64,000 nt of DNA from Gordius sp. MW1 (taxonomy: Eukaryota > Nematomorpha > Gordioida > Gordea > Gordiidae): contig OZ038529.1 in assembly GCA_964036665.1 (NCBI GenBank), forward strand, positions 6,494,501 to 6,558,500. Direction: 5' to 3'. Positions 1 through 64,000 of this stretch are shown piece after piece. Made by a program: the position numbers and the translations under genes. Every line of letters begins with the position of its first letter. Positions within the stretch are counted from its first letter, which is position 1. Below the pieces are notes generated by a model. It worked only from the letters and a program-made list of their open reading frames with translations, had not been told where the DNA came from and ran no database searches.

Positions 1-955
1 TGAAAGTAATTCATCAACGTTTATATGACCATGAATGGCACCAATTCAGAGCTTCTTGGAGCATTGCTCTAAATCCTTTCCCGTTAACGATTGAAAACGG
101 TCGAATATCTTTTGAAATAAAATAAATTAGATGCTTTTCAAAAAAAAATTTCAATTTTGTGATATCAGCGAGAGGTTTGGTAACAAATTTGTCAATTGTA
201 TTTTTAGCTGAAGTTTTTGGAATACATTTATGATGCAAAAGATGGGAACTACCTCGAATGGAATTATATGTGTAGATATGATGGCATCTCTTGCAGATAA
301 CATAACCGGTGTAACGTCTATTTTTTAGTTCGTTAAAATAGTCTCCACGTCAATCAAAATGTCAATCATATAAATTCATTTTTATAGCAAAATGAGTTCT
401 TATTGGCTGATTTAACGTCAATCATTTATTTTGTGTTACGTTTTTTAAACTATTATAAACAAATTCAATTAATTTATATAAATATAAGAATTTTTCATAA
501 AATTCATTTTTATTTGGCTTAACCTCAATCAATTATTTTGTATTAATCAAACATTTTTATTAAGTTTTTTAAACTATTCTAAAAACAGTGGGGAATTTAA
601 ATAATTATTTTATATAAATATTCTTATAATCCCTAATGATCTTAGGTGTCATATATTTAATTTTAATTCTTTCATAAGTGATCCAATCTATATAAATTAT
701 AAATTTAGCTTATTAAATTTATTTTGCATCTGATAAAGCTGTTATAATATAAAATAAAATAATGATATTGATAACATTATTTTAATAAATGTATATTTTA
801 GCCATTACATATCATCTTTATTGGAAAAAGACATAATAAACCATGTTTTGTCAAATATTATTTTTAGACATTGGAATAAGAATAAGATATTTTATTTAAA
901 GTAACTATAGAGTAAAAACAGTATACATAAAACAAATTTAACAATTAAAAATATT

Positions 956-1740
956 TTATAAAAACAGTATATATATAACAATTTTAACAATTAAAAATAT
1001 TTTATAAACAACTATCAAATATATAATTATCGCGTGACTATCTTTTGAATAAATAAGGGGGTATGATATCCATTGTTTTAATTCCACGGAAAATACATGT
1101 ACAGGAATGTTAAATGCATAGGAAAATATTAAAATATCTATGTGGTTCGACCACTTACCTAAAATATATAACTCTTTGACAGTCATATATTGTGGTAAGG
1201 TACGAGGGCGTACCAAGGCTGTCACCACTTCGGGTGGATCAGCGGATATAAAATAATTATAAATATAATAGCGAATCAAAGGATGATTATCCTCTGTGTC
1301 ATATATTGCTTTGCTTATGTAACGGTAAAAACAGTTACCGTCGCCCATGGGCGTACGCAGGTTTTGAATTAGGGGGGGGGCAAAACGTTCAAAAGTTCAT
1401 TTAGAGGGGGGCAAAACATAATTTTTTTTAATTTTTCAATGTTTTTGCATTGAAAAAATTTTTTTTCCATAAATTAGGGGGGGGGGCAGCCCCCCCCCCT
1501 GCGTACGCCCACGCCGTCGCCAATAGTGATGTAAATTCCATAATTAGGTTTAAGCTCCTTGCTTGGCGATTCTATAGAAGCTATGGGGATATTATGACCC
1601 AATCTAGTATATCAATATATATATAATTATATAATTATAATACTTATCCATGGCCCAATATTTCCAAGCCATGTCTGGCAGCTTAAACCTGGGAATTTCT
1701 CGAACTTCTTCTGATACATATACGATCTCATCTTTGGGTA
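956..1740 (-). pseudogene. OTU-type cysteine protease relic
   Basis: The minus strand encodes GDGNCFYRYISKAI (near 1340-1300), the OTU catalytic block with the nucleophile Cys in D-G-N-C. A later SHAIIIYL (near 1010) supplies the expected His. Upstream, the same protein continues as NYGIYITI (about 1525-1550) and FKLPDMAWKYW (about 1650-1690). A 168-bp MITE is inserted exactly at the D-G-N-C block, which breaks the frame. OTU proteases remove ubiquitin; several transposon groups carry such domains as cargo. It lies inside the Ginger-like element, so I read it as cargo rather than a host gene. The splice structure is unresolved. Confidence 0.7.
1346..1513. mobile_element. hAT-type MITE inserted in the OTU coding region
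   Basis: 168 bp with 16-bp inverted ends (CATGGGCGTACGCAGG, one mismatch) flanked by an 8-bp duplication CCGTCGCC (1338-1345 and 1514-1521). The interior is poly-G and GGGGGGCAAAAC text with no coding. Removing it plus one duplication restores continuity of the OTU motif. Confidence 0.8.
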
Positions 1741-1972
1741 CAATAAAATAGTTTACAGTAAGTATTATAGAAATTGAACATAAATATGTTGAAAGTTATA
1801 AAGGTTTAACCAGCAACCTGTGGCTTGTATCAGATCCGACTTGTTCCAATGGTCGCTAGGCAAACCTTAGATATTTAATCAACATATATTTAATATCTGT
1901 TTCCTTTCCTCAGAATCCATAACTACCCTTAAATCCTTCTCTAACAAAATAAAAAAGTTTCACTTTAAGTAC

Positions 1973-2144
1973 CTGTTTTCTGGTCGCAAAATTTTGCTGT
2001 TTTTTTTACAAACAGAAAATTTCCCTTAACATAGTAACCTTTTGATTTCCTAACAAAATAAGTTCTCTGTTTGCGTGTAAAGATTTCAGGTATAGTTCCA
2101 TTTACCAGGTACTCTTTTATGTCACTAAAACAATATTCTGCCAT
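1973..2144 (-). CDS. Integrase-type N-terminal exon of the Ginger-like element
   Basis: An ATG at 2144-2142 opens 57 codons ending in CAG followed by a GTACTT donor-like site at 1972. The pattern EYLVNGTIP followed by RKQRTYFVRKSKGYYV resembles the start of Ginger/gypsy-type integrase proteins, a tail-to-start 'YL..G..P' helix and basic region before the HHCC finger. The HHCC and DDE parts are not found downstream. Coding is supported by an open frame and a good donor; identity is inferred from pattern only. Confidence 0.5.
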
Positions 2145-2220
2145 TCTATAAAATTAAAAAAACATATAGCAATCTATTCTTATTATATAACAACTATTAC
2201 CAATGCTAAGTGTAATATCA

Positions 2221-2998
2221 ATTAACTTACTAATAACTTGATATAGGATCAATTATTAAAAAGATAAACTACTAAAATATTATAGAATAACCATATGATC
2301 TTATAGCTAAGTGCAACTTACTTTTAAGAATGATTATATCAATAACTTACTAATAACTTGATATAGGATCAATTATTCAAAAGATAAACTACTAAAATAT
2401 TATATAATAACCATATGATCTTATAGCTAAGTGAAACTTACTTTTAAGAATGATTATATCAATAACTTACTAATAACTTGATATAGGATCAATTATTCAA
2501 AAAATAAACTACTAAAATATTATAGAATAACCATATGATCTTATAGCTAAGTGCAACTTACTTTTAAGAATGATTATATCAATAACTTACTAATAACTTG
2601 ATACAGGATCAATTATTCAAAAGATAAACTACTAAAATATTAACCATATGATCTCATAGCTAAGTGCAACTTACTTTAAGAATGATTATATCAATAAGTT
2701 ACTAATAACTTGATATAGGATCAATTATTCAAAAGATAAACTACTAAAATATTATAGAATAACCATATGATCTCATAGCTAAGTGCAACTTACTTTTAAG
2801 AATGATTATATCAATAAGTTACTAATAACTTGATATAGGATCAATTATTCAAAAGATAAACTACTAAAATATTATAGAATAACCATATGATCTTATAGCT
2901 AAGTGCAACTTACTTTTAAGAATGATTATATCAATAACTTACTAATAACTTGATATGGGATCAATTATTCAAAAAATAAACTACTAAAATTTTATAAA
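2221..2998. repeat. 120-bp satellite, about 6.5 copies
   Basis: Head-to-tail units with a 120-bp period, visible from the repeated phrase TAATAACTTGATATAGGATC at 2232, 2352, 2472 and 2592 and on to about 2950. Copies differ at a few positions, and one has lost about 10 bp near 2640. It lies inside the Ginger-like element, between the integrase-type exon and the right terminal repeat. No open frame crosses it. Confidence 0.95.
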
Positions 2999-4043
2999 TT
3001 AACTATATATTTCTTGATCATATAAACATCAAGCTAGTGAAAAAGTTTGTAAATACCTTATTTGATGTATAACTTTATATTAATTGAAGTAGAATTGCTG
3101 GATACAATTTTGATGGAAATGGATACGAAAATAACAGTGATTCTGGCTAATTTTCGTTCAATCACGTTCTTATAAAAAACACGTGACATGTCAAAAACAT
3201 ATCATTTCGTGGTTTTCAACCAATGAGAATGTGTAATTCACGTGGAGACGATTTTAACGGAGACAAAATCTTACGTTACACCGGTGTATGTATCATTTTC
3301 ATTTAGAAGGTCAAAGTAACTCCTAATTTGACTTTTTCCGTCTTCTTTTTTAACTTGTTGAAGCATATTTCTTTTAAATTTTTTATTATTTCTTCCATGA
3401 CGGTTTTTAATATGATAAACTATATTGTTGTATTTGCTAGCTGTTACGAATCCCAATGCTTATTTCCAACACCCCCCCCCCATTATTTTTTAACCTCAAG
3501 TCAGCATGACTCACAATATCTCGTCAACGACAATACCCCTGCACCATGGAGATTGCTTCTAAGAAGGCAAGCTACATCATTCATGACTACCCGGAATCAA
3601 GAGGGAAAGGAGCTACGCGTGTGCTTTAAGGAAAGGGGAGATTATGATTGATGATTTTCGAGTTGAGTTGAGATAGAAAGAAATGCGTGTGCTAAAAAGG
3701 AAACGGGAGATGCTGATTTATCATTGACACTAGCTCCTTTCTCGCCAAACAAGAAAGTCTAGCTAGGGAAAAACGCTAGGGAAATACTGATAAATATATT
3801 AGGGTAATTAAAGTGAAAGGTGGTATTGGGCATCAAAAATGATAAAGTAAAAAAGAATGCAAAGATAATTATGAAAAGGTATACTAAAAATTATTAATTT
3901 AATTAATTAGAACTTATTATTGTTCATTTTAAATTTGAAAATCCGATCCGATCCGACTTAAATAAAATATTGATCTGATCCGATCCGACTTCCGTAATTA
4001 AAATGTTGATCCGTCGGATCGGATTGATCCGTGCACACCTCTA

Positions 4044-5095
4044 AAGTACCTAGCCCTTTAAAATCATACAGTCTCATATCTTTCTATTTTAAGATCAATA
4101 ACACAAATCCGTTTAAATTTAGACACTAATAATACAATAAACTAGCAAACAGCTGTTTTTTGCATTAAATCCGTTTAAATTCAGACAATAATAATACAAT
4201 TAACTAGCGAACAGCTGTTTTTGCAATATAATTTATTAAGCAACTTAGGTCGGCATTTTGAGTGAAGCTTTTTTAATATGGGCACCTGTCCAATGAAAAA
4301 TTGCAAAGTTATCGAAGAAAAAATTGAGAGCAAAGGATTATAAATATTTTATTAACATTACTAAGTAGAGCAATAAATGGTGTCAGTTTATTTGTTATGT
4401 ACATAAAAATGCTTTACAAAAAACGTATGGCTATTCAAGAATTTGAGATCCATACAGACGATTCAATCTGTGAAGAGAAATTGAATTTTTTTTAACAAAA
4501 TTTACACATCAAATTATTTTTATACCTTCAAAATTGGCTAATTTTTTATAATTAAAAATTTAATAATTATTATTTATGTCAAAGATGGCTAAGAAGGCTT
4601 ACGTAGCACTTGGTCCAATTCTTAATAAAAAAATATAAGCGTTGTTAGCAAACATATAACATAAACAGATTATTTAAAACTAAGGATGGAAATTTTGTGT
4701 CCCTCTATTATGGAACTTTCATCGTTCTTTAATTCAAATTCTAACTTGGTCCATTATTGAGAATTACATTTAAAATAATAAGTGAACAAAAAAATCAATC
4801 AAGTAACCTAAAATTGGAACGTGTAAGTAATTAATTAGGTGGTGAAACACAAAATTAGAATCATATATTTTAAAAGGTGCCTTTTTTAATCCAATTCACG
4901 TTATACATGATTTGCTTTAAAATTTGTTTTTGTAATTTGATTGAACTTTTAACATTATTAACAAATATGTTGCCTATGGAGAAGTTCCTATTTTTTTAAG
5001 CTATTATGTATCAAAAATTAGTCAAATCAATAATTTGCGTCTCGTGAATCACTGCAATATTTTGGGTCAAAGGTGCAGTAAATTGGGTATATGTA
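4044..5095. other. Non-coding spacer with a small tandem duplication
   Basis: AT-rich DNA with no supportable gene. A 60-bp segment containing AATCCGTTTAAATT and CAGCTGTTTTT occurs twice in tandem at about 4104-4222. Nothing else recognisable. Confidence 0.7.
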
Positions 5096-5335
5096 GTGTT
5101 GTTAAAAATTACTAAGTAGCTTCAAATACAAACGCGAGCACGTACACTGAGCTGTTTAATCTGCTAGTTTTAATAGTTTTAACAGTAGCATGTAAAATGC
5201 TCGAGGTCGAGAGGTTACGAAGCAGCAAAGCAGATAGTTCGGGCAGTTAACTCGAGCAGATAGCAGATTTATTTAATTGCTATTTGTTATAATTACAATA
5301 TTTGATCAAATTATAGATTATAAATATTAAGAACT

Positions 5336-6015
5336 TTGCCCCCCCCCCTTATTTTTTCACCCTCTTTCTCACCAGGAGAAAGAAGAGGGTAATTTGCCCC
5401 CCCCCCCTTTTCTTTTACCCCCCCCCCCTTATTTTTACCCTCTTTCTCACCCGGCCCCCCCTTATTTTTTTCCTATTTTTCACCCGGGGGCGGGGTGGTT
5501 ATTGCCCCCCCCCCTTTTTTTCACCGCCCCCCCCCCCCATATTTTTGAAGCTCTTTTTCCAGAGGGGATTTGCCCTCTCTTTGTATTCTACTCTCTTTCT
5601 CACCCGAAGGAGGGAAGGGTGATTTGCCCCCACCCTATTTATTCCTCTTTCTCACCCGGAGCGCCCCCCCCCCAGGCGAAAAGGGGGCCCAAATCACCCC
5701 ACCCGGGTGAGAAAGAAGGTAAAAAATAAGGGGGGGGGGGAATTCCCCCCCTTCCCCCCTACCGGGTGAGAAAGAAAGAAAAATAAGGGGGGGGGGGGGG
5801 GGGGGAGGGAAATCACCTTCCTCCTCCTGGTTAGAAAGACGTTAAAAAAATCAGGGGGGGGGGCAAATCACCCTTATCCCCCTGGTGAGAAAGAGGGTAA
5901 AAATAAGGGGGATGAAATAGGGGGGGGGGAGGAATCACCCCCCTCCCCCTGGTGAGAAAGAGGGTAAAAAATAAGCCCCCGGGTGAGAAAGAGGGTAAAA
6001 AATAAGGGGAGGGGG
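5336..6015. repeat. Poly-C/poly-G minisatellite arranged head-to-head
   Basis: Units of about 45-70 bp combine a run of 7-20 C, TTATTTTT, then ACCCTCTTTCTCACC. From 5336 to about 5695 they run in this sense. From about 5700 to 6015 the same unit appears as its complement (GGTGAGAAAGAGGGTAAAAA, then G runs). The whole tract is thus an inverted pair. Any open frame across it is low-complexity and not a gene. Confidence 0.9.
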
Positions 6016-6246
6016 AAACCCATTAAAGCCTACCGTCGAATATATCATTCGCAAAAATACCATATTTAATAAAAATATGCATATCTAAAGACCTTTTGAT
6101 ATTATCAAAATTAGTTTTTATTAAAGCTTAAGATGTAGTTTACATTATGAACTAATTTTATTATGTTTGCTAATTAATTGGCTTTCATTTTTCGTAAAAG
6201 AAGGAACTTTTCATAAATCCATGTCCGGTCTTGTTTTATTTATGAC

Positions 6247-6890
6247 TAGCTGACCCGGCAAACGTTGTTTTGCTATATACATTATGTCACAATAATACCA
6301 TTATTTTATTTTTCTAGTTAGCTGATTTATTTGAAATACAATTTTCTTAAATATAATAAAATAATTAATTGAAGGATGGATAATTATTAAAAATATGCTT
6401 CTATGTTCGACCACGTGATAATAATGGCAAAAATTGCATAATTTATTTAGTTTAAATAGTTTGTTAAACCCCAATAATTTTGACAGTATACTGTAACATT
6501 TTTATTATACTTTTAAATATCTAATTTGAGAAAACTTCAGCCTTGTATGTATGACGTCATTATTGTATATGATGCTATAAATGAAACTGCTGCCCAGGAA
6601 TTGTCCGAGATTTTCAAAACAAAAAGGTATTTTAGGAATCTGAAAAAGCTATTTTACCCCTGGCCACCCTGGGCATCTACGGCTAAATTTTCGTGCGAAT
6701 CGGGCCGGTAGTTTCAGAATTTAGCCCTTTTTTAAAACAAAAATATTTTCTAGGATTCTGCAAAAGCTATTTTACCCTTGACCGCCCTGGGAACCTACGG
6801 GTAAAGTTTCGCGCGAATCGGGCCGGTAGTCTCAGAATTTAGCCCTTACATACATACATATACTTTACTTTATATATATAGATAGATATA
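6247..6890 (+). mobile_element. Short retroposon-like repeat ending in a simple tail
   Basis: It starts CTAGCTGACCCGGCAAACG, a phrase I associate with insect non-LTR/SINE-like repeats. It contains two copies of a block with CGAATCGGGCCGGTAG (about 6655-6725 and 6775-6848) and ends in ACATACATACATA followed by TATA(GATA) text, as expected for a retroposon tail. A related block recurs at 32460-32575. No protein is encoded. Confidence 0.55.
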
Positions 6891-7159
6891 AAATATGAGC
6901 AAATAATGTAATTATAACAAATAGCGATCAAATCTGATCTGCTCGAGTTTACTGATCGACCTATCTGCTCAAAGCTTTAACAGATTTTCTTTTGCTGCCT
7001 CTACTAACCTCTCGAGCATTTTGACATGCTACTGTTTAAATTATTGCATCGAACACCGAGCACTCCTAGTATATAAGCTCGAGCAAAGCACATAGTTAGC
7101 ATTGCTCACGCAGTAATTTAACAAATCTAGGTATATGGATTAGCACAGTATTATAGAGA

Positions 7160-8275
7160 ACTGCACGGGTGATCCGAAACCCGACTCATATCGGGTCGGG
7201 TTCGGATAACGGGTCGGGTTCTGGTTGAAAATTGTGAAATGTCTTCGGGTTCGGGTTGAAAATTATTAAATGCCTTCGGGTCGGGTCGGGTTCGGGTTAA
7301 AATTTTTAATATGCTTTCGGGTCGGGTCGGGTAGGATTTAAAGCCTCGAGTCAAAGGTTTTGAATCCTACAATGCTAAATACACGGGACATATCTTTTAA
7401 ATTTATGCTATTATGTATAATATTTTTTATTTAATATTAAAATGTATAATTGAAGAATACTCTTTCAGTTAATTAAATTTTTTTGTTTTTTTATATCGGA
7501 TTGTTTTAATTTGACCGCAAATTTAGATTTGACTCGTGAAAGGTCAAACATATCAACAAAATAATATTTTTAAATTGTATTTAAAGATAGTAAAGTGGTA
7601 GTTCATTATTAATTTAAACTACATAAATATGTATTCATAAAACAAATAGATGTAAGTTTAAATTTATTAAATGGTTTATTTGCAAATCTATATATTTCAA
7701 ATTAAATGTGACCGATATTGTAAATGCTATTATATTTATACATCTTTACAATAAATCATTCAAATAAATTTAGTAATTAAAATCCGTTGTATTAATAAGT
7801 TTCGTAAATCGCAATTTAATTTGTCGTTTAAATTTTATAAACCGCCATGGGGAGGGGGCTATAATGATAAAGGGAATGGCAAAATGACCATCTTTTTAAA
7901 TTTTAGCCATAATTTGATAAAATTTCTAAGATTTTTTGGAGTTGGAGGGGGGCAGCCGCCCGTTCCTGCCATCCACTGGCTAAGCTTATCATGCACACCA
8001 CAATTTTTCTTACACTAGCGTTGGATGCCAAAATTTGAAATGCGTTTGGGAGGAATTCGGTAAAAAAATTTAAACGCTTTCGGGTCATGCCGGGTCGGGT
8101 CAGGGTTAAAAATTTTAAAATGACTTTGGGTCGGGTCAGGTTCCGGATGAAAAATTTAAAATGCTTTTGGGTCGGGTTCGGGTTAAAAAAATTTAAAATG
8201 CTTTTGGGTCGGGTCGGGCTCGGGTTAAAAATTTTAAAAAAGTTTCGGGTCGGGTCGGGTTTGGGTTGAAAAAAG
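7160..8275. repeat. CGGGTCGGGTTCGGG repeats, two blocks
   Basis: Blocks at 7175-7345 and 8085-8270 are irregular repeats of CGGGTCGGGTTCGGGTT separated by AAAATTT text. A phrase ACTGCACGGGTGATCCG near 7161 resembles hAT-type subterminal sequence, so this may be a non-autonomous hAT whose ends carry the repeats. The open frames here are repeat artefacts. The middle (7380-7830) shows nothing recognisable. Confidence 0.6.
7838..7990. repeat. GGGGGGCA / GGCAGCCGCCC dispersed repeat
   Basis: A G-run module followed by ATTTTAGCCATAATTT and GGGGGCAGCCGCCC. Related modules occur at 10925-11065, 25190-25310, 34437-34590, 36000-36110 and 39535-39640 in this window. Probably a degenerate MITE family related to the GGGCGTACGCAGG elements. 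Confidence 0.6.
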
Positions 8276-8348
8276 TGACTTTGCAGTTATCTAGTATACG
8301 ATGCCTAAATTCGTTGCTTAAATAATTGTTTTAATAATAATTGTATTG

Positions 8349-8461
8349 TTAAATCTCTTCTCGCCCGATTTTGGGTTTTATGATAAAAAAAATACAAAAA
8401 ATCAAATTTTTAGGACTTTGATATACTTCTATCGTCCGGTAGGATATTTTTATATAAAGTT
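8349..8461 (-). CDS. Microexon gene, candidate terminal exon 38
   Basis: After acceptor ACATTTGCTAG the phase-1 frame runs 36 codons to TAA (8349-8351), with a hydrophobic stretch NLIFCIFFII near the end. An ATTAAA signal-like hexamer lies about 20 nt past the stop. The frame and phase fit, but the acceptor is only moderate. Confidence 0.45.
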
Positions 8462-11400
8462 CTAGCAAATGTCTGAAGTCGAACGAAAATAATGTTTTAC
8501 CATCTTCAAATTCTAATTCTAAAAAATATACACAAAACATAAGCATATTACTTTTTCAATTTTAATATTTTACCTTGAACTGCTTCAGGACCAGACTCTG
8601 AATTTGTTGCAAAATAATTATATTTATATTATATAATGCACAAAACTTTATTATAATTTTCTATTGAAACTTAGTAGCTAAAAGATGTGTTATGTGAAAA
8701 GCTAAATGCTTAAATCTTTAGCGTCCCAATTTAAATGGGTTTTTCGTGAGAATTTATACCTCCAACGACATTTGCGACACCTAATACAAACAATATAAGG
8801 AGCGATAGGATAATTTTTTTATAAAATTTTTGTTTATATATGACGGAGCCAGGCTAAGTTTAACCCGTAGCTATCTTTAGATATTATGCCGTACCTTCTA
8901 ATTTAAAACTTAATCTAATTTAGCCCAAATCCAGTTATATTCAAATATGTTAAAGTTCAATAACAAATGTTCCTTACAAAAATATAATTATGGTTATTTT
9001 GTAAACTACAAAACAACAATTAATAACTGTCTAGTAGAGCAGTGAATCTCATTCCTGAATTTATCTTAATAGTGATGATAAATTTTAGGTCGTAATCACA
9101 GGCAAAAATTATACAATTTGTTTGTATGAACAAATTCATAAAGTTTTAACATCATTTTTATATGTGTATTTTTTATGGCTATTTAGTGTTTCGCCCCTTT
9201 AAAATATTCATACGTAAAGAAAATAAATTATGCTTTGTTTTTAAAATAAATAAAAATGTTTTTAATTTTTAAAAATATTTTATAAACTTAATTTGTTTAA
9301 TTGAGATGCTTTAATTCTTATATAAAGCACTAATAAAAATGAGAAAATAACCATTATTGTCATGTAAGTAATTAATTATTTTAAAAACAAATTTTTTTAT
9401 ATTCAAAAATTGTCATAATTTTTTTAATTAATACTTTCCATGGCTGCTCCTACATCTGTTAAATAAAAGTAAGGTGGTGTCATTTTATTAATGGACGTCA
9501 AAATATAAATTAACAAAATATAATTATAAATTGAACATATTATTTTAATTTTACCTCCAAAACTAGTCATAAACCCTAATAACATAGGTTGGGGACAAAG
9601 TTCGGTAGAGTGCAACACATGTTGCATTATTTTATCGATTTTTTGCTTCTGAGGAATTATATAATATTCATTAAGTAGAACTCTTTCCCCTCTAAAATGT
9701 GCCAATTGTGATTTTAAGAAATTTAGTTTTTTATTACTTTCGCTTAAAAGGAGTATCCAAACGGTAAAAATCAACATTTTCGACGCCTGCTATTCTTCGC
9801 TTTTCATCGTGGTCAAAACGGTGCTGAAACAGCCTGAGACATTTGTAAAGTATACGGAGAAAATGTCATAGTTGAGTCTACAGCAAAAAAATGGTTCGCA
9901 AAGTTCAAAAATGGCGATTTTGACATCGCTGACAAGCCCCGTAGCGGAAGACCCTCGGAATTCGACGAAGAGTGTCTCAAAGCACTTTTGAAGGAGGACG
10001 GTCGCCAAATAAGTCGTGAATTGGCGGAAATAATGAAGTTCGATCAGAAAACCATCCTAAATCATCTTCATTCGATGAGATTTGCCTAAAAATTGGGAGC
10101 TTGGATCCCTCACGAGCTAAACGAAAGCCACGAAGAAAATTGCCTTCAAATTGCTTCTCAACATCTCGCCCGTCATCGAGCAACCCACGGTCATAAACAG
10201 CGCTTTTTGTACCGAATCGTCACGGGAGATGAGAAATAATGTTTGTACGCAAATTTGAAGCAAAGAAAGGAGTGGGTGGCTCATGGAGCGACTCCAAAGC
10301 CGAGGGTCAAGCCTGACCTCCATCCAAAAAAGACCATGATCTGCGTTTGGTGGGACTGGGGGGGCATTCTGCATTGGGAAATTCTGGAAAGGAATGCCAC
10401 GGTCAACAAGGAGCTCTATATATCCCAGCTACACCGCGTGAATGAGACTATTCGACTCAAAAGACCCCATCGACAGGGCCAGACCATACTCCTTCATGAC
10501 AACGCAAGGCCCCATGTTGCTCAAGTCGTAAAAGCCGCACTCCAAGAGCTCGAATGGGAGGTCCTTCAGCATCCACCATTTTCTCCGGACCTTGCACCGA
10601 CGGATTACCATCTTTTCCACTGTCTCTCGAACCATATGAGGGGCGTTACCTTGGACAATGTAGAGGGCCTTAAAAACTGGCTCAACAACTTCTTCGATAC
10701 CAGACCGGTGTATTTTTTGGCGTAATGGCATCGAAAAAATGGTCAAAAGGTGGCAGGAGGTCGTAAACAGCGACAGCGAATATATTATTGTTATAACAAT
10801 AAATTAAAAACTCTACAAACTTTCTCCTCAACCTTTAAAGCTTCACTTTAGAAGTATTTTTTCAATTAAATCTAGCGTCGCTATAGGGAGAGCAGATTGC
10901 ACTTATTTCCTCAATGGATATAATCATGGGCGTACCCAGGTTTTGGATTGGGGAGGGGGCGAAAATAAAGTTTAATTAGGGGGGGGGGGCAAAACAAATT
11001 TTTTTAATTTTTAAGGGTTTTTATATTGAATATTTTTTATTTGGGGGGGGGGGGCGGCCGCTTCCCTTACATTCATAAACTAAGTATGTTTTAAGTAAAA
11101 ATTATTAAAAGTTAAAATAGAGAAATAAAATTAATAATTCAGCGATTCCAAATTTATAACAATCGTATTCCTTAGTCTAAAATGGGGTTTTTTGATTTTT
11201 GATAAAGATAAATATTGGTGGAGAGAGCTTAAGTGAAGGGATAAAGAGATGTGTTATTATACATCGCATACTATGATCGCATACGTAGTATGTACTCTAA
11301 TCTAATGTACTCTGTTTTCCCATACATAGTAGGGGGAATTTTAATGCGGGGAGGGAGGTTCAAATAAAGTTGGATAAAACTAAAAGTAATGGCGAAACAA

Positions 11401-14400
11401 AAAAATAAAATTATGATCACATAGACAAATAAATGGATAGATATATGATTAAATATATACTAGAACAGGCATGGGAATATAGCCTCAAAAAACGTTAAAA
11501 GGGCCTTTTTGCACCTTTAGCCTCATTTATCATAAAATCTGGACAACTAGGTAAAAAACTAAAAACATATTATTGTTCAGATTTTCTATCAGAATTTTTG
11601 TCAGATTATGGGATATATTTAAATCTGTATTATCAAATAATATTAATCTATATTCTCAGCATAAATAAATATTTAGTCGAAGGGACCATTATATTTTCTA
11701 ACAATCTCTCGGTATTATTGCTATTAGTAAAGATGAGCCCAAAGTGTTTGAATTAACTTAACCAGTATGTAGCCGGCCGCAAAGACACACACCATGAGAG
11801 CATAGCTTAACAGTACATTTATTTTTGCCTTGAAAATTTTAAAAATGTGTGTCTGCCACTTTTGCAATTTATAACATAAAAACATAATTACTATCACTGA
11901 GGGTGGCTAAATCTGTAAATTGTACAAATTTCTGAATAGAAATCTTAAAAACCAAATAAAAATATTCATAAAACTATTTATCATACTGGACATAGCGTCT
12001 TGAACTCCTGAATAAAAGTAGGTTAAATGTTGAATCAATTATTATATATAAAAGTTGCCAAAAGAAATTTTACTAAAATTAGCGTTAAATAAATTGTATT
12101 TAATAACAAGATCACATTTGAGGAAACATGTTGTTTAATTTTTATTATCTCATCAATAAAGTTATTATAATTTTGAGATTCATAGAAAAAATAAACATTA
12201 ATGCTACTCTTAAATTTAACTTTAAGCCAAATTTTATCTGTTTAGAGAATAAGTGCATGTTATAAATTTGTTCATTTAAAGCCATGACAAAATATGCTAT
12301 ATATAAAAATTCCTTAGTACCAGCTTGTAACAGTTCCAATGCTACAGAATCGTAATTAATATCAAATATTATTCATACTATATTAATCATATATATAGAA
12401 GAATATTTTTTAATAAGTATCATTTTAAAATCAGCGGGTATCAAAATATAGTCACATGGAGGCGCTAGAGCTATAGCACATAGTCACATAAGGCGCTAGA
12501 GCTATAGCACATAGTCACTTGAAGGCGCTAGAGCTATAGCGTGGCGCTAACATTGATATAAAATCTTTAGGTTAAATTGCATTATTAATTGCATTAACGC
12601 ACATGTGGTGCCACATGTGCGCATAATAATGCAATTTAACCTATTTTCATAACAATGTTAGCGCCACGCTATAGCTTTAGCGCCTTATGTGACTATGTGC
12701 TACACCTCTAGCGCCTCCAAGTTACTATGTGCTATAGCTTTAGCGCCTCCAAGTTAACCAATCGATCCGGTGCTATAATGCCTTTTATGTATAAAATAGC
12801 AAAAAGTTAAATTTTAAAAAATTCACATTTTAACTTAATTAACCTTCTTCTGGACCTTGTGGAGCATAAAATTCGTATTCATCTCCTAAAATTTATGTTA
12901 TTAATTTTTATTTACAAATTGAATTTTTGTTATTTAATATTTTTAGAGGTATATTACCTAATTCAGATTCGCTAAATTCATAAGCTTCGGGTTCCATATA
13001 TTGTCCGTCACCAATGTCTAATATATTAATTGCTAAGCAATTTATGGACTCGCTTTATGTGTTCAGTCAAATATGAAAGGTTATGAGCTAAACTTAGCGA
13101 TTAAAAATCAACAACCGTTTGAATTATAAAATGACCTTTTATTATTTATATTAAAATTTAATAATCAAAAATAATCTTATAAAATTAGGCTCATGCTGGT
13201 TTAAAAATGAAATTATTCAATTTTGCTTTATCCTCTTGTACATATTTAGTTGATAGGAAAGAAATCGCCTAAAGCCATATACTCGGGCAGTTTAGTTTTA
13301 TGTTAAAAAATTTGTTTTCCAAAAATTATTATGTTTATAACGAGGTACAACCTCTGACTCATGGCCTTTGGCCCCTGATAAGCAGATTTTATAATTTATC
13401 AATTATATTTCACTTCACTTTTATTTAAAAATTGATTAAACAGATATTAATGAATAGCGGATGAATTGCTTTACCTAACGGTTCATTATCATAAAAACTC
13501 AGCTCCCCGTCCTCTGTATTGCATTGACATTAAAGTCATAAATAAACGAATAATTTAGATTATAAATCTATTTTGTTTCAAATAATTCAAAGCATTTGTT
13601 ATATAATTTCATAAGTATATGTTCCTATTTTTTATTGAACTAACCGATATATTGTTTGAAAGATTTTATATATTAATATAACATTTTAAATTATTCGAAA
13701 GTATACTCTTGCTCATATTGTTATTTTTCAAATTTCAATTAAAAATGTTAGCTTAAGCTATTACTTTTAGAAAATTTTTACCCTCATATTCGATGTTTTT
13801 AATGGATAAATTTTCGGTCGAGGGTGTTAAAAAGAAATTATAATTATTATAATAATATTTCGTCCTATTTAAGGACATCTTCGGATTAAATTAAAATAGA
13901 ATTACAAAATAAAATAAAATAATACAATTAAATCGAACGTTCTAAAGGGAGGTTAATATTATAATGTAAGAAAGGATACAGGTTCTCTTTACCCATATCT
14001 TCATTGAGTGTTGGGTGTAATCTTCGAATGAAAAAGGACTCTAGGGTTTTTCTTTCAAAATAGGTCTCGGTGTTAACTAAAATGGTTGTTTTTAAATTGT
14101 TTCCGTGATTTAGTTGTAATAAATGATTTGAAACGGCGGTTAAATTTGCGTTTGAGCGATATAATGCCGCTAGATGTTCCTTGAATCGTGTTCTAAAATC
14201 TCTTCAAACTATTCGTGATAAAGTTTTTATAACATTTCCACACCCTCAATATATACCTTATAGTTTCATAAGAAACATAAGACACATTTTAAGGAACAAC
14301 AATATGAACAACATTATAATAAGTCAGAAACCCAACAGATCTTTACTAAATATTATACAAAATAATTACCAATCATCTCCTACTACAAACAACTTAATAT

Positions 14401-17400
14401 ATAAGATAACTTGTAATGATTGCAATAATTTCTATATTGGTGAAACAAAAAGAGATTTTAGAACACGATTCAAGGAACATCTAGCGGCATTATATCGCTC
14501 AAACGCAAATTTAACCGCCGTTTCAAATCATTTATTACAACTAAATCACGGAAACAATTTAAAAACAACCATTTTAGTTAACACCGAGACCTATTTTGAA
14601 AGAAAAACCCTAGAGTCCTTTTTCATTCGAAGATTACACCCAACACTCAATGAAGATATGGGTAAAGAGAACCTGTATCCTTTCTTACATTATAATATTA
14701 ACCTCCCTTTAGAACGTTCGATTTAATTGTATTATTTTATTTTATTTTGTAATTCTATTTTAATTTAATCCGAAGATGTCCTTAAATAGGACGAAATATT
14801 ATTATAATAATTATAATTTCTTTTTAACACCCTCGACAATTCCCGAAAATTTATCCATTAAAAAATTAAGCTATTACGTTTATTTTTCTTTAAACATTGT
14901 ATAAAATGCGTATGAAAGTTATAACCTGCTGGCAAACTGAAGTCTTCGCTAAGTTGATAAGCATTAGGGTCCATATATTCCTCGTCGCTAGAAACTATAA
15001 TAATAACCACAATTGTGTTAGATTTATTTTAAAACTTAAACAGACAACAAAATACTTTGCCTATTATTAAACAAGAATTCATCATGAGATATTTAATTGC
15101 TTTCCGGGCTATCAATTAAATTTTGGTGGTCCGTGTCTTCTAAATTAAAAAATATTCATCTAAAGTCTTTACAGTGCTATAAAAATCTGCCATAGCTATT
15201 TATTGTTCCTTTTGATTATTTTTTAATGGGCCTATTCTAAATACTTAATTGAAAATTTTCTCATATAATTTATTAGTTTATTTTAATTTAGCTCGTATTC
15301 AAAAATGTATATGTAATAACAACCTCCGGGTAAATCTTCACTGCTTTCAAATGCATTAAGATCCATATATTCCCCATCGCCAAAATCTATAGTTTCAAAT
15401 TATGCTAGTGCCTATACTATGTATTGCATTTAATATGATAAGTCTTTTCGTATAATAAATTTATAAGAAAAATTGCAAAGTTATTAATTTTTATAGGCAA
15501 TCATGCAAAATATCGAATTAATTAATTTGTATGAAGCCCTAGTTGGTCTCCAAAGTATAATAACAATAACTTTTTATTTTGTAGAGTAGTAATAATTCAC
15601 TAGGTGATTATTCAGGTTTTTAAATAGTGGCGAAATGTTATGATTTAATAAAACAAAGGGCGAACTTATAGTTTGAAATCTAATCTCATTTTTTTAAATA
15701 AAAAATAAATTTGTATTCAAGAAGCATGGCGACTCCTTTGGTTACGCTTACGCCCTTAAATGCTATAATACTTCTTCAAATACAATTTTATATATAGTTT
15801 ATTCCAAAAAATAATTTACACTAAAATTTAATGAAGAACCGAGTTGAAAAAAGTTGGTAAATTATGGTTTTAATTATTTTAAGGAATTCATACTAGTTTA
15901 AAACTTCTTTATAATTAAGTCCATTTTAAGAAAATTGAAAAACATATTTAATTTCATGAAAGTAAACCCATTACCAATTTTCAGATCCCTTCTAAATATT
16001 TATTAACCTTGAGACGTCCCCGGTTCAGGATTCTCTATATAAATAATCCATATTAAAGGTTTTTTTTAATTCTTTGCTATAATTTCATGAAAGTAAATCC
16101 ATTACCAATTTTCAGATCCCTTCTAAATATTTATTTACCTTGAGACGTCCCCGGTTCAGGATTCTCTATATAAATAATCCATATTAAAGGTTTTTTTTAA
16201 TTCTTTGCTATAATTTCATGAAAGTAAATCCATTACCAATTTTCAGATCCCTTCTAAATATTTATTTACCTTGAGATGTCCCCGGTTCAGGATTCTCTAT
16301 ATAAATAATCCATATTAAAGGTTTTTTTTAAATTCTTTGCTATAATTTCATGAAAGTAAATCCATTACCAATTTTCCGATCCCTTCTAAATATTTATTTA
16401 CCTTGAGACGTCCCCGGTTCAGGATTCTCTATATTAATAATCCATATTAAAGGCTTTTTTTAATTCTTTGCTATAATTTCATGAAAGGAAACCCATTACC
16501 AATTTTCAGATCCCTTCTAAATATTTATTTACCTTGAGACGTCCCCGGTTCAGGATTCTCTATATAAATAATCCATATTATAGTTTTTTTTTAATTCTTT
16601 GCTATAATTTCATGAAAGTAAACCCATTACCAATTTTCAGATCCCTTCTAAATATTTATTTACCTTGAGACGTCCCCGGTTCCGGATTCTCTATATTAAT
16701 AATCCATATTAAAGGTTTTTTTTAATTCTTTGCTATTAATTTTGTATGCTATTTAAAAATGAAGTGATAAACCAATGCAAAAATATCAAAGGCAAACCAT
16801 CTAAGCGTTGCCTCTTCGCTGCTAAAAGGTGAATAGAAAATTTTAAATAAAAGATTGATATTTTATTTAACCGACTTCCTTACATGAGCTACTATCATCT
16901 TCCAATTTTCGTTTATAGACGTTTCCTAAATTAATTGTAAAAGGTTGATACATCTCATAATTCTAAATTGCTTACTATTAAAATTAAAGCCATAGAAAAT
17001 ATTCTCCAAATAATTATGATAAAATTAAATATAATATTTTAAAATTTCGTCCTTGGCCCCCTATCCCATTACATTTTTTTCTAATGTCATGGCTTAATTA
17101 TAAATGATTACCTTCATCAGGGGTATCTTCGGATGTTGGCTGTTCTATACCTAATAGCGTTCATGGATTTTAAATAAGTATAAGTTTCAAGTGATTTTAA
17201 AAATGTAAATAGCATTGTTATACTACTAGCTTCCTGATTTCCACTGGTTCCTGGCTGAGGTTCACCATCATTGGCTATTGAATCAATGATGTCTATTTAA
17301 ACAAGTAATTGATAAGATCGTGGAAAAAAGGGTATCATTAACGTATTTAATTCACTATTATTCATTGGCGTAGGAAAGGGAGGGGGGTTTCGGGTTAGGA

Positions 17401-20400
17401 CCCCCCCCCTCATTGAAAAAAAAAAGAATTTTTTTTCAAATTTAACGGAAAAAAATGAATAGGAGTCTTGTCTGTGTTGCGCATATAGAAAACTACTGTA
17501 TATAAGCTTAATAAATTTTTGTAGTAGTATCATTTTAAAAAAATTTCGGAAACCCCCCCCCCCATGAGGTAATCCTGGCTACGCCTATGCTATTATTATT
17601 CATAAAGGAGTTATATATTTTTTTAAATTGCTTTCCATGTTATATGTGAGCTTATATAAAGACACCTTCCTGGGAGATCCAAAAACCAACCCGACAATTT
17701 AAAAAGGGATCGAAATGGGTGTGAGTTTAAAAATTGACTTTGCAGAAATGTGCCCAGCATATTCTTAATTTGACAATAAATCTCTTAAATAATTGTTAGG
17801 TGTATAAAAAGGAAAACAATTAATGATTAGCAAGTTTTCATAGATTATGAAATTTAGCAGCCTATTTATTTTTAGTAATTACCAAAGTTTCACGAGCATC
17901 AAACAAAGTATCACCTTAGACCAGACCCTTTATTCGCTTTTAAATTTATTAAAAAAATTCGAATAAAATGTGAATCATATACCAAATTTTATAATTAAAA
18001 TACTACGAACCTTCCATGACTTGACGTACAACTTCAGCCTCGGCATCCTCTGCGACCACACCAGTAGCTGGAATTATACCTGATGCGGCGGCACCCGCGG
18101 CACCCGTACCACCAGTAGCACCAGCCCCATAAACTGCTAAAGTAAAGATATAATAAAATAAAAACTCTGCTTAACTTATAAAATTTTCTATAAACAATTT
18201 GAAGGTATTAATTGCTATGCAATTTATGGGTATTCTTGTAAATATCGCTTCTATTTTAAGATTGTTAGCTCGCGGATTCAAATCTCGCTTTCTGCACTTT
18301 CTTCCAAAAGATTTATAATATATCACATCGTTAACACGGCTGTCAGGGCTGGATAGCCGTACCACCCCCATCATATCTAAAGAAGATGACCACCTCACGT
18401 GACAAACAGCTTTTGGACATTTTTTTGAGCCAATGATTTTATATTTATAATTACACAAATGTCTGATAAACCGCATCGTAGAATCGAAACAAAGTGTATC
18501 GTATTTTTTGTTAAACATTTTATTATTCACTTTTTTAAGGCCAGATGGATCTAATTATTATAGTTTGTCATACGGTGGTGTATTAGGTAGTTATCGGAAT
18601 AACATAAGTTTTTGGTCGTTTCGAGGTTAGCCCAAAGCTGAATTGAAAGTTCTTTGAAAACTTTTAAGATATTTAGCCAGTGGCAAAGCTGGTGTTTTAC
18701 TCTTGGGGGGACCGACAAGTAATTTTATTCAAGAGAGAAGGGGTAAACGGCGCCTGTAATTTTTTTTGTATTTTCGTCCAAGCCTGGACTGCGGGCCGGG
18801 CCGGGCCGTGCAGGACTCTAGTCGTACTAGATAATTAACAACACGCACTTAGTTCTAAAGTGAAGGGAGGGCGACCTTAAGTCTGGGACAATTGCCAGTA
18901 AAAATATACAGAGATTAATTAATTTTAGATATATATTTCAAAAAATTAATAGAGCTAGTGTAAAAATCCACTTTATTTATCAATCAAATTTATTTGAGTA
19001 AATTTTACCGATTAGTTTGCAAGTTATTTACGTTTAAAAAACGCCAATGCTGTTTTTAACAACTTTGACAGAAAATATTTGAAAAACTTGACGTTTCGGA
19101 AAAAACTAAAAACACATTTGTGTCCACCTTAAAAACTCTACAAGAATCTGCAACAGTTTACCAGTTGATTTTATACGTCCATTATTTGTTGACCAGTGAA
19201 TTATTATATGAATTATGCTATTAATTTGGTTTGTGACCAATATTTCCTTACATTTATTAGCCCTAATATAACATGGCGTTTGTATTTTAAAACTCGGCAG
19301 CCTGAATAAACATTGTTCGAGCAGTAAATTAATCTTTTTTATTAAACAAGATTTACAAACATCTAAAATAATACCAAAAACAATTTTAAAAAAACCAAAA
19401 GATTACAATGTTTTACGCATAAATGTCTAAATATATTTACAAAAATGCAAAAAAATAGAATTTAATTTTCAGAAGGGGTCCCTAAACTCCTGCACTTAAA
19501 GCTGAACAATAGGTCTATTATTTCTGAGTTTTTATTAATTGCTATGAAATTTATGGGATCTTTTTTGATTGTTCATCTGTCCTGACTTGTCCGTCCTGTC
19601 CAATTCGGGATTTTTTATAAAATTCTTTTTATTAAAATTTACTACAGATTTTTTCGGTGAGCTTCATTTTTGATAAGTAAAAGCATATAGTTTTTGTATC
19701 CTATAAAGATTTTGTGAATTCAAATAAAATTCTAATACTAATAGTACATAAGCTATTTAAATTTTCTTTCATTTCTGAAAAACAGCTCAATGTACTTAAT
19801 AAATAATTAATCTAAAATATTGTAAACTTTTTTTATTTTTATTAAATAATATTTTAACAAGCTCACCTCCCGCTACTATAAAATTGGCAAAAACATAAAC
19901 TTTAAATAATAACAATAAAAGATTTTTGTAAGTTATAATAATGTAAATTATCGTGTTTTTTCAAACCTAATTTAAAAATAGAAATTTTAATAACAACTTT
20001 TTATTTAATAATGAATATTTCTTAACTTACCAATTACCACGACTAAGTTAGCAAAGGGATCCCGTTTTTAGTAATTATTTACAATTTAAAAATTGTGTTG
20101 ACATTTAAAACATCAATTATTAATATTACTTGTAGTTCCTATGGCGGTATCTTAATATAACAATTTAAAATCAATAGATAAACCATTAAAAATCAATTAA
20201 AAACTATTATCGGTACTTTTAAGATGGAGGGAAGCGGCGAATTTTAGTGAAACATAAGTTTTTAAATACAATTAACTGCATTACAAAATAAAATTTAATA
20301 AATAAAATAATTGCATAAGCTAAAACTATAAAAATTAATTAATTGCTATTTTATTGTTATGTAGGGCTACACAGGATGACAATTTAACTGTCCTAAATCC

Positions 20401-23400
20401 AACACTTTATTCAAGAATTTAATAAACGTTAAGAATCTATTGCGAGTAAAATATTTCTACTCTTTCTACTGACTATTTCTTTTACAATTCGATTTAAATA
20501 GTTATAACAATAATGATGCATGATGTTGATAAACAAAAATAAAATGGTAGAGCACAACAATAATACATAGATATAGAGATCATGGGTGAGGAGCGTAACA
20601 TAAAGATGGCGCTAAATAAATATGGCGCACAGTAAACATAAACAACGCTGCTAACAACTAACAAGGGGAAGAATTGAAGATGTAAATAGGTAAACAATAG
20701 TAGTGTACCACGCGTTGATAATGCTGAAGGTGGTAAGTAATACAATGGGGGGGGGGGGAACTTTTAGAAAAATCAAACTAACACGAGATCACCGTGACCT
20801 TGAATGGGGTATTTTTTTACGACCCTTTATTAAATCTATTTTTAACTCTCCCTAAGAGAAAGAAGGGTAATTAAAACTGGAAAAGGAGGGAATCTAAAAC
20901 AAAGCGCCTCCAACTGGATTAAACTAAAATTAAAAAGGAGAAAGGGGGAGAAAACAGGGAGTAGTGACACCACATTTATATAAATGGATTTGGTCATAAA
21001 ATTTTTCGTAAAAACAATATCTAGGTAAATTTAGTCTTTCCATTTAATGGACAAAAAATAGTAGATTTAACTTTTTATACAAATATTTTTAATATAGAAG
21101 ATAATCAAAATGTTAAACTGTCTTTAAACATTGTGAAAATTAGCTCAAAATTTAAAAAAAAATACATTTCGTAATTGAGTTTTGAATTATTAATTAAAAA
21201 ATAATTATCAGTTGCATTGCAAGATAATTTGAGTTTTCCACAATTTATATATCAAAGTTATTCTAGTATCGCTTATTGCAAGCAACTTATTCCTATATTT
21301 GGTAAATTTTGAAAGCAGAAATTTATCATATATTACAATTTACATAGATATTAGAGAAGCTAGGGCTCGGGTCCAGCTATAAAATATTTTTTCGGGGTCG
21401 GATCGTGGTCCGGCCAAAAAATATAAATTCAGTTTGGGCTTTTGAAAAACAAATTTGCAGATCTTTTTTCTACTAAAACAGGTGCTATAATTTACTATAT
21501 TTAACATTTTTAATAATGTTAAAATTTGAACCGGTCCCAGGCATTAAATGCTTTCGAGTTGGAGAGGTGGAACATTGAAAATATTGAATTTTTTATGTTA
21601 TTTTCAAAGAGTCAAGTTATTATGGAGATGTTATGGCTTAAAATTACATTAATTCAAAGCAATCGAAGCTTTATTTTCAAAATTACATAGAAATATGCTG
21701 TAGATAAAGTATTTTTGCATGCGTTTTAAAGTCCTACTCGGGAATATAGGGGGCGAGGAGTTGCTTTTATTAAATAAATTTCTAAATTACAAATTAATGA
21801 ATCTTGGAGTTTATTTATCAAATATTACAACTTAGAGATATAACAATATTTGTAAATATTTTGCATATTTTCTGAGGGTGATAGATCAATGTAACAGAAG
21901 AATCGCCCTTTAGAAACTTATGTATATATTTGTAAAAATTTGTCATTAAGCACAATATTATGTTATATTTGAAAATAGTTTCGATTACAGTTTGTCGTGG
22001 ATTCGTTTCTAATTACATCATAGCTTTGAGGCCATTTTTATACCTTAATAATTTAACACTTTAAAAATTGCCATAAAATTATTCTATATTACATCTCCTA
22101 AACTGGACCGCATCTCAGGTCTCAGGCCTCAAGATGTAATCTTGCGTTCCACGTTATTTTTACTAATTTTAAAAAAACTATATGCTTTTTATTGTTTACA
22201 CATAATGCAAAAAAATAGAGACCATTCTGCAAGATACCTGTTAAAATCTCAACCGTGTACGATTCATTTTTTTCGTTATTATAATACGTCGTCACTGCTC
22301 CTACATAAATTATAATCATATTATATATAAGATTACAGAAACATGTTTGATTAAAGTAAATTTCACCGGATTTTGCTTCAGAAAAGTTATTTAAGGCCTG
22401 GTGAGTAATAGTTTGTAGAAGTTTAGGTGATAGGCTATTTTTTGAGCGTACTATTAATTTTTCTAAATATATTATATATTTAAGGGTAAAGGGTAATATA
22501 AACGTACTTGTGTTGTTTGTTGACAGTGGGTCCAAAACCGAATAAATTCTTATATTTGGGACTTTACCTTGTATAAATTAATATGAGATTTTATAAGTAA
22601 ATTATTGTTGCGATGTTATTGACAATTATTTACGCTTAAGAAAAATAATAATTAAATGAAGTTAGCACAAAGTTTACTTATTTGTTTGTAAAGTTTATTA
22701 GTTTTATAGTGCTAAACTTAAGGAATTATATGATATTACAGCAATCATTAATCGTCTAAGCTTTATTCAATAAAATATATAAGATTTTATATTTTCCTTT
22801 CAAATTACTTAAATTTAAATTGGATTCGTACGGTATGATTTGATATGAGTCCTTAGTTCTTGTATCATTGTCACTTTGAGTTTTCGATATTACTGTAAAT
22901 AAGAAAATAATACGACTATAACAACTTTAACATAGTTTACATATAGAAGAGGCCCTTAAAAATATTTATAAGTAACTGACTGGGCATTGTTGGACTTAGT
23001 TTAAATTTTCAGGTCTCTCTTTTTAGACATAAATAAATTAAAGAATGTGACTGTCTTTACCAGTCATGTTGGATTTTGATTGAAATCTTGGGCTCCAAAC
23101 TCTACTATTGTCAATATTAAAAGTAGAGGTGGGCAGGGGACCGCTTTGGGTTGAGTTATTAGTTATATTTTGCTTTATCTCAGCTATAATTATTGAACCA
23201 GGTCCTTGATATTATAACAAGATATTAATTGTAATTATTGATATGCTTGAACAGCACATTTCGTTAAAAATTTCATCATTTATTATTATTTAGAATATCA
23301 AAAATTTATATTTCAATATTATCAAAAATTTTAGGAAAGTAATTCACCAACTTTAATTTAAGTAGTAGAATTAATACCTTGGTCCTTTTTTCCATAAGTT

Positions 23401-26400
23401 TTATACCGTTGGGAGAATCCATGATCATCAGCGAATTTCTTTGTAAACCCTTAAAATTGATTAAATTTAATTTATAAAATTTATTCATTTACAGCTATAT
23501 GTCATAAACTTAAAGAATAAATATTTTTGCAAACAATTGTAAACCATTATTTTCAAATAAGGCTCTGCAGAGAAATAAAAACCCTAACCTTTTTAATTGT
23601 TTACACTAGGGATGGAAATCTTAAAACCTTAAACGTTACGCAACCCAACCTTGTCTATTTAAAATAGGGTTTTTTAAATTGGACGACTAGAAATGCTCCT
23701 CTTTCCTTCCCCAGTTAAAGCATATGTGCTATTTAATATTGTGTTTTCATAATATGATAATTTTACTAATTATATGTGTGTCCCAATTTACATTTGAAAT
23801 TTTTTGGTTTTAAAACCTGCAACTAAATAGACTCGGGCCTTCGGCCCTCGTGGGAAGGGGGAGGGGGGAAGGGAAGGGGGAACGAAACTCATCTATACTC
23901 CGTATAAATGTATCATATTTGCTATGCAATTTATGGGCGAGAAAGGTGGGAAGGGACGAGAATGCCAATAGGTGGGATTAAATGCAAAATTATTAGTTAA
24001 TTATTAATTTAAACAAATATTTAAAAGGTTAAATGGTATTAACAAGAACAATATATTAATTTAAAAAATAAAAAAATTTGCCCTCGCCGGGATTCGAACC
24101 CACATCAGTAGAGGCATAGGCTTTTGTAGGGGCACAGGGACCCATATCAGTAGAGGCGTAGGCCCTTGTAGGAAAGGGCATAGGGTAATTATCAACGTTA
24201 ACCTAATATACCCAATTCAAAAACGAAAAAATAAAATTTCGAATTATTTGGCCAATCGTCATTTCTTCATTGGTCAGTAGCCAGCGGACGGTCAAAAATT
24301 CATATTATCAATGGTATTAACAAGAACAAAATATTAATTTAATTTAAAAAAAAAACGTCCTCTCCTGGGATTGAACACGAGCCTACAGGATACAAGCCGT
24401 GCGCTATAACCACTCACACCCTGCTGCTATTATAATTGTAGAAGTTTTTATGTTATTTATATAGATAACGATATTTCATCGGTCAGTAGCCAGCGGACGG
24501 TCAAAAAGTCATAATATCAATGGTATTCACAAGAACAAAATATTAATTTAATTTAAAAAAAATTAAAAAAATTCGTCCTCTCCGGGGATTGAATAAATTG
24601 CATAGCAATTAAAAATGTCTCTGCCTACCTGCTTTTTTATTTAATTAATTAACATTAAAGACTAGAAGTTAAAGTTTTATTTGTTATTTTGCTTTCCAAC
24701 AAATGCCCCCAGTAAATTAATACGGAAAAAATAAAAGATGATAATAATTAAAAGGTTAGGCTGATGCAAAGCCAAAAAATAATTAATTCTTATGATTTAT
24801 TATCAAATTTAAGTGATAAAATACTTACAAATCGGCCTGCCAAAAGGATAGCCTTCTATCTCATTAATTTATTTGCAATATTTGTAATGCCAAGGTATTT
24901 GTTAAAAATAACAAATGTTCGAATTGGGTTTGTAACATGGGGTAACCAAAATGGAAGGTGATAAATGCCTCAAAAAGAAGATTTTTTTGTATTTTTAGCC
25001 AATTTATTCAATATAAAATATATATGGAATTAAGGGTGGCTTTCCTTGTACCTGCCCATAGCTGCATCTTTAGTATGGCTGCAACTTCAATTATTACTTT
25101 TTAGGCCGCCTTTCTAATTCGCCAATTGAGTTTGTGAATATTCTATAGTTAGTAGTTGTGATCAATAATATATACGCGAGCGTAGCCTAGATTCAAATTA
25201 CAGGGGGGCAATAACGATTTAGTTAGAGGCAAAATGATCATATTTTTGTATTTTAGTCTTGACTATATTAAACTTAAAAAAAAATGGATTTAGAGGAGGC
25301 AGCCGCCGGGCGTAGCCAAGGAGAGCTGATAAGTTGGCCCGCGGTTTTTGTGCCGATTAATTCCTTTAAGGGGCGAGGGGGTGGAGCGCAATCGATCGAA
25401 AAGCTATGCCCCGCCCCCGCTAAGAAGGGTGGGGATGAATCAACTGCTGCTGCACTGTGTGAGGGAGGTTGTGTGTGTGGTGGCGGATTAGATTAACCCT
25501 GGCAATGAATTCGTTTTATGAGCGCTTGCGCTACGCATTTTTATCACTCACTGCCGCACTACTAAATTAACTAACGTTGATTTTGCAGCCGATGGCACTA
25601 GAATTTATATGCAGCTCTACATATTGTTTTCAAGAATAATTTTATCAAAATATTTTTATAACAAATTTGTTATACCTTTGTTAGAATATAGCTAATATTT
25701 AATTTCATACAATTTATCTCCCTTAAAAAACTTAGGAAGAACGTTTAGCTTGGTTGTGAGGCGATCCCTTCTAGGGGAGGGGATAGGGTAATTATTATCA
25801 ATGTTAACCTCATATACCAATTCATAAACGAAAAAAAATAAATTGCATAGCAATTATAAATTTCGATTTACAATTTGTTCTTTAATATAATAAAATAATT
25901 AATCGAAGGATGGATAATTATTAAAATATGCTTCTAATCGACCACGTGATAATAATAATTGCCCTCCTGTTTTTCGATTACAATTAAAATGGTTAAAATA
26001 TTATCGTTAAGTTACATCAAAGACTTTAAAGCAGTTATAAAAAGTTTATATATACATGTAATTTTTTTGATTAAATTTTTGACAAAATGCGAATTTTATT
26101 TTTTCTAAACAAAATTTGTTTTACTTTTGCCTCATGGAAAAATACACATATGGTTTAAATTTTGATTTAATATCATTATTATTTTAAAAAATAATTAGAA
26201 AGATACTTAAAAACAATTTAGCGAATGGTCATTTTTTTCATTGATCAGTAGCCAGGACACGGTCAAAAAGGATATAAATACATAAGAGGCGATTAAAAAA
26301 CGGAAAAAAAATTTCAAATCCCAATTTGGCCAATGGTCACTTTTTCCCATTGGTCAGTAACAATAGACGGTCTATAAATACATACGAGTCAAAAAAAACG

Positions 26401-28398
26401 AAAAAAAAATTTGATTCACACTTTGGCCAATGGTGATTTTTTCCATTGGTCAGCAGCCAACGGACGGCCAAAAAGTCACATTATCAATGGTATTAACAAA
26501 AAAAATATATTAATTTAAAAAAAAACGAAAAAAAAATTTTGATTTACACTTTGGCCAATGGTAATTTTTTTCATTGGTCAGTAGCCAGCGGACGGTCAAA
26601 AAGTTATATAATCAATGGTATTAACAAGAACAATATATTAATTTAATTTAAAAATAAATAAAAATTTTGCCTTCTCCGGGATTCGAACCCACATTAGTAG
26701 AGGCATAGGCTTTTGTAGGGACACAGGGACCCATATCAGTAGGGGCATAGGCATTTGTAGGGGAGGGCACAGGGTAATTAACAATGTTAACCAATTCAAA
26801 AAAAAAAAAAATTTCGATTTATACTTTGGCCAATGGTCATTTTTTCATTGATCAATAGCCAGAACACTGTCAAAAAGTAATATTATCAATGGTATTCACA
26901 AGAACAATATATTAATTTAATTAAAGAAAATAGAAATTTTGCCCTCTCCGGGATTCGAACCCTCATTAGTAAAGGCATAGTCTTTTGTAGGGGCACAGGG
27001 ACCCACATTAGTAAAGGCATAGGCTTTTGTAGGGGCATAGGGACCCATATTAGTAGAGGCGTAGACCCTTGTAGGAAAGGGCATAGGGTATTTATCAATA
27101 TTAACCTAATATACCCAATTCAAAGACGAAAAAATAAAATTTCGAGTTATTTGGCCAATGGTCAATTTTTTCATTGGTCAGTAGCCAGCGGACGGTCAAA
27201 AATTCATATTATCAATGTTATTAACAAGAACAAAATATTAATTTAATTTAAAAAAAATTAAAAAAAAATCGTCCTCTCTTTGGATTGAACTCAAGACCTC
27301 CAGGTCATAAAGCTGGCGCCAATAACTTGGTGAACGACGGGCGACGGACGACGGACGACGGACGGACAACAAAAAACGAGCCCATAAATTGCATAGCAAT
27401 TAAAATAGCTATAAGATGGGGGTAGCCAAGCACTCTTTATTTAGAACATTAATATTCTTAGCAAATTTATGGTTAAAATTAATATTTATTTTGCCCCTCC
27501 CTAAAACATTATAAAACCCTTCGCCTAACTCAAGCCTGGCAACGCCCCTGCTTATTAATGTAAGCATTAGTGTACCTTGGAAGTTGTTAGACGTGGCGCA
27601 ATCCATGGAAAAATTTAGTGCTAAAATTAAAAAGTAATTTTAATTAAATCTAAACCCTTCTAACGTATAAATATTATTAAGTTATGAAATATATTAAAAC
27701 TAAATTATTCCTTACCATAGGATTTAACAATTATGTTCACATTTACAATACTCGTCGTGATTTCGTCAGTCATAGCTGTTATAAAAAACAATAAGCCTTC
27801 AGAGAATTTTGTATAAGGATATTTTTAATTTGCTCCTTTTAAACCTTATTTAAAAAGTGTGTTTAGATTTTATTTAAGAGCTTTAATATTTTTTATCAAT
27901 GTTTAAGTTATAAATAAATGGCGATCCGGCGCGATTTTTCTTAACCCAGTCGGTTTTGAAATCTTATTTTCGGGGCAAAATTTCGGAAAATATTTTACAA
28001 TATAGATTTTAAACTTACTTTAGAATAAAAAAATTGATCATTATTTTATTAAAAACCTAAATGATAAATTTTATGCCTTAAAAGTATAGATTAAATAGAC
28101 AGCTTATTTTTTTGAGAGCTGAACAGAATATGAGGGCTTCAATAAAATCATTATCAAACAGCCTACACATATAGTTTAAGGCAATCTATAAAGTTTATTT
28201 ATATTTTATAAGAATATTATAAGAGATCAGCGACACATTTTAAGGCTTTTTTAAACTTATTTCTGATAAATTTATATATTTTTGTAAAATATATTCTCAT
28301 TTAAAGTTAGTAATAACAATATTTTTACCCGTTTGAAGGTAAATTGTGGATAGTAGAGTGATCCATAACATAGTCCCTCCGATTTTGAAGATAGGCAT
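8349..28398 (-). CDS. Secreted microexon gene (about 38 candidate exons; gene-level entry)
   Basis: Seen: an ATG exon coding a hydrophobic N-terminus, then a long series of short exons, each with AG acceptor and GT donor and nearly all 3n long in the same 1-1 phase, so any exon can be gained or skipped without a frame change. Junction codons never create stops. With exon 33 in its 21-nt form the sum is 1812 nt, about 603 codons plus stop. Exon sizes run 9-126 nt apart from a 330-nt exon, with introns up to about 2.5 kb. The product would be secreted or membrane-tethered, acidic, with repeated G-D-G-x-Y-M and ENPEPGTSQ units. Known: aphid bicycle effectors and schistosome MEGs share this architecture. 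Inferred: a fast-evolving secreted protein; I recognise no family. Introns host a mariner, Penelope, foldback, MITE and tRNA-like repeats. Exon-level entries follow; some exons will be wrong or missing. Confidence 0.75.
8501..8518 (-). CDS. Microexon gene, exon 37 (18 nt)
   Basis: Acceptor GTATATTTTTTAG, donor GTAAAA, phase 1-1. Encodes LEFED. Confidence 0.65.
8574..8597 (-). CDS. Microexon gene, exon 36 (24 nt)
   Basis: Acceptor GCAACAAATTCAG, donor GTAAAA, phase 1-1. Encodes SGPEAVQ. Confidence 0.65.
8760..8780 (-). CDS. Microexon gene, exon 35 (21 nt)
   Basis: Acceptor TTGTTTGTATTAG, donor GTATAA, phase 1-1. Encodes VANVVG. Confidence 0.65.
9435..9455 (-). CDS. Microexon gene, exon 34 (21 nt)
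   Basis: Acceptor TACTTTTATTTAACAG, donor GTATTA, phase 1-1. Encodes VGAAME. Confidence 0.65.
9555..9780 (-). CDS. Microexon gene, exon 33 (truncated by mariner, or a 21-nt exon)
   Basis: Donor GTAAAATT in phase 1 follows GFMTSFG. The frame stays open for about 75 codons upstream to the mariner edge (SQLAHFRGERVLLNEYY, STELCPQPMLLGF), more than expected by chance in this composition. Alternatively a minimal 21-nt exon (9555-9575) starts after ACCTATGTTATTAG. Which form is spliced cannot be decided from sequence. Confidence 0.5.
9781..10806 (+). pseudogene. mariner transposase relic (D,D34D), 5'-truncated
   Basis: One frame runs from 9781 with mariner text throughout: ESTAKKWFAKFKNGDFDI and KPRSGRPSEF in the helix-turn-helix half, TGDEK with the first Asp (10228), HDNARPH with the second (about 10499) and SPDLAPTDYHLF with the third. 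It carries stops at 9835, 10087 and 10237, and a one-base frameshift near 10723, after which MVKRWQEVVNSD follows in another frame to a stop at about 10804. About ten N-terminal residues are missing and no matching terminal repeats were found. Dead copy, lying within what looks like a coding exon of the microexon gene. Confidence 0.9.
10847..10880 (-). CDS. Possible 5' part of exon 33, cut off by the mariner
   Basis: Acceptor TCTGCTCTCCCTATAG followed in phase 1 by TLDLIEKILLK, open up to the mariner's 3' flank. With the mariner removed it would continue into the frame at 9780 (see exon 33). Exact junction not resolved. Confidence 0.4.
10925..11068 (+). mobile_element. GGGCGTACCCAGG MITE, right end lost
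   Basis: It starts CATGGGCGTACCCAGG, as in the MITE at 1346, followed by G-run and GGGCAAAACAAA modules and GGGCGGCCGCTTCCC. No matching right end or duplication was found, so it is a truncated copy. Confidence 0.6.
11515..11538 (-). CDS. Microexon gene, exon 32 (24 nt)
   Basis: Acceptor ACCTAGTTGTCCAG with a long pyrimidine tract, donor GTGCAA, phase 1-1. Encodes FMINEAK. Confidence 0.6.
11898..11912 (-). CDS. Microexon gene, candidate exon 31 (15 nt)
   Basis: Acceptor GTACAATTTACAG, donor GTGATA, phase 1-1. Encodes LATL. Confidence 0.5.
11987..12007 (-). CDS. Microexon gene, exon 30 (21 nt)
   Basis: Strong acceptor CTACTTTTATTCAG, donor GTATGA, phase 1-1. Encodes VQDAMS. Confidence 0.6.
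12321..12341 (-). CDS. Microexon gene, exon 29 (21 nt)
   Basis: Acceptor TACGATTCTGTAG, donor GTACTA, phase 1-1. Encodes LELLQA. Confidence 0.55.
12445..12760. mobile_element. Foldback element with 33-bp direct repeats in each arm
   Basis: A near-perfect palindrome. The arms (about 12445-12605 and 12610-12760) each hold three copies of GGCGCTAGAGCTATAGCAC-type text and meet at the centre in GCACATGTGG/CCACATGTGC. Non-coding; it lies in an intron of the microexon gene between exons 28 and 29. Confidence 0.8.
12844..12885 (-). CDS. Microexon gene, exon 28 (42 nt)
   Basis: Acceptor ATAAATTTTAG, donor GTTAAT, phase 1-1. Encodes DEYEFYAPQGPEE. Confidence 0.7.
12958..13017 (-). CDS. Microexon gene, exon 27 (60 nt, GDGQYM type)
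   Basis: Acceptor TTAATATATTAG, donor GTAATA, phase 1-1. Encodes IGDGQYMEPEAYEFSESEL. Confidence 0.8.
   Translation of the reverse strand, partial: TLVTDNIWNPKLMNLANLN
13475..13513 (-). CDS. Microexon gene, exon 26 (39 nt)
   Basis: Acceptor AATGCAATACAG, donor GTAAAG, phase 1-1. Encodes DGELSFYDNEPL, acidic with D-G-E, a shortened version of the GDGEYM exons. Confidence 0.75.
13858..13884 (-). ncRNA. Degenerate hammerhead-like core, inverted Penelope copy
   Basis: On the minus strand CCGAAGA, a GTCC/GGAC stem II with a 7-nt loop, then GAAA. This matches the hammerhead core CUGANGA...GAAA with U4 changed to C and one extra U before stem II. Penelope-like elements are known to carry hammerheads in their repeats. 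Confidence 0.45.
14208..14726 (+). pseudogene. Penelope-like RT tail plus GIY-YIG endonuclease domain
   Basis: Open over about 170 codons. It begins in the middle of the conserved RT C-terminal tail (VFITFPHPQYIPYSFI) and continues through a linker to LIYKITCNDCNNFYIGETKR, where the IYKI and FYIG strands form the GIY-YIG pair and the two Cys belong to the CCHH-type finger. RTRFKEHL supplies the conserved Arg, and the protein ends soon after SFFIRRLHPTLNE. The catalytic RT is lost (5' truncation), so the fragment cannot move itself. The start codon is not real. Confidence 0.8.
14770..14796 (+). ncRNA. Degenerate hammerhead-like core, Penelope 3' copy
   Basis: Same motif as at 13858-13884, on the plus strand: CCGAAGA, GTCC stem, GGAC, GAAA. 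Self-cleavage is doubtful because of U4C. Confidence 0.45.
14926..14994 (-). CDS. Microexon gene, exon 25 (69 nt, DEEYM type)
   Basis: Acceptor GTTATTATTATAG, donor GTTATA, phase 1-1. Encodes SSDEEYMDPNAYQLSEDF then SLPA. A second AG seven bases in would break the phase, which fixes this start. Confidence 0.75.
15324..15386 (-). CDS. Microexon gene, exon 24 (63 nt, GDGEYM type)
   Basis: Acceptor TTTGAAACTATAG, donor GTTGTT, phase 1-1. Encodes FGDGEYMDLNAFESSEDLPG. Clearly related to exons 25 and 27. Confidence 0.75.
16008..16034 (-). CDS. Tandem microexon 23 (27 nt)
   Basis: Last copy; the exon is unchanged but the donor is GTTAAT instead of GTAAAT, so splicing may be weaker. Confidence 0.6.
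16139..16165 (-). CDS. Tandem microexon 22 (27 nt)
   Basis: Same exon, splice sites intact. Confidence 0.7.
16270..16296 (-). CDS. Tandem microexon 21 (27 nt)
   Basis: Same exon with one synonymous change (ACG to ACA); splice sites intact. Confidence 0.7.
16402..16428 (-). CDS. Tandem microexon 20 (27 nt)
   Basis: Same exon, with acceptor TTAATATAG and donor GTAAAT intact. Confidence 0.7.
16543..16569 (-). CDS. Tandem microexon 19 (27 nt)
   Basis: Same 9-codon exon, with acceptor TTATATAG and donor GTAAAT intact. Confidence 0.7.
16664..16690 (-). CDS. Tandem microexon 18 (27 nt, ENPEPGTSQ)
   Basis: First of six in transcript order, phase 1-1. One synonymous change (CCT to CCG) relative to the others. 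Confidence 0.7.
16798..16821 (-). CDS. Microexon gene, candidate exon 17 (24 nt)
   Basis: Acceptor TTCACCTTTTAG, donor GTTTGC, phase 1-1. Encodes AKRQRLD, basic. Confidence 0.55.
16884..16925 (-). CDS. Microexon gene, exon 16 (42 nt)
   Basis: Acceptor ATTAATTTAG, donor GTAAGG, phase 1-1. Encodes NVYKRKLEDDSSS, with a basic KRK. Confidence 0.75.
17112..17150 (-). CDS. Microexon gene, exon 15 (39 nt)
   Basis: Acceptor AACGCTATTAG, donor GTAATC, phase 1-1. Encodes IEQPTSEDTPDE, acidic, again with a PTS core. Confidence 0.75.
17227..17274 (-). CDS. Microexon gene, exon 14 (48 nt)
   Basis: Acceptor TTGATTCAATAG, donor GTAGTA, phase 1-1. Encodes NDGEPQPGTSGNQEA; the PQPGTS core resembles the EPGTSQ unit of the tandem exons. 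Confidence 0.7.
17363..17589. mobile_element. hAT-type MITE in an intron of the microexon gene
   Basis: 227 bp with ends CATTGGCGTAGG and, inverted, CATAGGCGTAGCC. It is flanked by an 8-bp duplication CTATTATT (17355-17362 and 17590-17597). Interior of C/G runs and poly-T; non-coding. Same superfamily as the MITE at 1346. Confidence 0.8.
17862..17914 (-). CDS. Possible alternative terminal exon of the microexon gene
   Basis: After an acceptor-like GGTCTGGTCTAAG the phase-1 frame reads DTLFDARETLVITKNK then TAG. If used, it would end the protein after exon 13. No independent support. Confidence 0.2.
18011..18136 (-). CDS. Microexon gene, exon 13 (126 nt, Gly/Ala-rich)
   Basis: Acceptor ATATCTTTACTTTAG, donor GTTCGT, phase 1-1, 42 codons. 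It encodes a Gly/Ala/Thr-rich stretch (GAGATGGTGAAGAAASG) then an acidic segment AEDAEAEVVRQVME. The GC content is much higher than that of the flanking DNA, a clear coding signal. Confidence 0.8.
18208..18300. repeat. Repeat with terminal ATTGCTATGCAAT motif and tRNA B-box-like text
   Basis: AATTGCTATGCAATTTATGG followed by GGATTCAAATCTCGC, which resembles a tRNA T-arm. Short member of the repeat family described at 23830. A weak open frame across it is not a gene. Confidence 0.5.
18845..19200 (+). repeat. Half of the foldback repeat seen whole at 59640-60475
   Basis: Text such as GAAGGGAGGGCG, GCAAGTTATTTACGTTTAAA and AAAACTAAAAACACATTTGT matches one arm of the 59.6-kb foldback in the same order. 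Immediately before it (18775-18835) is a GGGCCGGGCCGGGCC terminus resembling a hAT end. Confidence 0.6.
19867..19875 (-). CDS. Microexon gene, candidate exon 12 (9 nt)
   Basis: Acceptor CCAATTTTATAG, exon TAGCGGGAG, donor GTGAGC, phase 1-1. The donor is strong. Confidence 0.45.
20031..20042 (-). CDS. Microexon gene, candidate exon 11 (12 nt)
   Basis: Acceptor TTGCTAACTTAG and a perfect GTAAGT donor bracket 12 nt (codes VVI plus split codons), phase 1-1. Confidence 0.5.
20130..20138 (-). CDS. Microexon gene, candidate exon 10 (9 nt)
   Basis: AG/GAACTACAA/GTAATA, phase 1-1. Plausible only because it fits the phase and lies next to two similar tiny exons. Confidence 0.3.
22238..22567 (-). CDS. 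Microexon gene, exon 9 (330 nt, largest)
   Basis: Acceptor ATTTATACAAG, donor CAG/GTATCT, exactly 110 codons in phase 1-1. The frame stays open to a stop at 22122 if the donor is not used, an alternative 3' end. An open stretch this long is unlikely by chance in such AT-rich DNA. The product has a basic amphipathic middle (YIIYLEKLIVRSKNSLSP) and a NQTCFCNLIYN segment with a Cys pair. No domain recognised. Confidence 0.65.
22809..22892 (-). CDS. Microexon gene, exon 8 (84 nt)
   Basis: Strong acceptor TTTTCTTATTTACAG, donor GTAATTTG, phase 1-1, 28 codons open (ISKTQSDNDTRTKDSYQI, then IPYESNLNL). Confidence 0.7.
23061..23099 (-). CDS. Microexon gene, candidate exon 7 (39 nt)
   Basis: Donor GTAAAG is good. 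Three AG acceptors lie close together; only the one after AGTAGAG gives an open 1-1 exon (WSPRFQSKSNMT), so the start is uncertain. Confidence 0.45.
23378..23449 (-). CDS. Microexon gene, exon 6 (72 nt)
   Basis: Acceptor AATCAATTTTAAG, donor GTATTAATT, phase 1-1, open frame FTKKFADDHGFSQRYKTYG followed by KKDQ. Basic and aromatic composition. Confidence 0.65.
23830..24620 (+). repeat. Composite repeat array unit (terminal ATTGCATAGCAAT family), first block
   Basis: Begins CTCGGGCCTTCGGCCCTCG with GGGAAGG runs and TTTGCTATGCAATTTATGGG. It continues with modules CTCGCCGGGATTCGAACCC (tRNA T-arm-like), GGCATAGGGTAATTATCAA and GGTCAGTAGCCAGCGGACGG, and ends near TTGCATAGCAATT at 24598. Inserted in an intron of the microexon gene. 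Confidence 0.75.
24365..24432 (-). repeat. tRNA-derived SINE head
   Basis: On the minus strand GTGTGAGTGGTTATAGCGC (A-box-like) is followed about 25 nt later by GTGTTCAATCCC (B-box-like), then GGAGAGG. The spacing suits a tRNA-derived promoter, not a working tRNA gene, since the acceptor stem does not close. Confidence 0.55.
24829..24852 (-). CDS. Microexon gene, candidate exon 5 (24 nt)
   Basis: Consensus donor GTAAGT; acceptor GATAGAAG is weak. Phase 1-1, encodes YPFGRPI. Accepted mainly for the donor and the fitting length. Confidence 0.4.
25052..25096 (-). CDS. Microexon gene, candidate exon 4 (45 nt)
   Basis: Acceptor GCGGCCTAAAAAG (weak pyrimidine tract), donor GTACAAGG, phase 1-1, open frame IIEVAAILKMQLWA. 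It lies in a stretch of unique DNA between two repeat arrays. Confidence 0.5.
25735..27405 (+). repeat. Composite repeat array, second block
   Basis: Four or more imperfect units of about 330 bp with modules GGCCAATGGTCA, TCATTGGTCAGTAGCCAGCG, TATCAATGGTATTAACAAGA and CTCTCCGGGATTCGAACC. It ends in CGGACGACGGACG text and CCCATAAATTGCATAGCAAT. Non-coding. Confidence 0.8.
27576..27620 (-). CDS. Microexon gene, exon 3 (45 nt)
   Basis: Acceptor CTTTTTAATTTTAG, donor GTACAC, phase 1-1. Encodes LNFSMDCATSNNFQ. Confidence 0.7.
27716..27775 (-). CDS. Microexon gene, exon 2 (60 nt)
   Basis: Acceptor TTTTTTATAACAG, donor GTAAGG, phase 1-1, no stop. It encodes MTDEITTSIVNVNIIVKSY after the junction codon. 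One of the best-supported exons because both splice sites are strong. Confidence 0.8.
28329..28398 (-). CDS. Microexon gene, exon 1: start codon and signal peptide
   Basis: ATG at 28398-28396, then 23 codons plus one base before a GTAAAAAT donor. After MPIFKIGG comes the hydrophobic run TMLWITLLSTIYL, typical of a signal peptide core. It ends in phase 1, which fixes the phase of every later exon. A 5' UTR presumably lies upstream; no promoter could be placed. Confidence 0.75.
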
Positions 28399-29149
28399 GA
28401 TAACTTTTTATAAGGACGAGAATGAAGTATTTATCTTTAAAAATTGAATAAATACAAGATAATATCAATATGAGATTGTTTCCTTTTTATTCAAATGGCT
28501 ATTGAATTTTTGTAGGTACGTGATGTTTTTCCAATACAGTGTATTAAACGCGTGAACTTATAAGTTTTATTTTTCCTCTTATTTAATTTTAATAAAGAAA
28601 AAAAATTAACTCTTTTTGTTTGCTTTTGGTAGTTCATATTACACGTGTAAGTTCAGCGAACTGAGTACACCTTTATGAAATAGTCAAAATAAAGTTGCAA
28701 ATAGTAAAACTTTTCCCAAAACTAAAATTATGTTATTTTTAACCTTCCGCTATTTAGTATTTACCCAGAAGAAAAATATAAAATATCATAGCAAGTTTTT
28801 TCAATTGTTAATCTATCAAACTACATTCCTAAGAAATTAAAACTTGTATTTTGAGCCCGACCCAGTTCATTATACAAATATATTATATAATATCCTTCAA
28901 AACTCGACTAAGCAAAATGATTAAAAAATTAATTGAGAAATCATCTATTAATGTTGGTTATGCCAAGCAAACATTTATTTTTAAAAACGCGGTAGTTGAA
29001 AGCAGCTTAAGCTCAATGTTAATGTAAAGCCGATAACAACCCATTAATTGCTAACCCCGACACTAAATATTATTTCTCGACATTTAGGACGATGGGCGTA
29101 GATTGTTCAACTCTTTTCGGTTCATGCAACAAAATTAATGCTAAAAACT
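28399..29149. other. Upstream region of the microexon gene
   Basis: No ORF or repeat of note. A TATAAAAAG lies only about 10 bp from the start codon on the minus strand and is too close to be a promoter for it. The promoter could not be placed. The right edge is the 8-bp duplication of hAT-C. Confidence 0.5.
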
Positions 29150-29611
29150 AGTGGTGGGAAGAAGTTAGGTGGGGTTAACGCCCAGGTCAACCTTAGGCTA
29201 GGTTAGAGGTTCCTTGGAAACCTCGAAGGTCTTTAACCTCCGCCTCGAGGTTAGAGGTCAAAATTAACCTAAAAACCTCGAGGTCAATTAGAAGCTAAGA
29301 GCTTAGGTCAGAGCGCTTTATTAACCTAAACGCTTAGGTTATTTATTTTGACCTAGCCTAAAGCTTTAGGTTAATTTAAAAAAACCTTAGCTAACCTAAG
29401 GTCAATATTGTTTTAATACCGTAAAATTTCAGCTAAACTACGGTCTTTTAGCACGTTGTCTGCTTAATTTTGTTCATATTTAATATATAATCAAAATTTT
29501 AATATTTATTCCAATTAAAATTAAGTGAAATTTAACTAACAATTTAATATAATCTTAATTTATTTGAATTCTTTAATTTTGAAGATAAAAATTAAAGAAT
29601 TGGATTTTAAT

Positions 29612-30475
29612 ACATACCTACCTCTATCGAGTGTTTTATTTTTAATTGCCACCATTTTGTAACATATTCTTTTTGTGTCCAATGTAGCGTGACTGATAGT
29701 GGTTGTATTTCGCAACAAATTATTTGCTAAGTATTTTATTCAAATAATTAAGTAATTTTAGCATTGTTGCTAAGTAATATTTTATTCATTTGCTAAGTAT
29801 TTAATTCGTTTGCTAAGTTTTTTAATTAATTGTATTTGTAAGTTTTATATTCAAATGCTTAGTATTTTATTGATTTGCTAGTTATTTAAATCAATTGAGC
29901 TAAGCATTTATTGTTTTGCTAAGTTTTTATTTTGATATGCTAAGTTTTTTAATTAAAATGCTAAGTATTTTTTTTTTAATTTAAGCTAGGAATTTTAATC
30001 AAAATGTTGAGTATTAAAAAAAGATAATAATGCTTTAAAGCTAAAAAAGGGCAAAGTTTTAATGGTAAGATTTTCGAAAATGTTTAACTTTTTATTTATT
30101 AACCTAGCTTATATTTAAATACTTAGCAATACATTAAAATACTTAGCAAATAAATAAACAACTTAGCAAAACAATAATATGCTTAGCAAAATTCATTTAA
30201 ATACTTAACAAATTAATAAAATACTTAGCATTTGAATATAAAACTTAAAATTAATTTAAAAACTTAGCAAACTAATTAAATACTTAGCAAATGAATAAAA
30301 AAACTTAGCTACTACGCTAAAAATACTTAGCAGGTTGAATAAAAAACTTAGCAAATAATTTGTTGTGAAATAGAACCACTATCAGTCACGCTACATGCAC
30401 GCACACAAAAGGAGTATGTTACAAAATGGTGGCAATTAAAAATAAAACACTCGATAGAGGTAGGTATGTATTAAA
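29612..30475. mobile_element. Foldback element with GCTAAGTATTTT repeats
   Basis: Inverted ends ATACATACCTACCTCTATCG (29612 and, inverted, 30475). The inner parts are irregular repeats of TTTGCTAAGTATTTTATT on one arm and its complement on the other. Non-coding. It lies inside hAT-C. Confidence 0.75.
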
Positions 30476-30599
30476 AAGACAAGTCGCAATTTTTTTCTTA
30501 AAAATTAAGGAATTCAAATAGATTAAAAATATATTATATTTTTAGTTAAATTTCACTTCATTTTAATTGGAATAAATGTTAAAATTTCGATTATATTAA

Positions 30600-33222
30600 T
30601 TGCTATGCAATTTATGGGATCGTTTTTTGGTGTCCGTCCGTCGTCCGTCCGTTACCCTCCCTATCTATTTGCATTGGGTATATTAGGTTATCGCTTTTTT
30701 TAACTTAATGGATGAGGAAGAGGTGCCCCACCCCTCATCTCTATCTCCCTCGCTGTGTTATTTTTTGAATTAATGCATAAGAGGTGCCCCACCCCTCATC
30801 TCTATCTCTCTCGGTGTGTTATATATGAGATTTGTTAAATTATCTATTATATAATAAACATAAATAAAAGTTGTTTACTTTTAATTGCTATGCAATTTAA
30901 CTAGTTTTGGTTATATAATAAATATAGATAAAAGTTGTTTACTTTTAATGCTATGCAATTTAACTAGTTATAAATAAACATAAATAAAAGTTGTTTACTT
31001 TTTAATTGCTATGCAATTTAACTAGTTTTGGGGTTGGAATCCCGGAGTTTTTTTTGACTCTTATGATTGTTCTTGTTACTATCATTGATAATAAGAATTT
31101 TTGGCCGTCCGCTGGCTGCTGACCAATGAAAAAAATGACCATTGGCCAAAATGTGAATCGAAATGATTTTTTTCGTTTTTTTTGACTATTATGATTGTTC
31201 CTGTTTCTACCATTGCTATTATGACTTTTTGGCCGTCCGCTGGCTGCTGACCAATGTTATATAATAAACATAAATAAAAGTTGTTTACTTTTAATTGCTA
31301 TGCAATTTAACTAGTTTTTGGGTTAGAATCCCGGAGTTTTTTTTGACTTTTATGATTGTTCTTGTTACTATCATTGATAATAAGACTTTTTGGCCGTCCG
31401 TTGGCTGCTGACCAATGAAAAAAATGACCATTGGCCAAAATGTGAATCCGAGTTTATTTTTTCGTTTTTTTTTTGACTATTATGATTGTTCCTGTTACTA
31501 CCATTGCTATTATGACTTTTTGGCCGTCCGCTGGCTCCTGACCGATGGAAAAAAATGACCATTGGCCAAAATGTGAATCGAAATTATTTTTTTTGTTTTT
31601 TTTGACTATTATGATTGTTCCTGTTCCTACCATTGCTATTATGACTTTTTGGCCGTCCGCTGGCTGCTGACCAATGGAAAAAAATGACCATTGGCCAAAA
31701 TGTGATTCGAAAATTTTTTTTTCGTTTTTTTTACTCTTGTGAATTTATATCCACTTTTACCGTGTGCTGGCTGCTGACCAATGGAAAAAAATGACCATTG
31801 GCCAAAATGTGAATCCGAGTTTATTTTTTCGTTTTTTTTGACTATTATGATTGTTCCTGTTACTACCATTGCTATTATGACTTTTTGGCCGTCCGCTGGC
31901 TCCTGACCGATGGAAAAAATGACCATTGGCCAAAATGTGATTCGAAAATTTTTTTTTTCGTTTTTTTTTGACTTATGAATTTATAACCACTTTTACCGTG
32001 TCCTGGCTGCTTACCAATGAAAAAAAATGACCATTGGCCAAATTTTATATATAACCTAAAAATTTATTATAGATGGTCTAACAGACAGCCAACTATGTAA
32101 TATATATTTTTAACCTTATAAATGCATATATATTTTTTTATTGGGTTAATATATTTCATTTAATTAGATTGTGATTTCATAGAAAACCTAAAAAGTAATA
32201 TTTAAAAAAATAATATAGGTATTAGATTCTAATTTACGATAAAATATATCGATAGAAACTAACACAAAATTCGAAACCTCCTTCAAAGGTATAAGCATAG
32301 CCCGTTATTTCTAATTAAATTGAATCTACTATTAAACTCAAACACGAATTGTACTTTATTAGATGGCGCGCGTAAGTTTATATAATTAGTAAAATTTTTC
32401 TACGTGTCATAGATATTACACCGCGTGTGGCAGGGAAATGTCCGATATTTTTAAAATGAAAAGGTATTTTAGGAATCTGAAAAGGTTATTTTACCCCCGG
32501 CCGCCCTGGGCACCTACGGGTAAAGTTTCGAGCGAATCGGGCTGGTAGTTTAAGAATTTAGCCCTTTTTTAAAACTAAAAAAAACTTTTTTTTTAATTTT
32601 TTTTTTACATTAAATTAATATTTTGTTTTTGTTAATAGTTGTGTTTTATGTTTAGAAAATCAATATATTTCGTCGGTCAGTAGCCAGCGGACGGTCAAAA
32701 AGTCATATTAATTTCATCATCTATATAAATAACATAATAACTTCTACTATTTTAAAGCCAGCATGGTATAGTGGTTATAGCGCAGGCTTGTGAACTGGAG
32801 GTGTGGGGTTCAAGTCAGGGAGGGGACAAATTTTTTTTTTAATTTTTTTAAATTAAATTAATATTTGTTCATGTTAATACCAATGATAATATGAATTTTT
32901 GACCGTCCGCTGGCTACTGACCAATAAAAAAATGACCATTGGCCAAATAAATCGAAATTTTTTTTCGTTTTTGAATTGGTTAACATTGATAATTACCCTA
33001 TGTCCTCCCCTACAAGGGCCTATAACTAATTAACTAATTATTTTGCATCTAATACCCCCTATAGGCATTCTCGCCCCTTCCCACCTTTCTCGCCCATAAA
33101 TTGCATAGCAAATATGCTACGTTTATACGGAGTATAGAAGAGTTCCCCCTTCCCCTCTTCCCTTCCCCTACTCCCCTTCCCTTCTCCCCCTTCCCACGAG
33201 GGCCGAAGGCCCGAGTATTATA
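30600..33222 (-). repeat. Composite repeat array, minus orientation
   Basis: Same modules as 23830-27405 but reversed: starts AATTGCTATGCAATTTATGG and GTCCGTCCGTCGTCCG, contains at least six GGCTGCTGACCAATG/GACCATTGGCCAAAA units, and ends CGAAGGCCCGAGTA. Long open frames here are repeat artefacts. Confidence 0.8.
32757..32830 (+). repeat. tRNA-derived SINE head
   Basis: GGTATAGTGGTTATAGCGC (A-box-like) and GGGGTTCAAGTCAGG (B-box-like), about 34 nt between, in tRNA order. The anticodon arm is disrupted and the acceptor ends do not pair, so this is not a tRNA gene. Confidence 0.6.
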
Positions 33223-33560
33223 TATGATCAAAACTAAGCAGACAAAATGCTAAAAGACCGTGGTTTTGTTGAAATTTTACACTATATAAAAAGGAAATAT
33301 TGACCTTAGGTTAATTCAATTAACCTAAAGGTTAGTCTTAGGCTAGGTCAATATTATTAACCTAAGCGTATAGGTTAATAAAGCGCTCTGACCTAAGCTC
33401 TTAGCTTCTAATTGACCTCGAGGTTTTTAGGTTAATTTTGACCTCTAACCTCGAGGCAGAGGTTAGCGTTTTTAAAAGACCTCAAGGTTTTTTGAAAAGC
33501 CTAACCTAACCTATTAGGTTAGGTCGACAAAACCTGAGGTTTTCCCATCACTTAAAAACT

Positions 33561-34930
33561 ATGGCCGATAAGAATTTCTTATATCGCGATGAATTGTATT
33601 GGACCATACTTATTAATTATATCATAAGAAGCAATTCATTTTGAACAATTTTTAATACTTTTACGGCAATATCACTTTTAACAGATTAGATGAGTTTTTG
33701 TTTAGATTTACATAAGCCCGGTTACAATAAACCAGATGCCAAATGTGCGATAAAGGTGTGTATTAAAGGTAACCACAAATTTCTTTTTTACAAAATATAA
33801 ACCTTAAAATTTGTTAATTTTCTATTAACGTTAGTAATGCGGGTTAAAATAAAAAATTGACTGATGATTAACATTCAAAAAACGAATTGTGTGTAATTGT
33901 ATGAAAATTGTATCTAGTTCTGCAAGGAATTGATAAGGAAACAATTGATAATAAAATTTAGTGAAGTACTTTAAAAAATACACAGCTATAGACGGTTCAT
34001 GTTGTTGCTCCTCCTTAATATGCAAAATTATTAATTATAAAAGCAAATAGTTGAAAATAATTTTTCTTGAAGGGATCTGAAATGGTTCAGTGAAACCTTT
34101 TGCCTCTACATTTTAATTTTATCAAAATTTGTTTTTCAGGCGCCCATTGTTTAAAATGGCACTATGTTCTAAATAGATTATACTTAAGAACGGAAAAAAT
34201 GACGCAAATTCTTTCCCCGAAAAAAGAAGCTGGTAAATTTTTATGTTAAAACAAAAAAGTAGCAAGGGTTATGCCAATGGATGTCGTCAAAGTCCGATTT
34301 TTTTGGTAAATAATTATTTGCCATATTTATTTACTTTATTATACACAAAGGTCCGCTCCAAAATATAAAGAATGACAATGCTTTACAGAACTTTAAATAA
34401 ATTTAAATAGTAAATTTTAACACGTGCATTTGGGCGAAGCCAGAATTTGAATTATATGGGGCAATAATACTTTAAGGAGGGGCAAAATGAACATTTTTTT
34501 AAATTTTAGCCATAATTTTAATGAATTTTAACAAATTTAGGATTTTAGAGGGGGCAGCCGCCCCTTTCCACCCCCCTTGGTCAGGCCCATGGTGCATATA
34601 TAACTTGAAGACCCACTAGTTAGGTTATTATTATAAAAAGTACTTGAATATATATACATAAAATAATGCGAAATATAAAAAATTTAAATGATATTAAGTT
34701 TGACACGTTTATAACACGTTTAATCCACCTTCATAGATGACTGTCGATATCTTTAAGTCAGCACTTGAGCTTTAAGAAGCACAGGATATTCCTAGATTGG
34801 TATCCACATGATTTAGGAATCCCTATAAATAGTTCGCGCGTTATCAATTTTTTTAAATTCCCGATAATTGTTCACTGTGTTGTAAATAAAGATTATTAAA
34901 CATTCTATTGATACCAAGACAAATAAATTA
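33561..34930. other. Non-coding stretch with a possible solo LTR end
   Basis: No credible gene. A GGGGGGCA repeat lies at 34437-34590. Near 34822 TATAAATAG is followed 60 bp later by AATAAAG, an arrangement seen in LTRs, but no boundaries or duplication were found. Confidence 0.35.
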
Positions 34931-34935
34931 AAATC

Positions 34936-35450
34936 GTGCCTTCGACCGGAAGGGGGAGGGGGGAAGGGGAGGAGGGGAAGGGAAGAAGGGAAGGGAAGGG
35001 GGAATGAAGCTCATCTATACTCCGTATAAAAGTAGCATATTTGCTATGCAATTTATGGGCGAGAAAGCTGGGAAGGGGCGAGAACGCCTATAGGGGGGTA
35101 TTAAATGCAAAATAATTAATTAATTATGTAAAAGCCCTTGTAGGGGAGGGCATAGGGTAATTATCAATGTTAACCTAATATACCAATTCAAAAGAGAAAA
35201 AAAAATTAAAATTTCGAATCACAATTTGGCCAATTGTCATTTTTTTATTGGTCAGTAGCCAGCGGACGGCCAAAAAGTCATATTATTATTGGTATTAACA
35301 AGAACTAATATTAGTTTAATTTAAAAAAAAATTGTCCTCTCCGGGGATTGAACTTGAACCAGCCAGTCAAGTTGAAAGCCGGTGTAATAACTTGGAGGAC
35401 GGGCGGACAACGGACACCAAAAAGCGAGCCCATTAGCAATTAATATTCAG
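34936..35450 (+). repeat. Composite repeat, short copy
   Basis: GGAAGGGGGAGGGGG leader, TTTGCTATGCAATTTATGGG, a GTCAGTAGCCAGCGGACGG module, CTCCGGGGATTGAACTTG, then GCGGACAACGGACACC and CCCATTAGCAATTAA. A related tRNA-like piece follows at 35475-35545. Confidence 0.7.
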
Positions 35451-35934
35451 AAAAGCTTTAGAAAAAATACTCACCAGGGGATTCGAACTCGTTGCCTTCT
35501 GTTTACCACTCACACCCTGCTGGTATTAAAAAAAGCTGTGAAACTTATTATTTATAATGAAAATAATTTTTTGAATGGTAAATTTTTTTGCTGTTTCATA
35601 ATTTATTGATTTTCTAATTTTTAAAATAATTATCTTCATTTAATTTTAAAATTCAACAAATTTAACTTCTAAAATTTAAAAATAAAGCGAACCTAGCGGA
35701 TATTTTTACAATTCTAAATCAATTGAATATATCTATGCAAAGACCTAAATCTGATATTATGCATAATAAAATTGAGGCTATGAAAAAGAAATTACAAAGA
35801 TGGATTCAAAGAATAGATTAAAAGTCAAAGTCTCCCCCCCCCCCGTTACCCAATTTATTTCTCACGCGGGTTAAAAAATCGATAAATGGGTTAGATTAAA
35901 ATATTCGAACATTGGTTCCAGATACTAACAAAAT

Positions 35935-37267
35935 TGATTATTCATTCATTAACACTTTTAAACGTTGAGCATAGGTATAGGTATATTTATGGGCCTAGCC
36001 AGCATTGGAATTAGAGGGGGGCAATAATGATTTAGGGAGGGGCAAAATGATTATTTTTTAAAATTTTAGCCATAATCTTAATAAATTTGTATATTTATAA
36101 GTTGATAAATTACAAAATATATTTTCATAGAATTTAAATAGATTTCTTATTGACATATGACAAGGAAATTAAAAAAATGTTTACCATTTGTAACTAAGTT
36201 TCCTGCTCATAAATTTCTTTTATGACTTATTAGATGACGCCCTAATCAACGAAATAACTACAATTTGGCCAATGATCATTTTTTCCATTGGTCAGTAGCC
36301 ACGACACGGTCAAAAAGGATATAAAAACATAAGAAACGAAAAAAAAACGAAAAAAAATTTCAAATGTTTTTTCCATTGGTCGTCCCAAGAGACGGTCTAT
36401 CAATACATAAGAGTCAAAAAAACGAAAAAATAATTTCGATTCACTCTTTGGCCTATGGTCATTTTTTTCCATTGGTCAGCAACCAGCGGAAGGCCAAAAA
36501 GTCATATTATCAATGGTATTAACAAAAATAATGTATTTATTTGAAAAAAAAACGAGAAAAAAAATTTCGAATCACAATTTGGCCAATGGTGATTTTTTCA
36601 TTGGTCAGTAGCCAGCGGACGGCCAAAAATTCATATTATCAATGGTATTAACAAGAAGAATAAAAAAATAAAAATTTGCCCTCTCCCGGATTCAAACCCA
36701 CATCATCAGTAGAGGCATAGGCATTTGTAGGGGTACAGGGACCCATATCCAGTAGAGGCCTAGGCCCTTCTAGGGGAGGGCACAGGGTAATTATCAATGT
36801 TAACCTAATATATCAATTCAAAAACGGAAAAAAAATTTCGATTTATACTTTGGCCAATGGTCATTTTTTCATTGGTCAGTAGCCAACGGACGGCCAAAAC
36901 GTCACATTATCAATGGTATTAACAAGAACAATATATTAATTTAATTTAAAAAAAAAAGAAAAAAATTTCCCTCTCCGGGTATCGAACCAGCAATTAAGAA
37001 TTTGCCCTCGCCGGGATTCGAACCCACATCAGTAGAACCATAAGCTTTTGTAGGAGGGGGGGGGGCACAGGGACCCATATTAGTAGAGGCAAAGGACCTT
37101 GTAGGTGAGGGCATAGGGTAATTATCAATGTTAACCTAATATACCAATTCAAAAACGAAAAAAAAATTTCGAATCACAATTCGGCCAATGGCCATTTTTT
37201 TCATTGGTCAGTAACCAGCGGACAGTCAAAAAGTCACATTATCAATGGTTTTAATTTAAAAAAAAAT
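35935..37267 (+). repeat. Segmental repeat, copy 1
   Basis: A leader with TGGGCCTAGCCAGCATTGGA and GGGAGGGGCAAAATGATT, then composite repeat modules. The same leader and modules recur in order at 39495-40475, so the two stretches are a direct duplication flanking the LTR element. Confidence 0.7.
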
Positions 37268-37272
37268 ATGTA

Positions 37273-39104
37273 TGTTGTGTCTCAAACCCCCCCCCCCCCC
37301 CCCGACCTACTACTTATAACGATAATTTAGTTACCTAACTTGATTTTAACTTTTCCCTTTCATTTTAACCACCTTACCACAATTGAGGTCGATCTCGTAA
37401 AAACTTCTGTGGTGTTCAACCTAAACCCCCCCCCCCCCCCCCACATACGTGCACCATTTTTATCAATCGATACTCACTCACGCATACGTGCACCATTTTA
37501 TAATCATTATCGTTTTTTGTAAACATTACACAAAAATTCTTACATTTTCTTGTGAAGAATAAAGTTGGTATTAATCTGTGGTTACAAACTAAAAGGAAAA
37601 GTTAATATCCCTCCCTTTTGAGGGAGGGCCGAAATATTTGTAGTCAATAAACATCGCCTTAGATTTAATAATTCTAATAATAAATAAGTCTATTGACTTA
37701 TAAATGGTGTCAGAAGATGTGGATAATTGAACCTTCGGCAACCAACCCCAAAGCAGAAATGTTGGAAATGCTTTAATTCTATTTTTTTTAATCGAACCAT
37801 TCATTCAAGAGAAAACTCGATATCCTGATTCCGAGTATCAAACCTCAGAAAGGAAATATCCATCATTGCAATAAAAAAATTCTAAAATCAGATAGCAAAT
37901 TTCTAGGAGCGAAGAAAAATCCCTCCAAATTCCGAGAAATTGGTAAACAAACAAATAACTACCCAAACTGAAGCATACCTGAGTGTCAACCGATGAAAAA
38001 TATATTCACACCAATTATTCGATCCCTAGCTATTATGTAAGATAAAGAATACACATGATTTGTTCACATATATTATTATATGACGATTAAATTGTTATTC
38101 AACCCCTTTTATTCTTATTCATAATGTTACATATTTTTTTGATTATTATTTGGCGGGTGGCGAATGGCAATTTAAAATGTAGGTATAAAAAAGTAAAAAG
38201 AAAAAGTAAAACGGTACAGCCTTTTGATGGGATATTTAGTTTATTTTGATTATAATTTTGATTGAGGCTGTTGCCCAGTGGTGCTTTACAGAGCTGGGAC
38301 CACGTCCAGTTGCCATGCGTATAGAGCTGGGACCGCGTCCAGTAGCCATGCGTATAGAGCAGGAACGAGGTCCACTAGCCATGAAGTACCCCAATTGATT
38401 TATAGTGCAGGATTTCATTGAGATCAGTTGCCATGAATCAGTTCCGAGGGCACAAAGCGGAACGATAAATTGGGCTAGATGTCAGCAATTGTGAAAAAAT
38501 TGTATTGTTGGTTATACTTATGATTTATTTGAACTCTGATTAAGAAATAGGGTAAATTGACACCTCGACCTAAGTCCGCCTCAGTCTATAAATGGCCTTC
38601 AACAACACTTGAAACCACAATACCTTTATCAGAACGTTAGGACTTCACGTCGTTGACTTCTCGATAAAGGGGGAGGTGTTGTGTCTCAAACCCCCCCCCC
38701 CCCCGACCTACTACTAATAACGATAATTTAATTACCTAACTTGATTTTAACTTTTCCCTTTCATCTTAACCACCTTACCACAATTGAGGTCGATCTCGTA
38801 AAAACTTCTGTGGTGTTCAACCTAAACCCCCCCCCCCCCACACACATACGTGCACCATTTTTATCAATCGATACGCACTCACGCATACGTGCACCATTTT
38901 ATAATCATTATCGTTTTTTGTAAACATTACACAAAAATTCTTACATTTACTTGTGAAGAATAAAGTTGGTATTATTCTGTGGTTACAAACTAAAAGGAAA
39001 AGTTAATATCCCTCCCTTTTGAGGGAGGGCCGAAATATTTGTAGTCAATAAACATCGCCTTAGATTTAATAATTCTAATAATAAATAAGTCTATTGACTT
39101 ATAA
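37273..39104 (+). mobile_element. Non-autonomous LTR retrotransposon (TRIM/LARD-like)
   Basis: Two direct repeats, 37273-37703 (431 bp) and 38677-39104 (428 bp), start TGTTGTGTCTC and end near GACTTATAA. They are flanked by a 5-bp duplication ATGTA (37268-37272 and 39105-39109). One base after the left LTR is TGGTGTCAGAAG, complementary to a tRNA-Leu-type 3' end. Just before the right LTR is AAAGGGGGAGG, a polypurine tract. The 1-kb interior has no Gag or Pol, only three ~35-bp repeats (38297-38385) with GCCATGCGTATAGAGC. It must have moved with proteins from another element. Confidence 0.85.
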
Positions 39105-39494
39105 ATGTATATTATGGTTTATCCTACAATTAACTTTAATTAAATATGCAATTTTACTGCCATTTTATATCACAACTTAGTTTTCTTAATTGTAGAAATG
39201 ATTTGGCTAAGAGATCGACAGTTGCCTTTTCAACATTTATTGTAAGTTATCACTTAATACCAATTAAAAGGAGGTAACAGCTCAATCGATAATTTTCCTT
39301 TTTAATATTTTTCGTTTACTAGAAAGGGAGATGGAGCTTATTATATTTTCTTCATTAAAAATACAAAATTGCAAAACCTTAATTATGGTTACGAGATAAT
39401 TTAAGTGTTTAATAACTAATAAGGATACATTTACAAACATATAGAAGTAAGGAAAAAAGAATTCATTATAATATATTTCAATTAAAATACCAGA

Positions 39495-40475
39495 TTTTTC
39501 TTCATTAACACATTTAAACGTATAGGTATATTTATGGGCCTAGCCAGCATTGGAAATAGAAGGGGGGGGGCAGTAATAATTTAGGGAGGGGCAATGTGAT
39601 TATTTTTTAATATTTTAGCCATAATCTTAATAAATTTGTATATTTATAAGTTGATAAATTACAAAATATATTTTCATATAATTTAAATTGATTTCTTATT
39701 GACATATGACAAGGAAATGAGAAAATGTTTACCATTTTTAACAAAGTTTCCTGCTCATAGATTTCTTTTATGCCTCATTAGATGCCGCCCTAATCAACGA
39801 AATAAATACAATTTGGCCAATGGTCTTTTTTTCATTGGTCATTAGCCAGGACACGGTCAAAAAGGATATAAATACATAAGAGACGAAAAAAACGAGAAAA
39901 AAAATTTGATTTATACTTTGGCCAATGGTCATTTTTTCAATGGCCAGTACCCAGGACACGGTCAAAAAGTAATATTATCAATGGTATTAACAAGAACAAT
40001 ATATTAATTAAAAAAAAAGAAAAAAAAATTTGTCCTCTCCGGGATTCGAACCCACATCCGTAGAGGCATAAGCCTTTGTAGGGGCACAGGGACCCATATC
40101 AGTAGAGGCATAGGCCCTTCTACGGGATGGCATAGGCTCATTATCAATGGTAACCTAATATACCAATTCAAAAACGAAAAAAAAATTTCGAATCACAATT
40201 TGGCCAATGGTCATTTTTTCATTGGTCAGTAGCCAGCGGACGGCCAAAAAGTCATATTATCAATGGTATTAACAAGAACAATATATTAATTTAATTTCAA
40301 AAAAAATAAAAATTTTGCCCTCTCCGGGTATCGAACCAGCAATTAAGAGTTTGCCTACGCCGCGATTCGAACCCACATCAGTAGAGGCATAGGCTTTTGT
40401 AGGGGGGGGGGGCACAGGGACCCATATCAGTAGAAGCATAGGCCCTACGGGAGGGCATAGGTAATTATCAATGTT
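39495..40475 (+). repeat. Segmental repeat, copy 2, target of the LINE
   Basis: Matches 35935-37267 in module order. The LINE entered at its AACCTAATATACCAATT, whose second half resumes at 59290. Confidence 0.75.
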
Positions 40476-40538
40476 AACCTAATATACCAATTAACACTAC
40501 CAACGACGGTCCCAAGTCCGTGTGCAAAAAGTAGAGGG

Positions 40539-42098
40539 TTGGCGTCAGGTGGGAAACCGGCTGTAAAAAACCTTTTACAAATTATGACAGTTTCTAATAA
40601 TAAAGTGCAACAAAAGAAAGCTAGGGCGTCCTCTCCAAACGACGCGCAGTGCATCATCCGCCCGTGCAATGCGAAAAATTTACAAGGGTCACCGCCTGAC
40701 TCACAACGAAGGCGGTTAGGGAATCTAGTTGTGGACAAATTACGGGTAGCAAGCTGGAACGTGGGCACGATGGCGGGGAAAAGCATTGAGGTCGCACAGA
40801 TGCTCAAAAGAAGAAAGATACACATCGCTTGCCTACAGGAAACGAGATGGAACGGAACAAAGGCACGAGAGCTAGGAGAGGGTTACAAGCTATTTTACAG
40901 CGGGTCACTAACAGGTCGAAACGGGGTCGGTATCGTTCTCAGCGAATTCTTCACGAACAAGGTTGTTGAAGTCAAAAGATGCTCAGATAGGTTGATGTGG
41001 GTTAAGATCGCAGATCAAGGTGGCCTCCTAATCGTTATCTGTGGCTACGCACCACAAATTGGGTGTTTGGAATCCGAAAAAGACACCTTCTTCGAATCAT
41101 TGGAAAAGAAATACAAGGAATACGACAGGAGGAAAGGCTAATTATTGGGGCAGACTTCAACGCCCACGTGGGAAAAGATCGTCAAAATTACGAAAGAAAT
41201 CATGGAGGGCATAGGCATGGCATGAAGAACAAGGAAGGGGATAGACTGCTACAAGTTTCCCAAGCATATGACATAACGATCGTTAACACTTATTTTCAGA
41301 AACGTGAAGAACATATCGTGACGTACAGAAGTGGGAAGCATTTTAGTCAAATTGATTATCTGCTTATACGACGAAGAGATTTAAGGAGGATTAAGGACTG
41401 CAAAGTAATACCGGGAGAAGAAATCGCCAGGCAACATCGGCCACTGGTCATGAATCTTGAAAGAAGAATATTTCCCGAAAGAAGAAATGTTTATGAGCCC
41501 CGAATTAGGTACGAAATGCTTAAGGATACAACAACAAACGAAAAATACCATCAGAAAGCCTCTACGCTGTTTAATGCCAAGACTCTGGAACACAACGTGA
41601 ACGACAATTGGACAATGATCACCGCTCATCTAAGAGAAACGGTTATTCAGGTGTTAGGGCAGACCAAAGGGGGCAAAGCGCTGAATAGAGAATTATGGTG
41701 GTGGGACCAATCCGTTAGAAACATCATCGAAACCAATAAAGCGCTATATAAGCGGTGGCATATATCAAAAAAGTCGGAGGATTATCAAGATTATAAGGAG
41801 GCAAAAAGTTTTGCGAAGAAGGCGGTTGCCATAACGAAAAATACGGCTTACACAGAGATGGCCAACAAACTCGATCAAAGAGGGGGTGACAAGCTTATGT
41901 ACAAATTGGCCAAGATAAGGGAGAAGAAAGGTCGTGACGTCGGGGTACTTAAAGTAATCAAAAATTCAGAAGGTCACACATTATTTAAGCCAAAGGAGGT
42001 GTTGGAAAGGTGGAAAGGATATTTCAACGAGCTCATGAATGTTGCAAGTGACAAAGAACCTCTTCCCGATATAGAGTCTAACATGAATATGGTCGAAC
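40539..42098 (+). pseudogene. LINE ORF, endonuclease half
   Basis: The AP-endonuclease domain shows LRVASWNVGTM, LQETRW with its Glu, GADFNAHVG, and SQIDYLL with the late Asp; the last motif is ARQHRP. One frameshift near 41130 separates two frames that otherwise read continuously. A basic linker follows (WWWDQSVRN, then EDYQDYKEAKSFAKKA). The frame stops only because hAT-B enters at 42099; across the insertion it joins in frame to 57812. Confidence 0.85.
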
Positions 42099-42539
42099 CA
42101 GTGTTGTAAAAAGACCTGGGTTTTTTTAGCCGACCTTTGGTCTTAGTCGACTAAACCAAAAAGACCTCGAGGTCTTTTGGTCTGTTTTCTTAGTCGACCT
42201 TTGGTTGAGCTAATACTTGGAGAAAAGACCTTAAAGGTTGTTAGGCTATTTTGTTTAGCCAACCTTTATGTTTAGTCATAATTTTGTTAATACCCCAAAG
42301 GTTTTTACTTGCTATTACTAGTCGACCTTTGGCTTGGCTTAGGTCTGGCGGGGTGGTAGGAAAATAATATATAATTTAATGAGTGAATTTAAAATTAAGC
42401 GATATAGTTACGGGTACATTTTTAATTGTACTGATATGATTTAATAATGGTTGAGGGAGATTTTTGATATTGATACCTAGTTGTAAAATATAATTTTAAG
42501 AATAAATCATTTGTCAAGCTAATTTGGTGACAATTGTCA

Positions 42540-43025
42540 TATTGGTCGTTTATGAAGCAAAATAGATTGTTTTGACGGAAATTGGTGGGGTATGGTGTCA
42601 TAAAAATGTTTCAAACTTAAAATTTAAGTTTGTCACCTAAGCTTGGTGATAATTGTCATAATTGTGATTTTAAAAGCTATATAAATACTTTTAACGAAAA
42701 TAGGTCGGTTAGGGTGTCATAAATATGTTGCAAACTTAAAATTTAAGTTTGTCACCTAAGCTTGGTGACAATTGTCATAATTGTGATTTTATAAGCTAGA
42801 TAAATACTTTTAACGAAAATTGGTCGGTTAGGGTGTCATAAATATGTTGCAAACTTTAAATTTAAGTTTGTCACCTTAGATTGGTGACAATTGTCATAAT
42901 TGTCATTTTAAAAGCTAGATGAATACTTTTAATGAAAATTGGTCGGTTAGGGTGTCATAAATATGTTGCAAACTTAAAATGTAAGTTTGCCACCTTAGCT
43001 TGGTGACAATTGTCATTCAAAAATC
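42540..43025 (+). repeat. Left subterminal tandem array of hAT-B (119-bp units)
   Basis: About four units of 119 bp, each with two perfect palindromes: TGACAATTGTCA and AAACTTAAA/TTTAAGTTT. The same array occurs inverted at the other end (56800-57370). Confidence 0.9.
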
Positions 43026-43997
43026 TAGTTGACACCTACATAAAGTTAAAGATCAACGAGAAAAAATAGATGGTGGAGGAAAGTACACCTCTGGGAAATA
43101 TTCGATTCGAGATTAGATTCGGATCGAATTCGAATCCTTATGACTGAATTTCGACTCTGATATTTACCTGGTGAGATTCGAAAATCCGAATTAAATTTTT
43201 AAAAAGGAATTCGAAAAATTACTTGGTTGATAGTTATTTAAATATACAAGACAAAAATAATTAAGCTGTTTTTATATTTCCGCAAATTAGTTATTTTCTC
43301 CGATCACTACATTTAAATTTTATAAGCATACACAAAATATAAAAATATCACTTTACATACTATATGGGGTTCAACTTAAAAAATATTTCAAAATGTTTGC
43401 TAACATTTTATATTTTTATATTCAATCTTTGCATTTTTATGGTTGTAGTATTATGCTTAATTTGAAAAATTTATATTACATTACAACAAAGTTATAGCAA
43501 TTTAAAAGTTTGGGATTTTAAGACCCCATTTACCATCCGTGTTATGATTTTAAAATGGCCAACGGAGTGTTAAAGTCTATATTCCTTTATGAGAGGAATA
43601 AATAAGTTTATTTAGCTACTAGGCCCGTGAATTTGCGTGACTCAAAATGGTTGAGTGAGTGAGATTTTTATAATCTTATAATTATAAATATGTATATCTT
43701 GGCTACGTGCCAGATCAAATATGGGTGGGTATTATTAGCTAGTTAAAATGGGGGGAAAAATGCGATTGCATGTGCTGTGCGTGTGCCTTAGCGAAACAAT
43801 GAAAATAACTTATAAAATATGGTATGGTACGGCTAGGGAGGGAGTGAGTGTGTGTCTGTGTGGTGCTGTCTGGCTACACATTAGAAAGCCAGCGTTTCGT
43901 TTGTAAAGGCAAAGTTTTTAAAGGCAAATGGTGATCATAAGATCACCAAATTTGTCGATATTTAGCGCCTACTTCAAATTTTTAATTTCCGAACAAC

Positions 43998-44210
43998 ATG
44001 TTAACTCAAAAAAATCAACCTATTTATAGTTTTAATAATTACCATTACACCAAATATAAAACAGGAAAAAATTCTCAAATCTACCTGCGTTGTAGAAATA
44101 AAAAATGTCCTGGGAGGGCTATAAAATATGCAAATTCATTTTTGGTGAACAAAGAGCATCTCAATATACCACATCAAAGTATATTGAATGACATCTCTAA
44201 TATTCGTTAA
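43998..44210 (+). CDS. Short FLYWCH-type zinc finger ORF
   Basis: 70 codons from ATG. PIYSFNNYHYTKYKTG, then YLRCRNKKCPGRAIK, gives the aromatic start and the C-x5-C of a FLYWCH finger; HLNIPH supplies a His pair at the expected end. It is just one finger, with no other domain. It lies inside hAT-B, in the opposite half from the transposase relic, so it may be captured cargo or part of an unrelated insertion. A second such ORF is at 60582. Confidence 0.6.
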   Translation: MLTQKNQPIYSFNNYHYTKYKTGKNSQIYLRCRNKKCPGRAIKYANSFLVNKEHLNIPHQSILNDISNIR

Positions 44211-44447
44211 TATGCTAATAGTTCAATCTTGGCATTCCATTCCACCTCATATATCTCATCCATTTCAAGTAAATATTATGCACATTGGTTTAAATTTTAT
44301 AGTTGTAAATACAAATACCACATCAAACAAGTGAATATGCTAATAGTTCAATCTTGGCATCCCATTTCACCTCATATATCTCATCCATTCTAAGTAAATA
44401 TTAAGCAAATTGGTTTAAATTTTATAGTTGTAAGTACAACAAGTTCA
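44209..44447 (+). repeat. Two tandem ~125-bp repeats after the FLYWCH ORF
   Basis: AATATGCTAATAGTTCAATC begins both copies (44209 and 44335), which differ at a few bases. Non-coding. Confidence 0.8.
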
Positions 44448-46715
44448 ATCTTAGCCTCATCTTCAACCACAAATATTCAAAGTAATTTTTTGTCAATTTA
44501 ATCACATTATAAATCTTTGTAGTCCTATTGATAATTTTAGATCAATGCTTAAAAATAGTAGAATGTTGTCAAGTAACTTTATGTCATAATTATATTGATT
44601 GCTGTATTAGGTAATGTTTTTACCCTTAATATACCTGTGCAATCCCAGATATATACTCCCTTATGTAACTTTATATTAGATTTATATTGATTGTATTAGG
44701 CGATGTTTGTGCCTCTAATATATCTGTGCCAGCCAGTATGCATATGCCCCAAAGTTATTTTTTTAAATGTTTAAAAACATCTTTAAAGTTCTCTAAATGA
44801 TGCACAACTTATGTTAGATGCTTGCCACAGCGTACAAGGAACAGACCATTGTAACTTATTTTATATTTTGTAAATACTCATTGTTTTATTAGCAACTATG
44901 AGCCCTACAAAAAATGATGAATATTAATATGGTACATATTAATCAAGGAAAATAAGTCTGTTACAGGAACAGAAAATATGAAGATTAATTTTAACATAAC
45001 TTATTTGATTCATTAATAAAGAGCCTTGTGAAAATTAATATAATAAATTTTTGACCAAATGTTTATTGTTTTTAATCAAAATCAGCATTGTCGTTTAAAC
45101 CTATACTTGGCTCTTAAGTCAGAAAAAAAGATGGCAAATTAACATGAATAATGATTTTGCCCATTTTTTATATTTTATTACCTTTTCTATTTAATACTGT
45201 TAAAAACCATGTATAAATTTAATGTGCCATTAATAATTTTATAGCCTTAAGGTAGTTGTTTTGAACATAATGTCATTGTTATTTTATAATATGCAATTCA
45301 TTTAAAGGAGTATTAGCTAACTTAAAAAGTAAGTGAGAAAGAGGGAAGATCTAAGTTTAGCTGATTGGAATGAGTTAATATAGAAGGTAGAGGTGGACAA
45401 TTGACCATTAGATATGTTAAACAGGTGTAATTCTTGTTTATAAATCCAATGTTATAGTCAAATACCTTGAATTTTAATGTTTCAAATCAAACTTTAAAAT
45501 GTGTTTGCATAAATTAACTAAAGATATCTTATTTTAATCAATAACATTTTTTTTATGCTAATTTGTAGTTTCAATTAATATTATTCATTCAAATTTTTTT
45601 TCTAAATTGATATATTATTAGGAAATAAACCTCTATTTCACAATAAAAAAAATTATGAATGTAAAAAAAGGATTTGCTAGTGAATGTTTATCAAATGTTT
45701 TATTCAAGTAATGTTTTTTTAAAACTATTTCCTGAGATTGTGCGATGCTTCTAACAATTTCTAATTAAATAATGCTTTTAAATTATATTATGTATATTTA
45801 GTCTTAAAATAATAAAAATGTTAAAATTTATTTGTTTTATAAATAGCAGACGTGCTTTTATAAGGCAGAGTAGTCTAGTGAGCAATCTATTAATCAATGC
45901 TTAGTGAAAAACGTTGGCTTCCACCACTTTTTTCCATGGCATTGTGCTTTACATTAAAAGGCTCCTCTTACCTTTTTTAACTAAGGAATGGAACAAGATA
46001 ACCTACTATTACTTCATAAACTATAGCATGATAGAATATCGTAATATTATGAACGTGTTTTTGCGATTTCAACAATAATCTATAATGTTAACTTAAATAA
46101 TTATATACAATAGTATACATAGCAAATTTATTATATTTTTTTTTTAACTAATATAACAATAAAATATAAATGTATACCTTTCTAATAGTTTTATTGTTTA
46201 TACTTAATAAAATCATATGATATTTTTAATATATAGTGTGATAGGTACATTTACTTTGCCTTTTACAGCTTTGTCTTTTCGACTGGATTCGAAAGCCAGT
46301 TACAAAAAGCAACTAATTATTTTTAGGTATACTATTTTTTTCATTAAAAATACATTCCATGGATTCTGTTTCTAAATTGGACGATTCAATAGCTGAAAGC
46401 AAAATAATTATTTTATTCAATAGGATTTTTTACAAGTGGTTTTAATTTTATATCCACATTTTCTAGGCAATTAATAATTTAGTGAATATAATAATGATTT
46501 AAAATTACTTAGCAAGGGTTGGCATATGATATATAAACTAAATTTAAGTTTTATTAATTTCTTTATTCAATCGTGGATAACATATAAACTCATTAAATTT
46601 GTTCCTAGGATAGCTTTGCAAAATTTATCAATATATTTTTTACGCCGAGGAAAACTTTTTATTATTATTTTATTACCATTATTTTTTAAAATATTTTCCG
46701 AAGCTAACCCCATCA
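44448..46715. other. Non-coding interior of hAT-B
   Basis: AT-rich with frequent stops in all frames. I see no gene, tandem repeat or element boundary I can support. Confidence 0.5.
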
Positions 46716-46900
46716 GAGGCTCTCGATCTTTACGAGATCGACCTCAATTGTGGTAAGGTGGTAATTAAAATATCAAGATGAAAGGGAAAAGTTAAAATCA
46801 AGTTAGGTAATTAAATTATCGTTATAAGTAGTAGGTCGGGGGGGATTTAAATCATCGCTATTCAAAGTAGGGCAGGGGGGGTTTGAGACACAACACCTTA
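46716..46900 (-). mobile_element. LTR fragment related to the 37.3-kb element
   Basis: Reversed text CTCAATTGTGGTAAGGTGG, CAAGTTAGGTAATTAA and TTTGAGACACAACA matches the first half of the LTR at 37273. Incomplete; no partner LTR. Confidence 0.7.
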
Positions 46901-47415
46901 CGTTTATAAGAAATTAATTTAATTGCCTGCTTTTTCAAATCGCTTTTTACCCTATAATTAAAATTTATTTCATAATACAATTAGTTATCAACCTCTAATT
47001 GCTCTACGCCAATCCCCAAAAACAACTCTGACGATAATCTAGAAAAATTGGCAGGGAAATTTTTGTGGACCCCTACAAAATCGAAACGAAAATGCCGATT
47101 ATGCCCACAATCGTATAGCAACAAAACTTCCAGCAGTAAAATTTATTTTCATATTACTTTAATCTCATGTCAAATCGCAATAAATCACTTAGTATGTCTG
47201 AACATTTAAGATGCAAATCTTTAAAAACGGTGTTTAGTTTAGAGTGTAATAATTTTTGAATATTTTTATCAAAAACTCTTTGTTGTTTTAAATTAATTTT
47301 TTTAAGGTAATCTGAATCATCACTGGAAAAACACCATTCTGACGCAATAATAACAAAGGAAAAATGTATATTAAAGGGAGATTGGCTGGAAGAAAATAAT
47401 AAAGAAATTAATGAT

Positions 47416-47854
47416 ATGATTACAAAATTAATAATTAGAGAAGGACTCTCCTTTAGACTTATCGAATGTGAAATTTTTAGAAGAATATTTACCCGATTTA
47501 ATAGTGCAATAAAAATAAATACAAGGCCCACTCTTACGCAAAATATTAAAAAACTTTATGAGGAAAAGTTTATAATCGTTCAACAAATTATTGAGAAGTG
47601 CGATTCAATATTGTTGACCATAGACTTGGGGTCTAGTATACAATGTTTATCTTATATTGGCGTAACTGGGCATTTTATAAACGAAAATTTTAACTAAAAA
47701 GTTACGTTTTGGAAATTTCAAACATTTCATACCCACATACGGGACAAATGATAGCCGAAAAAATTACAGACATTATGAAAAAATATAACATGAAAGACAA
47801 AGTTTTATCTATAACCACCGATAACGCAGCAAATATGGTCGCTGCTATGAATAT
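47416..47854 (+). pseudogene. hAT-B transposase, part 1
   Basis: A frame with IIREGLSFRLIECEIFRRIF (block before the catalytic Asp) and LLTIDLGSSIQCLSYIGVTG, where the usual T-D-x-W-T-S site is already changed. A frameshift at about 47697 leads to YVLEISNISYPHTGQ and VLSITTDNAANMVAAM, the second catalytic region. The gypsy element enters right after AAMN. No BED finger remains upstream. Confidence 0.75.
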
Positions 47855-48114
47855 TGTAATGATTGTTAGGTAGTTGTTTATTTTCTGTATTTTCACACAC
47901 GCGATAATAATGCAAATGAAATATTAATACACAAATATTGATATTAGCGATGAATGTTATTTGAGATATTAGCGATGAATGTTATTTGAGCGATAAGATG
48001 ATATTTATCATGACGGAAGGAATTGTTCATGGATGGATGATTTTTAATCGACAAGTAAAAGTAAAGTGAATGTCCGTTCGCTACTTTTATCTCGCCAATG
48101 TCTAAAACGCCACA
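47855..48114 (-). repeat. 3' LTR of the gypsy element
   Basis: 260 bp, differs from the 5' LTR by one substitution and one extra base. Confidence 0.93.
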
Positions 48115-48132
48115 ATACTCCCCTTCCAGATA
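48115..48132 (-). other. Polypurine tract
   Basis: GGAAGGGGAGTAT lies directly before the 3' LTR on the minus strand, the expected plus-strand primer. Confidence 0.75.
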
Positions 48133-48173
48133 TATTTAAAGTTTTAAATATGTCGATAAGAGTTGGCTAAAAA

Positions 48174-51100
48174 CTATGTGATGTATTCCCGAAGGTTTTT
48201 CGGCCAATGGACCTTTCTGCCTTTTCTAGTTATTTTGGTTGGTTCTTCTGCTTCTTGTGTCGGTGCCTCAGCTTGCGTTTCGTCGGCGGTCTGAAAGGGT
48301 GGTTCCTCTCTGCTTCGATGGCAGGGTTTTAATCTGTCTATCGAGACAGAATCTCTTTTACCATTTTTTTCAATGACGAAGTATTTTGGTTCACGTTTCA
48401 ATACTTTGTAAGGACCGTCATACGTTGGAGAGAGTGGCTTACTGACGGCGTCGTGTCTGACGAACACGTGGGTTGCTTCGAACAAGTAGCTGCTAACTTG
48501 TTCTTTTGTTGTAGCATGGTGTTTTGGTATGGGGTAAGGAATTTTTGCCATGGTCCTCCTGAGCTTGTCAACGAAATGATGTTGTAATGGGTTAGGTTCG
48601 GTTTTTAGGACGTAGTCTCCTGGTAGTCGTAAGGTCGTACCGTACACCAATTCTGCTGTTGTTGCTCCTATGTCTTCTTTGATAGTTGAACGTAATCCTA
48701 ATAATATCAATGGTAAAATTTCGTTCCACTTAGTCTCCCCGGCGGCTTTTAACGACTCTTTAAGTTGTCTATGGAATCGTTCGACGAGTCCGTTTGCGGC
48801 GGGATGGTAGGCGGTTGTTTTAATATGTGTGCAACCTAAGAGATTGGAGAGTTCTCGGAAGAGAGATGATTGGAACTGTGATCCTCTATCGGTGGTAATG
48901 GTATGTGGCACACCGAAGTTCGCAATCCAGTGTTCTATCAGCTTTTTTGCGATAACCTCCGTGGATGTATCATTCAAAGGAATAGCCATGGGCCATCTGG
49001 TGAATCGGTCCACTGCTGTTAACATATGCGTATATCCGTTTGATGGTGGTAGTGGCCCAACCAAGTCTATGTGGATGTGGGCAAAACGGGCGTCGGGTTT
49101 AGCGAATGTTCCGGGTACTGTAACGGTGTGTCGAAATACCTTGCATCGTTGGCACCTTTCACAAGTTCTTGCCCATCTCACAACGTCTTTGTTTATTGAC
49201 GGCCAGACTACCCGATTTGTAATTAGCTTCACAGTGGCGCGTATACCTGGGTGTGATATAGTGTGGAAATGGTCGAAAACTATTTTTCTGAGTGTTTCTG
49301 GAATTACCGGTCGTGGTTTGGCGGTTGAGAGATCGCAAAGGATTTTTCGCTCTGATCCTGGAATTGGTACTAACTGCAATTTCAAAGATGATGAATCCTT
49401 TAAGTTTCTCAGGGTTTCGTCATTTATTTGTTGTCTACTAATCTCTTCTAGATCGGGCATTTCTGGTAACCTGATAGAATCTACCTCCGTCCGAGAGAGC
49501 GCGTCTGCAACTGTATTACTTTCACCTTTGATGTACCGAATATCAGTTGTAAATTGCGATATTAGGTCCAATTGTCTCGTTTCTCTAGGTGAATACTGGT
49601 CAGGTTTAGCGTTAAAGGCGTAAATTAGTGGTTTGTGGTCCGTATACACGGAGAAACTTCGACCTTCTAAAAAGTGGCGAAAGTGCTTAATAGCTAAATA
49701 AATTGCAAGAAGCTCCCGGCCGAAAGTGCTATATCGCGTTTGCGTTGGTTGCAGCTTGACCGAATAAAATGATATTGGTTTTACCTGGTCCGAAATTACC
49801 TGCTCCAATACTGCTCCGACTGCTGTGTCCGATGCGTCTGTAGTCAACCTTATTTCTGTTCGTGGATCTGTATCTAAGAAACTAAGTGCGGTAAAATCTG
49901 CTAAAGCTGATTTTGCTTTTTCGAACGCTTTTATCTGGTCGTCGTTGAAAGTTAGAGATTTTTTTGGTTTCTTTAACACGTCCGTTAAAGGTTGAAGGGT
50001 ACGGGAAATTCCGGGTAGGAATCTACGATAAAAATTTATCATCCCCAAGAATCTGCGAAGCTTCTTTGTGGAGTCCGGTAGTGGAAATTCGCGGATAGCG
50101 TCGACCTTATCCATTAGTGGAGTGATGCCAGTTTTTGATATATGATGTCCCAGAAACTCGAGTTCGTGAGTTCCAAACTTGCATTTTAAAGGACTTATTC
50201 GGAGGTCAAAGTCCTGTAGTCGTTGTAAAACGGTCCTTAAGTGATTTTCGTGTTCTTTTTCCGAGGTGCTAGCTATAAGTATATCGTCGATATAAGCGTA
50301 GGCATAGTCGAGCCCTCTTAACACTTCATCTATGAACCGTTGAAATGTCTGAGCCGCGTTTCTTAGACCAAAGGGCATTCTAGTGAATTCGTATAAACCA
50401 AATGGCGTTGTCACGGCTGTTTTGCTGATGTCACCTGCTGCAATTGGAATGTTGTGATATGCTCTTACCAGGTCGAGCTTGGAAAATATTGTTTTGTTGT
50501 GGAGGTTGGCGGAAAAATCATGTATGTGGGGAATGGGATACCGATCAGGCAATGTGACTTTGTTCAGCCCGCGATAGTCCCCACACGGTCTCCAGTCGCC
50601 TGACTTTTTGGCAGCCAGATGTAATGGGGATGCCCAATTACTTTTTGACTCTCTGATGATCCCAAGTTCCAGCATATATTCGAACTCTTTCTTGGCTGAA
50701 CTTAATTTATCGGGCGCCAATCGTCTGGGGCGTGAGTGCTGTGCTGGGCCTTTTGTCAGAATGTGGTGGAGCACATCATGGGGTGGAATCTGTCGGTTGA
50801 AGTTTAGAGGGGATATGAGTGATGGAAATTCGTGCAGAATTGCATCGAATTTTGTGCTGTGATTGCTGAGTGCTACACGGATGCCGAACGTCTGGTGTGG
50901 TGAGGATGTTCCCCTCGACGATAATTGTGTGGTGCTGTCTATAAGTCGTTTATTGTTGATGTCCACAACTAACTTATAGTGGTGCAGTAAGTCAGCTCCA
51001 ATTATAGGGGTGTGTACGTTTGCGACTAAAAATACCCATTTGAATTCCCGTCGCAAACCAAGGTCTAAACCCAATACGACTTGTCCGTATGTGTGTATGC

Positions 51101-51263
51101 TGGTTTGGTTAGCCGCTTGTAGAGTTGGGCCATGCGGGATCAATGGATGTTTGGGAGGGGGTGGGATTACGCTAACTTCAGCGCCTGTGTCGACGAGATA
51201 TTTTCGTTGGGTGGACCGGTCGAATAAATAGAATAGGCGGCTGAAAGTACGGCCGTTTCCCAT
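48174..51263 (-). CDS. pol: gypsy Pol polyprotein (protease, RT, RNase H, integrase)
   Basis: 1029 codons from the first ATG; the true start is upstream by frameshift. Domains: aspartic protease DTGAEVS (residue 25), reverse transcriptase with [16 protein letters not shown] and catalytic YIDD (about 324), RNase H with TTDASDTA (about 475) and YTDHKPL, integrase with an HHCC finger from HPG...CERCQRC (about 670-705) and the D,D,E core in HIDLVGP (about 733), TTDRGSQ (791) and NGLVERF (826). A basic C-tail follows. Order and length are normal for Ty3/gypsy; no stop or frameshift. It copies element RNA and inserts the DNA. Confidence 0.95.
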
Positions 51264-51286
51264 TGTCGCCCATATGGGACGGCCCG

Positions 51287-51296
51287 TCAGTTTTTT
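51287..51296 (-). promoter_or_regulatory. Programmed -1 frameshift site between gag and pol
   Basis: Gag ends CAA AAA AAC TGA on the minus strand. Slipping one base back on A-AAA-AAC enters a frame CTG ACG GGC... that runs straight into Pol with no stop before DTGAEVS. This is a canonical X-XXY-YYZ heptamer. Confidence 0.8.
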
Positions 51297-52129
51297 TGTT
51301 GGGAGTTGGTGTTAAAATTGCATGGCTGCATGCACTTCCTGGCTTCCTTTCCAAATTTATAATGGTACCAACATGTGTCAGTTGGGCGTTGTCTGGATGA
51401 TGACCTAGATCTGCCTGACCTTCTCCATGTCGTCCTACTGTCGTTGGGATTGCCTGTTAATTGATTTACTCTGAGTTCTAATTGTGACACAGCTTTGATC
51501 AGTTCCTGCATTTCGTTTGTTTGAGTATTGGGAATAGGAATATTGGGAGTAGGGTTATTTGGAGTGAGGTTATAGGGAGTAGCTACTGATGCTAAACTAC
51601 TGACTCTGAACGTTTCGTGAATCCTATCAGCGACTTCTGCTATACGATCAAGTGATTGGTCATCTCCCATTGTAGCCAAGATGCTTACCACATGTTGGGG
51701 TAGCTTATCCATCCAGAGGCTTTTTAAAATCTTTTCGTCCATCACATTATTACCTAAACGAGATTTTAAGTATCTTACCAATTGGGATGGGGTGCGGTCT
51801 CCTAGGAATATCGAAGAGAATAAATTCCTTATCCTTTTTTCATCACTGTCTCCTAGTCTTTTTACGATTGCTTCCTTCAGTTTGTCGTAAGGGGTAATTT
51901 CAGGAACCGTGACTATGAGGTCTGCCACCTCTTCCGCGACTTCTGGGGGTAGTGATTCGACTAGGTAGGAATACTTAGTCTTCTGCGAGGATATGTTGCG
52001 TGTGTGAAACACGGCTTCTACCTGTGACAACCATATGCGAATATTTTTAGAATGGAATTCAGGAATTCTCACATGAACTGCGCTTTCTCTTGGTTCATTA
52101 GAGTCTGGAATTGTTGAGTTTGTTTCCAT
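51287..52129 (-). CDS. gag: gypsy Gag
   Basis: 280 codons from ATG (52129). It forms the capsid-like particle and binds element RNA. Near the start is [20 protein letters not shown], the conserved Gag opening of arthropod gypsy elements. Residues about 253-271 hold a CWYH...RKCMQPC motif, a CHCC finger instead of the usual CCHC, preceded by a basic R/S-rich stretch. The stop TGA directly follows a slippery A-AAA-AAC at 51290-51296. No damage seen. Confidence 0.92.
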
Positions 52130-52145
52130 CACGTCTCAGGTCACC
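52125..52145 (-). other. Primer-binding site (tRNA-Trp type)
   Basis: Two bases past the 5' LTR the minus strand reads TGGTGACCTGAGACGTGAT. Arthropod tRNA-Trp would give TGGTGACCCCGACGTGAT, so the match is good but not perfect. The gag start codon overlaps its end. Confidence 0.7.
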
Positions 52146-52147
52146 AA

Positions 52148-52406
52148 TGTAATGATTGTTAGGTAGTTGTTTATTTTCTGTATTTTCACACACGCGATAA
52201 TAATGCAAATGAAATATTAATACACAAATATTGATATTAGCGATGAATGTTATTTGAGATATTAGCGATGAATGTTATTTGAGCGATAAGATGATATTTA
52301 TCATGACGGAAGGAATTGTTCATGGATGGATGATTTTAAATCGACAAGTAAAAGTAAAGTGAATGTCCGTCGCTACTTTTATCTCGCCAATGTCTAAAAC
52401 GCCACA
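52148..52406 (-). repeat. 5' LTR of the gypsy element
   Basis: 259 bp, starts TGTGGCGTTTTAGAC on the minus strand and ends ATCATTACA. Confidence 0.93.
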
Positions 52407-53520
52407 ATATAATCAATCAAATAAGAATTTCAAAGATATTCCATATAAGATGTTTTGGACATATTATAAACCTATTTATTAAAGAAGGGTTATCTATTTT
52501 GAAAGATGATATCGTAAAGGTTTCTCGCTGGGTTAGAAAGCTGCATACATCACCAAAATTAATGCAACGATTTAAGGAGGTTGCCGAAATCACTATTCCC
52601 TTGGATGTAGTAAAGCGGTGGAATAGTACATTTAAAATGTTAAAAGTGTTTAATGAAGTATGTTTTTTTATTTCTAATTATATACTTTTCCTAGCATATA
52701 ACTACGATAAACAATTTAAAAGTTGAAGATGGTTGGCTATCAGATGGGCCACTGTGCAGTGAGGAAGAAATTGCTAATTTAAAAGAAATTGAATTTTTTT
52801 AATGTATTTAACGTTATGACAGATAGTATGTCAACACAGACCCATCCATCCATAGGTTGTGTGTTATTTATTTATATAAGATGAAAAAATATCTGATGGA
52901 ATTTGATAGTTATAACTTTAACATTAAACAGGCTGCAGAACATATGATGATAAAATTGCATGCCTATGAGGGTCTTTTCGACCAGTTCGAATATTATGTC
53001 TGGGTCATCCTTGATCCTTGACTGAAAAAGGAGAATATGCCGGATGAATGGCTTACTCTAGAATACGAAAAAAACTTTGAATCATTATATTCAAATAGTG
53101 CTGGAAATATTTCTTACCCAGTTACACAGGTTCACAAATCTTCGACAATGAAAGCTTTTGAATTGATTTATGAGTAAATAACTACCTAATTATTTTATAT
53201 TTTAATAAAAACACCCAAAATGAAGAAGAATCTAAAAGATACCTTAGGCAGACATTATTAGATGGTAAAACTTATTTTTGACTTTGTAATATTATAATTT
53301 AGGTGATCAAAACATTTTAGATTGGTGGCGACTCAATCAAAAAACATTCCCTCATCTAGGATTTCTGGCACGGAAATAATTGGCCTTACAGGCAACCTCT
53401 ATTCCAGCCGAAAGACTTTTTTCTTCAGCCTCTAATATTATTACTAAAAAAAGAAATCAGATTTCTTCGTGTTCTGTAAACGAAGTGTAATGTTTGCGCG
53501 ATTGGAATAATTTGTAATAA
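52407..53520 (+). pseudogene. hAT-B transposase, part 2
   Basis: Resumes across the gypsy element with KVSRWVRKLHTSPKLMQRF, IPLDVVKRWNSTFKMLK (the conserved R-W block), then decayed frames with KKENMPDEWL and finally the hAT C-terminal dimerisation domain: DWWRLNQKTFPHLGFLARK, then IPAERLFSSASNIITKKRN. Several stops. A GTATGT...TAG stretch at about 52660-52700 could be an old intron. Confidence 0.75.
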
Positions 53521-53729
53521 AAATATTTATGTATGTATAACACTAAATATTTTCCTACACTTTAAAGTTATAATAGACAATTCAAATAAAGAAGAATTTA
53601 CAAACAATTTTTTTTTTTTTAAATATAAAATACTTTATTTTAACTTTGATTGTATACAAATTTACATTAACGACTAAAAAGTATAATAAGAAAGGTATAA
53701 ACGCGCGAAGACTAAACGGATGGCATCGA

Positions 53730-53972
53730 GCCGTGAATGGAAATCGTGTTAGATCCATAGACTACATAGATTGCCCATGTTATATGTTCCATATGGCAAA
53801 TTGTGTGTGAAATTTGCCTCCCTTTTGAATAACACTACCGTCCTATATTACATAATGGCGTTTTGCGCTGTACCGTTTTGTTCGAACAGGAGAGGTAAAG
53901 AAAAAAGGTTTTGATTCCATAAATAAGTCAGATATTACAAAATATATGATATTTTTAAAAATTTATTATTGA
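53730..53972 (+). mobile_element. Inverted-repeat element, left arm, with THAP-like start
   Basis: Pairs with 56117-56440. It contains an ATG frame MAFCAVPFCSNRRGKEK; C-x4-C-x-N-R resembles the first half of a THAP finger, but it ends after 19 codons. Between the arms sits an LTR element with its own duplication. Confidence 0.5.
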
Positions 53973-53976
53973 CACT

Positions 53977-56112
53977 GTAGCGGCACTAGTCCCTGTAAAT
54001 AAAGTACAAAATTATGAAAGTGTAAGACTGATACACTAATTACCAAATAGTGGTAAAAACAAGGGTAAAATATAAGGTCAACCACATTTATTGATACTCA
54101 AAGTAAAAATTAAAAGAGCATAATTCTATATAAATTAACGTTTATATATACACCATTTTTAGAGAGATTAATGTGCACAATGTATAAATATTTGCATATA
54201 TTCAGATTGATGTAATGTATTTTCATTATGTAATTACGTGGGTGAATAATAAATTACGTAAATTTGTGTATTCAAATTATGGCAATTTGAATGGCGCCAT
54301 ATAAATCCATCCCTAATTCACGGAGTGGTTTAAATATCGTCCTTCGAGAAGATGGCTTTAATGTTTTACATAAGGTAAATTGCCAGTTTTTCTCGGCTGA
54401 AATTGTTGTATCGTGTTTGCGTTTGTGAATACTTATTTGAATAGAAAACAAGTGGTTTAATGTTTGTTGTTGTATAAGTCTTCCTTCTGCAAAGTTGTAA
54501 GCATCTGTAGTGAATGACAGTTGGTAGGTCAATGTTGTTTAGTGGTTGCTGGTGTGTTGACCGAGGTGTGAGTGATGTTGGAAGATAATGTGCTATCCAA
54601 AATATATTTAGATTTGTCGGAGTATACATATCTATTTTAGAATCGCCTGCTTCCCTCAATTAAATCGGTCAGTATTGGTTGTAGTAGTAGGTAGTAAGTG
54701 TTTTTACGTTGTCAAATATCGTCTTTGCTGGTGCCAGTGGTCCTGCGATGTGATTTGATAAGATTGGCATGGCATTAGACCAATAGTACGTTCAGTAGAC
54801 GATGTTGTTGCTTGTATAGCGGGGTAGTAGGGTAACATGGTTTTCTTCGTATTAACACTCAGATAAGTAGGTAGATTGTATCTTTCCCAGCAGTTGAAGC
54901 AGATATGGATGCTTGATTGAGAAGATAATGCCCTATATCTGAAATGTTTTCTTTTAACTAAGAAAAAACCAAATACCATTACTAATTAAAGAATATGGAC
55001 GTTTTTTTATAGTACGACAGCAAAGTGCAATCGAGTAAAAAGCTCCAGTGCGCTGCTTTCAGTTGCGCTAAAAATGATTTTGTTAGGCCTGGTAAAGTTG
55101 TTGAGGTTGCCATTGTTTAAAGGAAACTGTATTTAGTGGTGATTAATTTGTAAAATGTTGCAAGATAAAATATCGCTTTTGTTTACGAACCAGCTGATAA
55201 AAGTGTGTTGGTGTTGTATGTTGTAAGGAAGCTCGTCTGTCGAAAAATTACATTATATACTGTCATGAAAGTATATGTAAAAGTTGTTTTTCCGTGGCGA
55301 AATGCCTATGACGATAACCCAGATTGTTCGACATCAGTGATTGGTTCGGTGGTGGTAGTAGCGATGAATTGCAAATCACCAAGTATTTCCTAAATTATGT
55401 CGGCAATGTAGTAAAATATAACTTTAATAGTTCCAGGTATGTCCTAACTAGAATTAGAGGGGTTGGTGAAAGATTCAAAAAAAAGTTAATATAAAAAAAT
55501 AAGCGCATTTTTGAGTTTTAGGAAGGGGGTGTCAGTTGGAATATTCTCCAGTAAATCTTGAATTTCTGTAGTTACCTCAAAGAGAAGTGCTTCGATTAGA
55601 TAACCTAGTTTAGTAAGTTCATTTTTGATTCTGCGATTTTAAAAAGTGATTCAATTTGTAAGAACCAAATTCTAGGGTTTTTAAGGTTAAAAACCGGCAG
55701 TTTAAAGCAAAGGGTATACTCCGTCGGATCTTCTTCGATCTTAGGTTCCATATAGGTTGCGTTATCGTTTGTTGGGTCACCAGAAATGTAGCGGCACTAG
55801 TCCCTGTAAATAAAGTACAAAATTATGAAAGTGTAAGACTGATACACTAATTACCAAATAGTGGTAAAAACAAGGGTAAAATATAAGGTCAACCACATTT
55901 ATTGATACTCAAAGTAAAAATTAAAAGAGCATAATTCTATATAAATTAACGTGTATATATACACCATTTTTAGAGAGATTAATGTGCACAATGTATAAAT
56001 ATTTGCATATATTCAGATTGATGTAATGTATTTTCATTATGTAATTACGTGGGTGAATAATAAATTACGTAAATTTGTGTATTCAAATTATGGCAATTTG
56101 AATGGCGCCATA
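53977..56112 (-). mobile_element. Decayed gypsy-type LTR element inside the inverted-repeat element
   Basis: LTRs at 53977-54301 and 55787-56112 are nearly identical and start TGTAGCGGCACTAG on the plus strand; flanks carry ACAC (53973-53976 and 56113-56116). On the minus strand TGGTGACCC (55774-55782) is a primer site like that of the intact element. The interior is only 1.5 kb: a Gag piece with FKLPVFNLKNPRIWFLQIES (about 55690), a gap, then an RNase H piece with LSFTTDAY and TQTRYNNFSREKLAIYL (about 54400-54520). RT and integrase are deleted. Confidence 0.8.
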
Positions 56113-56116
56113 ACAC

Positions 56117-56440
56117 ATTTCATAAAAATTAAAAATGTAAAAACTGTAATGATATTAAATTTTTTTGCAAATATCATATATTTTGTAATATCTTACTTAT
56201 TTATGGAATCAAAATTATTTTTCTTTACCTATCCTGTTCGAACAAAACGGCACAGCGCAAAACGCCATTATGTGGTATAGGACGGTAGTGTTATTCAAAA
56301 TGGCGGAAAAAAACACACACATTTTATACAGTGATGAGCAGTCTATGGTTAGATCTAACGATTTCCATTGTAATCTTCTGTCTGATGTAATACGACTCTT
56401 TCGAATCCGATGAGACCATGGAAATTGCTCTCCCAATTTG
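56117..56440 (-). mobile_element. Inverted-repeat element, right arm, with THAP-like start
   Basis: Mirror of 53730-53972, with the same MAFCAVPFCSNR frame on the minus strand (about 56283). Without the LTR element the two arms would be almost adjacent, forming a foldback. Confidence 0.5.
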
Positions 56441-56799
56441 TTTTTAAAAAGAGAGGCATTGGATGCCTAGGTTTCCGATTGTGGAAGCCACTAAGGGAAT
56501 AAATATTGTTTCTGAAAGGGAAGAGTATTTATTTGACTTCCTACTTTAATGATTTAAAAAATTATGGAACAAATTTAGCTATAGATAAGCATCATTATAA
56601 AATTTAAATGAGTGAGCCAACTGCTCACTAAATTTTATTTATAACTTATATGTGTCAATTATTAATATTAAATAAATTTAAATATACATATATATGAACG
56701 AATTTCGCTAGGGTATCGAGGAATTGAATTATAAGTAACTTATATATACGATTATTCATTTCCAATTAATTTTTTATAAACAACATAAGTTTAGGATGT

Positions 56800-57370
56800 G
56801 ACAGATTACGTAACACTTTTTATGACACCCTAACCGACCAATTTTCGTTATTATCTAGCTTTTTGAATGACAATTGTCACCAAGCTAAGGTGACAAACTT
56901 AAATTTTAAGTTTGCAACATATTTATGACACCCTAACCGACCAATTTTCATTAAAAGTATTCATCTAGCTTTTAAAATGACAATTATGACAATTGTCACC
57001 AATCTAAGGTGACAAATTTAAATTTTAAGTTTGCAACATATTTATGACACCCTAACCGACCAATTTTCGTTAAAAGTATTTATCTAGCTTATAAAATCAC
57101 AATTATGACAATTGTCACCATTAGGTGACAAACTTAAATTTTAAGTTTGCAACATATTTATGACACCCTAACCGACCAATTTTCGTTAAAAGTATTTATC
57201 TAGCTTATAAAATCACAATTATGACAATTGTCACCAAGCTTAGGTGACAAACTTAAATTTTAAATTTGAAACATTTTTATGACACTATACCCCACCAATT
57301 TCCGTCAAAACAATTTATTTTGCTTCATAAACGACCATTATGACAATTGTCACCAAATTAGCTTGACAAA
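56800..57370 (-). repeat. Right subterminal tandem array of hAT-B
   Basis: Inverted counterpart of 42540-43025, about 4.5 units with the same palindromes and the phrase GACACCCTAACCGACCAATT. Repeated palindromes near both ends are likely transposase-binding sites, by analogy with other hAT elements. Confidence 0.9.
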
Positions 57371-57803
57371 TGATTGCTTCTTAAAATTATATTTTACAAC
57401 TACGTATCAATATCAAAAATCACCCTCAACCAGTATTATAATCAAATCAGTACAATTAAAAAGCTACCATTAATTGTAAAGCTGAATTTTAAATCACTTA
57501 TAAAATTATATATTATTTTTCCCCCACACCAAAACAGCTAAGCCAAACCAAAGGTCGACTTATAATAACAAGTAAAAACCTTTGGTTTACTAACAAAATT
57601 CTGACTAAACCTAAAGGTTGACTAAACAAAATAGGCCAAAAGACCTTGAGAACCTTTAGGTCTTTTTTCCGAGTATCGGCTAAACCTTAAAGGTCGACTA
57701 AGAAAACAGACCAAAAGACCTCGAGGTCTTTTTGAAAAATAGACCAAGACTAAACCTCAGCCATAACCTGATCGAAAACCCTTTGGTCTTTTTTACAACA
57801 CTA

Positions 57804-59289
57804 GGTCGAACTATTTCAGGAAGAAGAAGTTAGGGTACAAATGAAAAAGATGCAAAAAGGAAAAGCTAATGGACCAGAAATTCCGTTGGAAGCGTTGGTA
57901 GGGTGCAGGGAAGAAGGAATCACGACTATGACGAAGCTATTCAACAAGATATTGGCCGAAGAACGCATCCCTGATCAATGGAGACAAAGCACGATCATAC
58001 CCATATTCAAAGGGAAAGGAGACCCTCAAGATTGTGGTAATTACAGAGGCATCAAGCTGACATGCCACTCCTTGAAACTGATGGAAAATATCTTAATAGC
58101 AAGGTTGAAGACGGAGGTGGACATATCGACTAACCAATTTGGTTTTGTGGCCGGTAAATCCACAATCGACCCGATCTTTGCGCTAAGACAAGTTATGGAC
58201 AAGTATTGAGGGAAAAGAAGGAATCTACACATGGTCTTCATAGACTTGGAGAAAGCATATGACACGGTTCCCCGCGAATTGATTTGGTGGTGCTTGAGAA
58301 GACAGAGCATCTCGGATGCATATGTACGGCTAATCAAAAACATCTATGAAGCCTCAACATCGTGCGTTCGAACGACAGTTGGAGAGTCTAAGCCCTTTCA
58401 GGTCAATATTGGTTTACACCAAGGTTCTGCCCTAAGTCCGTTTCTATTTAACGTTATTATAGACACGATAACGAGGGACTTACAGAAGCCATCCCCTTGG
58501 TGTATGCTATATGCCGATGATATAGTATTATGCGAGGAAAAGAAGGTTATCGTATTTGAAGAAGCCGATAAGTGGTCGAAACGTTTGGCTAGATATGGGC
58601 TCAAAGTCAATGACCGAAAGACGGTATACATGAAGATGAACGCAGAAGGCACACAATCGATGAATGAACAATTGAAATTCCCAAGAGTTGACAAGTTTAC
58701 GTACCTCGGCTCGATGCTACATCAAGAGGGAGGTTGCGCGAAAGAAGTTAATGCAAGAATTCAGAAGGGATGGTTAAAATGGCGTAGCGTATCCGGTGTA
58801 ATGTGTGACAAGAAGATGCTAATATGGTTGAAGAGTAAAGCTTACAAATCTATTGTAAGATCGGCGTTACTCTACGGAAGTGAAACATGGGCCTTGAACG
58901 CGACCCAAGAAAAACTATTACAAGCGACGGAAATGAGAATGATACGCTGGAGCTTGGGATACACAAAGTTGGACCATATGACGAATGAAAGTCTTATCGA
59001 AAAAATGGGTATTCAGCCAATAGCCGACTATATTAACGAAAATCGGCTAAGATGGTATGGGCATATCTTGAGAAGAAATGCGAGTGACGTCAATCGAATA
59101 GTACTAGACATGGAAGTGCCGGGAAAAAGAGGAAGAGGTCGACCTCGTGGTACCTGGAAAGGACAAGTGGACAAAGTTATTCTCAATAAGAAGATCGATC
59201 CCAATATGGCTCTAACACGATCTAGATGGAAGAAACTGATAAAAAAAACCCACGAATGTGGGACCTACGAATTGATAAAGAAGAAGAAG
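57804..59289 (+). pseudogene. LINE ORF, reverse transcriptase half
   Basis: Continues the 40.5-kb ORF. Motifs in order: IPLEALVGC, WRQSTIIPIFKGKGD, YRGIKL, NQFGFVAGKST, VFIDLEKAYDTVPR, GLHQGSALSPFLFN and the catalytic YADDIVLC near 58510; the end is a basic RKWKK-like region. A single TGA at about 58207 (CGA to TGA type) interrupts it. The remaining frame is intact, so the copy is fairly young apart from the hAT-B insertion. Confidence 0.85.
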
Positions 59290-59306
59290 AACCTAATATA
59301 CCAATT

Positions 59307-59545
59307 CAAAAACGAAAAGAAAAATATCGAATCACAATTTATGGTCATTTTTTTCATTGGTCAGTAGCCAGCGGACGGTCAAAAAGGTATATTATTAATG
59401 GTATTAACAAGAACAATATATTAATTTAATTAAAAAACCTCTCCGGGTATCGAACCAGCAATTAAGAACGTTGGAAGGACGGACAACGGACGGACGGACT
59501 GGACGGACAACAAAAAGCGAGCCCATAAATTGCATAGCAATTAAT
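59307..59545 (+). repeat. Rest of the composite repeat split by the LINE
   Basis: Continues from 40492: GGTCAGTAGCCAGCGGACGG, CTCTCCGGGTATCGAACC, GGACGGACAACGGACGGACG, and the terminal CCCATAAATTGCATAGCAAT. Confidence 0.8.
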
Positions 59546-59639
59546 AAAAATACCATTAAGTCATAAAACAACTTTATTTTAATTTTTTAGGTCACCCAAA
59601 AGGTTCCTATTCCTAGGCTAAATCCCGAAAGCGCATAAT

Positions 59640-60475
59640 CCCAAATTTAATGCTACACTTTTACGCAAATAACACTGGTCAACAAATAATGGACTTGTGA
59701 AATCAACCGGCAAACTGTTTGCAGATTCTGGTAGAGTTTTTCACTGTGAACACAAATATGTTTTTAGTTTTTTCCCTATACGTCAAGTTTTTAGATATTC
59801 GCTGTCAAAGTTGCCAAAAACGCGTTTAGCGTTTTTCAAACGTCAATAACTTGCAAATTAGTTGGAAAATTTTTAATAAATTTAATTCGTAGATATATCT
59901 GAGAGGAATGTATTGACATTTTTTTTATCCTAGCACTTTTACTTTTTAAATTATATACAAAATTATCTATCCCTATCTTTTACATTGACAAATTACTCTT
60001 GACTTTAGGGCGCCTTCCCTTCTCTTCAACACTAGGAATTAAGTGCGTGTTGTTGTTTTTTGGTAGTATTAGTAGTAGAGTAGATAAACAACAACACAAA
60101 CAACCACGCACTTAATTCCTAGTGTTGAAGAGAAGGGAGGGCGCCCTCAAGTATGGTGTAATTTGTCAATGCAAAAGATAGGGATAATTAATTTTGTATA
60201 TAATTTAAATAGTAAAAGTGCTAGGATAAAAAAAATGTGAATACATTCATCTCCCATATATCTACGAATTTAATCGATTAAATAAAATTTTTACCAACTA
60301 ATTTGCAAGTTATTGACGTTTGAAAAATGCTAAAATCGCCTTTTTGGCAATTTTGACAGCGAATATCTCAAAAACCTGGCGTATAGGGAAAAACTAAAAA
60401 CATATTTGTGTTCACAGTAAAAACTCTACCAGAATCTGCAAACAGTTTGCCGGTTAATTTTTCTTGATGAACCGT
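59640..60475. mobile_element. Foldback element, about 830 bp
   Basis: Arms of about 390 bp (59640-60030 and 60085-60475) around AACAACAACACA-type central text. Each arm holds GAAGGGAGGGCGC, GCAAGTTATTGACGTTT and CTACCAGAATCTGCAAACAG. Related half copy at 18845. Non-coding. Confidence 0.85.
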
Positions 60476-60581
60476 GTAATCGTATCAATGCATTTGCCAA
60501 CAGTTCACTTACCGAAAGTCACATCTCACCTAAACTCCTGTTCATTTTAAATTTTTAAGTCTAAAATGTCTAAAGTTCAAT

Positions 60582-60962
60582 TTGTTATATTCTAAAAAAC
60601 CAATTATAGTTCATGGAAGATATGAGTATATTAAAGTGAATGGTGGGAAAGATCTAAGGGAGTATTACAAATGTAGAACTAGTAAATGTTGTAAGTTTAT
60701 TTATAAACATTCTATTATTTTTATAGATGGTGTATCAGTTCCTTTTACAAATCCTAAGTCTCCCCCATCTCCAGCTATTATTCCAACAGCCCTTATCTGT
60801 AAGTTTATATATAAACATTCTTTGATTTTTATAAAGAGTGTATCAGTTTCTCCTGCAAATTTTAAGTCTCTCCGAGCTCCTGCCTCACCTTTTAGTCACC
60901 CCACATCCCATATTTGTAATTGCAAAAATCCATATACACGTATTTACAAGTGTATGATTTAA
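60582..60962 (+). CDS. FLYWCH-type ORF with internal duplication
   Basis: 126 codons, but the initiator is TTG unless an upstream ATG is used by splicing. VHGRYEYIKVNGGKDLREYY then KCRTSKCCKFIYKH gives the aromatic start, C-x5-C and His of a FLYWCH finger. CKFIYKHSIIFI is repeated about 40 residues later as CKFIYKHSLIFI, with a similar SVS...P segment after each, so part of the ORF arose by tandem duplication. Could be a relic of a FLYWCH gene or transposon cargo. Confidence 0.45.
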   Translation: MLYSKKPIIVHGRYEYIKVNGGKDLREYYKCRTSKCCKFIYKHSIIFIDGVSVPFTNPKSPPSPAIIPTALICKFIYKHSLIFIKSVSVSPANFKSLRAPASPFSHPTSHICNCKNPYTRIYKCMI

Positions 60963-61849
60963 TTTTTATATATAAATAAAATTTATTTCTTGTCTTATAA
61001 ATACTTATTAAGTAACAAGTTACTCAAGCTATTTCCTTTTTATATGTAACAGCTTTAATTTTAGTGTATCTGTAAAAGTGCAGGAGATTTTTAGATAACT
61101 CTTAAGTAAAGTTTGTTACTGATTACAATTATAAAAGGCAAATGATTTGTATACTAATGTTTTAATAAGTGATTTTAACTTTAATCATCAGATGAAAGAT
61201 AATATTGATTAGAATAGATTTGCTAAACACATCCATGAACATTAAAAAAACAAGTGAAAGTAGGGAATATTTTTCACTCCTACCCTTTAATTTATGAAAA
61301 AATAAAAAACATTATCATTAAAAATTTAATTATATATTGCTTACTAAATCTCTTTGTAATAATAAGAACATATAAAATAAGGTATCAAATTTAATTTGTT
61401 GTAGATGAAAAGAAAGTTATATTAAGTTTTTATGAACACACATTAGTCTGATAAGTACATTAATTTATAATTTTTTAGTGTATTAAATTGCTTGGCATTA
61501 ATAATATAAATAAAAAGTTTAAACTCCTCAAACTAATTAAATGAATTTTGATTACCTAAATAAATATTAAAATTTTTAATACACTTAATGTTAGAAAAAA
61601 GAATCTAAATTAATTTTTTAAAAGTATAAAAAATCTATAAAAGTTTGTCAATCAATCATAATGCATACAAAGTCTTATAGAATAGTAAAACAATATTATT
61701 AAATGTTTTATTGTATAAAGCTAACAATATATATAAAATTGTTCCAGATTTTATAAATTTTCATGTACAAGTAGATATTAAACATTGCACCCAAATCTGG
61801 CTTCTTGAATTAATTGAAAGTAATAATTTTAAACATTAGTGTACTATAT
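60963..61849. other. Non-coding stretch
   Basis: AT-rich, stops in all frames, no repeats or element ends that I can support. Confidence 0.5.
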
Positions 61850-62002
61850 GAGAAGTAAGTAAATGAATTGCTGGTTTATCGATAATAATCAGAAGATAAT
61901 AATAACCCCTTTCAGGAGTGCCGCAATTAACTTAAAAGTTTACCCTAATTAGCGCCATCTATCGGCGATTTTAATTAGAGACTAATTTGAACTATATATA
62001 TC

Positions 62003-62120
62003 CCTATCTTTTTTAGCATGTGACTTTGAAAATGATAACAGACATATAACGTTTTTGCTCTTATTAGAGCTCATCAGTATGCCATAGTTAATTTTCTAGT
62101 CACACACTAAGCGAGATAGG
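62003..62120 (-). ncRNA. Hammerhead-like RNA motif, copy 1 (G12A)
   Basis: Minus strand: CTGATGA core, GCTCT/AGAGC stem II with AATA loop, then CAAAAACG where the core GAAA should be, a short stem III and a GTC cleavage triplet. A long stem I pairs the flanks (GAAAAT with ATTTTC, TGTGAC with GTCACA). G12, needed for catalysis, is A. Confidence 0.55.
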
Positions 62121-62314
62121 TATATATAATGCTCAAATTAGATTTAAACCCATTCTTATGGTGGCTATGAAATAACCCTCATAATTCTGTTAGTAATAAT
62201 GATTTTGTTTTATTATATTAGAAATAAGTAAATGAATTGCGGGTTTATCGATAATAATCAGAAGATAATAATAACCCCTTTCAGGAGTGCTGCAATTAAC
62301 TTAAAAGTTTACCC

Positions 62315-62351
62315 CTGATGAGCTCTAATAAGAGCGAAAACGTTATATGTC
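62315..62351 (+). ncRNA. Hammerhead-like RNA motif, copy 2 (core intact, stem I lost)
   Basis: CTGATGA (62315-62321), GCTCT/AGAGC stem II, GAAA (62336-62339), stem III ACG/TGT,  GTC ending at 62351. All core bases are present, but the 5' strand of stem I has been replaced by unrelated sequence. Confidence 0.55.
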
Positions 62352-62640
62352 TGTTATCATTTTCGAAGTCACATGCTAAAAAAGATAGGGATATATATAG
62401 TTCAAATAAGTCTTTAATTAAAATCGCCGATAGATGGCGCTAATTAGGGTAAACTTTTAAGTTAATTGCGGCACTCCTGAAAGGGGTTCTTATTATCTTC
62501 TGATTATTATCGATAAACCCGCAATTCATATACTTACTTCTCATATAATAAAACAAAATAATTATTACTACCATAATTATGAGGGTTATTTCATAGCCAC
62601 CATAAGAATGGGTTTAAATCTAATTTTAGCATTATATATA

Positions 62641-62756
62641 CCTATCTCGCTTAGTGTGTGACTAGAAAATTAACTATGGCATACTGATGAGCTCTAATAA
62701 GAGCAAAAACGTTATATGTCTGTTATCATTTTCGAAGTCACATGCTAAAAAAGATA
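62641..62756 (+). ncRNA. Hammerhead-like RNA motif, copy 3 (G12A)
   Basis: Mirror of copy 1, with the same long stem I and the same A in place of G12 (62705). Confidence 0.55.
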
Positions 62757-62765
62757 GGGATACAT

Positions 62766-64000
62766 TAGAGGTGTGCACGGATAAATCCGATCCGACATCC
62801 GATCCGATCCGTCCGAACTCGGATTCGGACGGATCGGATCATCATTTTATTTTAATCGGATCGGATCGGATTTTCAAATTTAAAATAAACAATAATAATT
62901 AGATTAATAATTTTTAGTATACCTTTTCATAATTATTTTTGCATTCTTTTTTTACTTTACCATTTTTGATGCCCAATACCACCTCCTCACCCCTTACTTA
63001 CCCTAATATATTTATCGGTATTTCCCTAGCGTTTTTCCCTAGCTAGACGTAGTAGACACGCATCTCTTTCTATTTAATTTCAACTCAACTCCGAAAATCA
63101 TCAATCACTCTCCCCTTTCCTTAAAGCACACGTGTAGCTCCTTTCCCTGTTGATTTCGGGTAATCATGAATGATGTAACTTGCCTTGCCTTCTTTCTTAG
63201 AAGCAATCTCCATGGTGCAGCAGGGGTATTGTCTGGTGTGAGTCACGCCGACTTGAGGGGAAAAAATAATGGGGGGGGGGGGGGGGTGTTGGAATTGGAA
63301 ATAATCATTTGTGCTGTTAATATTCCCAGTCCCACACACTCTCCCATTAATTATAATATCCTTAGTTAGGGTCTCTCGTAGTTTTTAGTACATTTATTAT
63401 TCCCACGCTTTTCCCTATATATTACCAATTTATCGCATATATTCATTCTTTGATTTTTTCGCATTTATATTTCTTCTTACTCTCCGCGAAGCCATAAAAA
63501 TTTGGATTCGTAACAGCTAGCAAATACAACAATATTGTTTATCATATTAAAACCGTCATGGAAGAAATAATAAAAAAATTTAAAAAAAATCTCCTCAAAC
63601 AAGTTAAAAAAGAAGACGGAAAAAGTCAAATTTGGCTAAATGAAAATGATACATACACAGGTTATGTTATCTGCAAGTAATGCCATCATATCTACACATA
63701 TAATTCCATTCGAGGTAGTTCCCATCTTTTGCATCATAAATGTATTCCAAAAACTTCAGCTAAAAATACAATTGACAAATTTGTTACCAAACCTCTCGCT
63801 AAAATCACAAAGTTAAAAAAAAAATTTAAAAATCATATAATTTATTTTATTTTAAAAGATATTCGACCGTTTTCAATCGTTAACGGGGAAGGATTTAGAG
63901 CAATGCTCCAAGAAGCTCTAAATATTGGTGTCATTCATGGTCATATAAACGTTGATGAATTACTTTCAGATAGGACTACCTCAAGTAGGAATACAGCAAA
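62766..64000 (+). mobile_element. hAT-A DNA transposon, right copy (5' part, runs off the window)
   Basis: Starts TAGAGGTGTGCACGGATAAA, same terminus and subterminal GGATCGGATCGG words as the end at 4043, in the opposite orientation. The preceding 8 bp, GGATACAT, would be the target duplication; the far end is outside the window. Confidence 0.8.
63500..64000 (+). pseudogene. hAT-A transposase N-terminus, right copy
   Basis: YNNIVYHIKTVMEEIIKKF, then LNENDTYTGYVICK, a TAA (63678) in place of the Arg codon in the BED finger's CKRC, then HLLHHKCIPKTSAKN and DIRPFSIVNGEGFRAM, and on to HINVDELLSDRTTSS at the window edge. One nonsense codon seen; otherwise the frame is open and lacks the Ginger insertion of the left copy. 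Confidence 0.75.

What the first reader, a model, noticed from the sequence alone, without database searches (positions are those of the whole stretch)
8349..28398. A hidden ~38-exon microexon gene with uniformly phase 1-1 exons
No long ORF marks this gene, yet on the minus strand a chain of short segments has AG/GT borders, lengths divisible by three and one shared phase, and joins without a single junction stop into about 600 codons, counting exon 33 in its short form. The chance of so many short open segments all fitting one phase is low. The closest architectures I know are aphid bicycle effectors and schistosome MEGs, both fast-evolving secreted families, but no motif here identifies a family.
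Basis: partly seen in the sequence, partly recalled or inferred. Interest (0 to 1): 0.95.

Follow-up and report, generated by a model that had tools for sequence, protein, structure and literature searches.

The report
Hidden microexon gene in a hairworm
A horsehair worm (a parasite of arthropods) appears to carry an orphan gene chopped into about 35 mostly very small exons that share one reading-frame phase and probably encode a secreted protein, an architecture best known from plant-feeding insects and blood flukes; no RNA evidence was available.

Summary
A phase-1 chain search scores 154; 60 dinucleotide shuffles reach at most 27. With long ORFs masked it scores 144, against at most 87 in 150 surrounding controls. 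Three internal exons are diverged copies, alike only inside the exon, with synonymous change well above amino-acid change.

The insect setting is wrong: the assembly's mitochondrial COX1 is 95% identical to Gordius sp., a horsehair worm. Word-based searches found no homologous protein, and own-genome searches found only this gene. The published structure-only 'bicycle' classifier still calls it positive (p 0.99, cut-off 0.72), so such architecture probably arose more than once. Most likely it is a secreted, modular protein with acidic, tyrosine-rich repeats; its role is inferred. Transcript proof is missing.

The parts
28404..28412 (-). TATA-like sequence (TATAAAAAG); too close to the first ATG (28398), better placed for a start at the in-frame ATG at 28371
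   Evidence: read, checked
28329..28398 (-). exon 1, signal-peptide-like (MPIFKIGGTMLWITLLSTIYLQT; second Met at 28371)
   Evidence: hydropathy of the best 11-aa window 1.8; no signal-peptide program available
27716..27775 (-). exon 2
27576..27620 (-). exon 3 (less certain; the free-phase search chose a longer form)
23378..23449 (-). exon 4
23061..23204 (-). exon 5, with N-glycosylation sequons
22809..22892 (-). exon 6 (less certain)
22508..22567 (-). exon 7 (uncertain; exons 7-9 may be one exon within the 151-codon frame 22122-22577)
22367..22462 (-). exon 8 (uncertain)
22238..22300 (-). exon 9
19252..19362 (-). exon 10, four cysteines (less certain)
18011..18133 (-). exon 11, Gly/Ala-rich (the free-phase search chose the acceptor 3 nt upstream)
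17227..17292 (-). exon 12 (less certain; donor by eye, GTAGTA or 3 nt further)
17112..17150 (-). exon 13 (the free-phase search chose an acceptor 6 nt further in)
16884..16925 (-). exon 14, basic motif KRKLEDD
16798..16821 (-). exon 15, basic motif AKRQRLD
16664..16690 (-). exon 16, ENPEPGTSQ, tandem copy 1
16533..16559 (-). exon 17, tandem copy 2
16402..16428 (-). exon 18, tandem copy 3
16270..16296 (-). exon 19, tandem copy 4
16139..16165 (-). exon 20, tandem copy 5
16008..16034 (-). exon 21, tandem copy 6
15949..16742 (-). 131-nt tandem array (exon plus intron), six units; the search of the whole genome returned this place only
15324..15386 (-). exon 22, acidic module copy A (DGEYMDLNAFESSEDL)
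14926..14994 (-). exon 23, acidic module copy B (DEEYMDPNAYQLSED)
13475..13513 (-). exon 24, acidic
13342..13374 (-). exon 25 (less certain; by eye)
12958..13017 (-). exon 26, acidic module copy C (DGQYMEPEAYEFSES)
12844..12885 (-). exon 27, acidic (DEYEFYAPQGPEE)
11987..12007 (-). exon 28 (less certain)
11892..11912 (-). exon 29 (less certain)
11793..11828 (-). exon 30 (less certain; the free-phase search chose another form)
9555..9575 (-). exon 31 (uncertain; beyond the mariner-type insertion; the free-phase search chose a longer form)
8760..8780 (-). exon 32
8574..8597 (-). exon 33
8501..8518 (-). exon 34, 18 nt
8349..8428 (-). exon 35 with stop TAA (less certain; by eye); contains a hydrophobic stretch; ATTAAA begins 14 nt after the stop

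Best explanation
An orphan protein-coding gene of the horsehair worm Gordius, apparently single-copy, about 35 coding exons over 20 kb, encoding a protein of about 600 residues that enters the secretory pathway. Because every internal exon is bounded by phase-1 introns, exons can be duplicated, lost or skipped without breaking the frame; the tandem ENPEPGTSQ exons and the diverged EYMD exons show that such copying has happened, recently and long ago. The product is laid out as: signal peptide; sequon-rich region; Gly/Ala-rich exon; two basic motifs; six ENPEPGTSQ repeats; acidic, tyrosine-rich modules; tail. I think it most likely works outside the worm's cells as a modular, mostly unstructured polyanion: tyrosines flanked by acidic residues are candidate sulfation sites, and the repeats would bind basic partners many-to-one, at the host interface or in a secreted coat. 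Shown: the exon chain in the DNA, exon copying, constraint, organism. Inferred: splicing, secretion, site of action.
For: Class 1-1 exons are typical of extracellular modules (recalled).
Against: No transcript. Several exons rest on weak splice sites or on reading by eye. Only 3 of those 8 tyrosines have an acidic residue directly before them. KRKLEDD and AKRQRLD look like nuclear localisation signals as much as processing sites. The last exon holds a stretch more hydrophobic than the first (11-aa window 2.47 against 1.8), so a membrane anchor is possible. Signal peptide and sulfation were judged by eye. No homologue shows conservation between species. That the 5' part (28.4-18.0 kb) and the 3' part (17.3-8.3 kb) belong to one transcript rests on phase only.
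Confidence: 0.6

Rival explanations
1. A structural secreted protein of the worm itself (cuticle, gland or egg-string matrix): a repetitive extracellular protein whose small symmetric exons are ordinary for such proteins, with no role in the host.
For: Gly/Ala-rich exon 11, repeats, phase 1-1 exons, sequons; no paralogues of an effector family found in the genome.
Against: 8 cysteines in 602 residues and no collagen, chitin-binding or other known matrix domain in a near-complete joined model; 20 kb for 600 residues is extreme.
Confidence: 0.3
2. Two genes: a secreted one upstream and a downstream nuclear protein with basic localisation motifs and acidic, aromatic, activation-domain-like repeats.
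For: KRKLEDD and AKRQRLD on neighbouring exons; net charge -30 with 14 aromatics in 102 residues of exons 22-27; sequons only in the upstream part; a 718-nt intron divides the halves.
Against: All exons of the model share one phase across the divide. No start exon or promoter was sought for a second gene.
Confidence: 0.2
3. A homologue of aphid bicycle genes (same family by descent).
For: The published structure-only classifier gives p 0.991 for the full model and 0.891 for a 25-exon core, cut-off 0.72; same exon phase.
Against: The organism is a nematomorph; no protein at E<=10 among those scored; 8 cysteines in 602 residues, none in exons 11-27.
Confidence: 0.03
4. A chance chain of open segments, or a decayed gene.
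For: AT-rich, repeat-rich DNA yields many small open AG/GT segments; unmasked transposon frames elsewhere score as high; the free-phase search also picked 25 of 49 exons in other phases.
Against: Chain score against shuffles and masked controls; synonymous excess between exon copies.
Confidence: 0.05

Closest known systems
Aphid, phylloxerid and coccid bicycle and megacycle genes (Stern and Han 2022, PMC9168663; sections 3, 6, 8, 11, 12, 17 read)
   Same: Signal exon, many small internal exons nearly all starting at codon position 2, internal repetition, no known domain; the model passes their GLM.
   Different: Different phylum; no repeated CYC motif seen; no sequence match; one copy found here, whereas the paper reports numbers from a few to hundreds of bicycle genes and usually one megacycle gene per species; expression unknown here.
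Schistosome microexon genes, MEGs (PMC5825161; passages read)
   Same: Parasite gene with many short symmetric exons encoding a probably secreted, lineage-specific protein; could yield variants by exon skipping.
   Different: MEGs are described as having about 80% of the coding region in exons of 6-36 bp; here 15 of 33 internal exons are that short and they hold 21% of the coding length; different phylum.
Other proteins built of small phase 1-1 exons, such as elastin (recalled, no call)
   Same: Uniform phase 1-1 small exons and repeats, Gly/Ala-rich stretch.
   Different: Strongly acidic modules here; no sequence relation tested.

Membership tests
bicycle genes | Structure-only GLM score at or above 0.72 | tested here: met
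   p 0.991 (33 internal exons), 0.891 (23 internal exons of a core model) with the published coefficients; depends on my exon model
bicycle genes | Almost all internal exons start at codon position 2 | tested here: met
   33 of 33 in the model, which was built with that phase; 24 of 49 in the free-phase search
bicycle genes | CYC motifs (the paper finds none obvious in non-aphid members) | tested here: not met
   5 cysteines in exons 2-10, none in 11-27, 3 in 28-35; judged by count, no motif model used
bicycle genes | Found in aphids, phylloxerids, coccids | tested here: not met
   COX1 95% identical to Gordius sp.
bicycle genes | Sequence similarity to known members | tested here: not met
   none at E<=10 among those scored; remote members could escape a word-based search
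bicycle genes | Saposin-like fold (PMC13041983, abstract and outline seen) | not testable with these tools
   structure prediction here does not take spliced models
schistosome MEG | About 80% of coding region in symmetric exons of 6-36 bp | tested here: not met
   21%
schistosome MEG | Signal peptide, secreted product | tested here: inconclusive
   hydrophobic first exon by eye and hydropathy; no signal-peptide program
schistosome MEG | Alternative splicing of microexons | not testable with these tools
   no RNA data
Nematomorpha, near Gordius (the organism) | Mitochondrial COX1 closest to Gordius, and repeats inside mitochondrial genes | tested here: met
   95% Gordius sp., 87% Gordionus alpestris, 81 and 80% two more hairworms, then at most 67% in the other 116 of the 120 listed; hairpin-like repeats in the mitochondrial contig; coding palindromes known for the phylum (PMC6649704, passages)

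The most novel reading that the evidence does not exclude
Horsehair worms have independently evolved a microexon-gene type of secreted host-interface protein, convergent with aphid bicycle genes and schistosome MEGs; its exon array makes frame-neutral variants, and the acidic or basic modules act on host proteins, possibly inside host nuclei, during the parasitic phase.
Probability: 0.2. Interest if true: 0.9.

Novelty: new variant of a known kind. Interest (0 to 1): 0.62.

Why it matters
If transcripts confirm it, uniform phase 1-1 microexon genes exist in another, unrelated parasitic lineage, in a phylum whose manipulation of host behaviour has a mechanism that is 'largely unknown' (abstract of PMC12456768, 2025, seen in the listing). 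It also shows that a structure-only classifier used to argue deep homology among insect effector genes is satisfied by a worm gene that is very unlikely to be a homologue, so shared exon phase and size need not mean shared descent. Such genes leave no long ORF and are probably missed by standard annotation (inference).

Tried and rejected
Aphid or other insect origin: first suspected from the bicycle resemblance; a squalene synthase on the same chromosome and TTAGGG telomeres spoke against it (that insects lack the enzyme, and that most have other telomeres, is recalled). A pterobranch origin was considered, because the single AGG in COX1 falls on the conserved Lys, and dropped when tRNA order looked ecdysozoan (judged from recalled orders) and COX1 matched Gordius. 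An odorant-binding family search returned nothing and was uninformative. RNA genes: none found in the window. A paper search by assembly size found two papers, both on pepper. No paper on microexons in Nematomorpha appeared among those listed in my searches (20 of 7,136 listed; 10 of 61; 10 of 121, none of the ten mentioning Nematomorpha; 8 of 9); that is weak evidence of absence, and the library holds open-licence papers only.

Full report
What was checked. The finding claims a chain of about 38 short exons on the minus strand, 28398 to 8349. It has 35 exons, 1809 coding nucleotides, 602 codons and one stop at the end; internal exons number 33, mean 50 nt, median 39, range 18-144; 20 are at most 51 nt. 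The ends were set to the finding's coordinates and both proved to be an ATG and an in-frame TAA. Exons 10, 12, 25 and 35 rest partly on reading by eye.

Is it more than chance. A dynamic-programming chain over candidate exons, with fixed generic splice and codon weights of my own choosing, gives 154 for minus-strand phase 1 against 65 and 33 for the other two phases on the same strand, and at most 27 in 60 dinucleotide shuffles. Real DNA is a harder control: unmasked, transposon-rich tiles nearby score up to 159 (40000-60050, plus strand) and 150. With open frames of 100 codons or more masked, the gene span gives 144 and the next strand/phase in the same span 57; 150 values from tiles not overlapping it (25 overlapping 20-kb tiles, six strand/phase combinations; not independent) have mean 32.5, sd 16.3, maximum 86.6. 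With five of six tandem exons dropped the score is still 111.8. Counting candidates alone is less striking: 17 against 5.3 per 20 kb at threshold 6, while minus-strand phase 0 gave 10. A free-phase search chose 24 of 49 exons in class 1-1 at penalty 3 (26 of 57, 20 of 39 and 19 of 26 at penalties 2, 4 and 5); at penalty 3 all 24 overlap model exons, 22 with identical borders. The absence of junction stops is weak evidence: 26 of 34 junction codons begin with G and only two with T.

Independent sign of coding. Exons 22, 23 and 26 are diverged copies (found also by the repeat finder). Similarity stops at the exon borders: 40-nt flanks are 30-42% identical. Synonymous sites differ at 56-81%, amino-acid sites at 18-33%. 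In the six-unit 131-nt array two of the 27 exon columns vary, both without amino-acid change; 11 of the 90 intron columns compared vary. The genome search with the array returned only this place.

Whose genome. The assembly has 211.8 Mb in 12 contigs, TTAGGG repeats at 8 of the 10 ends that I read of C1-C8 (none at the starts of C9-C12) and a 14.8-kb mitochondrial contig. Its COX1 is 95% identical to Gordius sp. VVA-2019, 87% to Gordionus alpestris, 81 and 80% to two other hairworms, and at most 67% to the other 116 proteins listed. Repeats inside its mitochondrial genes fit the coding palindromes described for Nematomorpha (PMC6649704, passages). The organism is a horsehair worm close to Gordius sp.; the species is not settled.

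What the product looks like. Exon 1 encodes a hydrophobic start; a TATA-like box at 28412-28404 favours the second in-frame Met (28371). Exons 2-10: 10 sequons in 245 residues. Exon 11: Gly/Ala-rich. Exons 14-15: basic KRKLEDD and AKRQRLD, which resemble nuclear localisation signals or dibasic processing sites (recalled patterns). Exons 16-21: six ENPEPGTSQ. Exons 22-27: 31 acidic and one basic residue in 102, with 14 aromatic residues. The C-terminal end holds a hydrophobic stretch. No Pfam family passes its cut-off; the best was Pro-rich at 16.9 bits, cut-off 30. No protein reached E<=10 among those scored (7,991 candidates, 82). Own-genome protein searches found only the gene itself; divergent microexons of about 20 residues would escape them, so 'single-copy' is provisional.

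How it most likely works. Secretion, then action outside the worm's cells as a modular polyanion, with exon number adjustable without frame loss. That it acts on the host is plausible for a parasite but not shown; a structural coat protein, and a split into a secreted and a nuclear gene, remain open.

Against known kinds. With the published coefficients (PMC9168663 section 17) the bicycle classifier gives 0.991, or 0.891 for a 25-exon core. Sequence, CYC motif and taxon do not fit, so I do not file it as bicycle. Far less of its coding length lies in exons of 6-36 bp than is described for schistosome MEGs (PMC5825161 passages). It resembles both in build and belongs to neither on the features tested.

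Surroundings. Introns of the model hold a mariner-type transposase remnant (10240-10725) and a GIY-YIG open frame that looks Penelope-like (14127-14726) (names partly recalled). Much of the rest of the window is mobile elements and repeats. The one host gene that I recognised by eye among ORFs of 110 codons or more in the flanks is a UBAP1-like frame about 44-46 kb before the window's first base.

Noticed in passing
genome-wide; window 24596-24610, 25841-25855, 27387-27401, 30598-30612 and others: A small hairpin word AAATTGCATAGCAATT occurs 16,578 times in the genome (8,391 + 8,187) against 0 for its reversed control; the 15-nt core has 14 places with at most one mismatch in the window against 0.06 expected. 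Perhaps part of an abundant mobile element.
   Followed up: partly
G000:C12 (L042, L043): Mitochondrial contig with repeats inside genes, open frames of COX3, ND4 and ND5 broken over several frames, and a single AGG in COX1 at the conserved Lys of the HKDIG motif; tRNA-Lys anticodon CTT (gene names assigned by eye).
   Followed up: partly
G000:C3:3814424-3815450: Squalene synthase exons: the hairworm keeps a sterol-pathway enzyme that nematodes and insects lack (recalled).
   Followed up: partly
G000:C8: At 37.4 Mb the largest contig, yet listed after seven contigs sorted by size: candidate sex chromosome.
   Followed up: no
window 40461-42109 and 57805-59367: Parts of a non-LTR (RTE-like, recalled) element, each next to a 119-nt satellite (42524-43016, 56867-57356), with a Gypsy-like element between them (48174-52135, with the same 25-nt repeat on both sides, 47940 and 52233): looks like one element split by a later insertion.
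   Followed up: no
window 22122-22577 (-): 151-codon open frame without a Pfam match, overlapping exons 7-9: may be one longer exon.
   Followed up: partly
window 15101-15139 (-): An open 39-nt stretch (DTDHQNLIDSPE) after an AG, in the same phase, followed by GC instead of GT: possible extra exon with a GC donor.
   Followed up: partly
window 956-1396 (-): Open frame with an OTU-like cysteine protease domain, probably of a mobile element.
   Followed up: no
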